From NCBI GenBank assembly GCA_011033025.1, contig WFMF01000176.1, positions 62,001 to 126,000 on the forward strand: a stretch of DNA of 64,000 nucleotides. The letters run 5' to 3'. Positions within the stretch are counted from its first letter, which is position 1; the number at the start of each line of letters is the position of its first letter. The notes beneath the pieces were generated by a model. That model saw only the letters and a list, made by a program, of their open reading frames with translations. It was not told the DNA's origin and searched no databases. Positions 1 through 64,000 of this stretch are shown one piece after another. Made by a program: the position numbers and the translations under genes. The stretch is from Beroe forskalii. Lineage: Eukaryota > Ctenophora > Nuda > Beroida > Beroidae.

Positions 1-3000
1 CCCTTAATCAACCTGAGCCACCCATGAGCCTCCACCATCCCATGTTACTCACCCTTAGCAAACCTGAACCTGAGCCACCCATGAGCCTCCACCCATCCCC
101 ATGTTACTCACCCTTAGCAAACCTGAGCCACCCATGAGCCTCACCATCCCATGTTACTCCCCATGTTGAGCCTCACCACCCCATGTTACTCAAAAACCTG
201 AGCCACCCATGAGCCTCCACCACCCCATGTTACTCACCCTTAGCAAACCTGAGCCACCCATGAGCCTCCACCACCCCATGTTACTCACCCTTAGCAAACC
301 TGAGCCACCCATGAGCCTCCACCACCCCCATGTTGAGCCTCCACCCCATGTTACTCATTAGCAAACCTGAGCCACCCATGAGCCTCCACCATCCCATGTT
401 ACTCACCCTTATCAAACCTGGAGCCACCCATGAGCCTCCACCATCCCATGTTACTCACCCTTAGCAAACCTGAGCCACCCATGAGCCTCCACCATCCCAT
501 GTTACTCACCCTTAGCAAACCTGAGCCACCCATGAGCCTCCACCATCCCATGTTACTCACCCTTAGCAAACCTGAGCCACCCATGAGCCTCCACCATCCC
601 ATGTTACTCACCCTTATCAAACCTGAGCCACCCATGAGCCTCCACCATCCCATGTTACTCACCCTTAGCAAACCTGAGCCACCCATGAGCCTCCACCACC
701 CCATGTTACTCACCCTTAGCAAACCTGAGCCACCCATGAGCCTCCACCACCCCATGTTACTCACCCTTATCAAACCTGAGCCACCCATGAGCCTCCACCA
801 TCCCATGTTACTCACCCTTATCAAACCTGAGCCAAACCACCCCATGTTAGCACCCCCATGAGCCACCCATGAGCCTCCACCCCCCATGTTACTCACCCTT
901 TAGCAAACCTGAGCCACCCATGAGCCTCCACCATCCCATGTTACTCACCCTTAGCAAACCTGAGCCACCCATGAGCCTCCACCATCCCCATGTTACTCAC
1001 CCTTATCAAACCTGAGCCACCCATGAGCCTCCACCACCCCATGTTACTCCACCACCCCTTAGCAAACCTGAGCCACCCATGAGCCTCCACCACCCCATGT
1101 TACTCACCCCCCTAGCAAACCTGAGCCTGAGCCTCCACCATCCCATGTTACTTACCCTTATCAAACCTGAGCCACCCATGAGCCTCCACCATCCCATGTT
1201 ACTTACCCTTAGCAAACCTGAGCCACCCATGAGCCTCCACCACCCCATGTTACTCACCCTTAGCAAACCCTTAGCAAACCTGAGCCACCCATGAGCCTCC
1301 ACCTGAGCCACCCATCCCCATGTTACCATCCACCACCCATGTTACTTAGCAAACCTGAGCCACCCATGAGCCTCCACCATCCCATGTTACTCACCCTTAT
1401 CAAAACCTGAGCCACCCATGAGCCTCCAAACCCCATGTTAGCACCCTTACCCATGAGCCTCCCACCATCCCATGTTACTCACCCTTAGCAAACCTGAGCC
1501 ACCCATGAGCCTCCACCACCCCATGTTACTCACCCTTATCAAGACCTGAGCCACCCATGAGCCTCCACCACCCCATGTTACTCACCCTTAGCAAACCTGA
1601 GCCACCCATGAGCCTCCATAATCCCATGTTACTTTACCCTTAGAGCCACCCATGAGCCTCCACCATCCCATGTTACTCACCCTTAGCAAACCTGAGCCAC
1701 CCATGAGCCTCCACCACCCCATGTTACTCACCCTTATCAAACCTGAGCCACCCATGAGCCTCCACCACCCCATGTTACTCACCCTTAGCAAACCTGAGCC
1801 ACCCATGAGCCTCCACCATCCCATGTTACTCACCCTTAGCAAACCTGAGCCACCCATGAGCCTCCACCACCCCATGTTACTCACCTTAGCGAAACCTGAG
1901 CCACCCATGAGCCTCCACCACCCCATGTTACTCACCCTTAGCAAACCTGAGCCACCCATGAGCCTCCACCACCCCATGTTACTCACCCTTAGCCTGAGCC
2001 ACCCATGAGCCACCCATCCCCTCCCTCATGTTACCTCCACCATCCCATGTAAACCTGAGCCACCCATGAGCCTCCACCATCCCATGTTACTCACCCTTAT
2101 CAAACCTGAGCCACCCATGAGCCTCCACCACCCCATGTTACTCACCCTTAGCAAACCTGAGCCACCCATGAGCCTCCACCACCCCATGTTACTCACCCTT
2201 AGCAAACCTGAGCCACCCATGAGCCTCCACCATCCCATGTTACTCACCCTTATCAAACCTGAGCCACCCATGAGCCTCCACCATCCCATGTTACTCACCC
2301 TTAGCAAACCTGAGCCACCCATGAGCCTCCACCATCCCATGTTACTCACCCTTAGCAAACCTGAGCCACCCATGAGCCTCCACCACCCCATGTTACTCAC
2401 CCTTAGCAAACCTGAGCCACCCATGAGCCTCCACCATCCCATGTTACTCACCCTTATCAAACCTGAGCCACCCATGAGCCTCCACCACCCCATGTTACTC
2501 ACCCTTAGCAAACCTGAGCCACCCATGAGCCTCCACCACCCCATGTTACTCACCCTTAGCAAACCTGAGCCACCCATGAGCCTCCACCACCCCATGTTAC
2601 TCACCCTTAGCAAACCTGAGCCACCCATGAGCCTCCACCACCCCATGTTACTCACCCTCCTGAGCCACCCATGAGCCCCACCACCCCATGTTACTCACCC
2701 TTAGCAAACCTGAGCCACCCATGAGCCTCCACCATCCCATGTTACTCACCCTTAGCAAACCTGAGCCACCCATGAGCCTCCACCACCCCATGTTACTCAC
2801 CCTTAGCAAACCTGAGCCACCCATGAGCCTCCACCCCATGTTACTCACCCTTAGCAAACCTGAGCCACCCATGAGCCTCCACCATCCCATGTTACTCACC
2901 CTTAGCAAACCTGAGCCACCCATGAGCCTCCACCATCCCATGTTACTCACCCTTAGCAAACCTGAGCCACCCATGAGCCTCCACCACCCCATGTTACTCA

Positions 3001-5704
3001 CCCTTAGCAAACCTGAGCCACCCATGAGCCTCCACCATCCCATGTTACTTACCCTTAGCAAACCTGAGCCACCCATGAGCCTCCACCATCCCATGTTACT
3101 CACCCTTATCAAACCTGAGCCACCCATGAGCCTCCACCACCCCATGTTACTCACCCTTAGCAAACCTGAGCCACCCATGAGCCTCCACCACCCCATGTTA
3201 CTCACCCTTAGCAAACCTGAGCCACCCATGAGCCTCCACCATCCCATGTTACTCACCCTTATCAAACCTGAGCCACCCATGAGCCTCCACCACCCCATGT
3301 TACTCACCCTTAGCAAACCTGAGCCACCCATGAGCCTCCACCATCCCATGTTACCCATGAGCCTCCACCACCCCATGTTACTCACCCTTAGCAAACCTGA
3401 GCCACCCATGAGCCTCCACCACCCCATGTTACTCACCCTTAGCAAACCTGAGCCACCCGCAGGCCTCCACCACCCCATGTTACTCACCCTTAGCAAACCT
3501 CCACCACCCCATGTTACTCACCCTTAGCAAACCTGAGCCACCCATGAGCCTCCACCATCCCATGTTACTCACCCTTAGCAAACCTGAGCCACCCATGAGC
3601 CTCCACCACCCCATGTTACTCACCCTTAGCAAACCTGAGCCACCCATGAGCCTCACCACCCCATGTTACCCACCCATGTTGAGCCTCCACCACCCCTTAT
3701 CAAACCTGAGCCACCCATGAGCCTCCACCACCCCATGTTACTCACCCTTAGCAAACCTGAGCCACCCATGAGCCTCCACCATCCCATGTTACTCACCCTT
3801 AGCAAACCTGAGCCACCCATGAGCCTCCACCATCCCATGTTACTCATAGCAAACCTGAGCCACCATGAGCCTCCACCAACATGTTACTCACCCTTAGCAA
3901 ACCTGAGCCACCCATGAGCCTCCACCACCCCATGTTACTCACCCTTATGAGCCACCCATGAGCCTCCACCACCCCATGTTACTCACCCGTAGCAAACCTG
4001 AGCCACCCATGAGCCTCCACCATCCCATGTTACTCACCCTTAGCAAACCTGAGCCACCCATGAGCCTCCACCACCCATGTTACTCACCCTTAGCAAACCT
4101 GAGCCACCATCCCATGTTAGCCACCCATGAGCCTCCACCATCCCCCATGTTACTCACCCTTAGCAAACCTGAGCCACCCATGAGCCTCCACCACCCCATG
4201 TTAGCTGAGCCACCCATGAGCCTCCACCATCCCATGTTACTCACCCTTATCAAACCTGAGCCACCCATGAGCCTCCACCATCCCATGTTACTCACCCTTA
4301 GCAAACCTGAGCCACCCATGAGCCTCCACCATCCCATGTTACTCACCCTTATCAAACCTGAGCCACCCATGAGCCTCCACCATCCCCATGTTACTCACCC
4401 TCACCCTTATCAAACCTGAGCCACCCATGAGCCTCCCACCATCCCATGTTACTCACCCTTAGCAAACCTGAGCCACCCATGAGCCTCCACCACCCCATGT
4501 TACTCACCCTTATCAAACCTGAGCCACCCATGAGCCTCCACCATCCCATGTTACTCACCCTTAGCAAACCTGAGCCACCCATGAGCCTCCACCATCCCAT
4601 GTTACTCACCCTTATCAAACCTGAGCCACCCATGAGCCTCCACCATCCCATGTTACTCACCCTTATCAAACCTGAGCCACCCATGAGCCTCCACCATCCC
4701 ATGTTACTCACCCTTATCAAACCTGAGCCACCCATGAGCCTCCACCATCCCATGTTACTCACCCTTATCAAACCTGAGCCACCCATGAGCCTCCACCATC
4801 CCATGTTTACTCACCCTTAGCAAACCTGAGCCACCCATGAGCCTCCACCATCCCATGTTACTCACCCTTATCCGTGAGCCACCCATGAGCCTCCACCATC
4901 CCATGTTACTCACCCCAAACCTGAGCCCCTCCACCACCCCATGTTACTCACCCTTAGCAAACCTGAGCCACCCATGAGCCTCCACCATCCCATGTTACTC
5001 ACCCTTAGCAAACCTGAGCCACCCATGAGCCTCCACCATCCCATGTTACTCACCCTTATCAAACCTGAGCCACCCATGAGCCTCCACCATCCCATGTTAC
5101 TCACCCTTAGCAAACCTGAGCCACCCATGAGCCTCCACCATCCCATGTTAGCCCCTTAGCCCTGAGCCACCCATGAGCCTCCACCATCCCATGTTACTCA
5201 CCCTTATCAAACCTGAGCCACCCATGAGCCTCCACCATCCCATGTTACTCACCCTTATCAAACCTGAGCCACCCATGAGCCTCCACCACCCCATGTTACT
5301 CACCCTTATCAAACCTGAGCCACCCATGAGCCTCCACCATCCCATGTTACTCACCCTTATCAAACCTGAGCCACCCATGAGCCTCCACCCCCATGTTACC
5401 ACCATCCTATGTTAGCCTCCACCATCCCATGTTACTCCCTTAAACCCTGAGCCACCCATGAGCCTCCACCATCCCATGTTACTCACCCTTATCAAACCTG
5501 GAGCCACCCATGAGCCTCCACCACCCCATGTTACTCACCCTTATCAAAACCTGAGCCCACCCACCATCCCATGTTACTCCCCCACCAAACCTCCCATGTT
5601 CCACCACCCATGTTGCTCAACCTGAGCCACCCATGAGCCTCCACCATCCCATGTTACTCACCCTTAGCGAACCTGAGCCACCCATGAGCCTCCACCATCC
5701 CATG
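1..5704. repeat. 51-bp minisatellite carrying a splice donor
   Basis: About 110 head-to-tail copies of a 51-bp unit (plus strand: cctgagccacccatgagcct, then ccaccatcccatgttactca, then cccttagcaaa). The array continues past the left edge. Variants alternate TTAGCAAA/TTATCAAA and CCATC/CCACC, and some units are truncated. Fifty-one is 17 codons, so both strands stay open over long stretches; those frames are not genes. On the minus strand every intact unit contains AAGGGTGAGTAACATGG, a near-ideal 5' splice site. The rest of the unit matches the last ~42 nt of the Ig exon ending at 5662, so the array looks like an expansion of that exon-intron junction. Confidence 0.95.
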
Positions 5705-7221
5705 GTCGTTCTCCCCAAAGCAGGTGTACCGGCCCTCATCTTCCAGCTGGAGGTTGATGAGATCCAGGATGACTATCGTGCTGCCCCCCGTGGGGGAGGT
5801 GCCGTACTTCGGGAATATCATCTGATGGAGTGAGAGGAGTGAAGAGGGGGAAGAGGGGGAAGGGGTGGGGGAGAGGGGGAGTGGGGGGAGAGAGGGAGGG
5901 GGGGAAGGGGGGGAGAGGGGGTGGGGTGGGGGAGAGAAGGGAGGTGGTGGGGAGGAGGTGGGAAGGGTGAGAGAGGGAGGGGGTGGGTGGAGAGGGGAGT
6001 GGGGTGGGGGAGGGGGGAGTGGTGGGAGAGGCGGAGTGGGGGTGGGGGAGTGAAGGGGGGTGGGGAGAGAGGGAGTAGGGTGAGGGGAGGAGTGAAGGAG
6101 GGGGGGGGGTGGTGGAGAGGGGGAGTGAGGGAAAGGGGGCGAGTAGAATGTAAGGTTCTGATAAGGAAGAGGAGGAGAGTTTAGAAAAGCCACACCCTAC
6201 AGCAGGAGGAAGGGGAGGGAAGAAGGCGGATATTACACAAAATACCATGAATATTATGCTTACCAAATGCGTGGAAATTCATTGACATTCTCCCTGCTTC
6301 CTCACCTTCATTGGCCTATCAACAGGGTTAAACTTGATGGCCACATGCGCCAAGGGGTTAGCTTTAATCTTGCACTTGAGCTGTTGGTTCATCCCAACTT
6401 CCACTGTGTGGTTTCCAGGGCCTGTAATGACGGTGGGAGGGCCTATGGAGATTGAGGACATGCCTCTCCGCCGTCTACTGAGGAGTCCTGGGGTCTCGAG
6501 GGGGGCGTCATCACAGCTACACAGGGCGAGCACTGGGGGGTAGGAGGGTTAGGTGGGGGAGGCGTCATCACTGCTACACAAGGCGAGCACTGGGGGTAGG
6601 AGGGTTAGGTGGGGGGAGGCGTCATCCACTGCTACACAAGGCGAGCACTGGGGGTAGGGAGGGTTAGGTGGGGAGGCGTCATCACTGCTACACAGGGCGA
6701 GGCACTGGGGGGTAGGGAGGGTTAGGTGGGAGGCGTCATCACTGCTACACAAGGCGAGCACTGGGGTTGGGAGGGTTAGGTGGGGAGGCGTCATCACTGC
6801 TACACAGGGCGAGCACTGGGGGGTAGGAGGGTTAGATGGGGAGGCGTCATCACTGCTACACAAGGCGAGCACTGGGGTTAGGAGGGTTAGGTGGGGGAGG
6901 CGTCATCACTGCTACACAGGGCGAGCACTGGGGGTAGGAGGGTTAGGTGGGGGAGGCGTCATCACTGCTACACAAGGAGAGCACTGGGTGGGAGAATAGC
7001 AAGGGTCAGGACTCAGGGAGTTCTGATGATTCAGGAATTTACTATCAGGACGGATTTTGTGGGAAAAGATGGATCATAATCTGTGAAAAATGAACATCAT
7101 CGCTTTTACAGTTGTACAAACGCGGGTGATTACAAAAAGCGCACCCTGTATCAATAACAAGTAACTACAAACACTCACCTGACAGCGCAAGGAGGAAGGG
7201 TAAACTGAAGGAGTCGGCCAT
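5662..7221 (-). CDS. secreted Ig-domain protein, first three coding exons
   Basis: Three exons join in frame. Exon 1 (7221-7179) has ATG and MADSFSLPFLLALS, donor CAG|GTGAGT, ending phase 1. Exon 2 (6532-6306), acceptor CCCCAG|TGCTCG, completes a signal peptide (VLALCSC), has a basic SRRRRG stretch that could be a furin-type site, then starts an I-set-like Ig domain with the B-strand Cys in QQLKCKIKANP, donor AAG|GTGAGG, phase 0. Exon 3 (5821-5662), acceptor CATCAG|ATGATA, carries the DEGRYTC motif, then ENDHGMVEAHGWLRF, and ends phase 1 at AAGG|GTGAGT. The usual core Trp is not seen. A 5'UTR acceptor (TTTGCAG) lies near 7234. Later exons must lie left of the window. The product enters the secretory pathway; whether it is an adhesion molecule, receptor or secreted factor cannot be said. 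Exon calls are strong, the family is open. Confidence 0.85.
5824..6145. repeat. ~320-bp polypurine/polypyrimidine tract
   Basis: The plus strand is almost pure G and A (gggggagaggg-type, irregular), so the minus strand is pyrimidine-rich. It lies immediately upstream of the exon 3 acceptor of the Ig gene (CATCAG at 5827-5822) and so acts as an extraordinarily long polypyrimidine tract. Mirror-like GA runs could form triplex or G-quadruplex DNA. Pro/Ser/Leu-rich open frames here are composition artefacts. Confidence 0.9.
6504..6990. repeat. ~56-bp minisatellite carrying a splice acceptor
   Basis: About nine copies of a ~56-bp unit (plus: ggcgtcatcactgctacaca, aggcgagcactgggggtagg, agggttaggtggggga). 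On the minus strand each copy reads as a pyrimidine tract, then CCCCCAG|TGCTCGCC, then about 30 nt matching the start of Ig exon 2. The copy next to the exon (6533-6534 = AG) is the presumed working acceptor. The G runs on the plus strand have G-quadruplex spacing. Confidence 0.93.
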
Positions 7222-7234
7222 GTCGCATCTGGCC

Positions 7235-8428
7235 TGCAAACAGAAAGAGAGATGAGGTTGGGGTCTAACTGGTATGTGTCTTCATAGGTTGGAAAATGAA
7301 AGTAGCATGTCGAATAGTGAAGGTCGAAAGGGTAGGCACAAGGGCTCTAAAAACGCCCTTTATAGCTTGTAAATTTGTAAATTACACATATCATGGTTTC
7401 AATGTTCAAGAGAGTCTCTGTCAGAGATGAGTTCAAAAATGATAGTTCTTGTGGGGAAAACTGTCCAAACTTGGACAACAAGAAAAAGTTTGCTTCTTTC
7501 TACCTGGTCGTTTGGCCTACTTTTCGACCTGTTGCTTTTAACCTATGATGACACATATGTGAATATAGGGATAGGAGTGTGCCTTCCAAATACACATTAA
7601 CATGGAATGTTGTAGAATGGAAACAAAAGAGAAAGTTGAAAATAAAACGAATTTTCTGCGTTTATTGCTTTATATGGCGAAGTTTATTAGCAAATGAAAT
7701 ATCAAAATGTCAGAAGTGGTAGAACTACTCGTTTGAATTAATTTCACCAACAAACCGCTGTCATCGCATCACTTACTTACATTACTGATATAGACGTTAA
7801 TTGATGTTTATTAATGGAATTGAAATAATAAGTATTATGAATTGGAGTCAGTTTAAAGAATGGGAGGTTGGCTGGTTTGCCAGTTTGGGATGTTGACAAT
7901 AAAACCCCTGTATCAGCCGTGTTTTATGTTTTGAACTATTTTCATACAAGGTGACAGAGGAAAAAGAAGAAATCAGACGAATTAAGTTCAATTTAGGCTT
8001 TCGTTGGAGGACAGACCAAGATCCCACACAACTTGGAACAGCGACAATTATTATGAAAAGAATTGGTCCAATACATTGGTCGAAGACAAAAAATTCATGA
8101 CATAATTATCAAAAGTGACTAATCAAAAGCAAAGTTTTGGAAGGAAGATATGACCAAAGATGCTGTCAACATTAGCGCACGGGTGAATTGACAGAGTTAC
8201 GCAATCACTAAGTCGAGTAAGCCATGTAATACCATCGTGACAGAATTACTAAATTTAAAGTGGTTTACGCTCAGAAGAACCCATAAAACCCTACGAGTGG
8301 CAGTTTAGTCATCATTTCTTATCAGATAACGAATAGTTTGCTCAGATGACTTACTGACACAGAGCACACACACACAGCAAACGCAGCAAACCTATTACCT
8401 AATTGCTAATGGGAGTGGGAAACTGCAA
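7235..8428. other. no gene recognised
   Basis: About 1.2 kb of AT-rich sequence upstream of the first Ig coding exon. It probably holds the 5'UTR intron and promoter of that gene, but I see no clear TATA box, open frame, tandem repeat or transposon end. Confidence 0.5.
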
Positions 8429-11400
8429 CAAGCTCAGGTGCATGGGTATCAAGCTCCCAGGGGGTCAGGTGCATGGGTATCAAGCTCCCAGGGGGTCAGG
8501 TGCATGGGTATCAAGCTCCCAGGGGGTCAGGTGCATGGGTATCAAGCTCAGGTGCATGGGTAACAAGCTCCCCAGGAGTCAGGTGCATGGGTATCAAGCC
8601 CCAGGGAGTCAGGTGCATGGGTATCAAGCTCCCAGGGGTCAGGGTGCATGGGTATCAAGCTCCCAGGGGTCAGGTGCATGGGTAACAAGCTCCCAGGGAG
8701 TCAGGTGCATGGGTATCAAGCCCCAGGGAGTCAGGTGCATGGGTATCAAGCTCCCAGGGGTCAGGTGCATGGGTATCAAGCTCCCAGGGGTCAGGTGCAT
8801 GGGTAACAAGCTCCCCAGGGGTCAGGTGCATGGGTATCAAGCTCCCAGGGGGTCAGGTGCATGGGTATCAAGCTCAGGTGCATGGGTAACAAGCTCCCAG
8901 GGAGTCAGGTGCATGGGTATCAAGCTCCCAGGGAGTCAGGTGCATGGGTATCAAGCTCAGGTGCATGGGTAACAAGCTCCCAGGGAGTCAGGTGCATGGG
9001 TATCAAGCTCCCAGGGAGTCAGGTGCATGGGTATCAAGCTCCCAGGGAGTCAGGTGCATGGGTATCAAGTCTCAGGGGGGCTGCGGGGTATCAGCTCAGG
9101 TGCATGGGTAACAAGCTCCCAGGGAGTCAGGTGCATGGGTATCAAGCTCCCAGGGAGTCAGGTGCATGGGTATCAAGCTCCCAGGGAGTCAGGTGCATGG
9201 GTATCAAGCTCCCAGGGAGTCAGGTGCATGGGTATCAAGCTCAGGTGCATGGGTATCAAGCTCCCAGGGGGTCAGGTGCATGGGTATCAAGCTCAGGTGC
9301 ATGGGTATCAAGCTCCCAGGGAGTCAGGTGCATGGGTATCAAGCTCCCAGGGAGTCAGGTGCATGGGTATCAAGCTCAGGTGCATGGGTATCAAGCTCCC
9401 AGGGGGTCAGGTGCATGGGTATCAAGCTCCCAGGGAGTCAGGTGCATGGGTATCAAGCTCCCAGGGGGTCAGGTGCATGGGTATCAAGCTCCCAGGGGGT
9501 CAGGTGCATGGGTATCAAGCTCCCAGGGAGTCAGGTGCATGGGTATCAAGCTCCCAGGGGTCAGGGTGCATGGGGGATCAAAGCTCCCATGGGTATCAAG
9601 CTCCCAGGGGGTCAGGTGCATGGGTATCAAGCTCCCAGGGAGTCAGGTGCATGGGTATCAAGCTCCCAGGGGGTCAGGTGCATGGGTATCAAGCTCCCAG
9701 GGGGTCAGGTGCATGGGTATCAAGCTCCCAGGGGGTCAGGTGCATGGGTATCAAGCTCCCAGGGGGTCAGGTATGGGCATCAAGCCCCAGGGGTGGGGCA
9801 TGGGGTCAGGTGCATGGGATCAAGCTCCCAGGGGGTCAGGTGCATGGGTATCAAGCTCCCAGGGGTCAGGTGCATGGGTATCAAGCTCCCAGGGGGTCAG
9901 GTGCATGGGTATCAAGCTCCCAGGGGGTCAGGTGCATGGGTATCAAGCTCCCAGGGGGTCAGGTGCATGGGTATCAAGCTCCCAGGGGGTCAGGTGCATG
10001 GGTATCAAGCTCCCAGGGGGTCAGGTGCATGGGTATCAAGCTCCCAGGGAGTCAGGTGCATGGGTATCAAGCTCAGGTGCATGGGTAACAAGCTCCCAGG
10101 GAGTCAGGTGCATGGGTATCAAGCTCCCAGGGAGTCAGGTGCATGGGTATCAAGCTCCCAGGGGTCGTGCATGGGTATCAAGCTCAGGTGCATGGGTATC
10201 AAGCCCCAGGGGGTGCATGGTCAGGTGCATGGGTATCAAGCTCCCAGGGAGTCAGGTGCATGGGTATCAAGCTCCCAGGGGGTCAGGTGCATGGGTATCA
10301 AGCTCCCAGGGGGTCAGGTGCATGGGTAACAAGCTCCCAGGGAGTCAGGTGCATGGGTAACAAGCTCCCAGGGAGTCAGGTGCATGGGTATCAAGCTCCC
10401 AGGGAGTCAGGTGCATGGGTATCAAGCTCCCAGGGGGTCAGGTGCATGGGTATCAAGCTCCCAGGGAGTCAGGTGCATGGGTAACAAGCTCCAGGGAGTC
10501 AGGTGCATGGGTATCAAGCCCCCAGGGAGTCAGGTGCATGGGTATCAAGCTCCCAGGGGTCAGGTGCATGGGTATCAAGCTCCCAGGGGTCAGGTGCATG
10601 GGTATCAAGCTCAGGTGCATGGGCAACAAGCCCCAGGGAGTCAGGTGGCGGGTATCAAGCCCCAGGAGTCAGGTGTATGGGCATCAAGCCCCAGGGAGTC
10701 AGGTGCATGGGTATCAAGCTCCCAGGAGTCAGGTGCATGGGTATCAAGCCCCCAGGGAGTCAGGTGGTGGGTATCAAGCTCCCAGGGAGTCAGGTGCATG
10801 GGTAAGCTCCCAGGGAGTCAGCGCATGGGTCAAGCTCAGGTGCATGGGTATCGCTCCCAGGGGTCAGGTGCATGGGTCAAGCTCAGGTGCATGGGTATCA
10901 AGCTCCCAGGGAGTCAGGTGCATGGGTATCAAGCTCAGGTGCATGGGTATCAAGCTCCCAGGGGGTCAGGTGCATGGGTATCAAGCTCCCAGGGAGTCAG
11001 GTGCATGGGTATCAAGCTCCCAGGGGGTCAGGTGCATGGGCATCAAGCTCCCAGGGGTCAGGTGCATGGGTATCAAGCTCAGGTGCATGGGGTAAGCCCC
11101 AGGAGTCATGTGCATGGGTATCAAGCTCCCAGGGTCAGGTGCATGGGGATCAAGCTCCCAGGGGTGGTGCATGGGTATCAAGCTCCCAGGGGGTCAGGTG
11201 CATGGGTATCAAGCTCCCAGGGGTCAGGGTGCATGGGTATCAAGGGGGTCAGGTGGGTATCGCATGGCATCAAGCTCCCAGGAGTCAGGTGTGCATGGGT
11301 ATCAAGCTCCCAGGGGTCAGGTGCATGGGTATCAAGCTCCCAGGGGGTCAGGTGCATGGGTATCGCTCAGGTGCATGGGTATCAAGCTCCCAGGGGTCAG

Positions 11401-12236
11401 TGCATGGGTATCAAGCCCCAGGAGTCAGGTGCATGGGTATCAAGCTCCCAGGGGTCAGGTGCATGGGTATCAAGCTCCCAGGGGTCAGGTGCATGGGTAT
11501 CAAGCTCAGGTGCATGGGTATCAAGCTCCCAGGAGTCAGGTGCATGGGTATCAAGCTCCCAGGGGCCGTGCATGGGTATCAAGCTCAGGTGCATGGGTAT
11601 CAAGCTCCCAGGGGGTCAGGTGCATGGGTATCAAGCTCCCAGGGGGTCAGGTGCATGGGTATCAAGCTCCCAGGGGGTCAGGTGCATGGGTATCAAGCTC
11701 AGGTGCATGGGTATCAAGCTCCCAGGGAGTCAGGTGCATGGGTATCAAGCTCCCAGGGGGTCAGGTGCATGGGTATCAAGCTCCCAGGGGGTCAGGTGCA
11801 TGGGTATCAAACAGGGTGCATGGGTATCAAGCTCCCAGGGGTCAGGTGCATGGGTATCAAGCTCCCAGGGGTCAGGTGCATGGGTATCAAGCTCCCAGGG
11901 GTCAGGTGCATGGGTAACAAGCTCCCAGGGGTCAGGTGCATGGGTATCAAGCCCCAGGGAGTCAGGTGCATGGGGATCAAGCTCCCAGGGAGTCAGGTGC
12001 ATGGGTATCAAGCTCCCAGGGGTCAGGTGCATGGGTATCAAGCCCCAGGGAGTCAGGTGCATGGGTATCGCTCAGGTGCATGGGTATCAAGCTCCCAGGG
12101 TCAGGTGCATGGGTATCAAGCTCAGGTGCATGGGTAACAAGCTCCCCAGGGGAGTCAGGTGCATGGGTATCAAGCTCCCAGGGAGTCAGGTGCATGGGTA
12201 TCAAGCTCAGGTGCATGGGTAACAAGCTCCCAGGGG
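8429..12236. repeat. 31-bp minisatellite
   Basis: Roughly 120 copies of a 31-bp unit (plus: gtcaggtgcatgggtatcaa then gctcccaggga/gggg), with shorter 18-bp variants lacking the cccagggggtcag part. Because 31 is not a multiple of three, the long frames repeat every 93 bp and cycle through three peptide phases; they are artefacts. Each unit contains both an acceptor-like CTCCCAG and a donor-like CAG|GTGCAT on the plus strand. No flanking exon was recognised, so a junction origin is not shown here. Confidence 0.95.
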
Positions 12237-12974
12237 AACGCAGGAACCCAGACATCTGAGAGCAGTATCAGGAAAGTTTGGCAGATGACTAGCAACACAC
12301 AATGTATCCCGACAGATCAATACACGAGGGGGCACAAGTAGCTGTAGCAAACCACAGAGCACACAAGTATTATTAGGAAACTCTAGCTGGGATCAGGCCA
12401 TGAAATCACAGGATAAAGCAGCAACGGTGGCAAGTGGCTATTCAATAGGTGTGTCAAAGATTTTACAGATTCCGCAGACAATCTCCAATGAATAGTTGCA
12501 GAAACTGCTGAAAAATACGATGCAATCAAATTAGTGTTGGTAACCCAATCTAAATAAATCACTACTGCACACCCACCTAATAATGAGGTTAGTTGGAGCT
12601 GATAATCCAATATTTGGTTGTGTAACGAAAGCGGGAATAATATTCAGCATAAAATATGATCTCAGTAATCGAATAACCCGGAATCTTGCAGGACCACGCT
12701 AAATACGTTGTGTACATTGGCTGCAGAAGGTATTTGGAGTAGCAATGTGCTGAGGAAAATACCTTCTAATCTTATACCTCGCGCTAAATTTCTAATTTTA
12801 TACCTTGCGCTAAATTTCTAATTTTATACCTTGCGCTAATTTTATATCTTGAGTAGACAAAACGGTCAGGCAAACAAAATGAGAGCACCAACTACAAAAG
12901 TAAGAAAATAAATTCTAATGAACGAAAAACTGTTGAACTAGACCTATATTAGTGATAAGTCAACGCACAATTGT
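12237..12974. other. no gene; short triplicated motif
   Basis: AT-rich unique sequence. Around 12768-12850 the motif taccttgcgctaaatttcta occurs about three times in tandem (unit ~28 bp). No coding exon or RNA gene recognised. Confidence 0.5.
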
Positions 12975-13915
12975 ATACTAAGTCAGGTATAAGAGGAACG
13001 CACTTCAAGTACAAGTCAATAAGTCAGGTATGGGAGGAACGCACTTCAAGTACAAGTCAACAAGTCAGGTATAAGGAGGAACGCACTTCAAGTACAAGTC
13101 AACAAGTCAGAGTATAAGGACAGACATTCAAAGTACAAGTCAACAAGTCAGGTATAGGAGGAACGCACACTTCAAGTACAAGTCAACAAGTCAGGTATAA
13201 GAGGAACACTTCAAGTACAAGTCAACAAGTCAGGTATAAGGAGGAACACTTCAAGTACAAGTCAACAAGTCAGGTATAAGGAGGACACTTCAAGTACAAG
13301 TCAACAAGTCAGGTATAAGGAGGAACACTTCAGAGTACAAGTCAACAAGTCAGGTATAAGGAGGAACGCACTAAGTACAAGTCAACAAGTCAGGTATAAG
13401 GAGGAACGCACTTCAAGTACAAGTCAACAAGTCAGGTATAAGGAGGAACGCACTTCAAGTACAAGTCAATAAGTCAGGTATAAGCAGTAACGCACTTCAA
13501 GTACAAGTCAACAAGTCAGGTATAAGGAGGAACGCACTTCAAGTACAAGTCAACAAGTCAGGTATAAGAGGAGACGCACTTCCAAGTACAAGTCAACAAG
13601 TCAATTATAAGGAGGAACGCACTTCAAGTACAAGTCAACAAGTCAGGTATATAAGGAGGAACGCACTTCAAGTACAAGTCAACAAGTCAGGTATAAGGAG
13701 GAACGCACTTCAAGTACAAGTCAACAAGTCAGGTATAAGGGAGGAACACTTCAGGTACAAGTCAACAAGTCAAAAATATAAGGAGGAACACTTCAAGTAC
13801 AAGTCAACAAGTCAGGTATAAGGAGGAACGCACTTCAAGTACAAGTCAACAAGTCAGGTATAAGGAGGAACGCACTTCAAGTACAAGTCAACAAGTCAGG
13901 TATAAGGAGGAATGT
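12975..13915. repeat. ~42-bp minisatellite
   Basis: About 23 copies of a 40-42-bp unit (plus: acgcacttcaagtacaagtc, aacaagtcaggtataaggag, ga). Copies differ by small indels (loss of the gc in aacgcactt, ctataag/gtatag changes). Each unit has a donor-like CAG|GTATAAG on the plus strand, but no adjoining exon was found. Confidence 0.93.
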
Positions 13916-16900
13916 ACGAAACAAAAGCCGGGTAGCCAGCTCCAGGAATGTACTACAACAATCCGTGGTATTATCCTTGTCAACACGCAGCACGGAGTAG
14001 GAGCTAGGTTGTGACGTCATTATCAGGGGATAGAGTGGGGCACTGATGACGTCACACGAGCTAGCTCCTCAGCAGCAACACTGTCAACGCGAAGCTACAA
14101 GATGCAATATCTCAGTTAAAACACTCACACTTTCAGGACAACTGGAGCTATTATACCAGCCAATGTTAGCTCGTAGTAAAACTAAACTAGGAAAAGTAGG
14201 CGAGTTAACGTCAACAGTTCATATCACTGAGAGTCAGATAATGACATCAATAACCTGGCTCCTGAAAGACTTCTGAGGGTAATAGTGCACTAATATACCA
14301 GGTAAAGTAAATGGCACTCTGAGTTAGAGTAGGCAGTGTCAGCAGTTGGAATTTGGAAACCCACCGCCCAAATACCTCGTGCGTCAAAGCAAGATACTCC
14401 ATAGTAGCACTTAGAACTTGTTGCTTAGGTTTGTGTATTCTTTTTAAAGTTGATGTGTCTGGGAAACTTTTATCTAGAATTTCCCACCCCCAAAGATGGG
14501 TGCTATCTTTACTCCTTCATCAATAATCTAACTCATCTTGACACTCTGTCAAGACTTGAAGTCTAACAGTTCTACGCAATTACCACCTATTGTCAAAATG
14601 TCATCAGTTTGTGTCGTATGACGACATGGACCTACGATGACAGTTTGGCCGAAGTGGCCCTCGGAAGTGATTACTTCGACTTTCTGTCAGGGCTCTTATA
14701 CCAGTAACAGGTCCATATTCAGGTAATATGTTTTGTAAATCTGATAATTGAACTGTCAATGCCACTTAAATTCAGCGACACTTTGAATTGACTTCGCCGA
14801 AACTTCTGTTTTGTAAGCTCTTCAATTTGGTAATAGTTGCTTAGTTTCATTCATGAATATTAGCAACGACGCCCTACAAGAAATAGAAGGAAATAATGAA
14901 AGGTCTAGCTTTGGCAGACTTGCAAAATAATTAATTATCATGTGAGTTAAATTTATTGAGAGGTATAAACATGAGTCCCAAATATACTCAAATTAATGTA
15001 AATTTAGTTAAATTTCGTATTTTGTAAACGGATGATGTAACCCGTTTCCTGATAAAGAGAAAGATTTAAATGTGACTCCTCAAGTTTCCTTATTATGATA
15101 TGCATTATGTCACAATCTGATATTTTGATAAAAATACTTAGCAAACAATATTTATGTTGGGAAATAGAATTTTCATTATAAGACAAAATTTGAAAATTAA
15201 AGAAAAGCATTGCTATTGCCAATTATGGGAAGGTCATGAAAACTTTTTTAAATTGAGATTTCCTTTGGTGATATTTTGTATTTCCAAACAGTGATAAGCC
15301 TCATGATTACAATTTACAATATGCTTAAATCCATTTTTATTTCAAATTTAGTAGCAACGATATTGAAATTGATGAATACTCCGGACTCGACCATATGGCC
15401 TGCACTACGGGGCTTCAATTAGCTGACATGAATAGAGGAAAGAGGAGAGCCTGGCACTCCATTAATCTATTAATAGAACCAGAGATAACCTCCTGTCGCC
15501 ATGACACTATCTGTCAGAACATTGACACGTGCGTTCGGTGTGTGGCGAGAAAATTACCGCGGATATTCCAATAATTTGGTAAAATTAAAATTATCAGATA
15601 TGCTATATCAATCAGTCCGATGCAAAGTTATTTTTTGAAATCCCAATATCGAAAGTGCGAGAACTCTTGGTTTTCTCGATGCTATTTTCCGGATATTTCG
15701 CTGAGTCGATGGCCTAGTCGGATTGCTTTAGTGACAGACACCAGATAGAATTATATTGTTGTAATTATACTTCTCAAAATTAACACTTTATTGTCAGGGC
15801 TTCAGAACAAATGTCAAATACTCGAAAATGACGTGTCTCTACAGGTCTAATATGACGTGTCAATATAACGGCCGGACAATTGTTGGGCTTATTCTGCTGA
15901 ATTCTACGAGATACTAATTCTAGTGACCTGCGCCACTTAGCACAAAGGTTTTAACTTCAGATAAAGGCAAAGGATGAAACTGAGATATCGGTAACTGAAA
16001 ACTACGTTGGTCTTCTGGAGCGAAATCTCAATATTGGATTTATGAAGGAAACATCTAAAGATGAAACAAGAATAATGTATCCAGGAATTATTAATCTAAG
16101 GAACACAGAAAGTGTTCAACTGTTGAAGATCACATCAACCAAACGATTAACCAAACATCAACCAAACGATTCATTATAACCAGCAAAGAAAGGGAGGTCG
16201 CAGCAAATGTTTGCCCAGTAGAAACTGCAGGATGTGTGGATGGTATAATTTGGTTATTAACCAATCTTTCCAATGGCAGAGAGACTGCCCTGACTTATCC
16301 TGCATGAGTAACAGGGCAGGTAGCGTCAGCAACTTCTAACTTTAAATCGTGGAGATTGCATCACTCTTCACATCATGCCTTTTAAACCAGGACTCAGCCT
16401 GCACTTGTGCACTAATGGCAGGTCAATTACCTCCTAATTGTCAATTCAATTTGAAGTGAGCTTCCCAAGTGAAATTACCAGGTTCACCAAGGCCAGGATC
16501 CGTGGAGCTTGAGTGCACATAGGACGTTTGAACAGGCTGAGTGAGTTTGGGAAGATAAATTTCCCCAGATTAATTACCATCGGATCTATTGGTATTGGCA
16601 TTGAAACTCACCAATTTATGGAATTGGTAACCATTAATAAATTATTTCCACATAATACATCTGTAATCTCATCTGCATACCCTCCCATCTGCATATCAGC
16701 ATAGCACCCATGGGAGCTACGCTATTCATGTGAGAATGCCGTTCCGCCCCGCCGACTATGCTTGAGGGATACAGATAGTAAAGATATTTAGTAAGTTAGT
16801 AAGTTAGTAGTAAAGTATCCCAGGAATAGTGAGAGATACAGGATTAGGGAGCTCTGTTCCATGGCAAAGTCTCCAAGGAATAACTCCCCTCCCGCCACAC

Positions 16901-18235
16901 AGTCTAACGACTTCATGGGGTGTCTGTAAAGTGTGAAGGTCTACACTTCTACAGCTTAGTATAGGCGACTTAACGATCTCATATGGAACATTTTAAAGAA
17001 TGATGATGATGCTATTGGTTGTGCTTTGCTGAGATCCAAGCCATTTCTTGGCTCTGTGTTGGTATCATCACTTGACCGATAAGAAGTGTTAATATCAATT
17101 GTAATTGTATCGGTACCACTGTTAGCAGTAGTTGTGATAGCAGTCATAATAGTAATTAGTGATAATATTGTGATAGTAATAGTAGTTAGGGTTTTAGGGG
17201 AGTAGGGGCAGGGCTGTGGATCATGGTGAGGGTTTCATGTCAACTACTGCAGCTGTAGTAAAGTCACGACAACTACCAGTGTACGAGTACTTTACCCCAT
17301 GCCAATTTCTAGAATGCTTTGTCTGAGTTCACGATTTAAATGGAGATTATACAGAAATATCTTTCAAATTAATTGGTTAAATGCCAAGTATATCAATATT
17401 TATTCGGGCCTTTTTAGACAATGTCCAATGCATCATGCTTTCAGACCATGTTTGATGATTAACTGGTAGAAATTAAATTATACTCGGTTATTAGAGCAGT
17501 AAGAGGATGATTATTAACTTTGGTGGGCGTGGACTTTCAACAGAACTATATACTGCTGAGTTAGAGTTCAGCATTTGGCATCTTCTAACTTTCTAACATT
17601 ATTCAAACATTCATTCGGGATACCAGGGATAATTGAATTCAGCTTTTAAACCCAAGTCAACTCATAAATCAATGGTTTTGTTCAGCTCGGCTATCACTTG
17701 GTAGTGTAAGTGAGCGCCGAATAATTACTGAAAATCACTATTTCCAATCAATTTCAGATATTGACCTTTCTGAGGCAATAACATGCGGTGGCTGGGCTTG
17801 GGGCGAACATCAATATCCATCCTCTGACTTGGGGCGTCCATTTAACACATTATTGTCAGCAATAACCATCCTCCACCCTGTATGTGAGAATGCGCCCACT
17901 ACCAGAGCAGAAAGTTTAAAGGAAGAAAGGATCAGGATGTAATTAGTCATCAATTACTTGCTTCCTAGTACAATGTAGAGGCAGCACCGAGTTGGCTGGT
18001 TTTAATCAGAGGGATCTCTACTCCGGTTTAAGATATTAGGCTCATTAGGCCTGACTATTCTTACACATTTCTACAAATGAAGCAATGAACTGATCGTAAA
18101 ATCAAAGTATATTCATCCGATACTACGTGTATTGAAACCGTTCCATAGCATAAATCATAACACAATGACCATTTTATTCTTCAGAAAGAATGTGACATTA
18201 GTCGCATTAGTTTCCATTCAATTATTGAACTTAGC
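13916..18235. other. 4.3 kb with no recognised gene
   Basis: AT-rich sequence with only short chance open frames (longest about 75 codons) that lack family motifs and supporting splice sites. Small direct repeats occur (for example aaccaaacgatt near 16140-16170 and taagttagtaagttagta near 16795). I see no convincing exon, transposon terminus or tRNA. Confidence 0.5.
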
Positions 18236-18365
18236 ATCCTGATAGGGGGGGAGGTAAGGCAAACTTTGGCAAACTATGGCAAACTTTGGCAAACACTTTT
18301 TTTGGCAAACTCCAAAAAAAGTGGAAGCATTTGCCAAAGTTTGCCAAAGTTTGCCAAAAATAAAA
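18236..18365. repeat. fold-back repeat of GGCAAACTTT units
   Basis: Tandem ggcaaacttt/ggcaaactat units are followed by their inverse (gtttgccaaagtttgcc). The centre is a perfect 12-bp stem, CACTTTTTTTGG and CCAAAAAAAGTG, around a six-base loop. The same structure recurs at 21105-21228. Confidence 0.85.
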
Positions 18366-18734
18366 CACCTTTTTGAGCCCTTTGGCAACACTTTAGGTAC
18401 CCATAATATGCTTTTCAAGGATGCTGAATTGATTCCCAAGGCCTGTTTCACATTTTGACGTTATCCAGAAGCTGTAGCACAGACCACATCCACATTGAAT
18501 CGAGTAGAAGGCTACAGTAACAAATACGATATTTCATTGCCTCTTACTTTAAGTTTTATGCATTTAAGTACTAAGTAGTCCGATCAAACCATTGTATAAA
18601 GCCCTAAAACCGAAGCATCCACGCTTCATAAGTCTGTTCCAGCAGCCTAAAATCAATAGTAAGGCCCCACCGTGACCACTGACCAGTTTCCATGGATTCC
18701 TGCAACATAACCCGACATAACGGTGTTGAGAATG

Positions 18735-20515
18735 CTAATTGCCAAGTGAAAGCTGAGTGGAGCCTAGTGGAGGCTGAGTGGAGCCTAGTGGAGGCTGTGT
18801 GGAGCCTAGTGGAGGCTGTGAGGAGCCTAGTGGAGGCTGACTGAAGCCTAGCGGAGGCTGTGGTGAGCCTAGTCGAGGCTTTGTCGAGCCTAGTGGAGGC
18901 CTGAGTGGTACCTAGTGGAGGCTAAGTGGTGCCTAGTGGAGGCTGAGTGGAGCCTAGTGGAAGCTGAAGGAGCCTAGTAGAGGCTCTGAAGAGCCTAGTA
19001 GGCTCCACTAGGCTCCACTCAGCCCTACCAGGCCTCACTCAGCCACCATTAGGCTCCACTCACTCTCCACTATGCTCAACTCAGCCTTCACTAATTGTAA
19101 TAGAGGCTGTGTGGAGCCTAGTGGAAGCTAAGTGGAGCCACACAGCCCTACTAGGCCTCAATCAGCCTCCACTCACTCTCCACTATGCTCCACTCAGCCT
19201 TCACTAGTAGTGGGGCTGTGTGGAGGCTGAGTGGAGCCTAGTGGAGGCTCAGGGGAGCCTAGTTGAGGCCTTGTAGAGCCTAGTGGTCCACTAGGCTCCA
19301 CTCAGCCTCCACTAGGCTCCCCTCAGCCTACACTAATAGTGCAGACTGAGTGGAGACTAGTGGAGGCTGTGTGGAGGTACTACAAGGCCTCTACTAGGCT
19401 CCCCGCAACCTCCATTCAGCCTCCACACAGCATCCACTACTAGTGAAGGCTGAGTGGAGCATAGTGGAGAGTGAGTGGAGGCTGAGACCTAGTAGGGCTG
19501 TGTGGCTCCACTCAGCCTCCACTAGGCTCCACTCTGCCTCCATTAGGCTTCACTCAATCTCCACTATGATCCAATCAGCCTTCACTAATTGTGGAGGCTG
19601 TGTGGAGTCTAGTGGAGAATGAGTCGTATCTAGTGGAAGCTGGGTGGAGCCTAGTTGAGGCCAGTGGAGGCTGAGTGGAGCCTAGTGGCGGCTAAGTAGA
19701 GCCAAGTGGAAGCTGAATGGAGGTTGACTGGAGCCTGCTGAAGGCTGTGTGAGCCTAGTGGAGGCTGTGTAGAGCCTAGTGGAAGCAGTGGGGAGCAAAG
19801 TGGAGGCTTTTTATAGCCTAGTGGTTCACTAGGCTCCACTCAGCCTCAACTAGGCTCCACACAGCCTTCATTGTTTCATTAGGATCCACTCACTCTCCAC
19901 GAGGCTCCACTCAGCGTTCACTAGTAGTGGAGGCTGAGTGAATGAGTGGACCCTAGTAGAGGCTGAGTGGAGCCTAGTGGAGGCTCTGTGGAGCCTTGTG
20001 GAGGCTGAATAGTACCTAGTGGAGGCTGAGTGGAGCCTAGTGGAAGCTGAGTGGAGTCTAGTGGAGGCTGTGTAGAGCCTAGTGAAGGCTGAGTGGAGTC
20101 TGGTGGAGGCTGTGTTGAGCCTAATGGAGGATGTCTGGAGCCTAGTAGAGGCTGTGTGGAGCCTAGTGGAAGCTGAGTAGAGCCTAGTATAGTAGAGGCT
20201 GAGTAGAGCCTAGTGGAGGCTGAGTGGTGGCTGAGTAGAGCCTAGTGGAGGCTGAGTGGAGCCTAGTGAAGGCTGAGTGGAGCCTGGTGGAGGCTGTGTT
20301 GAGCCTAGTGGAGGCTGTGCGGAGCATAGTAGAGGCTGTGTGGAGCCTATAGTGGAGGCTGAGTAGAGCCTAGTAGAGGCTGAGTAGAGCCTAGTGGAGG
20401 CTGAGTAGAGCCTAGTTGAGGCTGAGTGGAGCCTAGTGGAGGCTGTCTGGAGCCTAGTGGAGGCTGAGTGGAGTCATGTGGAGGCTGAGTGAGCCTAGTG
20501 GAGGCTGAGTGATAG
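18735..20515. repeat. ~21-bp array with alternating strand blocks
   Basis: Dense degenerate repeats of gagcctagtggaggctgagtg (about 20-21 bp). Between about 19005 and 19600, and again near 19825-19915, blocks appear as the reverse complement (ggctccactcagcctccacta), so the array has several internal inversions. Degenerate copies continue near 20625-20750. No gene seen. Confidence 0.9.
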
Positions 20516-21104
20516 TTGGAGCTGTCTGAAAATTTGAATCTATAAATTGTTTTTCAAATTAGTGCACATTTTACCAGCTTCAGCAAGAAATTTTGTTTTA
20601 TGAAGGCTGATTGATATGGGCTCCAGTCAGCCTCCAAATAGCCTCCATATTAAAGCTTCAGCCTCCACGAAAATGTAATATTTCAGTTTCCGTGCAGGCT
20701 TAGCCTCCACTTAGCCTCCACTCAGCCTCCATGGATGCTAATGGAGGCTAATTTTAGTCATGTTCCTGTGGTACCATTTTGCCGAAGACCCGTTATCTGA
20801 TGAACTGGTTAGAGATAAGTAGATATTAGATACATGGATCCATGCCTGAGAATTATAAACATCTCTTTTCTCGAACCAAGATGTTCTCGAAATTTCTAAA
20901 CCTGGTCCTTTAGCCACAAGATACCTTTTTGAAAACAAAACGGTGCTTGGAGGGGAAAGGTCCAAATCGTAAAGCCTCGAAGGGGAAGGTCTGAATGAAA
21001 ATTATCATTGAAAATCGATTCAGGCCCTTAGAAAGTTAGAAAACCATTATGCACATGTCCTGCATGCACTGTGGACAACAAATCAGAAATTACAAAATTT
21101 TTGG

Positions 21105-21230
21105 AGTTTTTTTGGCAAACTTTGGCAAATTTTGGCAAACTTTGGCAAACTATGGCAAACTTTGGCAAACACTTTTTTTTGGCAAACTCAAAAAAGTGGA
21201 AGCGTTTGCCAAAGTTTGCCTTACCCCCCT
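21105..21230. repeat. fold-back repeat, second copy
   Basis: Same organisation as the repeat near 18.24 kb: several ggcaaacttt units, a T-run and A-run central hairpin around ggcaaactc, then gtttgccaaagtttgcc. Its flank (ttacccccctgatag) resembles the inverted flank of the first copy (ctgatagggggggaggtaa), suggesting both belong to one element family or bracket the 18.7-20.5 kb array. Confidence 0.8.
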
Positions 21231-23004
21231 GATAGCTTACCGATACTAAACCCTGCTGAGACAACTCACACAGTCACAGACATACCCTAGAATTGCATGC
21301 TGGATATCACTGTGATGGGAGAAGTTAACTTCTCTCTGTCAGTAGACAGAACCTAGAGAGTCTACTATCTGTTCCACAGACCTCAGACCTAATACATGTA
21401 ATTAACTAGGCAAGTATTGCATTGTTAAGTGTACATTAATGTGTACTGCGCTTTGTAATAGACTTGGTTTTAGGAGGGATTATCTCATTGAAGAAGATGG
21501 AGGCTTTTAATGCCAGTTATTTTACAATCCAAAGTCATATGAATCTCACCGTATTATCTGGAGTGGCTAGACCTGAGAGGAACACGTTTCATCAGGTCTC
21601 ATCAGGTCATGGCCCACTGATTCAATGACTCAGAGCCAAGGAAAATGAATTTATTGCACACTCTGGTAATTACACGCTCAAATCCTGGTTCAGATACTGT
21701 AGAGGGTGCATATTCTAATTCGATCAGATTTTGAGTATATTATGCAGTGAATGCTCACTCATAGGAACTAATGGTCTCCTTAGCATGAGACTGAAGTGAG
21801 ATTCACACCTTCACTCCGCCTTACTGTGTACCCCAAACCCATACAGTACCTTGTGTAGCCCTTATGTACGGAATACAGGATGATAAGAAGTAACTAATTA
21901 GTATTTCGCAGTGACGTCATCATCAGTGTTTAGAGTGGTGAGTTGCTCACACCAATCCACCTTCTTACACTAGTGCCTCATATTCAGCACACTAGCTCAC
22001 TGGTGACAAGTTGGTTAGGATGGATTGGGGTAATCACATCAGACGTGGGCTCCTACCAGAATTACACAGTTTTTGAGTGATGTTTTGAGAGAGGTTTTCC
22101 TACAAACAGTAGGGGATTAGAACAGCTGATGGATAATTCTAAGGGTGAAGTAAATGGATCGCTGCACTACACCTCGATAGACTCTAGTAAACATTTATCC
22201 ATTTGTTTTTCAAGTCATACTCCTAGCATTATCATATACTGGACACAGGGAGGAAATATGCATGAAACCATGTCAAGCATATTTAAATCATTGCTTCAGC
22301 CTGTAAAATACTCAATAAGCTCCTTTATGAAGGAGTATGCTACATAATATTTCTGTCCATTAGAAAACAATAACGCAATGCACATTGCATGATTTACATA
22401 ATGGAATAAACTTGAGCCTCCCTCAGGTTCTGGGATGAAGTCATCTCTCAGGATAGATATAGAGAGACATTAACCTGGTCATGTGACGAAACAGATTGAT
22501 ATCACGTGATCTAATAGATCTAATGACAAGCTATATGAAATGTGGTGGACTTAATGAAGAAGAATGGTCTGTTGTAGCTCTCTCATGTATTGTACAGTGA
22601 TGTCATGCAGATTTATCTTCATATGGGCCAAAGTTCAAATAAAAACGGTTTAATTAATGAAAGCTCCTAAAGTATATTTGACATGGAATGTATGATAGTA
22701 TGGCAATTATAATTACCTATATCTTTACAATAATTTAATGGCATTGTACTGATTATTAAAGCTTGATATTAGAGCAATGAATGGGTAATTATATTATGAA
22801 TTTGGCACTTGCTTTGGACCCATGGATCTTAATGCAAGCAATTTCAAGGAGACTGTAGACTCCATAGTGCAAGGGAATTCAGTAGCAATTGTGTTTGACG
22901 GAATGCCAGGATATATTAATACATCATAAGATACAATTACCATCAAAATCCTAGGCACAAAGCTTCTCACTTTTATACAATGAATTAATGTTTCAATTAC
23001 TCAC
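21231..23004. other. mostly no gene; possible terminal exon
   Basis: AT-rich sequence. The only candidate coding piece is a 36-bp minus-strand segment (22429-22394) after CATCCCAG, reading NLREAQVYSIM and stop. It is in phase to follow the exon ending at 23005, but this is a weak call. No other exon, RNA gene or repeat recognised. Confidence 0.3.
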
Positions 23005-23821
23005 TGGACTGTTGAGCACTGAGTCCACATCAATTTCATAGTCCTCACCAGGTGTTGAACCTGATAGTATTTAGTATAAGAGATTGAAGAAATTACCATT
23101 GTCAAGTGCTAGATACTTCATACCTACCTGAGTACATCATAGAAACTAGTGTGATGCCGAGATAAAGTTGCAAGCAACATCAGAATTTCCATTTTAATAC
23201 TTGTTTATTCCCACCTAAAAAGGAGACTCTATTCCTGCAGGGCACTGGACTGAGAATGGGTGAGACAATGGGGGATGTGGAGACTGATCTGAAGGACTCT
23301 GGTGGGTCAGGGGAGATAGGACTTTCACTCCTCAGGGAGGATGCAGCACTGCCAAATCTAGATGCTGTGGCACCTTGAAATGACCAACGTTTGGTAGAGT
23401 GCTTCACTTGCTTCCGTTTGCTTAACTGGGTGTTAATATCAAAATTAAAAAGAATATTACTCAAACCATTATTGCATTTTTAGTTGTTTCACTATGGGGT
23501 CCCCCTCAGTCAATACTATAAGCAATCAAGTTCAACATATTACTGTACTCACTCAAAGTGATAGTTGCTCCTAAATGCAATTTGATTATATAGACGCCCA
23601 ACTTGGCTATTAGTGCATGTTCACCACATACTCAAAACATTAAGACATTCAGATCAACAATATTTACTTACAAGTTCAATGAGCCTCTGTCGATTGGACT
23701 CAGCAGTGTTACTCAGACATTCTCTTTCAAGGTCCTTAAGAAACCCATTGAGCTGGTCAAGGATGTCAACAGTTGCTGGTTCTGAGATGCTCTTCCTCCG
23801 GAGGATTGAGGTCAACACCAT
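23005..23821 (-). CDS. unrecognised protein: helical N-terminus, Ser/Pro-rich middle
   Basis: Three exons join in phase. Exon 1 (23821-23672): ATG, MVLTSILRRKSISEP, then a Leu/Glu-rich helical stretch (DQLNGFLKDLEREC ... RQRLIEL), donor CTT|GTAAGT, phase 0. Exon 2 (23425-23215): acceptor ACACCCAG, basic LSKRKQVKH, then a Ser/Pro-rich tract with repeated SP motifs (SPISPDPP, SPIVSPILSP), donor TTAG|GTGGGA, phase 1. Exon 3 (23060-23005): acceptor TATCAG, acidic GSTPGEDYEIDVDS, donor CCA|GTGAGTAA, phase 0. The upstream ATG at 23828 is in another frame. The SP sites suggest a phosphorylated cytoplasmic protein, but this is inference. I do not recognise the family. The 3' end is not resolved (candidate terminal exon near 22.4 kb). 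Confidence 0.7.
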
Positions 23822-25003
23822 GACTCATGCTATCTCAGAAATATCATAATATCTTAATAGACAAAAGGAACAAGAATAGCTTTGACATAGTCATTACTTC
23901 TGATAAATACTGTACAAATGTAGTCATGTAAAATATAAGCAACAGCATGAAACAAATAATCGAAAAGACAAATCAATTACCTTGGGATATTGCCTCATTT
24001 ATAGTTTTAAAAAAGGCATCATAGCAAATTCGAAAACTTTAAATACATAAAGTTAAGATAATAAGTTAACGATTTAAATTAAATAAGTAAATAATAGAAT
24101 AAAGCATGACAGCACTATAGCAGCTTATAAGAGTATAAGCTGTTGTCTCTTGTGCCCACATGGCCAATGAAACCATGTTAGTCTTATGATCGATTCATGT
24201 CAGAGTGTCAATGTAGTGCCCAATAAGTGATAAAAACTAATCTTTTGCCTCTACTGAACTCTTTCCTTTTCCTCCCCCTTCCCTCTAAACTTTTTAGTTC
24301 TAGAGGAAGGCAATTCCAGAGTTTAGGTCCAGTAGCCATGTAGAATAAAAGCAACAGCATGAAACAAATAAACCAAAAGACAAATCAATTTTCCCTTTGT
24401 CACCTGCTGATGAGAAATTTTGGCACAGAAAGTCTCCCAGCATTTTACCACTAAGTAATTTACTGAATAAAGCATGGCAGCAGTTTAGTCTCTTCCGCCT
24501 CTTATGTCAATCCTTGAATTAGAAAATCGATGTACAGTATTTTGTTATGTTTATAGTATACTAATACACCTCTATAGATAAGACATTGGACTGGCATCAA
24601 TGGCAATTCTGATCAAGTTTGCACAATAGCAAGAGCCAGTGTGTTTCTTCTCCCTCAAACTCCAAGAATTTCACAATCTTAATTGTCTAATGTCTATGAG
24701 TCATAAATGTGACTATCCTTGAAAACCCCTATCAGTGCACTGACAACTAAATTGTGAAATTCTGACCAACAGGCCAGACAAATGACAATGTCTGAAAACC
24801 CTGGATATGTTGAAATTTGCCCTTATTTTGACATTTCTCCTTTAACGATATTCCAAATCATATTGCCTAGCATGATGAACAACAACTAATCATAGGACCA
24901 TAGGATACTGGTTACATAGTCATGAAAATTGAGAACTTCGTTAATTTGAATTTTGACTTAATATTTGGGTGACTGGGTGAGCTTCTCTTGACATCGGTAT
25001 ATT
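23822..25003. other. no gene; short dispersed duplication
   Basis: A ~45-bp segment (gcaacagcatgaaacaaata, aaagacaaatcaatt) occurs at about 23938 and again at about 24350, so a small duplicated or SINE-like fragment is present. The 5'UTR/promoter of the minus-strand gene starting at 23821 should lie here. No exon recognised. Confidence 0.45.
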
Positions 25004-25085
25004 TTGTCAAACGTTGTCAAGCCAGTTCCTAAGCCCGCATAAGTGTGTGTACGCGCCGCGCGCTTCTCTACGCGCGCGACGATAA
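25004..25085. other. degenerate member of the GC-hairpin family
   Basis: Starts with TTGTCAAACGTTGT (25004-25017), one base different from the outer arm of the element at 26717. Downstream is a GC palindrome, CGCGCGC ... GCGCGCG, around ttctcta. It may be the left end of a larger element that includes the 21-bp array and ends with the matching inverted arm at 26794-26807. Confidence 0.5.
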
Positions 25086-25104
25086 CAGGGATATACGTGT
25101 TTAG

Positions 25105-26645
25105 CAACATTCCAATGAGTGCGCGCGCCATTCAAATGATTGCGCGCATCACTCAAATAAGTGTGCGCACCATTCAATTAATCAGTGAGCGCACCATTCA
25201 AACAAGTGCGCACACCATTCAAATGAGTGTGCGCACCATTTTAATGAGTGAGCGCACCATTGAAATGAGTGCGCGCGCCATTCAATTGAGTGCGCGCACC
25301 ATTCAATTGAGTGCGCGCACCATTCAAATGAGTGTGCGTGCCATTCAAACAAGTGCGCGCACCATTCAAATGAGTGCGCGCACCATTCGAATGAGTGCGC
25401 GTACCATTCAAATGAGTGCGCGTACCATTCAAATGAGTGCGCGCACCATTCAAATGAGTGCGCGCACCATTCAAATGAGTGCGCGCACCATTCGAATGAG
25501 TGCGCGTACCATTCAAATGAGTGCGCGCACCATTCAAATGAGTGCGCGCACCATTCAAATGAGTGCGCGCACCATTCAAATGAGTGCGCGCATTACTCAA
25601 ATGAGTGTGCGCACAATTCAAATGAGTGCGCGCACCATCTAAATGAGTGCGCACACCATTGAAATGAGTGTGCACACCATTGAAATGAGTGCGCACACCA
25701 TTGAAATGAGTGCGTGCACCATTGAAATGAGTGCGCGCACCATTGAAATGAGTGCGCACACCATTCAATTATTCAAATGAGTGCGCGCACCATTCAAATG
25801 AGTGCGCGCCCCATTCAAATGAGTGCGCGCCCCATTCAAATGAGTGCACGCCCCATTCAAATGAGTGCGCGCACCATTCAAATGAGTGCGTGCCCCATTC
25901 AAATGAGTGCGCGCACCATTCAAATGAGTCTGAGCCCCATGAGTGCGCGCCCCATCACCCATTCAAATGAGTGCGTGCCCCATTCAAATGAGTGCGCGCA
26001 CCATTGAAATGAGTGCGCACACCATTCAATTATTCAAATGAGTGCGCGCACCATTCAAATGAGTGCGCGCCCCATTCAAATGAGTGCGCGCCCCATTCAA
26101 ATGAGTGCACGCCCCATTCAAATGAGTGCGCGCACCATTCAAATGAGTGCGTGCCCCATTCAAATGAGTGCGCGCACCATTCAAATGAGTCTGAGCCCCA
26201 TGAGTGCGCGCCCCATCACCCATTCAAATGAGTGCGTGCCCCATTCAAATGAGTGCGCGCACCATTCAAATGAGTGCGCACACCATTAAAATGAGTGCCC
26301 GCACCATTCAAATGAGTGCGTACACTTTTCAAATGTGCATTGTGCGCACGTACCATCCAAATGTGTGCGCGCGCCACACAAATGTGTGCGCGCGCCACTC
26401 AAATTTGTGCCCGTACCATTATAATGAGTGCGCGCACCATTAAAATGAGTGCGCGCACCATTAAAATGAGTGCGCGCACCATTCAAATGAGTTCGTGCAC
26501 TTTTCAAATGTGCATTGTGCGCACGTACCATCCAAATGTGTGCGCGCGCCACACAAATGTGTGCGCGCGCCACTCAAATGTGTGTGCGTCACTCAAATTT
26601 GTGCCCGCACCATCTAAATGTGTGCGCGCACCATTCAAATGGTGC
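25105..26645. repeat. 21-bp array with GTGCGCGCAC palindromes
   Basis: About 70 copies of gagtgcgcgcaccattcaaat. Each intact unit holds the 10-bp palindrome GTGCGCGCAC. A higher-order block of 261 bp (25752-26012) is repeated essentially without change at 26013-26273, including an irregular gagtctgagccccatgagtg segment. A second pair of similar blocks (26320-26400 and 26495-26575) has a ttttcaaatgtgcattgtgc spacer. Open frames on both strands follow from the 21-bp period. Confidence 0.93.
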
Positions 26646-26716
26646 ACGCACACAAGAATATGTAATACGACGCACATAATGAGGTTATTGAGGTTGAGAC
26701 ACGAAACCACTTGAAG

Positions 26717-26807
26717 TTGTCAGACGTTGTGTCGTTGTGTGACCCCTCGTCTTCGACGGGCGCGCGCGAAGCACGCGCGTACGCCGAAGGCGGACAACGT
26801 CTGACAA
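26717..26807. mobile_element. compound GC-hairpin element A
   Basis: Outer perfect 14-bp inverted repeats TTGTCAGACGTTGT (26717-26730) and ACAACGTCTGACAA (26794-26807). Inside are further hairpins: CGTC-TTC-GACG, a CGCGCG ... CGCGCG stem around cgaagca, and CGCC-GAA-GGCG. There is no coding capacity. It shares its outer arms with the element at 27527-27588. Confidence 0.75.
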
Positions 26808-27999
26808 GACACCACTGTATCATGTATCGGATGCAAAAATATAAAACGGGTTTATTTTTAAAATTATAATATTTTAATGAGATTTCAAATTCAATTTCAT
26901 TTTAGTCCGACACAAAGTTTTATTCATAATTATTGATAAATAAGTTTCACTTTCAATACCCTGTAATTATTCATCAACCTGATTGCATGAATTGGCCCAT
27001 TTTCAATTGCACATTTAATTCATTCTCAATCATATTATTTGCCTTTGGTATATTCGTGAAGGATTTTACATCAAGACTCACAACGATAAAATTGTGACAT
27101 TATTAGTTGAACTTCTTTTCAGAAAACAGGTCTTGTTCCATAAAGTGAAACCGCGACACTTACAGCTTCAGCACCCAACTATTTACACTATTTAATGAAT
27201 TATAATTAGAGGTCACACGTGATTTCAAGATTATATGAGACCTGAAGCGTATAAAATATTTGATAGCAATCTTATAAGTCCTATTTAATAAATTAATTCT
27301 AAAGTTGTACCCTTATGGGTACCCCACCGTGGGTCTTCAAACAAAACTTATCTCACGATCGATAAAAAGCTAGCTTTATTACGTCTATTGAATATAAAAT
27401 AAAGCAGGAGCACTGCTTTTTTAGTTGAATCGGTTTAACTTAAATAATCCATGAATAGTTTTCCCGTTATAGTATTGGTGATGAAATTGGTGATGGTCAT
27501 ATGATTTTAATTTTCAGTGAAATGTGGTCAGACGTTGTCTGGCCACTTCGCCTTCGGCGGGCGCGCGCGTCCACCAACAACGTCTGACGAGTGAAATGAG
27601 TGTATATTCCATGTTTCAGGTTCATAACTAACCATATTAAAACGTAAAGCAAGCGTTAATCATCATTAAAAGTGGATTAAAAATCACAAAATTCAAAACA
27701 TGCGATGTGGAGCCACAGTTCCCACAGCAGAAAGTTTCTCCAGCGGAGTCTAACAGTCTAAACGAACATTTTGAACCATGTTTTCCTGGCACTCAGAAAA
27801 ACATGGCTTGGTTACAAGGCGTGCTTCCCTAATTTGTCTTGGATTTGGAATACGTCTCGGTCGCCACAGAGATTATTCTCATCTCTATGGTACAACAGGT
27901 CTCAGTTTTAGCAGGCGGATGTCTCAGTTGCTATGGAAACAGGTCTCAGTAGCTATTGTTTCGCGTCTACGTAACCCAGTGGGCGCGGCTGCTATGGTT
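26808..27999. other. 3' region of the large minus-strand gene
   Basis: No coding exon. Downstream (minus) of the TGA at 28002-28000. A minus-strand AATAAA occurs at 27380-27375 and another at 26856-26851; either could be the polyadenylation signal. If the distal one is used, hairpin element B would lie in the 3'UTR. A plus-strand open frame at 27778-28026 has no recognisable features. Confidence 0.4.
27527..27588. mobile_element. compound GC-hairpin element B
   Basis: Outer 12-bp inverted repeats GTCAGACGTTGT (27527-27538) and ACAACGTCTGAC (27577-27588), with an internal CGCC-TTC-GGCG hairpin and a gcgcgcgcg run. Flanks contain agtgaaatgtg on the left and agtgaaatgag one base away on the right, a possible 9-11-bp target duplication. 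It lies in the probable 3'UTR or 3' flank of the large minus-strand gene. Confidence 0.7.
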
Positions 28000-28996
28000 T
28001 CAGAACGCGTCATTGTTACACGCTAGAGTTGCTCGTTCCAGAACTTGTAACCACCTGAGTAACCGATATGTGGTAATCACGCGGTCCACACTACGTTAAA
28101 CTAGCAGGTTTTTACCAACGGTGGTCTTATTAGGCAAAAACCTGGCAGGGGTGGGGTAGAAAGACAGGGGTGAAGTCCTCTGACTTCTTAATAACAGTAG
28201 AAGTAGAAATATCAAATCCATACACACTGTACTATACAGTGTAAAATTTACAGAGTAAAGCAGTATACCAGTGTACAATGTACAGTGTACAGTGTATACC
28301 AGTTTACAATGTATACAGTGTATACCAGTGTACACTTTACAGTGTATACCAGTGTACAATGTACAGTGTATACCAGTGTACAATGTACACAGTGTATACC
28401 AGTGTACTCTGTACACTGTACAATGTATATCAGTGTACACTGTGCAATGTACATGTTGTATTGTGTATACCCACCTTCTAAGGGAGTAAGCTGTCTGACA
28501 AGCTATCACCACTGAGAAAGTACTGCTGATGATTTTAAACGCGTGGTTAGCTGCGACATGGTCCTCATACTTGGTACCAGTCACCTGGAATTGTAACATG
28601 GTTACCATGGTACCATGGTAAGATGGTAACCATGGTCACATGGTCTCTTTAGTACCAGTCACCTGGAATTGTAACATGGTTACCATGGTAACATGCTCCT
28701 CTTAGTACCCGTCACCTGTAATTGTAACATGGTTACCATGGTAACATGTTAACTATGGTTACCATGGTAAATGGTATACTTAGTACCAGTCACCTGGAAT
28801 TGTAACAAGGTTAACATATAACCATAGCAATAAACGCAAATAACCCCCAAACCTCTAGATGTAGCATATCCAAGGTTCCCAAAGGTTTTACGTCATCATC
28901 TGCCTCGTAGAAGAAGAGCTTGGAGAAGATGAGTTCCAGCCAACGTCTCCTCCATTGAGACCTGTTCTGAGACCTCACATATACGTACCCTGACAA
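28000..28996 (-). CDS. second PH domain exons and C-terminus
   Basis: 28996-28853 (acceptor AACAG) encodes LSGYVYVRSQNRSQWRRRWL then LFFYEADDDVKPLG. 28584-28475 (acceptor ATTCCAG) gives VTGTKYEDHVAANHAFKII and SVVIACQTAYSLR. The last coding exon 28054-28000 (acceptor TTACTCAG) supplies the PH helix RWLQVLERATLACNND and ends AF-TGA. Phases match (0, 2). The protein ends right after this PH domain, as FARP and FGD proteins nearly do. The final exon has only 18 codons and was identified from the PH-helix pattern and phase. Confidence 0.85.
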
Positions 28997-31900
28997 CTGT
29001 TGGGGAGGGGGTGAGGGGTTAGGGGAGGGTGAGGAATAAGGAGAGGGGAGGGGTGAGGTATCAGAAAGGGTGGAGGTTGCCCACTCCTCACCAATTTAAG
29101 AAGAGGGGTGAGGGGAGGGTAAGAAGTGGGAATGATCGCTGGTGGGAAGAGGCCGCGAATCAGGGGAAAGGGGTCCCAGGGAAAAGGGGAATAAAACAGG
29201 AGGGAATGATATATAGGAAAGAGGCGCATGTAAACTTCCCGTGTTACATATAAGAAAGTGTGGAAGTGACTACTCGCCTGTTCCATGGAGAGAAGATCGT
29301 CTCCTCCGTAGCTGATTAGAGGAGGCTGCACAGTGTACTGAGTGACCTGCATGTCTCTGTGTCTCACATCCCCTCGGGAGTAGCAACTCTCACACACTCG
29401 CTGCATCTCAGCCTGCCCAGGCAGGGGTAGCTTCCACGAGCTACACCGAGTACACAGCACCTGTAACAAGGTACAGAGTTACCATGGTTACCATGGAGTT
29501 ACCATGGTTACCATGGTTACCATGGTAACCATGTAGTAGCAACTCTCACACACACGCTGCATCTCAGCCTGCCCAGGCAGGGGAAGCTTCCACGAGCTAC
29601 ACCGAGTACACAGCACCTGTAACAAGGTACAGAGTTACCATGGTAACCCTGGAGTTGCCATGGTTACCATGTAGTTACCATGGTAACTAGATACACCGAG
29701 TACAAGAAACCTGTAGGTAGACTGTAGAGTTACCATGGAGTTATCATGGAGTAGCCATGGTAACCAAGTACAGTACCTACTACCTGTGAGTGTACTGTGT
29801 GGGCGCTGTACCCCGAAGTAACGGGTTAGATTGGATGCTATGACAACCACCACAGTTTCCATGACAACGTCTATGCAGACATGTAGACAGCATACCTTGT
29901 TACAGAGTTTGCACGTTCTGTGTCTCTTGTCTCTTCCCAGAGTAATGCCACACACCATGCACAGTTCCTGTACAGCAGGCTCAATTTCTGTCGTCAGGGT
30001 CTGAGGAGGGTTACCATGGTTACAGTAGGGATTTAGGAAATTCAAGTAACACTGGATTCCATAGTAACATGGTTTTGCCAAGGTAACATACAGTGGAGAT
30101 CAAAAGTTGGTACAGAGTTGTTTAATTTAGAGTGTTTAATTTCAAAGTGCAGAGTGCAGACTGCCTATAAAAGTCAAACGTCTCCCTTTATTGGACAGTG
30201 TCATAACCTGCTCAGTAATCATACAACTCTTAATTAAGTGCGAACTGCTGTAGTTCTAAAGTTCTAACATTCTAATGCAACCGCCAATAGAACCAATAGA
30301 CATGGCGATTTCATTCAGGCTCTAGTCTGAAATTTGTTAAACCAGTCCCTTAACTCCCTGATTCAGCTACAATTTAGAGAGATCTTAAATTCTCATTTCC
30401 TTTCATTGCATGGTGTTTAACTGATGATCTCCCGTGGACATGTTTAAGTATTCCAGTACCAGTGTGCGACATATTCCAGTGATCAGGAGATATCCCTTAA
30501 TCTGTCATCTCTGTGGTGATTGGTTGTCATACTCAGAACTCTGTTGCTATTGGTTGTCACACTCAGAACTCTGTTGCTATTGGTTGTCACACTCAGAACT
30601 CTGTAGCTATTGGTTGTCATACTCAGAACTCTGTTGCTATTGGTTGTCATACTCAGAACTCCGTTGCTATTGGTTGTCACACTCAGAACTCCGTTGCTAT
30701 TGGTTGTCATACTCAGAACTCAGTTGCTATTGGTTGTCAGCCCCACTCAACCCTCACCCCCTTGATACATATCACTAATCACTGTCACATATCCCAATCA
30801 GCACTCGGCAGGGGGAGTTAAACAGCAGTCTCCAACAGGACCATCAGTTCGTGTGTATGTTTGTATGTCTGTGTACTAGTTATGTTTGTATGTTTGTTTG
30901 TGTGTATAGGTGTATGTGAGTATTTCTCCTCAGCCAACTATCGCGTCACTTGACAGCCTCGCTGCGCGCTGGACACTGCACAAGTTATCACGTGACCCAC
31001 TGTTAATCTGTCAACGCACTTCAGACTTCTAGGTTTTAAAGCGCTTCTTGCCTCTCTCCTGTTTCCTTAACTCCTTGTATCTCTCAGATGAGAGCTTGCT
31101 TTCTCCTTGTTACACGGGAAGGTTATGTTTTAATTATCCAATGATTTCTTGGCAGGTTTTTGCAAATCCTACAAGTGTTTGTCCGTTTCCTATTTCTGTT
31201 TTTAATTTCCCTGATTCCCTCCCTATGTTGTCTTTTAAATCGCAGAGCGATGATTTAATCGTCATTGATTTGTCGTCAGCTGGGAACGGTCCAGTAAAAC
31301 ATTCTGAAATACCCCTGAAGTGATGCAGCTGTAATCGCCATCTGCTCAAGCAGTGCACACACCTTTACTGTGTGACATCATTAAAACACCACTTTGAGTC
31401 CTGATAATGACGTCACTCTCAACTGTTTATACTCACATGACCTCATGAGCTGTGTAGAAGTGAAGTTTTTAGCGGCTAAATTAGTGTTTTGTATAGTAAA
31501 CTCTGAAGTGAGATCAATGATTAAACCTCTCTATTTGTTAGTTTAGTAAATACCTAGTGCGGCGTTATTTTGTGTGATTTATGTAACCTTAACGTGTAAA
31601 CATTCATTTCAAATGTGGTTGCAAATCTTTTATATCAAATATTTTTCACAAAAACGCACTGCACTTTCATAATACAGTTTCTGCTTTTCTGTTCAAGGCA
31701 GGGCAAAGGGTTTCATTAGCAGGCAAATTGGTACCGAGGTGTCCCGAATATTTCGTGTACTGTCGCTAAAGTACATTAGCGCTATCATCCACCCTAAAAG
31801 CACATTTGCGCGCAGCAAAAAAAGTACACCGCGCGTCTTAATATGCCGCGCAGAAAATGACAGGAATCTCCCAGGTATGGCGTTGTCAGACTACCTCCCC

Positions 31901-34900
31901 CCTCCCCTGCTCATCCTAGGCGGACTTCTCACCCAGATGACAGTGGAGCATATTGTGGTATTCTACCGGCTCCTAACAGTCTGTGAGTACCACCTGATCT
32001 GGTTACAGTTCCTCTATCTCTCCCTCGTCATGACTGCAGTGTGCGCTATCAAGTCACCCCCGCGATACCGCGCAGTCAGGACTCTTCTCACTCTCCTAGG
32101 CTCCCTGGTCCTGAACGTAGCTGCTGGACTGGACACCTTCAAAACAGGGTTATATTGCTATGATGTGGAAGATATAGACATCTACTTGGAGTACGTGTCT
32201 ATAGGACTCCTGGTTGTGTCCGGAGTAGTTGTGTTGGTGGTGTTCCTCTGCAAACCTTCCTCCTCCTCTCTCCTCCTCCCTCACTTCCCAGATAGTGACG
32301 TGATACTGACAGGGGTGTGTTTCCACTACGGGTTCGAGGGCATGTCTCAGCACCTCATCACATGGCCCAGTAATACCTCCTGTTATGGGAACTGGATAGA
32401 ACTTATAGCCCTATCTCTGCTGCTGGTTGTTATACAGGTTGTCAAGGCACCCTCTCAATACACCGTGTCACGGGGGCTACTTACCTTCTTCTGCTCCTTT
32501 ATAATCCATTTCGCTACCGGGGAGAATGCTTACTACTACCTACTCTTTGGACGCGCGTGTCTGCAGCTGGAAGGATCTGTCATTCCATTGGTGCAACTCA
32601 TAATGACTGCAGTGTCAGGGCATGCTGCTCTGGTTACCATGGTAATGTTCCTAGTTACCATGGAAACCACAACTTCCAGGGATTATAGCGATAACAGTGA
32701 GATAGACTAGATATCCTGGTAACTTTAATACCATGGTAACCATGCTCTGGTTACCATGGTAATGTTCCTAGTTACCATGGAAACCACAACTTCCAGGGAT
32801 TATAGCGATAACAGTGAGATAGACTAGACACCCTGGTAACTTTAATACCATGGTAACCATGCTCTGGTTACCATGGTAATGTTCTTAGTTACCATGGTAA
32901 CCACAACTTCCAGGGATTATAGCGATAACAGTGAGATAGACTAGATACCCTGGTAACTTTAATACCATGGTAACCATGCTCTGGTTACCATGGAAACTGC
33001 ACACAAACTATCGGTAATTGGGATGACAGTACTACCAGTGAGATAGACTAGATAGACTCGGAATCCTGGTGACTGACCCATAAGCTCATTAGTAACCGTA
33101 GAAACCAGGATTGAGAACTGGAAAAATGAACCTTATTTGTTGAAATGAACGTTTTACTCTGGTATTAACTTTATACTCTGCCCTTGTTTTCTCAGTTTGA
33201 TACTTTTAACGTACTAACGTAATGAAACTAATGTTATGTTCGTATTTTGATGATCAGGACTTAGTGACTTACTATATAATTACTAAATTACTATTAAATT
33301 TTAAAAACTATTTTTATAAATAGCTAATTTTAACATTTCTCGTTTTCTCTGCGCTAATATTGTGTTGACGCGTTTTGACAATTGACAACTACCTCTGCTA
33401 AGTTGCCATGTCTAAAAACAGTAACTTTACACGCTAGCACTCGCAAACACACACTCACACACTCACGGCTCACACGTCACAAACTATTAAACAAACTCAT
33501 ACAGGCAGGTAACATTGCTGACCAACATACCTACAAACCAACAAACACCTAACACACATGTACAAACAAACGCTCACAGGAAGGTGTTCAGGTTTCCTCC
33601 TCTTTCTGTAGATGTTTGCAGTAAACTTGAGGTCGTGGACCCACTTCTCAGAGTCATGCGCGTCGTCCACGTGCAGTTCTAACGTGGAGTTGTCAGGGAG
33701 CGTCACTGTGAACGCGAACACGTTCTCTTCTTCAGACTCCGCTACCTAGCAACAATAGATTAATACCTGGCAACAGTAGGGAGTAAGGCACCTGCATCGT
33801 TCCGCGTCGATCAAATGAACTGGTAAAATGAAAAACGCACACAATCGTTCGCGCTTGCTCTTTTGCGCGGACTTTTTTGTAAAAGTGTGTTGTGCGCGTT
33901 TTTCATTTGATCAGTCCGTTTGATCGACGCGGAACGATGAAACCACCTAATTATGTTACCTAATAACGGTACTACAGTAGTAACTCAAATACGGAATACG
34001 GAATACCTAGCAACAATTATAATCCGTTACATGACAACAGTGGGTTAGAAGCAACACTGCTACCTAGCAACAGTGGGTTAGAAGCAACACTGCTACCTAC
34101 CAACAGTGAGTTAGAAGCAACACTGCTACCTAGCAACAGTGGGTTAGAAGCAACACTGCTACCTAGCAACAGTGGGTTAGAAGCAACACTGCTACCTAGG
34201 AACAGTGGGTTAGAAGCAACACTGCTACCTAGCAACAGTGGGTTAGAAGCAACACTGCTACCTAGGAACAGTGGGTTAGAAGCAACACTGCTACCTAGCA
34301 ACAGTTGGTTAGAAGCAACACTGCTACCTAGGAACAGTGGGTTAAAAGCAACACTGGGTTAGACTAGGGTTAAATGCTACTCTGCGAAAGCGAGCAGGAT
34401 GTGTCCATTGAGGGAAGCCACTGAGCTAGGATGGAGGAACTCTCTGTAGAACTGGGAATTTATACAGTTACCTGTAACACTAGGGCATGTTTTACTGTTC
34501 TCACGGACATGTCCGAGAGACAAGTCGCGAGAACTGTCCGTGAGACATCCCTCTCACCTCGATGTCCTGGACGTGGAACATGTTGAGCAGGAGCAGCTGT
34601 TTGTCCTTCAGTTTGCAGTACAGCAGACAGTCAGACAGCAGGATCAGGGTCCGTACCATGGACCTGGTGGCAGTGATGTGACGCACCATGCCACGCCTTA
34701 GGAACACACGACCTGGGAACATGGGGGTGTCATGGTAAAATGGGGGTGTCATGGTAACATGGGGTGTTATGGTAACATGGGGGTGTCATGGTAACATGGG
34801 GGTGTCATAGTAACATGGGGGTGTCATGGTAACATGGGGGTGTCATGGTGACATGGGGGTGTCATGGTAACATGGGGTGTCATGGTAATATGGGGTGTCA

Positions 34901-37900
34901 TGGTAACATGGGGGTGTCATAGTAACATGGGGTGTCATGGTAACATGGGGGTGTCATGGTAACATGGGGGTGTCATGGTAACATGGGGTGTCATGGTAAC
35001 ATGGGGTGTCATGGTAACATGGGGGTGTCATGTTAACATGGGGGTGTCATGGTAACATGGGGGTGTCATGGTAACATGGGGATGTCATGGTAACATGGGG
35101 TGTCATGGTAATATGGGGTGTCATGGTAACATGGGGGGGTGTCATGTAAATAACATAATATGGGGGTGTCATGTTAACATGGGGTGTCATGGTAACATGG
35201 GGTACAAGGAACATGGGGTGTCATGGTAACATGTGGGTGTCATGGTAACATGGGGGTGTCATGGTAACATGGGGTGTCATGGTAACATGGGGGTGTCATG
35301 GTAACATGGGGGTGTTATGGTAACAGGATGTTGTTGCCCTACCTAACACAGGTATCTCCTTGACGCCCATTTACCACCCTACCTAGGACTGGTATCTCCT
35401 TGACCCCCATTTACCACCCTACCTAGGACTGGTATCTCCTTGACCCCCATTTACCACCCTACCTAACACTGGTATCTCCTTGACCCCCATTTACCACCCT
35501 ACCTAACACTGGTATCTCCTTGACCCCCATTTACCACCTTACCTAGGACTGGTATCTCCTTGACCCCCATTTACCACCCTACCTAGGACTGGTATCTCCT
35601 TGACCCCCATTTACCACCCTACCTAGGACTGGTATCTCCTTGACCCCCATTTACCACCCTACCTAGGACTGGTATCTCCTTGACCCCCATTTACCACCCT
35701 ACCTAGGACTGGTATCTCCTTGACCCCCATTTACCACCCTAACTAGGACTGGTATCTCCTTGACCCCCATTTACCACCCTACCTAGGACTGGTATCTCCT
35801 TGACCCCCATTTACCACCCTACCTAGGACTGGTATCTCCTTGACCCCATTTACCACCCTACCTAGGACTGGTATCCTTGACCCCCATTTACCGCCCTACC
35901 TAACACTGGTATCTCCTTGACCCCCATTTACCACCCTACCTAGGACTGGTATCTCCTTGACCCCCATTTACCACCCTACCTAGGACTGGTATCTCCTTGA
36001 CCCCCCATTTACCACCCTACCTAGGACTGGTATCTCCTTGACCCCATTTACCGCCCTACCTAACACTGGTATCTCCTTGACCCCCATTTACCACCCTACC
36101 TAGGACTGGTATCTCCTTGACCCCCATTTACCGCCCTACCTAACACTGGTATCTCCTTGACCCCCATTTACCACCCTACCTAAGACTGGTATCTCCTTGA
36201 CCCCCATTTACCACCCTACCTAGGACTGGTATCTCCTTGACCCCCATTTACCGCCCTACCTAACACTGGTATCTCCTTGACCCCCATTTACCACCCTACC
36301 TAAGACTGGTATCTCCTTGACCCCCATTTACCACCCTACCTAAGACTGGTATCTCCTTGACCCCCATTTACCACCCTACCTAGGACTGGTATCTCCTTGA
36401 CCCCCATTTACCACCCTACCTAAGACTGGTATCTCCTTGACCCCCATTTACCACCCTACCTAAGACTGGTATCTCCTTGACCCCATTTACCACCCTACCT
36501 AAGGACTGGTATCTCCTTGACCCCCATTTACCACCCTACCTAGGACTGGTATCTCCTTGACCCCCATTTACCACCCTACCTAGGACTGGTATCTCCTTGA
36601 CCCCCATTTACCACCCTACCTAGGACTGGTATCTCCTTGACCCCCATTTACCACCCTACCTAAGACTGGTATCTCCTTGACCCCCATTTACCACCCTACC
36701 TAGGACTGGTATCTGACCCCCATTTACCACCCCTAACTTGGTATCTCCTTGACCCCATTTACCACCCTACCTAAGACTGGTATCTCCTTGACCCCATTTA
36801 CCACCCTACCTAGGACTGGTATCTCCTTGACCCCCATTTACCACCCTACCTAAGACTGGTATCTCCTTGACCCCCATTTACCACCCTACCTAAGACTGGT
36901 ATCTCCTTGACCCCCATTTACCACCCTACCTAGGACTGGTATCTCCTTGACCCCCATTTACCACCCTACCTAGGACTGGTATCTCCTTGACCCCCATTTA
37001 CCACCCTACCTAGGACTGGTATCTCCTTGACCCCCATTTACCACCCTACCTAGGACTGGTATCTCCTTGACCCCCATTTACCACCCTAACTAGGACTGGT
37101 ATCTCCTTGACCCCCGTTTACCACCCTACCTAGGACTGGTATCTCCTTGACCCCCATTATCCACCCTACCTAGGACTGGTATCTCCTTGACCCCCATTTA
37201 CCACCCTACCTAAGACTGGTATCTCCTTGACCCCCATTTACCACCCTACCTAGGACTGGTATCTCCTTGACCCCACCCTACCTAGGACTGGTATCTCCTT
37301 GACCCCCATTTACCACCCTACCTAAGACTGGTATCTCCTTGACCCCCATTTACCACCCTACCTAGGACTGGTATCTCCTTGACCCCCATTTACCACCCTA
37401 CCTAAGACTGGTATCTCCTTGACCCCCATTTACCACTCTACCTAGGACTGGTATCTCCTTGACCCCCATTTACCACCCTACCTAGGACTGGTATCTCCTT
37501 GACCCCCATTATCTCCGTTTCCAGACTCTGCAGCAGTGTACAGTTCATTATCTTAGTGAGATCAGGAGTGAGGGGAGGTGTGTTAGCGTTAATCTCGTGG
37601 AACACTTCGTTAAAGTCAGGAGCTGAAGGGTCGCTGTCTCCCACACAGTCTATCAGCCTGTCTACGAGTCCTTGGTACTGCTTGATTCGGAGAACGGGGT
37701 ACAGGAGCAGGTTAGGGATACTCACCACGCTGCTTGAACGACCTGAGGGGGGGGTAAGTTCTTACTCTTTCTAATTTGAGGGGGTTAAAGGTTCATGGAA
37801 AGGGGGCTGATGACATGGGTCAATGGGTGAAAGAAGGGAGAAAAAGGAGTTGAAAGTTCCAATTTTGTTAGTAAAGTTAATGAATTTTGCGTTATGAAAC

Positions 37901-40900
37901 TGCTGCGCCAGTCGCCACTTCGATTCCGGAATTTGCTAATGATAAAATTTTGCCTAAAAGTCTGCCTAACTTTTATTCGTAAATCACTGGAAAATCTTTC
38001 CCTACCCTCGAAAAGGACGACGTGTTTAGCAAAGACTGGTTCGCCCTGCAGACTGGCGTTGAAGCGCTCCATGGTCTGGTTGTAGTCGTTAATGTAGTCA
38101 GTGTACAACTGAGGGGGGACATATTTTTAGTAGTTAGAGGAAGAAAAATGTTGAATTCATTTCCTTCTTCTTTCTTTCTCATTTTTCGTTTCTCATTCCC
38201 TTCAAGGTACTTAGGTATTGTATAGTTGCATTTGTATGGCATCTTAACAACCCGGTTAACAACAATAAAATTACGATCGCAATACAATAGTATTTTACGG
38301 CCGCTAATTGTTATTCTGCCATCCTCTTATTCCAAAACTTCGACCAACATTCGCACTTTCAACCCGACGAAGTGACAATTATTATACGTAACAAAATCAT
38401 ACCGAACGGCGAACACGGATCAAACATGTGAAAAACAATGAACAGTGGACACGTAACAGACCCAAGATCTTGCAAATTCAAAGTACCGTGAAAAGACAGA
38501 GGTTCCTGGTCAGGATGTCTGAGATGTTGAAGTTCCGGGAATCGTTGCTCCAAGCAACCAGTCTGTCTTCCAGCTGCCTGAGGAACTTCTGATGCATCTC
38601 GTATAAGTTGCTAAGCAACAATAGCTGGGAGTTGGTGAAGGGACCTGTAGGGTAATAACAGGGTGGTTAGGTTGCTAAGCAACAGTACCTGGGGGTTAGG
38701 TTGCTAAGCAACAATAGCTGTGGTCCTGTAGGGTAATAACAGGGTGGTCAGGTTGCTAAGCAACAGTACCAGGGGGTTAGGTTGCTAAGCAACAATAGCT
38801 GGGAGTTGGTGAAGGGTCCTGTGGAGTAATAACAGGGTGGTTAGGTTGCTAAGCAACAGTACCAGGGGGTTAGGTTGCTGAGCAACAATAGCTGGGAGTT
38901 GGTGAATGGTCCTGTAGGGTAATAACAGGGTGGTTAGGTTGCTAAGCAACGAAGTTGGGTTGCAACAGTAACTGGGAGTTTGTGGAAGATTCTTCACAGG
39001 ATTTTTGGAGGATTTAAGCATCCATTATTTGCTGACATGAAAAGGAGAAAATAGAGGTTTATCTCAACCAATCTCATCCTACTTTAACCTCCAATCTCAC
39101 AGTGACACAGTACCGTTGGGGATGTTTATCAAATAACTACAGAATTACCCCGTCCCCCCTCACTCCACAATACCGTTAGGGATGTTGATCTCTCTGAGGA
39201 AAGTGTTGAGGATTCCCAGCACCTTAACGTAGGTCTTCTCTGTATACACGAACTCTTGAGAGAGGGCGTGCAGCCTGCTGTAGCCAGACTTCCTGGAGAT
39301 ACGTTGTCAGGGTGATTTGTTGTCATGGTGATGTGTTGTCAGGGTGATGCGCTATCATTTGTTGTCAGGGTGCTCTGGGCTTTGTGTTGTAAGGGAGTTG
39401 TGTTTTCATGTGTTGTTAGGGTGATGTCAAGGTGATGTCAGGGTCATGTGTTGTCAGGACGACTCATTGTAACTCACGAGTATCTAGAGAGGTAGTTGCT
39501 ATAGCAACACTCACGAGTATCTAGAGAGGTAGTTGCTATAGCAACACTCACGAGTATCTAGAGAGGTAGTTGCTATAGCAACACTCACGAGTATCTAGAG
39601 AGGTTGTTGCTATAGCAACACTCACGAGTATCTAGAGAGGTAGTTGCTATAGCAACACTCACGAGTATCTAGAGAGGTTGTTGCTATAGCAACACTCACG
39701 AGTATCTAGAGAGGTAGTTGCTATAGCAACACTCACGAGTATCTAGAGAGGTAGTTGCTATAGCAACACTCACGAGTATCTAGAGAGGTAGTTGCTATAG
39801 CAACACTCAGAGTATCTAGAGATGTAGTTACATATATTATGGTTGCTATAGCAACTAAGCAACACTCACGAGTATCTAGAGAGGTAGTTGCTATAGCAAC
39901 ACTCACGAGTATCTGGAGAGGTAGTTGCTATAGCAACACTCAGAGTATCTAGAGATGTAGTTACATATATTATGGTTGCTATAGCAACTAAGCAACACTC
40001 ACGAGTATCTAGAGAGGTAGTTGCTATAGCAACACTCACGAGAGTCTAGAGAGGTAGTTGCTATAGCAACACTCACGAGTATCTAGAGAGGTAGTTAGCG
40101 AACCCCGCATCCGGCATACTCTTCCCCACATCCAGGATCAGATCCAGAGGAATTGTTGTTGGGGTGTCATACTCAGTCTCTAGGGGCTCACTGGACAGGG
40201 AGCCACGGCTTGAGGTACGAGATGGCATGCCTGAAATATTTGGGACTATTCGAGCTCAAAGCATGAGAGATTGCAGCAGAAATAAACATAAATTACATTG
40301 TCCGACTAATCCCTGTAGAACCAAGGTTTAACCTAGCCGTTGAGCAGTAACTCCTTCAAAACACTAGATAGTCTCCTGGCCCTAACTTCGAGTAAACCAC
40401 TAACTTGCGACAGAAGAGACCTTGTGGAGAGCAGCTCCGTTTGAGTTGGAGAAGTTGGGAGAACCCCCGTTCCTGCGTGGAATGCTGAGTGACGTCAGTA
40501 GGGACATTTCAATTAGCATTATATTCAGTGGAATGCTGGGTGACGTCAGTAGGGACGGGGAATGACAGGTAATGACATCAGTAGGGACATTTAGCATTAT
40601 ATTCAGTGACCAGGGGTGTTCGCAGGATTGGTAATTCGGGCAAAGTTGCTGAACATTGATTCTCCATGAGGAGGACAAATCGTGTTAAGAAGTTATAACT
40701 AAGGCAAATCATAGGACTTTCAACGGTACATATTACGAGGGCTTAAACCCATGACCCCCTTGGTATACTCACAGTTGTGTTTCATTGGTTGATATCTGCA
40801 CACTGTCCTCTGTACAGTAGATCTGTGCTTCCCCACCCCTCTCCTCAACCCTACCCCTGCAGCTACTGCTATCTGAAATACAGGGGCGTAGCCAGGGGGA

Positions 40901-43900
40901 GGCGACACAGGCGGCCGGATTGGAATTTTAATATATGAAGGGAGAGGCAAAATAAGGATTCAAAATCGTTGATCCTATGATTAAGTAATTACTAACATAC
41001 TTACAACACATCCGTAGATCTCTATAATGGATAACAAATAGTTATTGGTTACTTGGTTAATAATCCATTAACATCACTACGTATAACATCGACCACCTTA
41101 ATCAATACCAAGTAACAACTAACCACCTTAATACCAAGTAACAACTAACCACCTTAATACCAAGTAACAACTAACCACCTTAATACCAAGTAACAACTAA
41201 CCACCTTAACCCCTTAATGCCCGGTAGGTCAGAACCTGGTCCGATTTTGATGAAATTTTGGATTTTGTGTCTAGATGAGGTCGCATAACTTCTACTATCA
41301 AAATTTGAGGTTTTGGATCCCCATGGGGCCAGAAATCCTCTGGTTGCATATGCAACCACTAGGGGGAAATCGTTTCCAGTCAAATGGTGCATGGTTGCAT
41401 ATGCAACCACTAGGCTGAACTGGATATATTATGCCTGTATTTGTACAGTGGCCTGGTGGTTGCATATGCAACCAAGTGAAGCTTTAGGCAAATTTATCCA
41501 TATTTCATATCATGACAATATTATCTTATTTTAACCAATCAATGTGGAATATAAATATTTGCTTAATTTAAGTATGAGCTTATCAATAGAAGACTGAGTT
41601 ATAACACAAATGGCAACTGTACAGTGTACAAACTTGAAATTGGAAACAGCAATCAATGATTGTATTAATATCAACCTCTTCAATTCCATGCATTGAAAGT
41701 AGAATTTGCAATTACTCCTGAAAGACCTTGCATAGATTTTATATCAGTCATTCAACTATTAAAGAATTACTGCGGGATTCCCCTGGGAGCCCTGCCAGAG
41801 TCCCAAGGGAGTGTTACGGGGGCTGCCGGGAGTCCTCTTGGAGTCCTCCGGGAGTCCCCCAGGAGTCCTACAGGAGTCTTTAGGGAGTCCCACGGGAGTC
41901 CTTCGGGAGTCCACTGGTAAGACTCCCGTGGGACTCCCGTAGAACTCCCTCAGGACTCCCGTGGGGCTCCCTCGAGACTCCCATAGTCCCTTGGGACTCT
42001 TGGAGGACTTCTGGGAGACTTCCATAGCTGTAGGACTCCCATGGGACTCTCGCAGGACTCCCGTAAGATTCCCGTTGGAATCTTGTGGGACTCCCGGACT
42101 CCGGAGTACTCCTGGGGGACTCGACTCCCATGGGACTCCCTCGAGACTCCGTGGGACTCCCTCGAGACTCCCGTGGGACTCCCTCGAGACTCCCGTGGGA
42201 CTCCCACCAGACTCCCGTGGGACTCTCTCTCGACTCCCTCGAGACTCCCGTGGGACTCCCTCGAGACTCCATGGGACTCCCTCGAGACTCCCGTTGGACT
42301 CCCTCGAGACTCCGTGGGACACCCTCGAGACTCCCGTGGCACTCCCTCGAGACTCCCGTGGGACTCCCTCCCGAGACTCCCGTGGCACTCCTCGAGACTC
42401 CCGTGGGACTCTTGCAGGACTCCGGGGACTCCCTTGGGCCTCCCTATAGGACTCCTGTAGCTGTAGGACTCCCGGAGGACTCCCAGAGCACTCCGTGGGA
42501 CTCCTCATAGGACTCCCATTGGACTCCCGTGGGACTCTGGCAGGACTCCCGTGGGACTCTCATAGGACTCTTTTGGAACTCCCGTAGGACTCTCGCAGGA
42601 CTCCCGTAGGACTCTTGTGGGACTCCTGGAATACTCCCGAGGGAATCTTGCAGGACTCCCGGGGAACTCCCGTAGAACTCAGTTAGGAATTCCCAGAGGA
42701 ATCCCAGGGGACTCCCATAAAACTACCGTGGGACTCCTGTGAGAATCCCGTAGGACTCCTGGAGTACTTCCAGAGGACTCCCGTAATACTCCCGGAGGAC
42801 TCTCGGAGTACTCCCGGCAATCTCCCGCAGTAATTCACTAGTATAACTGAACATTATAATATGAATTAGGAAAATTAGTTCGTGATGTGTGAAATTGCTG
42901 CCTTCAACGGAATTCTTGAACTTATCAAACCAGAGAAACTTATTCGTTCCTTAGAGGGTTTCTCGACTCTTGAGGCAGTTCATAATATGAATTAGGATAA
43001 GGAAATGAAAGACACAAGCTACTATAAGAAATAGTACTGGCTAATATCGTTTCAAAATTTCAGAGATTTAGGGAACGCAATTACACCCATTGATCATTAT
43101 ACCTTCTTATATCTTCATAATGTAGGTTTTCAAGAAGTCCACAAACCAATGATTCAAGTCAAAATATAATCAATGTTTGGAGTTACTTGGAGCATTCTGA
43201 GATTGATGCTTAGATGGATAGATATTATTATTGTTAGTAATATTGTTATTATCAGTAACACAATTTCTGGCGTCTTTGGAGACAAATAAGGCAGTTGGCT
43301 GCAAGATATTATAATAAGATAATAGTTCAGTTTCTGGACAAGCTACACTGGGCTTCAAATGGCTCTGAATATTCTTAATCATTTTTGGTATATGGACAGA
43401 ACCTTGAATGAATATTGCATAGGGCCAAAGGAAGGATAAACTGGTCAGCAAGGATTTTTGTTTTGCTGATTGTAGATGAAGAATTGAGAACCATCAATTT
43501 CATCCAAAATCATATTGATTACCAAAGGTTACAATTGCTCATTTTGACTAACCAAAGGTTACAATTGCTCAAATTTTTATTCTTACTTAACCAATAGAAT
43601 TAGCAATGGCCAACGTAGAGTTTTTTAAACTTTACTCAAAAATGATGCACCACTAAAACTCTACTCAAATTTTTGAGTTGATATCAAAATAGTGACCACT
43701 GCATAGCTTAAATAACAAATAATGTGGGCCTAGTGGTTGCATATGCAACCATTTATGAAAATTTCACAATTCAGTGGTTGCATATGCAACCACTAGGCCA
43801 GATCTTGTAGCCTGGTGGTTGCATATGCAACCGGTTTCATATGCAACCACTAGGCCCCACCTAGCGGTTGCATATGCAACCAGCATAGTTTCAAACATTC

Positions 43901-46900
43901 TCATGTTCACATTAATCTCCATTTTAACTTGAATTTACTTTCATGCTGTGAAGCTGCCAATTCTGAATCAGGAACAAAAATTTCCAAATCATTTGGGGCA
44001 AATTTCAAGTTTTGAGGTGAAGAGCCCTAAAGTAGGTCATTTTTCAAATTTTTAACCCAACTTTGGCAGGTTATACCAGCTTCATATCAAACTGTAGCCT
44101 GGAAATTTCCGTCTCAAATGAAAATTTAAACAATTTCCTACAAAACGCAATATGAACCATTTCCTATCTCAAAATTTGCAAATTTTATGGGCGATTGAAC
44201 TTGGTGGTTGCATATGCAACCACTAGGCAATAATAGGTTAATACCAGATGAGGTGGTTGAGGCTCAGTCTCCGTCTTACTGAGTTCCTGACTGATCTGCT
44301 GGAACAAAGCCACGAACTCCTCCTTGTTCTGGTCGTCTCCCTGGAGACAAGGACTTAACACGAGCAGGTCACAAGTCACAATTCACAGAGTCAGCACGTG
44401 CATCTAACCAGACGTTCCGATCCTCCTTTGAGAAGGGAAACGACGCACGGAGTGAGGGCAACAAGTGCGGAATCACGAGTGGAATTCGGCAAACGTGGAG
44501 ATCTAAAGAACTCCGGGAGTTAACTAACACAAATCAGGATGTCGTCACCTTAACATAGAAAGGGCCTAAGTGAAAAAATCAAGTTTTGAAAAAAACGCGT
44601 TTAAAGTTTTTTCTCGCAATGTAATTGTATGTAAATTCGAATTTTTGAAAATTCATAACTTCTCACAGGAATAATATTTTTTGATGAAATAAAAACCAGG
44701 AGAAAGATCTCGATGAGATCTTTCAAATAAAGCAAAAATATTAAAAAGGGCCTATGTAAACTTAGGCCCTTTTTATGTTTAGGTGACGATGTCCCAAAGC
44801 AGAACTTTCCAAGTCTTGTGATTATGAAACCTGGGTTTTGAAGAGCTCGTTGGGAGATATCCGTTCCAAGGGATCGTTCATCATGATATCCTGGCTTGTT
44901 GCCAACACGCAGCTGCCACTGTCAACTGATATAACTGAAGGGGAGGGCTTAAAGCAGAACGGAGGGTGATCTTGAGGTATCATAAACTGGGAAGGACAGT
45001 CGTTGAGCCCCCTAAACGCAGACAATCTCAGACCATAGTCAGTCGAAGACAAACACACACACAATCTCAGTCATCTAACTCAGATATTGAGTGAGGTGTC
45101 TAACCTGACGAGTTGAGCTGGTTGGAGAGGGTGTCTGGAGGGGCGTGTTTTCTGTAGAGAGGGGGCAGAGTGCTGTACGCCCTGTCTTCCTCACCTTGGT
45201 CAGTGCTCAGAGACCGCTCTGAAGGGGGTTCAGACTCTAGTTAGGAGTTAGGAGAGGACAAATAGAGTGACTAAGAATAGAATACAGATTATTGCATGGT
45301 GAAATCAGGCCCGTTGAGGCCAGTCACGACGCATACGGCTTGAGAGGGACTATCATGTTATTGATAATCAATAGAGGTGCTCCATTACAGAACTGGATTA
45401 TAAAAGATTCTATAGATTTGTCTGGTTATTGCGTAGGATTTAGCCAGCGGGAGGGGATAAAAATAGACACGATGGCAGAATCCCTCTATCAATTACATTC
45501 ACTGTCTCTATCTCATAGTTTCAGTGTATTGTACTCCTTTCAAACAACACACACTCTTACTAGCAACATGTATACCAAATGTTTCGTTCCCATGAGAATC
45601 TCTCTTAACTTTTAATTACCGTCCGACGTGACTCGCACACGTGCCACTGTTACTGTACCAAGTCAAGGTCACGCCTGGTTGTTGAATACGTGCAAAGAAC
45701 GCGAAAAAGTACGGTGTATTGACTCCTGGAGAAAAATACGCGTCCTTTTTCAAAAGAACGTGGCAAGAAATGTCAATGACCATATATCTGAATAGGGGTT
45801 GTTAAATACGTGAAAAAATACGCGTGGAGCGCGCTACCGGCCGAATGAAATTTTGATATCGTCAACATTTAAGATGCGCGCGACGTTTTTATACACGTGG
45901 CAACACAAATTAATCATAGAAGTTGAGCGATGATTGTTGAGCAATGATTGTTGCATCCCAAAAAATACGCAATATTCAGAAAAAATACGTATTGTATTAT
46001 TTGCCGTACTTTAAAAAACGTATTTAACAACCTTGAGGTCACGTGTTACGCGCGCGAGCAAACCGCACTTCACAGTTACTGCACTTTAGTATTGTTTCGT
46101 CTTACCGTTCTGGCTAAATCATCGTTTAGTTGGTTTCATACAAAAATATTGATATTTGGCCAAGTTATTGGCTAAAATAGGCTTATGCGATGCGCGTATG
46201 CCCATATATGGGCATACGTTTTTCGGCCACAACTCGGTCATTTTTTGAGATATCGACTTCAATTTTTTTATGGTAACACAGGGGACCATTATCTATCGAT
46301 TGCACACCTCAGATCCCGTCCAAGTCGCTTTTGAAAAAAATGCGCCCATTTTGGGCGCACTTTTGGCGCCGGCGCCACCAGTGGGTCTGGGGTACCAAAC
46401 CCGGCCAAAAAGTTGGCCCACGGGGTATACCTTTTGGGTCAACCGTTATCTCAGAAACGTGTTTTCCAAAAAATATGGGTTGAACCCCCCCAACCCCTCC
46501 CCCCTTAACCGTGGTAAATAATTCGACTAAATTGACAAATCTTAAGACTTTTTGTTCATGATTTTAGTTTGTTTATGCAAATTAGCAACCATTTAAACTA
46601 ATTTGATGCAGTAATGATCGGTGACTCGTTTAAACCTGACCAGTCCACAGACTGTTAGATCAAATGATGACTTGAAATATAGTAAGGGGACATCCTTAAA
46701 GGGCGTCCGCAAAATTTCGGCTATTTTAGACCCCTCCCTCCTCCCTCCTCCGCAACCCGAAAAATCCCCCCCTCCGGACGTCCGCATTTTCATTGAAAAT
46801 CTTTTGTGTCATCACTTTTTTACCCTTTTTCTCGACTATGGCGACAAAAACAACTTTATTATTTTACTAAATGTTGAAAATTTAGGTCAAAATATTAAAA

Positions 46901-49900
46901 AATCGACTATTTTCAAATGAAAATCTAGTCTAATCGACCAAAATACTTTCATAAATGCGGACGTCCGCATTTCGCCAATCGCGCCCTCCCCCCTCTGCGG
47001 ACGTCTTTTTGTATGGCCCCTAAGAGCCGTCTTCAAGAACAAACCCGGCTATAACGCGGATTCGGTTATAACGCGGATTCGGTTATAACGCGGATTCGGT
47101 TATAACGCGGATTCGGTTATAACGCGGATTCGGTTATAACGCGGATTCGGTTATAACGCGGATTCGGTTATAACGCGGATTCGGTTATAACGCGGATTCG
47201 GTTATAACCCGGATTCGGTTATAACGCGGATTCGGTTATAACGCGGATTCGGTTATAACGCGGATTCGGTTATAACGCGGTTTTTGCAGCAAATTCCCTC
47301 CTCCCGGGGTACGACTGTATTCACCAAGCAGGAGTTCAAACGGACGTAAATTCTTAGAGCTGTAAGCACGAACGTTGGGCATACTACTTTTGGATCACCC
47401 TGTATATATAATATTTTATACTTTGATAAACAATCAACACTTATTATTGTAAGACTTATTATTGTAAGAACTAAGATTATAATGCATCATTTTCAAGAAA
47501 TAGTAATAATTATAAAATAGCGCTAAAACCCTCAAAAGAAATGACTTGAAAACTGAACAATATCCGGACATTTTTTTTGTTTTTTTTCGAATCATGCATG
47601 TCTAATGTCTAATGTCTATTGCAACTGAAAAAGTTCTCATTTGCAGCATGTCGCCAATACGAGGTCTGTTGTAAAATCACCACTGTAACTAGCATAATCA
47701 ACAGTGCATTTATCTTCATAACAAGTGAGCTTACTGTCTCCAAATTTCGCTCCCTTGAAATAGAAATCGTCCATGTTGTCGAGTCCTCGTAACCCCAAGG
47801 AGTATGCCTGAACACATGATACATTTAATCAGAGCTATATATAATATTATATAATCGGGCTGAAAGATGTGGGATTTTGTTCGAAATAACGTCGAAGCGT
47901 CCAAATGGAGAATCCTGACCGAACCTCGATTACGAAGTTAGAGTGAAGCATGGCTATACAAGCCATGCTCTTCTATTGCCTCTTAACTCTATTAACTGAT
48001 TAAGTATCAAAAACCTATTACACTGTATCCTTTTGATCCATTTAATTTTGCTAACGTCATTAGGGGGAATCGGGAGCGTTATATTGTCCTAAAAATAGTG
48101 AAAGTAAACAGCATGAGATCGAGAACTTGTATATATTACTATTACCTCTTTGTGCTATATAACAAATAAATCAACTGAATAAGCTTACCTCGATTGCTGT
48201 GAAGCCGTCCGGACAGGGCCCGTTTTTAAGTATACAGTAAGACCCACTTGGCCACTCTCCACCGCTCTCTCCTTCCGCAACGAACAGAGCTAGGAGCACA
48301 GTGAACAGTAGGATAGATGTCCGAGCCATGATGAACAATATATTCAGCTATTCCTACAATGTGCGGATATGAGTTCGCTGTTTGTTATCAGATAGTTTGT
48401 CTTCTCATAATGTCATGCGTGTTTATTAGTTCATTACATTTACAATATTACAGCAGCTGCACGATATTTTCCTGTGCTTGGCAGTTTGTAAACAGCTACT
48501 TTTACTTACCTTAAGGCCCACAAATTTATTCCACCATTAATTTGATTACCAAAATTAGGTTACCATTATTTTGGTTATAATTATTTTGTCACAAATTTTG
48601 TAAATTTTAGAATTTTTAGTCTACCATAATTTTATCCAAAATTTGTGACATTTAAGGCAATTTTCACTTCCATATTACTTTGATTTTTCCGATGTTTTTC
48701 CCTCTCGTTTTTAAACTTATTTTCCCACTCTACACAAAAATTCAAACATAAAGCCAGTCACATGAATAAATTTGTTGTTAAAACTCTGACTTTTTATTAC
48801 AATATTATATGGAGGGGCAACACAAAAACGCAATTTATCCCAAGAATTATTCTGTAATTAGACTTGAAAACAACTCGCAATTCAATTCGAAATGCAGTAT
48901 TGTTAGTATCACTAATTTACCTATCCATTTTTCGACTTATGTAATGACATGGTCTCCAACTCTGGTAACCGTTGCGGTTTTAGATAACTATAGCTATATG
49001 TGTACACTGTGCACAGTACAAGTGATTACGGATGGGGAGGGGGAGGAGAGTATGAGAAAATGGCCAACAAGTGATAACGTAATAATAATATGTGAACAAC
49101 CCCTAGAGCTAGGAGCAAAATATGGCAGCTATACGAGAGTACTAGAGTTCTCTGTACGAGGCAATTTATAACAATTGCTTACCCGGCTAAAAACTTCATG
49201 AGGCCGAGGACAAGAGGACTGTGGACAATATTGTCCTCATGAGATTTAAGCCGGTTAATAAACGAGAATAACAATAAAAAGAATTGTACTGTTAGTTTGT
49301 ACTGTTTGTTAGAGCTGGAAAGGGGGAGAGCGCGCCTGTTGTTATGGGAAAAATTAATTTTACTTAGACAAAGGAAAAATAATAGCTAATCAATAAAACA
49401 ATTGATTCTCTTTCCCAATCCAAAGAACACAGCACTGATATTAAATAGTCTACATGTTGTGGTCCCTCTCCAGCCTCTGGACAATTAAAATCTCATCTAT
49501 TATCAAAAAAGAGCCCCTTGGCTACCCCAGTTAGTTAATTTCATTTGTGTGTTGTAAGTTTAAAACAAAGGAAAAAAAGTTAATTGGGATAAGAAGAGGG
49601 AAACTGGACGGCGGTTGAGCCCCATGGAAGTTAGTGCTAGCTCAGTGAGATCTAAACAGACTAGCGAACTGAGCGTATAACAGTAGGATACACCCATTGC
49701 TTATTCTAAGAAATGGAAACTGAAATTATAGGAACTAAGAGAATATCACGAAGGAGATGGGAGGAGGTAGGAGATATTACCGAGTAAGACAGAGTTCTAT
49801 TAGTAATAAAGATATGATTATAGGGGGTATAGGTGAGACCTGCTCTTCTAGTCTTCTCACAGGCAGGCCGTGACGTTTTGCCACCTGGCTACTGACCTTT

Positions 49901-52900
49901 CACCGCCTAGCAGGTCACCCATATCCCCACCCAGATAAGCTAAAAAAAACAAAAAACAAAAAAATATGTTAACAGTAATTGTTAATGAAGCAACACACGT
50001 CAAATCATGATTTGACATGTCTTGCATCATTAACAATTACTCCATTAACGCATTAACAGCCACGGCTAACTAAACCAATTTTTTGGTTTTTGGGTTTGAG
50101 GTATAACAAGAGCTAAAGGTAAATGGTAGAAACGTGACTAAAATGAAATAAGTGTCAGGGTAGTTTATTACTTGTAAGAAATAGGGCACTCTAAAAAATA
50201 GATAGACACGCGCCTATCGGGTCCATTTTGGGATACTGCCCGAGGGATGTATCCGGTTTTGGCCCGAGCCCATAGGGCGAGGGTCTAAACCAATATGGAC
50301 CCGATCAGGCAAGTGTCTATATATTATAGACCCGCATGAAAACGTCAGAGGGTTCTATAATGAAATAAGAGTCTGGGTAGTTTATTACTTAAACTGTAAG
50401 AAAAAGGGGCACTCTAGCACGTGGCAATATGGAGCTCGTGTGTTTTTCAACAGGCACCGCTGTAATTACCCAAGTTCAAACAAAGAAACTGTGATTAGCA
50501 AAATGTATCAGAGCGGCCATATTCCATATGCTATAATTAACTATTTTAATGAGATTTCTTAAGCAAAGGAACAGCAGTATTATCTTATGGGACCTTTAAC
50601 AAGTTCTTTTTTTGCAAAGTTTAGACAATGTCCTTGGTTATGGGACACACTCAATGTCGAACCAAGTCAGGTCTCCTCGATACCCAAAAAGTTTTGCAGC
50701 ATGAACTGCGAGTGTGAACCATTTCCAACTAACCTCAAGTGGCTGGTTGGTGGGGTTGTAGTAGAGATTCCTCGGGTGTGTAGGTGGTGGGAGGCAAAAG
50801 AAACCAGCAATTGAAATACATAACTGCACCCTGTATGAAGACAATAAAGTTGCTGCAGCGAAACGCTGCATCATGAAATTGACCAAATCGAAGCAATAGC
50901 AATAACAAGTTCCGAATTGTGAAAGAACAATTAAACTTGAAAAATTGTTTCCTCGGATATCAACAATGATGAAATTGGGGTAAATTGAGCGATCCGTCGA
51001 GGCCAGTATCACGCCAGTATCTGGCCAGTACCACAACAGTATCGCGCCAGTATCAGGCCTACCTCACGCCGTTATCACGCCAGTATCGCGCCAGTAGCAC
51101 GCCAGTATCGCGCCAGTATCACGCCAGTACCGCGCCAGTATCACGCCATTATGAAGCCATTATGACGCCATTATCGCGCCAGTCGAAACTAACTTAAAGC
51201 CAGGACGCCAGTAACACGCCAGTATATGATATGACGTGTCAAAGACACAGTACAGGTCTAATAGGACGTGTCAAAGACACTACAGAGTACAGGTCTAATA
51301 GGACGTGTCAAAGACACAGTACAGGTCTAAGTGTAATCCCTCGACTTCGTCTCGGGATTACCCAAAGAATGAAAACTCGTGTGCTGCGCGCACTCGTATC
51401 ATTCTATCAGATAGAACCCGCTACGCGGGTTCTATCTGAAATAGATCCCCACGCGCACCGTGTTTGTGTATTTTTAGAACCTAACACAGGAGCTCTAACC
51501 TAACACACTAACACAAGAGCTCTGCTATATACCTGAGGCTCGCTGCACGTCCTCCGCCTCCCTGCTGCGCGGCGTACTGGTGCGCGGCTCCGCGTACTCA
51601 GACGAGTACTGCTTCGAGAGAGAAGGAGGTAGCGTGGCCCGACCTGGCGTCCTGCGAGGGGTGGAGTTTAATCACGTGTTACGGAGTTCTGCGAGGGATG
51701 GAGTTTAATCAAGTGTTATGGAGTTCTGCGAGAGTTGAGTTAGGAAAATGGTAACATTTCACAGAGTTACGGTAGTCTGTGAGGGCACGGTAGTTTAGTG
51801 CATCCTAGAAAATGTGGAGTACTCATTAACTTGGTATCTTAGCATAGTACTTATATAATTTGTATCTTACCCTCTGGCTAAGTTATTCGGGGGGTTTCGC
51901 TCGAGAGTAGCCCTGGCTGCATAGTAATCCTTTCTTTTCAACCTGAAATTACGTGAAACTTCATTGCTGGGCCCAGCAATGGATAATTTTCAAAATGTGA
52001 CCTTCCAAAAGAATTTGGGGCTAAAATTGAAATTTTGGAGAATGAATATTTAGGTTTCTAGCAGTATAGGGAGTGGTATAGGGAGTGGTATAGGGAGTGG
52101 TATAGGGAGTGGTATAGGGAGTGGTATAGGGAGTGGTATAGGGAGTGGTATAGGGAGTGGTATAGGGAGTGGTATAGGGAGTGGTATAGGGAGTGGTATA
52201 GGGAGTGGTAAAGGGAGCGGTATAGGGAGTGGTATAGGGAGTGGTATAGGGAGTGGTATAGGGAGTGGTATAGGGAGTGGTATAGGGAGTGGTATAGGGA
52301 GTGGTATAGGGAGTGGTATAGGAGTGGTATAGAGGGAGTATAGGGAGTGGTATAGGGAGTGGTATAGGGAGTGGTATAGGGAGTGGTATAGGGAGTGGTA
52401 TAGGGAGTGGTATAGGGAGTGGTAAAGGGAGCGGTATAAGGAGTGGTATAGGGGGTGGTATAGGGAGTGGTATAGGGAGTGGTATAGGGAGTGGTATAGG
52501 GAGTGGTATAGGGAGTGGTATAGGTCTTCGCAGAAAACACCTCCTTGGAGACGGAACTGACCTGAAGAAAGCGTGATACTCGACACAACGCCTCCAGAAA
52601 ACCTTGCTAGACTGTTTGTTGGCGAACTTAAACCCCACCGTTTCTTTTGCAGGGCCCTGGGATAGTCGGCTTAACTAAGAGCAAAAATTTGCATTCCATT
52701 CTTTACAATGGAGACAGCAATTATTTCCTGTTAATTATTTGAAATTATCAGATAATGAAACAAATGGGCAATAAATGAACCTCGGGACTTGATCTGAAGA
52801 TGATGTAGAAATGTCTCCCTTTGAAATCGAGCTTGTAAACTTTTGACCTGAAAGGGTATTCATTTCCAGGAATATGGCAGGCATAAAATCGGTGTAAAAT

Positions 52901-55900
52901 GGGAAACATGATCTGATTAAGTCGGTTTGATGTGAATTTACTAATTTAGCGTGTTAAAACGTCTGATAACAGCCTTATCAGCTGTTATTTCAAATTCACT
53001 CTCACAGCTTGAGCCTTCTACCAAGTTATTTATAGCAGCTGTAGAGGGCAATGTGAGGGCAGTAAAAGCATTTTATTCTAACAGCTGTTGAGAGGAACCA
53101 TTAGCTAAAATACTGCTCTGAAAAGCAGTCGGCTATAAATAGCACCATAATAGCATCGCCCCACTGTGAATCAAAACAGAACGCATCAGACTGTGACAAA
53201 GGATCCATGACAAATCAAAGCTTTTCATTGACAATCGACTGTATTATTTCGGTCCTCTTCTGAATGCGGCGAAGAAAATTGAATTTAAATTTAGAATTGG
53301 TTGGAAGACGCGCTAACATTTTACATGACCGCGCGCGCGGTTAGGAATATGTTTTGCGCGCACGCGTCTAAAATAATAAAACCGCGCGCTCCGTAAACTA
53401 CAGTAATTTGGAAGATAATGGAGGCTAAAGACCTTGTGAGACTCGTATACTGCTAACATTGTATTGAATGGTAACTCGTTATATCCAAAGAAAGTTTGAT
53501 AAGCTTGATGAGCATGAGTAATTCTACTTCGGCCAGTATTCTGCAATTAATTTGATGCAATCTGTGAAAATATTTACACGAATAGGATGATTATTACAAA
53601 ATCATCCAAGGCAAATCCATTGTCCAAGTTAACAGTAATTTGCGACAGTTTACCAATTAAATTCATATATCAAATATCATTAATTTCGATATACTTGAGA
53701 ATGGACCGTTTTACTCTGTTTATTTCCTGTGAATTGAAACATTTGATGGGGTGACGTTTTGGAAATCTAGCAATTTGATGCCTTAAAGCACACGGGAGTT
53801 CATTAGTGGTAGACCAATTATTATGAAAGTGGAGAAATCACTACTAAAACAACCGGATTACTCTGCCCCACTCGAATTTTCTTAAATCTTTAAAACACCC
53901 ACACACCGTGTTTAAAACACGTTTCAAATCACAGTGTTTAGTTGTGTAATTAATACATCACTATGCATGACTTTAAAAGCACAGTGAGAAAGTGATTTGA
54001 TGTATTGAGTTTTCTGAAACTGTTTTTAGTGCTACACAATGTGCGGTATTGTATTTCATGGGAAATGAGATACGGACTGTAATGAATAAGTGTTTTTGGT
54101 TAGAAGAAGTAACACCATTGATTCTTTTTCATTCATTCGAGTATGACACTTCGAGCATGATATGAGCATGATTCTGATCTTTTCCCTACTAACGATTAAC
54201 ATGGCTGATTAGAGCACAGCACTTCTGTACTGTGGTTGGTAGATAAAACTACACCAAACTAAAGCCAATCTGTTAGTTTACTCACCAATGGAAGACTTGT
54301 TGCCTTGACCCACACCTGAATACATGAATACCATTCCAGGCTACAGCTAGTTGTATAGGGGCAGTGTCCTTATCCTGAAAATAGAAGGGTTTTAAGGAAA
54401 GTAGAAAGTAACACAGCACTTTTGTACTGTGGTTTGAAAAGAGGAGGGCTTTTAAGGGTGGGTACCGAGACAAACGTCACAGTTTCTTAACTGTCTACCA
54501 GAGATTAATATGAAAGTACAATGTGTACATGGTTTACAAGGTTAACAAGGTTAACAAGGTTTACAAGGTTTATAAGGTTTACAAGGTTTACAAGGTTTAC
54601 AAGGTTTTACAAGGATTACAAGGTTTTACAAGGTTTACAAGGTTTATAAGGTTTACAAGGTTTACAAGGTTTACAAGGTTTACAAGGTTTACAAGGTTTT
54701 ACAAGGTTTACAAGGTTTATAAGGTTTACAAGGTTTACAAGGTTTACAAGGTTTACAAGGTTTACAAGGTTTACAAGGTTTACAAGGTTTACAAGGTTTA
54801 CAAGGTTTATAAGGTTTACAAGGTTTATAAGGTTTACAAGGTTTACAAGGTTTACAAGGAATGAAGGAGTGGTTTAGACACTGGACACACAGAACCATTC
54901 CACTGTAGTATTATCTCGTGATGTCAGTGTGTTTGAGAAGTAACACTTCTGTACTGTGGAATGAAAATACCTTCCCGACCTGTGGAATGCGATATGTGTC
55001 GTATTACAGTGTGTGTTAGAATTAGGGTGATTATAACTAAAAGCACTACACACACCGTCTGAATAATCATTACTAAAACTTGTGGATTTCTCAAGAAATA
55101 CGAGACATTACTCGGAAATTTAATATTTTTACACCCACTGTAACGGGAGTACACAGCAAGTGTAGTTAGTCTGGTAAATGTTTAGTCTCCTACAATTACT
55201 AATTAGTGTAGGCAGCAGGTACACTGATATTGTTTAAAACGTATACAACGTTTCATATTGCACATCTTTTTTCATTTTCAATCAACAACGTCACAAGATT
55301 GGTTTACAAACATCTAACATTTTACAAACACGCATCTTACATTACTGCATTATTACACACTAAACACAGCAACATTCAGACTGTTACACACACTACAAAC
55401 AGACACACACACGCAAGAGATTGGAGATCTGGATACATGTACATGTGGAGGTAATCGAATGAGTGGAACATGATCTGAGGCGCTGTACACTGGAGCACTT
55501 TGGCACGCCGCCAACTTTTGTAAAAAGGATTTACAGGGTCTCCCCGGGCTGCGTATCACAAGATGACGTCATCAAATCACCCCTTGTAAAGCGTGATACT
55601 GACGTCACTAAATGTAACCTATTATCACAGTGGGAATGGAGGAAATACAAGGAGCTGTGTCACACTTGTGTGTAGTATCAAATCACAATGATACTCCTGA
55701 GACCTAGGTCTACATCCAGCCTAGATACATCATACAATGTTATCAGGGAATGTTAATTGTTCCTTTCTGTGAAATGCAGTGCTGATTACCCATGTCCATT
55801 ACCTGATTAATAACATTAAGTGGTATTGGTGGGTGGGTAGGAGTACAAATGAGATGGGGTTTCCACCCATCAACTATAACAGGATACAGAGTCTGAGGAG

Positions 55901-58900
55901 TGAGGGTCTGTCTGTCTCCAGTCTCCTGTCTGTATAACAGACAGGAGACTGGAGACAGAAAGTTACAGTTCACTCCATATTATGGCAGTCATTCGAGTAC
56001 AAACTCTACATGAAACTCTACATGAAACGCTAAAAGGCTGTGAACCACATTTCAAGATCAGTTTGACAAGAGAGTTTTGACATAATATTAGGGAATATTA
56101 CAGTCGACAGTTACAATACATTAGAATGAATGATTGATTAATGAATTTACAAACCGAAATTAAATGTTTATTTGCAATTTTCTTATAAAATCCAGCTTCT
56201 TATGATATTCCTATTTCACGGCAGGTGTCACGGCACCACTGCTGCACAGTGCACAGTTGCAAGAACCCACAACCCAGAAGAAATCAATGATGAAGTAATA
56301 AAACCCATTCTCTCCCCGGACTCACAGTGGCTTCGAACTGGTGGACTCCGTAAAGTTCCAACTTCTTTGCAATCTCCAGGAAGTGAATGTCTGCGTCCGC
56401 GGGACTCTGACCCCTGAAAAAACAGGGTGTTAAATACAGAACCCTCAAAGCAGAAGTAAAATCAGAAAGAGCAAACGAAGAGAAGTTGTATAACAGGCGT
56501 CTGGCTTTCTGTGATCTGTAGTGAGCATGTTAAAGATGTTAGTGGAATGTACATGGGGATAATTGTCAAATTTATGATTCTATTGGGGATAGAAAATCTT
56601 ACACATTTTGAAAATAAGCACTACATTTTGCCCTTATACCAAGAATATAGAAATGACATTTACATCTACAAGGACTAAAAAGATATCTTTGACAAAGCCC
56701 GACAACATCAAAACAGTCAGCTCGTACAAGCGTTAATCGCCTAATGGGGGGAAAATAGCATCACTGGCCAAGGACAAGTGTCTGAGTTTTACACAGGTGC
56801 CAAGGCTATCAAAGATTTCGTTTTAGTACTATCTGGTTAAATTCCAGGATCTTCCACGGATTCAAAATGTCACTGGTTTTTAAATATCGGTATGGCAGTG
56901 CTATAAAATGACAATATATATGACATAATGACACTATTCCCGTTGGATATGAAACAGACTTTCTATAATAACAATCACACAATGATTTCTATAATCACAG
57001 AGTTTGAGTACTATCATACAGACTGAGAGGCTGTATGTGAGCTGATGACTATGCAATGCTATTCATCAGATAACAATACCCAGCATTGTACGTGCTATTT
57101 GCATGATCCTTTTAAGCGTTTTGCTTAGCCTAATTATGCGATTAACAGTGATGGACTTACACACTTTGCAGGGATCTGCCAGGAAAAGTGCACGGCTGTC
57201 AGTCACTGGCAGGGTGCCAGATAAAGTGCACGGCTGTCAGTCACTGGCAGGGTGCCAGGAAAAGTGCACGGCTGTCAGTCACTGGCAGGGTGCCAGGAAA
57301 AGTGCACGGCTGTCAGTCACTGGCCAGGATGCCTGGCAGGGTGCCAGGAAAAGTGCACGGCTGTCAGTCACTGGCTGTCAGTCACTGGCAGGGTGCCAGG
57401 AAAAGTGCACGGCTGTCAGTCACTGGCAGGGTGCCAGGAAAAGTGCACGGCTGTCAGTCAGGGTCAAAATTCAAATGGTCGACCATATCATCACCTTCTT
57501 ATAGATACTTCAGATCCGTTCAGATAGGAAGATTATTTCAAAATATGAACTACATGAGATAGTGGCAGAAATAAAGTTCTTATTAAGATTGCCTCACTTC
57601 GGAGCACTGCTGTGCACTCTATAAAAATACCACCTAAATTCCATGGCAGGGTGCAACACACCCCAATCCCTGACAGTGTAGCACAAGTGCCCCGATCTAA
57701 TTAAATCACCCAATCATCTCCCAGCTGATATTTGATATCGATAGTAATCCTGGGAGCGGATTATTAAACTAACTAGCGTTTGCCCGCGAAGATTCGCGGA
57801 AACAATCAACCTGCGGTTCGTTTTGTATCCAGCAGCCAACAGCAACTTGCTTCATGACGTCATCTTGGAATGTGTAAAGTGATTTGATCACCTAGGTATC
57901 ACTTTAACATGCTACCGCGCAGGATTTATATTCGCGGAAATGCACCGCACAACATACTTTGTAATTTGAGATCACCTATATATACACACAGCATATATTA
58001 GCATTAGTAAACGCATGATATTTATTATGCTAATAACTAATTAACGGAAAGTTCAATTCAAATTTATCATAGATATGAATAATCCTCTTAATTGGGTGAA
58101 GATTTTCCCGAAAAAAACCGATCAAAAATATTAAATGCACTTCTTATAAACGCATTACACACATACATACATACACAGACGCACGAACACTTTGAAATTA
58201 TTAATATAGATAGCACTTGGTGACTGGAATACACCAGAATATGATCCTTATCATTGCTAGATGCAGGAGCTGATGATCTGAGATAATCTCCAGAGATACT
58301 GCGTGTATAACTTGGCAGGTTGCCAATGCTACTCAAATAACATGGTTTGCTGCTGTGAAGAGGTCACTGGACCCTCCCTGTCACGGTTAATTGGTTTTAG
58401 GAGTTTAGAGGGATGAAACAAGGTACACAGTGAATGAGTACACGCATAAGAGTATCTGATGTCTACAGATCATCGCAGCTTGGATCTTGAGGATACACCC
58501 TTTAATAATGAGTCTGCTCCTGTCAGCTGCACGGATTCCTGACACTCAGGCCAGGGAAAAGACAAGCCATCTACAGGTCTAAAATCAGTGTTATTTCAGC
58601 GTTCAATTGAAAACTACACTTAACTTGTGATAGACTGTGATTCTGATACTGGATTCATTATCACATTGATACAAGACGAAGCGGATGAAGTTGGCACACG
58701 GATATAAGATATCTACCAGCTGATGCTACTCAGTGATGGATTACACTGTCAAATTCACAACAAACTCTGCGATCTGTCAACACACCTCCCCAGGGAGTTG
58801 CTACTGTCAACAAGTGTTGCTTTGGCAACGTGCCTTGTTGTTATGACAACATGCCTTGTTGCTTTTACAAGTTCAGGAAAACGCTTGTAGTTTTTGCTTG

Positions 58901-61159
58901 TCCTTTAAAATACCACTCTAAATATCATTTTAGTAAGATAGTAAAAGAATCGCGTTTATAAGGTTGTGTGATGCACATCGGAGTTTGCTGGTAGACGGCA
59001 AACACTGAAGGCCCATCATTTTATTACAAACATTATTACTAACATTATTAAGTTATTAGTTGCATTATTAGTAACAGTAAACCTGTGTACATGATAGTAC
59101 TTACTGTAAACTTTTATTCCGACAAATGCAGGTATTTAACACATCTAGTACGGTGTATATTAGTACATAGTCTGTGTACACTATACACAGTGTACACAGT
59201 GTATACACAGTGTACACTGTGTATACACTATACACAGTGTGTACACAGTGTATACACTATACAGACTATGAGTATCAAGTGTGAACTGTGAGTCACCTGT
59301 CTCTCAAACAGACTGGGGAGAAAGAGGTTTTTTTGTCTGCTTTCACAGGGGACAGTGATTTCAGGGGGCGGGACAGTGATTACAGGCCCACCTTCCGTTT
59401 TAGACTTCGTAACAAACGGAATATAGATTATAGCTCCATGTGAAGATCAGGTGATGAACGAATACAACCCCTATCCTGAACACTCTAAAGTCTAAAAACC
59501 ACTCGATTACAGACCAATAGGGCCACATGTGCTATATATCCCTCACTTCGTAGGGACTACTGCATGTGTTATATGCGTGTAACATGTAATCACTACATGT
59601 AACAGTGCCACACTTTAACATGTGTAACATATTCTACTGTATAATAAGTGACGTGTATCCGTTTACTGAGAAAGGTAATTGTCACGTCCCGAAATAGCTG
59701 CCCCTACTAAAATACAGTCTCCCCAGTAAAATACAGTCTCCCCTAGTAAAATACAGTCTCTTCTGCCTGTAACTGCTGAGTGTGCTAAACTAGACTAAAG
59801 AGCATTGTAATAGTAGTTATGTGTGTTGTGTGTGTAATATCTGGTATATAAATATTTTAAAATCATTTCTACTAAAATATTCTAGGTTGACTGCCTTAGT
59901 GCATTGCACCTGTGCAGACTGCAGTAGCTGAGCTATTATTGGAATAAAAAAGTCATGTTTTGAGTTTTAAAAGGCATTCTGTGAGGTCATGCTCGCAGAC
60001 AAACAGACATTACACACAGACACAAACACAGACGTTATCTGACACGTGACACACAAACACACATTAAACACACGGACAAACACACAAACAGGTGTATAAA
60101 CCACAAACAGACGGACACACAAATAGATGTATGAAAACACACAAGAACTCATGGTGTGTAGAATATGGGGATTTGACAAGAACACATAATATTATCACGT
60201 AACGCAGTATTTCATGACACTTTCACTGGCATTGTCACATGTGCAGCAGTGATGATATTATGTTTAAATATATAAGATGTTCAACTTATTAGACCTGAAA
60301 CAATCGAATTCAGTTTCAGTAACAGTCTGAAATCACTGTGAATCCCTGCAGCAACCTTACACACAGTAAAATGCAGTGAAATACTCAGATCTGTGCTAAG
60401 TATTCTGAACCAGCACAGGAATTACATGTGATTGATTTTTAAGTGATTTCTGGCTACGGTTATTGTTTCACACACCTATTATTGATTTGATAAGCGATAT
60501 CACTTCCTGACACCAAATCCCACGGATTTACTTGCTTATTTTCTAGTGGGGGATAAAGCTAAAAGCAGGCGCTCAAAAGTAAGAAGTTCTACCTGATTTT
60601 ATAGAATGCAGCAGAGAGATCAAGCATTTCGATAAATAGGAAAGTATTTTTGTGTGAATTTTCAACTTTCCATGAATTGCAGTAACTGTGAAATGGTTTT
60701 AATAGCATCTGTACAGCGTACTCAGGGAAGAGGCTTATTGATACTGCTTCCTAATTATCCTGTGTATTAAAGGCAGGCACAGACTGTATGTTCACTTCAC
60801 ACTTCACACTAATTACCACCTGCAACTGAGTAATTAGTCTAAAGCTTCAGCTCAGAGTGGTTGTGTTATACAGTAATTAATTACAGTAATTAACCGTTAA
60901 TTGGGTGTATTAGAACGCTAATAACGTGTCCGAATAGTGATGATAGGAATTCCTGATCTGTATGTGAGAATGTGTGTTTTAGAGGGTGTTTTAGCGTGTG
61001 GAAAAGGCAGGAAAAACCGAGTCCTTTGAAAGATATGAATACCTACTTCTTTGAGATGAAAAGTGAAAAGATCACAGTAAATTAGTAATAAATCAGAGCA
61101 GAAGTAAATAACCTGATCATCTTGTGCGCCTCCTTGATGCTTTGCTCCATCGGAGGTGT
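28000..61159 (-). CDS. FERM-RhoGEF-PH-FYVE-PH protein (FARP/FGD-like)
   Basis: At least 23 coding exons, 5' end off the right edge. Exons (high-low): 61159-61113, 56413-56326, 54374-54286, 52847-52781, 52656-52562, 51651-51533, 45236-45105, ~45011-44831, 44340-44280 (or 44245), 40872-40773, 40472-40405, 40230-40077, 39292-39174, 38644-38487, 38108-38006, 37742-37482, 34712-34558, 33745-33578, 30000-29896, 29460-29278, 28996-28853, 28584-28475, 28054-28000. Codon phase agrees at all junctions except 45105/45011, where no acceptor fits cleanly, and 44245/40872, which works only with the inner donor at 44280. The product should be a membrane-linked activator of a Rho-family GTPase that joins cortical FERM contacts to actin control. 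FARP has no FYVE and FGD has no FERM, so this may be a fused or ancestral form. Two other genes are nested in its introns. Confidence 0.88.
28248..28466. repeat. GTGTAC/GTATAC palindromic repeat
   Basis: About a dozen irregular units of cagtgtataccagtgtacaatgta, rich in self-complementary GTGTACAC and GTATAC. It fills the start of the last intron of the large gene, just after the donor AAG|GTGGGTATAC, whose GTATAC it echoes. Open frames on both strands are artefacts. Confidence 0.85.
28565..28805. repeat. duplicated splice acceptor of the PH2 exon
   Basis: Besides the acceptor at 28585-28586, three further copies (around 28660, 28715, 28790) reproduce on the minus strand CAATTCCAG|GTGACTGGTAC and a little more exon sequence, separated by GGTTACCATGGTAAC palindromes. 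Spacing is about 53-78 bp. Any copy could compete as the 3' splice site. Confidence 0.85.
29278..30000 (-). CDS. FYVE-type zinc finger exons
   Basis: 30000-29896 (acceptor CCTCAG) encodes CMVCGITLGRDKRHRTCKLC; 29460-29278 (acceptor TTACAG) continues as VLCTRCSSWKLPLPG, then MQRVCESCYSRGDVR. Four CxxC pairs (CMVC, CKLC, CTRC, CESC) give the eight zinc ligands of a FYVE finger, and the RVC motif is present. The basic pocket R(R/K)HHCR is altered to KRHRTCK, so PI3P binding may be weak or changed. The position between two PH domains is as in FGD proteins. The 29278 end has CAG|GCGAGT, so the next intron appears to be GC-AG; GT alternatives nearby break the PH start. Confidence 0.87.
29461..29770 (-). 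pseudogene. partial duplicate of the FYVE exon 5' half
   Basis: The segment 29616-29535 repeats the first 82 bp of the exon 29460-29278 with its acceptor (TTACAG|GTGCTG), at a period of 156 bp. It encodes VLCTRCSSWKLPLPG and the CESC pair, then runs into GGTTACCATGGTAAC palindromes and a stop. A third, decayed copy of acceptor plus ~20 bp lies near 29690-29715. If spliced in, it would end the protein before the second PH domain; more likely it is a decoy or dead copy. Confidence 0.8.
30505..30742. repeat. 30-bp repeat with CCAAT boxes
   Basis: Eight tandem copies of ttgctattggttgtcacact-cagaactctg. Each carries ATTGG, the reverse of a CCAAT box. It lies about 1.1 kb upstream of the plus-strand membrane-protein gene. 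A regulatory role (NF-Y type) is only a guess. Confidence 0.85.
30743..31876 (+). promoter_or_regulatory. presumed upstream region of nested gene
   Basis: No exon of the large minus-strand gene was recognised here. A GT-rich stretch (tgtgtatgtttgtatg) lies at 30850-30910. Just before the start codon is CTCCCAG|GTATGG, so the plus-strand gene may have a 5'UTR intron ending at 31874. The open frame extends upstream to 31739, but that part is Arg/Lys/Ser-rich and not obviously coding. Confidence 0.35.
31877..32710 (+). CDS. eight-span membrane protein with internal duplication
   Basis: One uninterrupted 277-codon frame from ATG 31877 (MALSDYLPPPLLILGG) to TAG 32708-32710. I see about eight hydrophobic segments, among them LQFLYLSLVMTAVCAI, VRTLLTLLGSLVLNVAAGL, VSIGLLVVSGVVVLVVFLC, IELIALSLLLVVIQVV, LLTFFCSFIIHFATG and LIMTAVSGHAALVTMVMFLV. 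The halves resemble each other: HLIWLQ...CAIKSPPRYRAVRTLL matches NWIELI...QVVKAPSQYTVSRGLL, so it probably arose by duplicating a four-helix unit. I do not recognise the family; a transporter-like or TMEM-type protein is possible. It is nested antisense in an intron of the large gene. Its last ~80 bp, stop codon included, are tandemly repeated downstream. The chosen ATG omits 46 upstream in-frame codons with no hydrophobic segments. Confidence 0.8.
   Translation: MALSDYLPPPLLILGGLLTQMTVEHIVVFYRLLTVCEYHLIWLQFLYLSLVMTAVCAIKSPPRYRAVRTLLTLLGSLVLNVAAGLDTFKTGLYCYDVEDIDIYLEYVSIGLLVVSGVVVLVVFLCKPSSSSLLLPHFPDSDVILTGVCFHYGFEGMSQHLITWPSNTSCYGNWIELIALSLLLVVIQVVKAPSQYTVSRGLLTFFCSFIIHFATGENAYYYLLFGRACLQLEGSVIPLVQLIMTAVSGHAALVTMVMFLVTMETTTSRDYSDNSEID
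32627..33000 (+). repeat. 117-bp repeat of the gene's 3' end
   Basis: A 117-bp unit starting gctctggttaccatggtaat occurs at 32627, 32744 and 32861, with a partial copy at 32978. Each full unit contains the terminal codons of the nested membrane protein (...TSRDYSDNSEID) and its TAG stop, plus GGTTACCATGGTAA palindromes. The first copy is the coding one. Confidence 0.93.
33010..33577. other. 3' flank of nested gene; no exon seen
   Basis: AT-rich sequence with aactaatgttatg-type stretches and a cacacactcacac-rich block at 33435-33475. It presumably contains the 3'UTR end of the plus-strand gene and intron of the large gene. No clear poly(A) signal was fixed. Confidence 0.4.
33578..34712 (-). 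CDS. first PH domain exons
   Basis: 34712-34558 (acceptor GTTCCCAG) continues directly from the DH exon as VLGRVFLRRGMVRHI, then RTLILLSDCLLYCKL and LLLLNMFHVQDIE, the beta-1 to beta-4 strands of a PH domain packed on the DH helix. 33745-33578 (acceptor TTGCTAG) gives VFAFTVTLPDNSTLELHVDD then SEKWVHDLKFTANIY, the last strands and the C-terminal helix with its invariant Trp. Both outer phases match their neighbours. The DH-PH pair is the catalytic module of Dbl-family exchange factors. Confidence 0.87.
34017..34375. repeat. 33-bp minisatellite with acceptor-like TTGCTAG
   Basis: About ten copies of cagcaacagtgggttagaag-type 33-bp units. On the minus strand each reads ...CACTGTTGCTAGGTAG, which matches the acceptor TTGCTAG|GTAGCGG of the PH exon starting at 33745. 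The array is ~270 bp upstream (minus) of that exon, so the link is weaker than at other junctions. Confidence 0.88.
34727..35328. repeat. 18-19-bp minisatellite
   Basis: About 32 copies of acatgggggtgtcatggta, with four or five Gs. It runs up to the acceptor of the PH1 exon: the last unit reads CCCCCATGTTCCCAG| on the minus strand where other units have CCCCCATGTTACCATG. It forms the 3' third of the intron between the DH and PH1 exons. Confidence 0.93.
35335..37511. repeat. 40-bp minisatellite carrying the DH exon end and donor
   Basis: About 54 copies of a 40-bp unit (plus: cctaggactggtatctcctt, gacccccatttaccacccta). On the minus strand each unit reproduces the last ~28 nt of the DH exon (ATGGGGGTCAAGGAGATACC, AGTCCTAG) followed by GTAGGG, the splice donor. 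The copy at 37482 joins the exon without a break. Because 40 is not a multiple of three, using a donor one unit away shifts the frame. With the 18-19-bp array it fills almost the entire intron 34713-37481. Confidence 0.95.
37482..39292 (-). CDS. DH (RhoGEF) domain exons
   Basis: Four exons, all in phase. 39292-39174 begins the domain with YSRLHALSQEFVYTEKTYV and KVLGILNTFLREI (conserved region 1, which contacts the GTPase). 38644-38487 gives LLLLSNLYEMHQKFLRQLE and NISDIL. 38108-38006 gives LYTDYINDYNQTMERF (conserved region 2-like). 37742-37482 gives SVVSIPNLLLYPVLRIKQYQ (conserved region 3; usual form is LxxxLIxPVQRITKYxxLL), then GLVDRLI and helix alpha-6. The length, about 200 residues, is normal. 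The exchange function on a Cdc42/Rac-type GTPase is inferred from the family; the exact substrate cannot be told. Confidence 0.88.
38640..38965. repeat. ~93-bp repeat of a DH exon acceptor
   Basis: Units of about 81-93 bp near 38644, 38725, 38818 and 38911. The minus strand repeats CCCTACAG|GACCCTTCACCA and on through the first ~45 nt of the exon (TTGTTGCTTAGCAAC). Each holds one or two GTTGCTAAGCAAC palindromes. Extra acceptors lie within 330 bp upstream of the true exon. Confidence 0.9.
39300..39470. repeat. short GTTGTCAGGGTGAT repeats
   Basis: Irregular units of gttgtcagggtgatgt (about 10 copies with indels) in the intron upstream (minus) of the DH exon at 39292. Its acceptor CTGACAACGTATCTCCAG lies beside the first unit. 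Confidence 0.7.
39475..40085. repeat. 37-bp minisatellite carrying an exon end and donor
   Basis: About 15 copies of cacgagtatctagagaggta-gttgctatagcaacact. On the minus strand each copy repeats the last bases of the exon ending at 40077 (CTACCTCTCTAGATACTC) plus its donor GTGAGT, followed by the palindrome GTTGCTATAGCAAC. Two copies contain an inserted ttacatatattatggttgct variant. Confidence 0.93.
40077..51651 (-). CDS. Ser/Pro/Glu-rich linker exons
   Basis: Exons between FERM and DH. 51651-51533: TPGRATLPPSLSKQYSSEYA and following Arg/Ser/Glu-rich sequence. 45236-45105: SEPPSERSLSTDQGEEDRAY. ~45011-44831: HPPFCFKPSPSVISVDSG and DPLERISPNELFKTQ. 44340-44280/44245: GDDQNKEEFVALFQQISQEL, a likely amphipathic helix. 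40872-40773, 40472-40405 (NGGSPNFSNSNGAALHK) and 40230-40077 (SSRGSLSSEPLETEYDTPTT, DAGFANYLSRYS). Low-complexity, probably disordered and phosphorylated. The start of the ~45011 exon is uncertain: GTTTAG|G fits only if the previous exon uses the weak TC|GTCAGG donor. For 44340, CTCA|GTAAGA gives the right phase while the outer CTG|GTATTA does not. Confidence 0.75.
40881..40903. mobile_element. possible hAT transposon terminus
   Basis: The sequence CAGGGGCGTAGCCAGGGGGA resembles the CAGGGGCGTAGCC ends of hAT-type elements seen in many animals. It sits eight bases upstream (minus) of the acceptor of exon 40872-40773. No matching opposite end was found, so this could be a solo remnant. Confidence 0.35.
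41090..41209. repeat. 26-bp repeat interrupted by a transposon
   Basis: About five copies of accaccttaataccaagtaa-caacta. The last copy is cut at its TTAA by the piggyBac-like element starting at 41210; the sequence resumes after the element as TTAATACCAGATG beside the exon at 44245/44280. Confidence 0.85.
41210..44237. mobile_element. piggyBac-like element, non-autonomous
   Basis: Flanked by TTAA at 41206-41209 and 44238-44241, the piggyBac target duplication. Ends are imperfect inverted repeats: CCCCTTAATGCCCGGT at the left, and CCTATTATTGCCTAGT read inward from the right (11 of 16 match). Both subterminal zones carry several copies of the palindrome GGTTGCATATGCAACC (three on the left, several at 43734-44220). 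The interior holds a CTCCCGTGGGA-type repeat block and one 93-codon minus frame (43451-43170) without a recognisable transposase motif. It lies in the intron just after the exon at 44280/44245. Confidence 0.72.
41775..42832. repeat. GACTCCCGTGG repeats inside the piggyBac-like element
   Basis: Degenerate short units (gactcccgtgggactccctcgagactcc-type; 11-22-bp periods), with the left 140 bp in the opposite orientation (gggagtcctncgggagtcc). This makes a partly inverted array. Open frames in all directions are artefacts. Confidence 0.85.
44544..44787. mobile_element. 244-bp MITE
   Basis: Terminal inverted repeats of about 28 bp: GTCACCTTAACATAGAAAGG then GCCTAAGT at the left, GTCACCTAAACATAAAAAGG then GCCTAAGT from the right. 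GATGTC flanks both ends (44538-44543, 44788-44793) and may be the target duplication. It has no coding capacity. It is intronic in the large gene. Confidence 0.8.
45674..46035. mobile_element. 362-bp hAT-type MITE
   Basis: Perfect 8-bp target duplication AGGTCACG at 45666-45673 and 46036-46043. Inverted ends CCTGGTTGTTGAATACGTG (left) and CAAGGTTGTTAAATACGTT (read inward from right). An 8-bp duplication with CA-type ends is the hAT signature. The interior is GC-poor with scattered cgcgcg and no transposase frame. Confidence 0.85.
46195..46217. repeat. 20-bp perfect palindrome
   Basis: TATGCCCATATATGGGCATA is a perfect palindrome in otherwise unremarkable intronic sequence. It could be a protein-binding site or the centre of a decayed inverted element. 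Confidence 0.7.
46683..47022. mobile_element. ~340-bp MITE
   Basis: Inverted ends TAAGGGGACATCCTTAAAGG then GCGTCCGC (left) and TTAGGGGCCATACAAAAAGA then CGTCCGC (from right). The target duplication is not clear (TA or TAA). Open frames across it are not gene-like. Confidence 0.65.
47048..47284. repeat. 17-bp minisatellite
   Basis: About 14 near-identical copies of cggttataacgcggatt; one copy has taacccggatt. The low divergence suggests recent expansion. It lies in the large intron, beside the MITE ending near 47022. Confidence 0.93.
47637..48329 (-). CDS. small secreted apextrin-C-like protein
   Basis: Two exons. 48329-48189: ATG, signal peptide MARTSILLFTVLLALFVAEG, then EWPSGSYCILKNGPCPDGF, donor GAG|GTAAGC, phase 0. 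47807-47637: acceptor GTTCAG, FYFKGAKFGDSKLTCYEDKC, ending ATCCK-TGA. Total 103 residues, about 83 mature, six cysteines. WPxGxYCIxKxGxCPxGF followed by a C-terminal CC pair matches the second half of the ApeC domain of apextrin-like proteins, which in marine invertebrates bind microbial wall components. Here the half-domain stands alone. The gene is nested, same strand, in the intron between exons 51533 and 45236 of the large gene. A defence lectin role is inferred from the family. Confidence 0.72.
48809..49171 (+). CDS. uncertain 120-codon open frame
   Basis: A plus-strand frame, ATG to TAA, with even amino-acid use (SIVSITNLPIHFSTYV, ...GEESMRKWPTSDNVIIICE). It has no family motif, no signal peptide and no repeat structure, so it could be a chance frame in AT-rich DNA or a decayed exon. 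It is followed at 49181-49258 by a short inverted repeat (CCGGCT...AAGCCGG with a TCATGAGG/CCTCATGA core). No regulatory sites seen. Confidence 0.2.
   Translation: MEGQHKNAIYPKNYSVIRLENNSQFNSKCSIVSITNLPIHFSTYVMTWSPTLVTVAVLDNYSYMCTLCTVQVITDGEGEESMRKWPTSDNVIIICEQPLELGAKYGSYTRVLEFSVRGNL
49973..50041. repeat. near-perfect fold-back, ~69 bp
   Basis: Left arm GTAATTGTTAATGAAGCAA and right arm TTGCATCATTAACAATTAC fold around an inner palindrome GTCAAATCATGATTTGAC. It may be a tiny inverted-repeat element. Confidence 0.75.
50195..50335. mobile_element. ~130-bp MITE
   Basis: Inverted ends AGACACGCGCCTATCGGGTC then CATTTTGG (left) and AGACACTTGCCTGATCGGGT then CCATATTGG (from right). Flanking segments at 50153 and 50369 share gggtagtttattactt and gcactcta, so the element may have inserted into, or moved with, a locally duplicated region. 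Confidence 0.65.
50998..51330. repeat. cgccagtatca and 32-bp gacgtgtcaaagacac repeats
   Basis: 51000-51225: about 18 copies of an ~11-bp unit (cgccagtatca / gcgccagtatc). 51229-51330: three copies of ggacgtgtcaaagacacagt-acaggtctaata. A related gacgtgtc...caggtctaat fragment occurs near 15830. Confidence 0.85.
51331..51438. other. compound hairpin cluster C
   Basis: Three successive hairpins. GTAATCCC ... GGGATTAC encloses GAC-TTC-GTC (51333-51361). An imperfect AATGA...GTGTGC-tgc-GCGCAC...TCATT stem lies at about 51368-51403. A perfect 14-bp stem CAGATAGAACCCGC-TAC-GCGGGTTCTATCTG ends at 51438. It lies about 100 bp from the exon at 51533. Confidence 0.75.
52066..52526. repeat. 12-bp minisatellite
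   Basis: About 38 copies of gggagtggtata, with a few variants (aaagggagcgg). It fills the intron just downstream (minus) of the last FERM exon; the array begins 35 bp from its donor. Twelve being divisible by three, the minus strand is open as Pro-Ile-Pro-Leu repeats, which are not a protein. Confidence 0.94.
52562..61159 (-). CDS. FERM-domain exons (F2 end and F3 lobe)
   Basis: Five exons. 61159-61113 encodes TPPMEQSIKEAHKMI; 56413-56326 continues RGQSPADADIHFLEIAKKL and LYGV, the F2 helix signature (SPA-x-A-x-x-x-F-L...A-x-x-L-x-x-YG). 54374-54286 encodes IQLAVAWNGIHVF, the start of the PH-like F3 lobe. 52847-52781 gives WSKVYKLDFKGRHFYIIF, equivalent to the (I)xKISFKRKxFxI strand. 52656-52562 gives VGFKFANKQSSKVFWRRC then VEYHAFFR, the last F3 strand and helix (usual form GFK...AK-x-LWK-x-CVEHH-x-FFR). 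Junction phases are 2, 0, 2, 0, 2. F1 and the beginning of F2 were not found and should lie right of 61.2 kb or outside. FERM domains bind membrane phosphoinositides and receptor tails. The ~30-residue FERM-adjacent (FA) motif is not obvious. Confidence 0.88.
52848..54285. other. intron of the large gene, nothing recognised
   Basis: AT-rich unique sequence between two FERM F3 exons. A minus-strand frame at 53546-53313 lacks splice support and family motifs. A short gcgcgcgcgg stretch occurs at 53330-53340. Confidence 0.5.
54525..54862. repeat. 9-bp minisatellite
   Basis: About 37 copies of acaaggttt (some ataaggttt). It lies in the intron upstream (minus) of the FERM exon 54374-54286. Lys/Val/Tyr and Lys/Pro/Cys frames are artefacts. 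Confidence 0.95.
54865..56325. other. intron with one long hairpin
   Basis: Unique AT-rich sequence. The one notable structure is a perfect 22-bp stem with a three-base loop at 55912-55958 (left arm CTGTCTCCAGTCTCCTGTCT, GT; loop ATA). No exon, RNA gene or transposon end was recognised. Confidence 0.6.
57180..57466. repeat. 38-bp minisatellite
   Basis: Seven copies of agtcactggcagggtgccag-gaaaagtgcacggctgtc with one partial internal duplication. It lies in the 4.7-kb intron between the two F2 exons. Three overlapping plus-strand frames are artefacts. Confidence 0.93.
57467..61112. other. large FERM intron, no exon recognised
   Basis: The flanking exons join directly in phase, so no coding exon is required here. 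A GTGTAC/GTATAC palindromic block, like that at 28.25 kb, is at 59160-59270, and a CA-rich block at 60000-60130. A minus-strand frame at 58336-58200 (SISGDYLRSSAPASSNDKD) is coding-like but has no clear splice sites. Confidence 0.5.
59160..59272. repeat. GTGTACAC/GTATAC palindromic repeat
   Basis: Irregular cagtgtacac and actatacacagtg units forming many overlapping self-complementary segments. It is similar in sequence to the block at 28248-28466 in the last intron of the same gene. Confidence 0.85.
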
Positions 61160-62230
61160 CTGAAATGTGTTGTCTGTTAAAATACCGTTAAAAACACATA
61201 TTTAGAAGGCACAAGACATTTAATTTCACGAATGATCATGAACCTACAGTGGGGGATGATAGTAAAGATGGCACACGAATGTAGGGAAATATTCAGCTGC
61301 ATCATTTGATGGTAAATGCTCAGAAACAATAGCGAGTGAATAACTTTCTAATGTGAATGAAGCCCCCTCTTCACCCAAACTGGACCTGGAAGTAACAAGG
61401 AAGTGGGGCAGGAATGTGCGAAGAGAGGAAGAAGCCTATTTCAATATAAATATAACAGATTTCTCGTTGCTATGGTAACAGTTGTGTGGTTACTAGGCTG
61501 CGTCAGGTTATATTAGATGTTAGAAAGTTAAATGGTATCGCAACAAGATAACGCAGTACACCTAACAGTGCTCTACTAGACTACATATCATTATCAAATA
61601 GTATTTTCAAGATAGTCGAAAATAGTCGGAATAGTAGCCGGAGTTAGGGAATATATGCTGAATAATGGAGTAATTAGAGGGAACTAAGGTATAGACTACT
61701 ATAGTCACTGTTTGCATCTGAGTAAACCAGAGTTATCCATAAAGTACACTGTACAAGGAGACAATTTAAGGAATGAAAGTTCTGGAGAATTTATTTGAAA
61801 TTAGAAATCCATGAGTTACTGTTCGCAACACAAGGTTATCAATGTAAGCAATTAATTACAGAATGCCCATGCCAGCATCACCAAATCTTTCCTTGAATAC
61901 TATCTAAATCTAGAATCCTAAGTACAAGTCTGTGCTAATTAATTGTTTAAAATCTGAGGCAGTAAGGTACACCATTCTCCAGCTTGATACACTCGCCAGA
62001 TAATATGAAGTCTGAGTATTTGGTAATGAGCTGCGTCGTACACCACATGTGTTTAATGGAAATGCGGATGTAAACAGCTTATAGCACTTAGAATTCATAC
62101 ATCAGCAAGTGGAGAGCACCAAATCCCATTCGTCATTATTAATTGCTGGATTCATCATCAGCACAATACCAATATATCAATATTACTAGTACATTACTAT
62201 TGTGGTCTACAAAAACAATTAAAAACAATT
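61160..62230. other. no exon recognised upstream of the first visible exon
   Basis: The preceding FERM exon must end phase 0 before 61160. I could not find it between here and 64000, so it probably lies outside the window. Unique AT-rich sequence, no repeats of note. Confidence 0.45.
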
Positions 62231-62448
62231 TTTTGCGATTAAAGGGTGATATGGCTTTAATCATAGCGCTGGTGGCGTGGTTGGTTGTTGGGTGCAAGGA
62301 ATATAGGCTAATCAATTCTATAAATCAATAATTTCATCTATTAATGAATTCAATTGAATTTCTACTATGGATTAAAATATTCTGCAACTACAGCCCACAC
62401 CACGCCAGCGCTACGTGATTAAAGCCCCATCACTCTTTAATCGCAAAA
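62231..62448. mobile_element. ~218-bp MITE
   Basis: Long inverted ends: TTTTGCGATTAAAGGGTGAT ... CTTTAATCA ... AGCGCTGG at the left, TTTTGCGATTAAAGAGTGAT ... CTTTAATCACG ... AGCGCTGG from the right (about 50 bp with a few differences). ATTT at both flanks is a weak target-duplication candidate. No coding capacity. Confidence 0.78.
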
Positions 62449-62549
62449 TTTACAAGGGCGCTAAGTAACCTACTAACCTACAACCTACTGTTTTTGTCAT
62501 ACCATATCATTCTTTTTGTTAACAAATTTTGTTCAACAAATCCTTGAAA

Positions 62550-63375
62550 CGAAGTATAAGCGATAATTGGTTTAATTGGCTTATCAAATTAATCGATTTT
62601 AGACGAAAATTTTTACATCTCACTCACAATTTATGCCAAAGTTTCCGATGCTGTTGGATCAAAGTCGATGCCATGTTTCTAAGAGGGGATATAAGCGATA
62701 ATTGGTTTTAATTTGGCCAATTCAAATTAAGATTTGTAATGAAAATTTTTACATAGCACACTACACGCAATCCATGTCAAAGTAAACTATGGCGTTGGAA
62801 TGAAGTCGATACCATGTTCCTGAGACGAGATATTAGCGATAATTGGTTTAATTGGCCAATTATCCAATTAAGCGATTTGCAATGAAAACTTTCATGTGGC
62901 TCACTTCACAAAATTCATGCCAAAGTTTACGATGGCGTTAGAATGAAGTCGATACCATCTTCCTGAGACGAAATATAAGCGATAATTGGTTTAATTGGCC
63001 AATTATCCAATTAAGCGATTTGCAATGAAAACTTTTATAGAGCTTACTTAACGCAATTCATGCCAAAGTTTACGATGGCGTTAGAATGAAGTCGATACTA
63101 TATTCCTGAGACGAGATATATGTGTTAATTGATTTAATTGGCCAATTATCCAATTAAGCGATTTGCAATGAAAATTTTTACATAGGTCACTTTACGCAAT
63201 TCATGCCAAAGTTTACGATGACGTTGGAATGAAGTCGATACCATCTTTCTGAGACGAGATATAGGCGATAATTGGTTTAATTGGTCAATTATCCAATTAT
63301 ACAATTTGATATTTAAATTCACATATAGCCTACTACACGTGCCCTATGCCAAAGTTTCTGATGCCGTTGGACTTA
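62550..63375. repeat. ~143-bp satellite, about six copies
   Basis: Copies begin near 62560, 62694, 62838, 62980, 63125 and 63265 with gcgataattggtttaattgg. Each then has ccaattatccaattaagcga, gcaatgaaaa, catgccaaagtttacgatgg and gaagtcgatacca. Divergence is moderate. The ttggccaatta core is self-complementary. Confidence 0.88.
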
Positions 63376-63429
63376 CGACGATATCTGTTTTTGTTTTCTC
63401 GCAAAGTGATTTATAAAAACTGTCGTTGT

Positions 63430-63431
<2 letters not shown>

Positions 63432-63464
<33 letters not shown>
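63432..63464. repeat. GA dinucleotide microsatellite
   Basis: About 16 perfect GA repeats, just beyond the last 143-bp satellite copy. Confidence 0.97.
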
Positions 63465-63465
<1 letters not shown>

Positions 63466-63771
63466 GACGATAATACTAATTTCCGTGATTTTAGGCATTT
63501 TTTAATAATTTTTCCTGCCAAAACCGTACGGCCGATTTTCATGAAATTTTCAGGGTTTCTTTATCATGTGATGGACTAAGCCTGTGCAAATTTTCTTGAT
63601 CAAAAACTGAAATTAACATCTTGAAAACACGACACGAAAATCGCGATTTTCGCAAATCACTGTATTTTTATATAATGGGCGCTGGCAAACAAGTTTTTCA
63701 ATACTTGTAAAACAATTCCACTACCACTTTAAGCACTTCATGCTGGTACTATCGGCTTGTTTGGAGTGTCT

Positions 63772-63910
63772 GGCCAGCAGTCCCGGCCCTTCGGGCCGGG
63801 ACTGCTGGCCAATTCGGCTGCCCTCGGCCCTTCGGGCCGAGGGCATCTGCCCTTCGGGCAGATGCCCTAGAGGTGTGTGCAAAATGCGCTGCGGGCGCTT
63901 GCCAGCGCCC
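63772..63910. other. compound hairpin cluster D
   Basis: Four consecutive GC hairpins. 63772-63810: perfect 18-bp stem (GGCCAGCAGTCCCGGCCC), loop TTC. 63819-63845: 12-bp stem TGCCCTCGGCCC, loop TTC. 63841-63867: 12-bp stem GGGCATCTGCCC, loop TTC, sharing GGGCA with the previous one. 63893-63910: GGGCGCT, loop TGCC, AGCGCCC. The GC content contrasts sharply with its surroundings. No protein or known RNA gene recognised. Confidence 0.85.
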
Positions 63911-64000
63911 TGATTAGTCTTTACCAGTATGTATTTGATAAGGGAATGTATGACTTAGATCATAGAATGTACCATCTTATCATGATCTTACTTCTGAACA

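Follow-up and report, generated by a model that had tools for sequence, protein, structure and literature searches.

Minisatellites spanning exon-intron boundaries in several genes of a ctenophore: probable products of ordinary tandem duplication

Why should the tandem repeats beside an exon consist of that exon's own terminal sequence together with its splice site? The question is raised by two minus-strand genes in the 64,000-nucleotide stretch of Beroe forskalii DNA analysed here (the window), in which a preliminary description named seven such repeats and attributed them to a process that amplifies exon-intron junctions. All seven repeats hold, both in a junction-window count and against the gene models. 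They are probably ordinary minisatellites, of the kind called 'mirages' in amphioxus: each would have started as a tandem duplication that by accident spanned an exon edge, where it was tolerated.

For both genes, the modelled exons were joined into a protein. The first is an FGD/FARP-like RhoGEF gene (28475..40230, minus strand), modelled with 11 exons (40230-40077, 39292-39174, 38644-38487, 38108-38006, 37742-37482, 34712-34558, 33745-33578, 30000-29896, 29460-29278, 28996-28853 and 28584-28475); further exons are likely downstream. Its joined 553-aa protein matches the RhoGEF (1.5e-20), PH (2.4e-14) and FYVE (1.3e-7) families, with single exons scoring worse (DH 0.003; PH 0.00025 and 0.035; FYVE 0.0017), and an alignment to the FARP2 structure 4gzu in the PDB (E 4.1e-30) crosses the exon 5/6 junction with no insertion at that point. 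The second, an Ig gene, comprises exon 1 (7179..7221, a signal-peptide-like start as judged by eye), exon 2 (6306..6532) and exon 3 (5662..5821), the last 43-45 nt or so of which form the exonic part of a 51-bp repeat unit. As these exon ends are predicted from unannotated genome sequence alone, the arrays could in principle reflect wrongly placed ends or an assembly error. This is extremely unlikely, given that the joined proteins match Pfam and PDB families across junctions, that reading phases fit across the modelled junctions, that copies within the window arrays differ by substitutions and indels, and that junction duplications recur on six other contigs (L043, L046, L047, L049, L055 and L017/L036).

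Each exon edge was represented by a junction window of 30 nt (20 exonic and 10 intronic), and a copy was counted where at least 23/30 positions were identical within 6 kb, the genuine copy included. By this measure, 7 of the 26 edges of the FGD-like and Ig genes are amplified together with their own splice site, whereas the remaining 19 have no copy besides themselves. Three of the seven arrays, all given on the minus strand, are of donor type. That at Ig exon 3 (donor 5662; 194..5706) has a 51-bp unit of about 43 exonic and 8 intronic nt in about 100 copies, 86 of them junction copies; that at donor 40077 (39472..40097) has a 37-bp unit with 20-21 exonic nt and 14 junction copies; and that at donor 37482 of the DH exon (35337..37511) has a 40-bp unit with 30 exonic nt and 53 junction copies. 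The four acceptor-type arrays are shorter in copy number: a 56-bp unit in 8.7 copies at Ig exon 2 (acceptor 6532; 6500..6994), with 33 exonic nt and 8 junction copies; a 93-bp unit at acceptor 38644 (38606..38951), with 39 exonic nt and 3 junction copies; a 156-bp unit at acceptor 29460 (29379..29688), with 2 copies, 82 exonic nt and a third, degenerate copy discerned by eye near 29713; and units of 53/78 bp at acceptor 28584 (28570..28822), with 15 exonic nt and 3 junction copies, a fourth being visible by eye. The 'tens of equivalent sites per junction' that had been described thus apply to the donor arrays (14, 53 and 86) but not to the acceptor arrays (2, 3, 3 and 8). Because the exonic stretch shared by the units ranges from 15 to 82 nt, the seven cases are not coincidental matches.

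The evidence is weaker at two further edges of the window. In the intron next to donor 39174 there is a single diverged copy besides the genuine one (22/30; 39100..39200, minus strand). At acceptor 33745, the unit of a 33-bp array (34035..34356, minus strand) matches the acceptor region at up to 81%, with 10 exonic nt; the array is separated from the exon by a MITE-like inverted repeat (33795..33939) with 50-nt arms that are 90% complementary, and a segmental duplicate of the exon holds a second copy of this acceptor (96%; L062:4215-4239). Near donor 28475, one 20-nt match (at least 16/20) lies in the flank, but it is confined to exonic sequence, and there is no junction copy. Among other elements, GTTACCATGGTAAC presumably resembles an RFX X-box, and a search for let-7 gave sub-threshold matches only, on both strands of one place.

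The same anatomy is found over an edge that is not a splice site. Within intron 7 of the FGD-like gene lies a candidate open frame of 345 codons on the plus strand (31673..32710), which matches nothing in Pfam; a copy at 94%, lying at a distance of 75 kb, carries one TGA in frame, so that its coding status is that of a candidate. A 117-bp array (32625..32995, plus strand) comprises the last 86 nt of this frame, including the stop codon, plus 3' flank, and has three units in the window against two in the duplicate, so that repeat copy number differs between the window and L062.

Which of the many copies would be used? Translation continuing past the three array donors would reach the start of an in-frame stop codon 1, 41 and 5 nt downstream. 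In the 40-bp array, splicing from the second donor would avoid that stop at the cost of a frameshift, which brings a stop 40 codons beyond exon 5, and splicing from the third would meet a stop after 14; of the upstream acceptors, all 12 that were tested lead to a stop ahead of the true exon. Because the tested internal copies lead to stops or a frameshift, the sequence implies that protein, if made, depends on use of the outermost donor or of the acceptor nearest the exon. The copies carry usable splice signals: by generic matrices, 145 of 150 other donor copies (13/13, 49/52 and 83/85) equal or exceed the score of the genuine donor. The donor dinucleotide (GT or GC) is retained in 14/14, 51/53 and 86/86 copies, which might suggest that the arrays are under selection, many equal splice sites serving to buffer splicing or regulate expression. 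We regard this as highly improbable, since a young, homogenised array would retain such motifs even if unselected, use of the internal copies brings stops or a frameshift, and copy number varies between near-identical duplicates.

Does the recurrence of these arrays require a process directed at junctions? A comparison sample was drawn from the same genome, comprising 28 kinesin and kinase loci with 234 edges; the kinesin loci are 23 places out of 134 matches, some from one gene and four (L058-L061) picked for long introns, and for kinase 8 places were taken of the 125 listed matches (five multi-exon, three as seeds). Kinesin genes also show junction arrays, three of donor type (L046, L049 and L036) and three of acceptor type (L047, L017 and L055), so that recurrence in unrelated genes, as previously claimed, extends to FGD-like, Ig and kinesin genes. 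The L046 donor, with two copies of 43 bp, is a nascent case, whilst L055 provides a before/after pair, having 9.8 acceptor units against one in its near-identical relative L054. Tandem Repeats Finder (TRF) reported 46 arrays (39 intronic, 3 junction and 4 'exonic'); the four 'exonic' arrays sat at model ends and, on reading, three proved to be junction arrays whose exonic parts are clear, the fourth including some 4 exonic nt. TRF alone thus undercounts junction arrays, and it shortened the L049 donor array; conversely, a kinase case at L070 (25 bp, 2.1 copies) was found by TRF and missed by the junction window at 22/30. Matches at the L049 acceptor (22/30) and the L059 acceptor (24/30) were also seen, and are possibly chance or model errors.

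In the kinesin and kinase loci, junction windows recurred in their own intron at 6/234 edges, windows 20-50 nt inside the intron at 11/234 (Fisher P 0.32 against junctions) and exon-interior windows at 0/218. These counts exclude 18 doubtful introns (including that of the L055 array), introns under 70 nt and the model-end junction arrays of L047, L017 and L036, and include both of the near-identical L054 and L055; since the positives are few (6 and 11), a modest junction excess may still exist. A geometric null gives a similar picture. With a median intron length of 225 nt once arrays are collapsed, and residual intron lengths being approximate, 3/18 arrays of kinesin introns lie over a junction against 3.52 expected, a count from which an array of L059 was dropped, its intron being spurious, and in which L049 was entered as a junction by hand and the L055 array was retained on a doubtful model, the array itself being clear on reading. 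Adding the three model-end junction arrays gives 6/21 against 4.06 (P 0.20). Geometry alone would place roughly one in five tolerated duplications of array size across an edge; the sampled genes therefore call for no process targeted at junctions. A point against this reading is the fraction of the unit that is exonic, which averages 0.61 in 13 strong cases (KS P 0.09, leaning high) and 0.51 once four weak cases are added (P 0.89), all from hand-entered values.

The window genes depart from this expectation, with 7/11 arrays over a junction against 2.36 expected (P 0.0019), 7/9 against 3.10 without a 3.6-kb intron (P 0.0065) and 7/13 against 2.45 at a looser score cut (P 0.0029). For these counts, one of the Ig intron 3 rows was kept, the unit was set by hand for four arrays, the 156-bp array was added by hand, the 19-bp array (see below) did not reach the minimum unit length of 20, and the 33-bp array was treated as non-junction. 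This excess, together with the fact that in the window genes both of the arrays highest in copy number (about 103 and 55) span a junction, would favour a junction-directed process that amplifies exon-intron junctions, for instance through co-transcriptional R-loops, nicks at splice sites or pre-mRNA-templated repair. However, the window was selected for showing junction arrays, and this ascertainment is the only thing that accounts for its excess; genes chosen regardless of repeats show no clear excess, donor and acceptor edges are affected alike, and the stop-codon edge has the same anatomy. We therefore consider such a process unlikely, and the earlier proposal of one unsupported by these counts, despite the figures for the window genes. 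Likewise, the earlier statement that chance cannot explain the arrays stands as regards coincidental matching and falls as a claim about process, the sampled genes being close to the geometric null.

The favoured explanation, ordinary duplication and tolerance, can be set out as a series of steps. Short tandem duplications would arise anywhere, by ordinary slippage or end-joining. Those within an exon would break the protein and be lost, whilst those in an intron or over an edge would survive, in the latter case because the outermost copy is a complete exon with its splice site. The survival filter is visible in the counts given above; its cause may be the one proposed here. Survivors would then expand by normal minisatellite turnover, lengthening an existing intron, a step supported by the copy-number differences between duplicates, and the outermost donor or exon-proximal acceptor would be used if protein is made. 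Donor and acceptor edges are amplified alike and the stop-codon edge behaves likewise, which fits ordinary duplication.

That such arrays make introns grow, as had been suggested, is borne out by intron 5 of the FGD-like gene (34713-37481), which is two arrays almost end to end: the 40-bp array and a 19-bp array (34714..35325, minus strand) that fills the rest, ends 1 nt before exon 6 and has a unit similar to the intron end, without an exonic part. The further suggestion that arrays are a route by which introns arise fares less well. Duplicated junctions might convert exon sequence into new intron (the model of PMC3087553, Fig. 7, and tandem genomic duplication), and the copies do carry usable splice signals, as the donor scores above indicate. 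Against this, six of the seven arrays examined in kinesin genes, to which the comparison of intron age applied, occupy introns found at the same position in a related gene that lacks the array in question, so that these introns predate their arrays; in one of the six partner genes, the edge concerned carries an old duplication of its own, in two copies, and the seventh array, L046, is without a comparison partner. Intron birth is accordingly a very unlikely account.

Introners occur as dispersed copies in many genes. Unlike these, two stretches searched here match their own locus alone: 183 bp of the 40-bp array gave 14 matches, all within C221:97337-99482 (in a search that skips very common words), and exons 3-5 of the FGD-like gene, in a query including part of the 93-bp and 40-bp units, gave seven matches, all at their own locus, and no second copy. 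The likeness to introner-like elements (PMC4457414) lies in a repeated sequence with splice signals. Similarly, intron gain by tandem genomic duplication (PMC4974935, PMC3443670) involves a duplication that includes splice signals, as here, but yields a new intron, whereas in six of the seven kinesin cases the introns are older than the arrays. The closest parallel is provided by the amphioxus mirages at Adh3, the globins BflGb6 and BflGb9, PGBD5 and TnC, for which PMC3087553 and PMC3902484, citing Canestro 2002 (NAR 30:2871), describe RT-PCR evidence of normal splicing and somatic instability at Adh3. In both systems the unit is an exon end with its adjoining splice site, here at 7/26 edges and in kinesin genes, and here both 5' and 3' exon boundaries are affected. 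The present arrays differ in occurring in a ctenophore, with up to 86 junction copies, at several edges of one gene and also over a stop codon; they are known from the genome alone, and the copy-number differences seen in them are between duplicates (L054/L055 and window/L062). The mitochondrial contig marks the host as belonging to the ctenophores, probably close to Beroe, in preference to a sponge or an amphioxus. A literature search for mirage-type arrays in ctenophores found none, and amphioxus only. Boundary-spanning minisatellites are thus already known in amphioxus, and are extended here to a ctenophore and to several unrelated genes.

More broadly, we would offer only as a doubtful suggestion that mirages inflate ctenophore introns in an appreciable share of genes, that the spliceosome picks the first of up to 86 donors by position alone and that junctions are duplicated somewhat above geometry. 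If true, splice sites would be competing naturally at these loci, which could then serve as assays of how one is chosen, and introns would still be growing by this route in a lineage at the base of animals. The quantitative null, a simple one, yields an expected frequency of mirages for any genome that combines short introns with numerous minisatellites. Intron growth and the choice of one site from several equals are old questions on which these loci bear, and the central point that the arrays raise is the picking of one donor among dozens: with dozens of near-equal donors, of which the outermost alone is predicted to give protein, they may provide a natural test of splice-site choice.

Reading of the minus strand, within a eukaryotic assembly of 216 Mb in 1134 contigs, gave two gene models in the window (C221:62001-126000): an FGD/FARP-like RhoGEF gene of 11 exons (40230 to 28475) and an Ig gene of three exons (7221 to 5662). 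The joined protein of the former matches RhoGEF (1.5e-20), PH (2.4e-14, in two stretches) and FYVE (1.3e-7) in Pfam and that of the latter matches Ig_3 (9.1e-8), whereas the unjoined pieces score more weakly (best RhoGEF 0.003, best Ig 0.0083). FGD exon 9 is apparently closed by a GC donor at 29278 (ACAG|gcgagt). A junction copy was defined as a 30-nt window (20 exonic and 10 intronic nucleotides) identical at ≥23/30 positions, the genuine copy being counted. Repeats made of an exon edge and its splice site occur at the seven places that the preliminary description had named, extra copies being found at 7 of the 26 edges: donors 40077 (14 copies), 37482 (53) and Ig 5662 (86), and acceptors 38644 (3), 29460 (2), 28584 (3) and Ig 6532 (8). 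The remaining 19 edges have no extra copy at ≥23/30. Two edges are weaker cases: donor 39174 has a single diverged second copy (22/30), and for acceptor 33745 a match of up to 81% is given by the repeat unit of a 33-bp array (34035-34356), an array now divided from the exon by a MITE-like inverted repeat (33795-33939; 50-nt arms, 90%). A second copy of this acceptor, at 96%, lies in a segmental duplicate of the exon on the same contig (C221:17000-22000). Two arrays make up intron 5 (34713-37481): the 40-bp donor array and one of 19 bp, which ends 1 nt short of exon 6.

Read-through past the genuine donors of the three donor arrays meets an in-frame stop beginning after 1, 41 and 5 nt. The second donor of the 40-bp array lies 40 nt further along; it avoids that stop but puts the frame out, so that a stop follows 40 codons beyond exon 5, and from the third donor only 14 codons are read before a stop. 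Each of the 12 acceptor copies tested upstream reaches a stop ahead of the true exon. Under a generic matrix, the score of the genuine donor is equalled or exceeded by 13/13, 49/52 and 83/85 of the other copies in the three arrays. If protein is made, we infer from the sequence that position must decide splice choice, with use of the first donor and of the last acceptor giving the shortest exon. Exon definition would likewise favour the shortest exon. The PDB alignment to FARP2 (4gzu, 4.1e-30) spans the FGD exon 5/6 junction without an insertion there; this supports coding use of the first donor together with the last acceptor.

Introns were also called in 23 kinesin places and five kinase loci of the same assembly, using a purpose-written small GeneWise-like program. 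Junction arrays with a clear exonic part were found in kinesin loci at donors (L046, 43 bp, 2 copies; L049; L036) and at acceptors (L047, 58 bp; L017, 56 bp, 27.8 copies; L055, 39 bp, 9.8 copies). Two-copy cases occur at donors of L043 and L054/L055 and, seen by TRF only, in the kinase locus L070 (25 bp, 2.1 copies); arrays with only 4-5 exonic nucleotides lie at acceptors of L036 and L056 and at a donor of L017. Their frequency was compared with a geometric null, in which a tandem duplication is tolerated inside an intron or across one edge; the expectation takes into account unit length and the intron lengths that remain once arrays are collapsed, straddling being ≥8 exonic nt. Among 115 kinesin introns (residual median 225 nt; units ≥20, score ≥100), 3/18 arrays straddle an edge against 3.52 expected, or 6/21 against 4.06 (P 0.20) when three arrays at model ends are added. 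For the window genes the figures are 7/11 against 2.36 (P 0.0019) and, when the long intron 7 is excluded, 7/9 against 3.10 (P 0.0065). In a second test (28 kinesin and kinase loci, 117 introns, 234 edges), 30-nt windows recurred in their own intron, at ≥22/30, for 6/234 junctions, 0/218 exon interiors 30-60 nt away and 11/234 positions 20-50 nt inside the intron. Repeats are thus scarce in exon interiors and not commoner at junctions than in the adjoining intron. The two window genes gave 8/26, 2/25 and 12/26, respectively; the window, which was selected for showing such repeats, is richer than the sampled loci in both junction and intron repeats. A true excess at junctions, of modest size, may nevertheless exist.

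An open frame of 345 codons, without a Pfam match, is nested on the plus strand in FGD intron 7 (31673-32995, including its array). It ends in a 117-bp array whose unit comprises the last 86 nt, including the stop codon, and 3' flank, and which has the anatomy of the junction arrays without any splice site. The frame has a duplicate (94%) at a distance of 75 kb, with two units versus three in the window; this duplicate shares C221:17000-22000 with a copy of FGD exon 7 (33578-33745), the only FGD exon found in C221:17000-29000. Since the frame lacks a Pfam match and the duplicate contains one TGA, it is only putatively coding. Donor and acceptor edges are affected alike, and the near-identical kinesin copies L054 (C671) and L055 (C647), both apparently partly degenerate and either haplotigs or recent paralogues, have a single junction and about ten, respectively. 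These three observations speak for a general birth of repeats, which selection would tolerate where they do little harm to the product. The amplification process directed at exon-intron junctions that had been proposed earlier is not supported: the stop-codon array, the parity of donors and acceptors and the lack of a clear excess at junctions over introns in the sampled loci speak against it.

The same process had been suggested as a route by which introns grow or arise. The intron position of the L017 array is common to L047, those of the two L036 arrays to L047 and L059, respectively, and that of the L055 array to L054, in each case without that array; the L049 position is common to L043, which lacks that array and has its own old two-copy duplication there, and the L047 position is common to L036, which has no array at that edge. 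For the L046 intron there was no related gene for comparison. In these kinesin cases old introns have therefore grown, and growth rather than birth is supported there.

The palindrome GTTACCATGGTAAC, which resembles an RFX X-box, occurs 1036 times genome-wide versus 22 times for a reversed control pattern; its 18 window occurrences (≤1 mismatch; listed span 28601-32997) lie mostly within array units. Fifteen copies of the 37-bp unit (39495-40070) contain the perfect palindrome GTTGCTATAGCAAC, and such hairpins may aid the start or growth of arrays. Elsewhere, at 18741-20511, 21-bp units alternate between strands (GTGGAGGCTGAGTGGAGCCTA and its complement).

The assembly also includes a mitochondrial genome of 13,339 bp (C1134), open under table 4, with cox1, with cox3 and two antiporter-type genes identified through Pfam (the latter two taken as nad4 and nad5), and with cob, nad1 and cox2 recognised by eye; ARAGORN, with the bacterial code, found no tRNA in the first 10 kb. 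After nad5, the second antiporter gene, come two long frames (368 and 313 codons) that have no Pfam match. Beroe forskalii is likewise described as having two unidentified frames after ND5, of other lengths (1,065 and 669 bp) (PMC6991124). The mitochondrial genome thus marks the host as a ctenophore, probably of the beroid group.

A non-exhaustive literature search found no ctenophore counterpart of the junction arrays, and printed cases are possible. In its accessible text, the Hormiphora genome paper puts TRF repeats at 13% of the genome, notes that indel rates are raised in introns and reports no exon-edge arrays; neither 'intron' nor 'tandem' occurs in the main text, as accessible, of the Beroe ovata genome paper (PMC11184263). 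The same phenomenon is in print for amphioxus as 'mirages', for which the available text describes normal splicing by RT-PCR, somatic instability at Adh3 and the same idea of intron gain (PMC3087553, PMC3902484). The ctenophore arrays are filed as a further case of these already described mirages.
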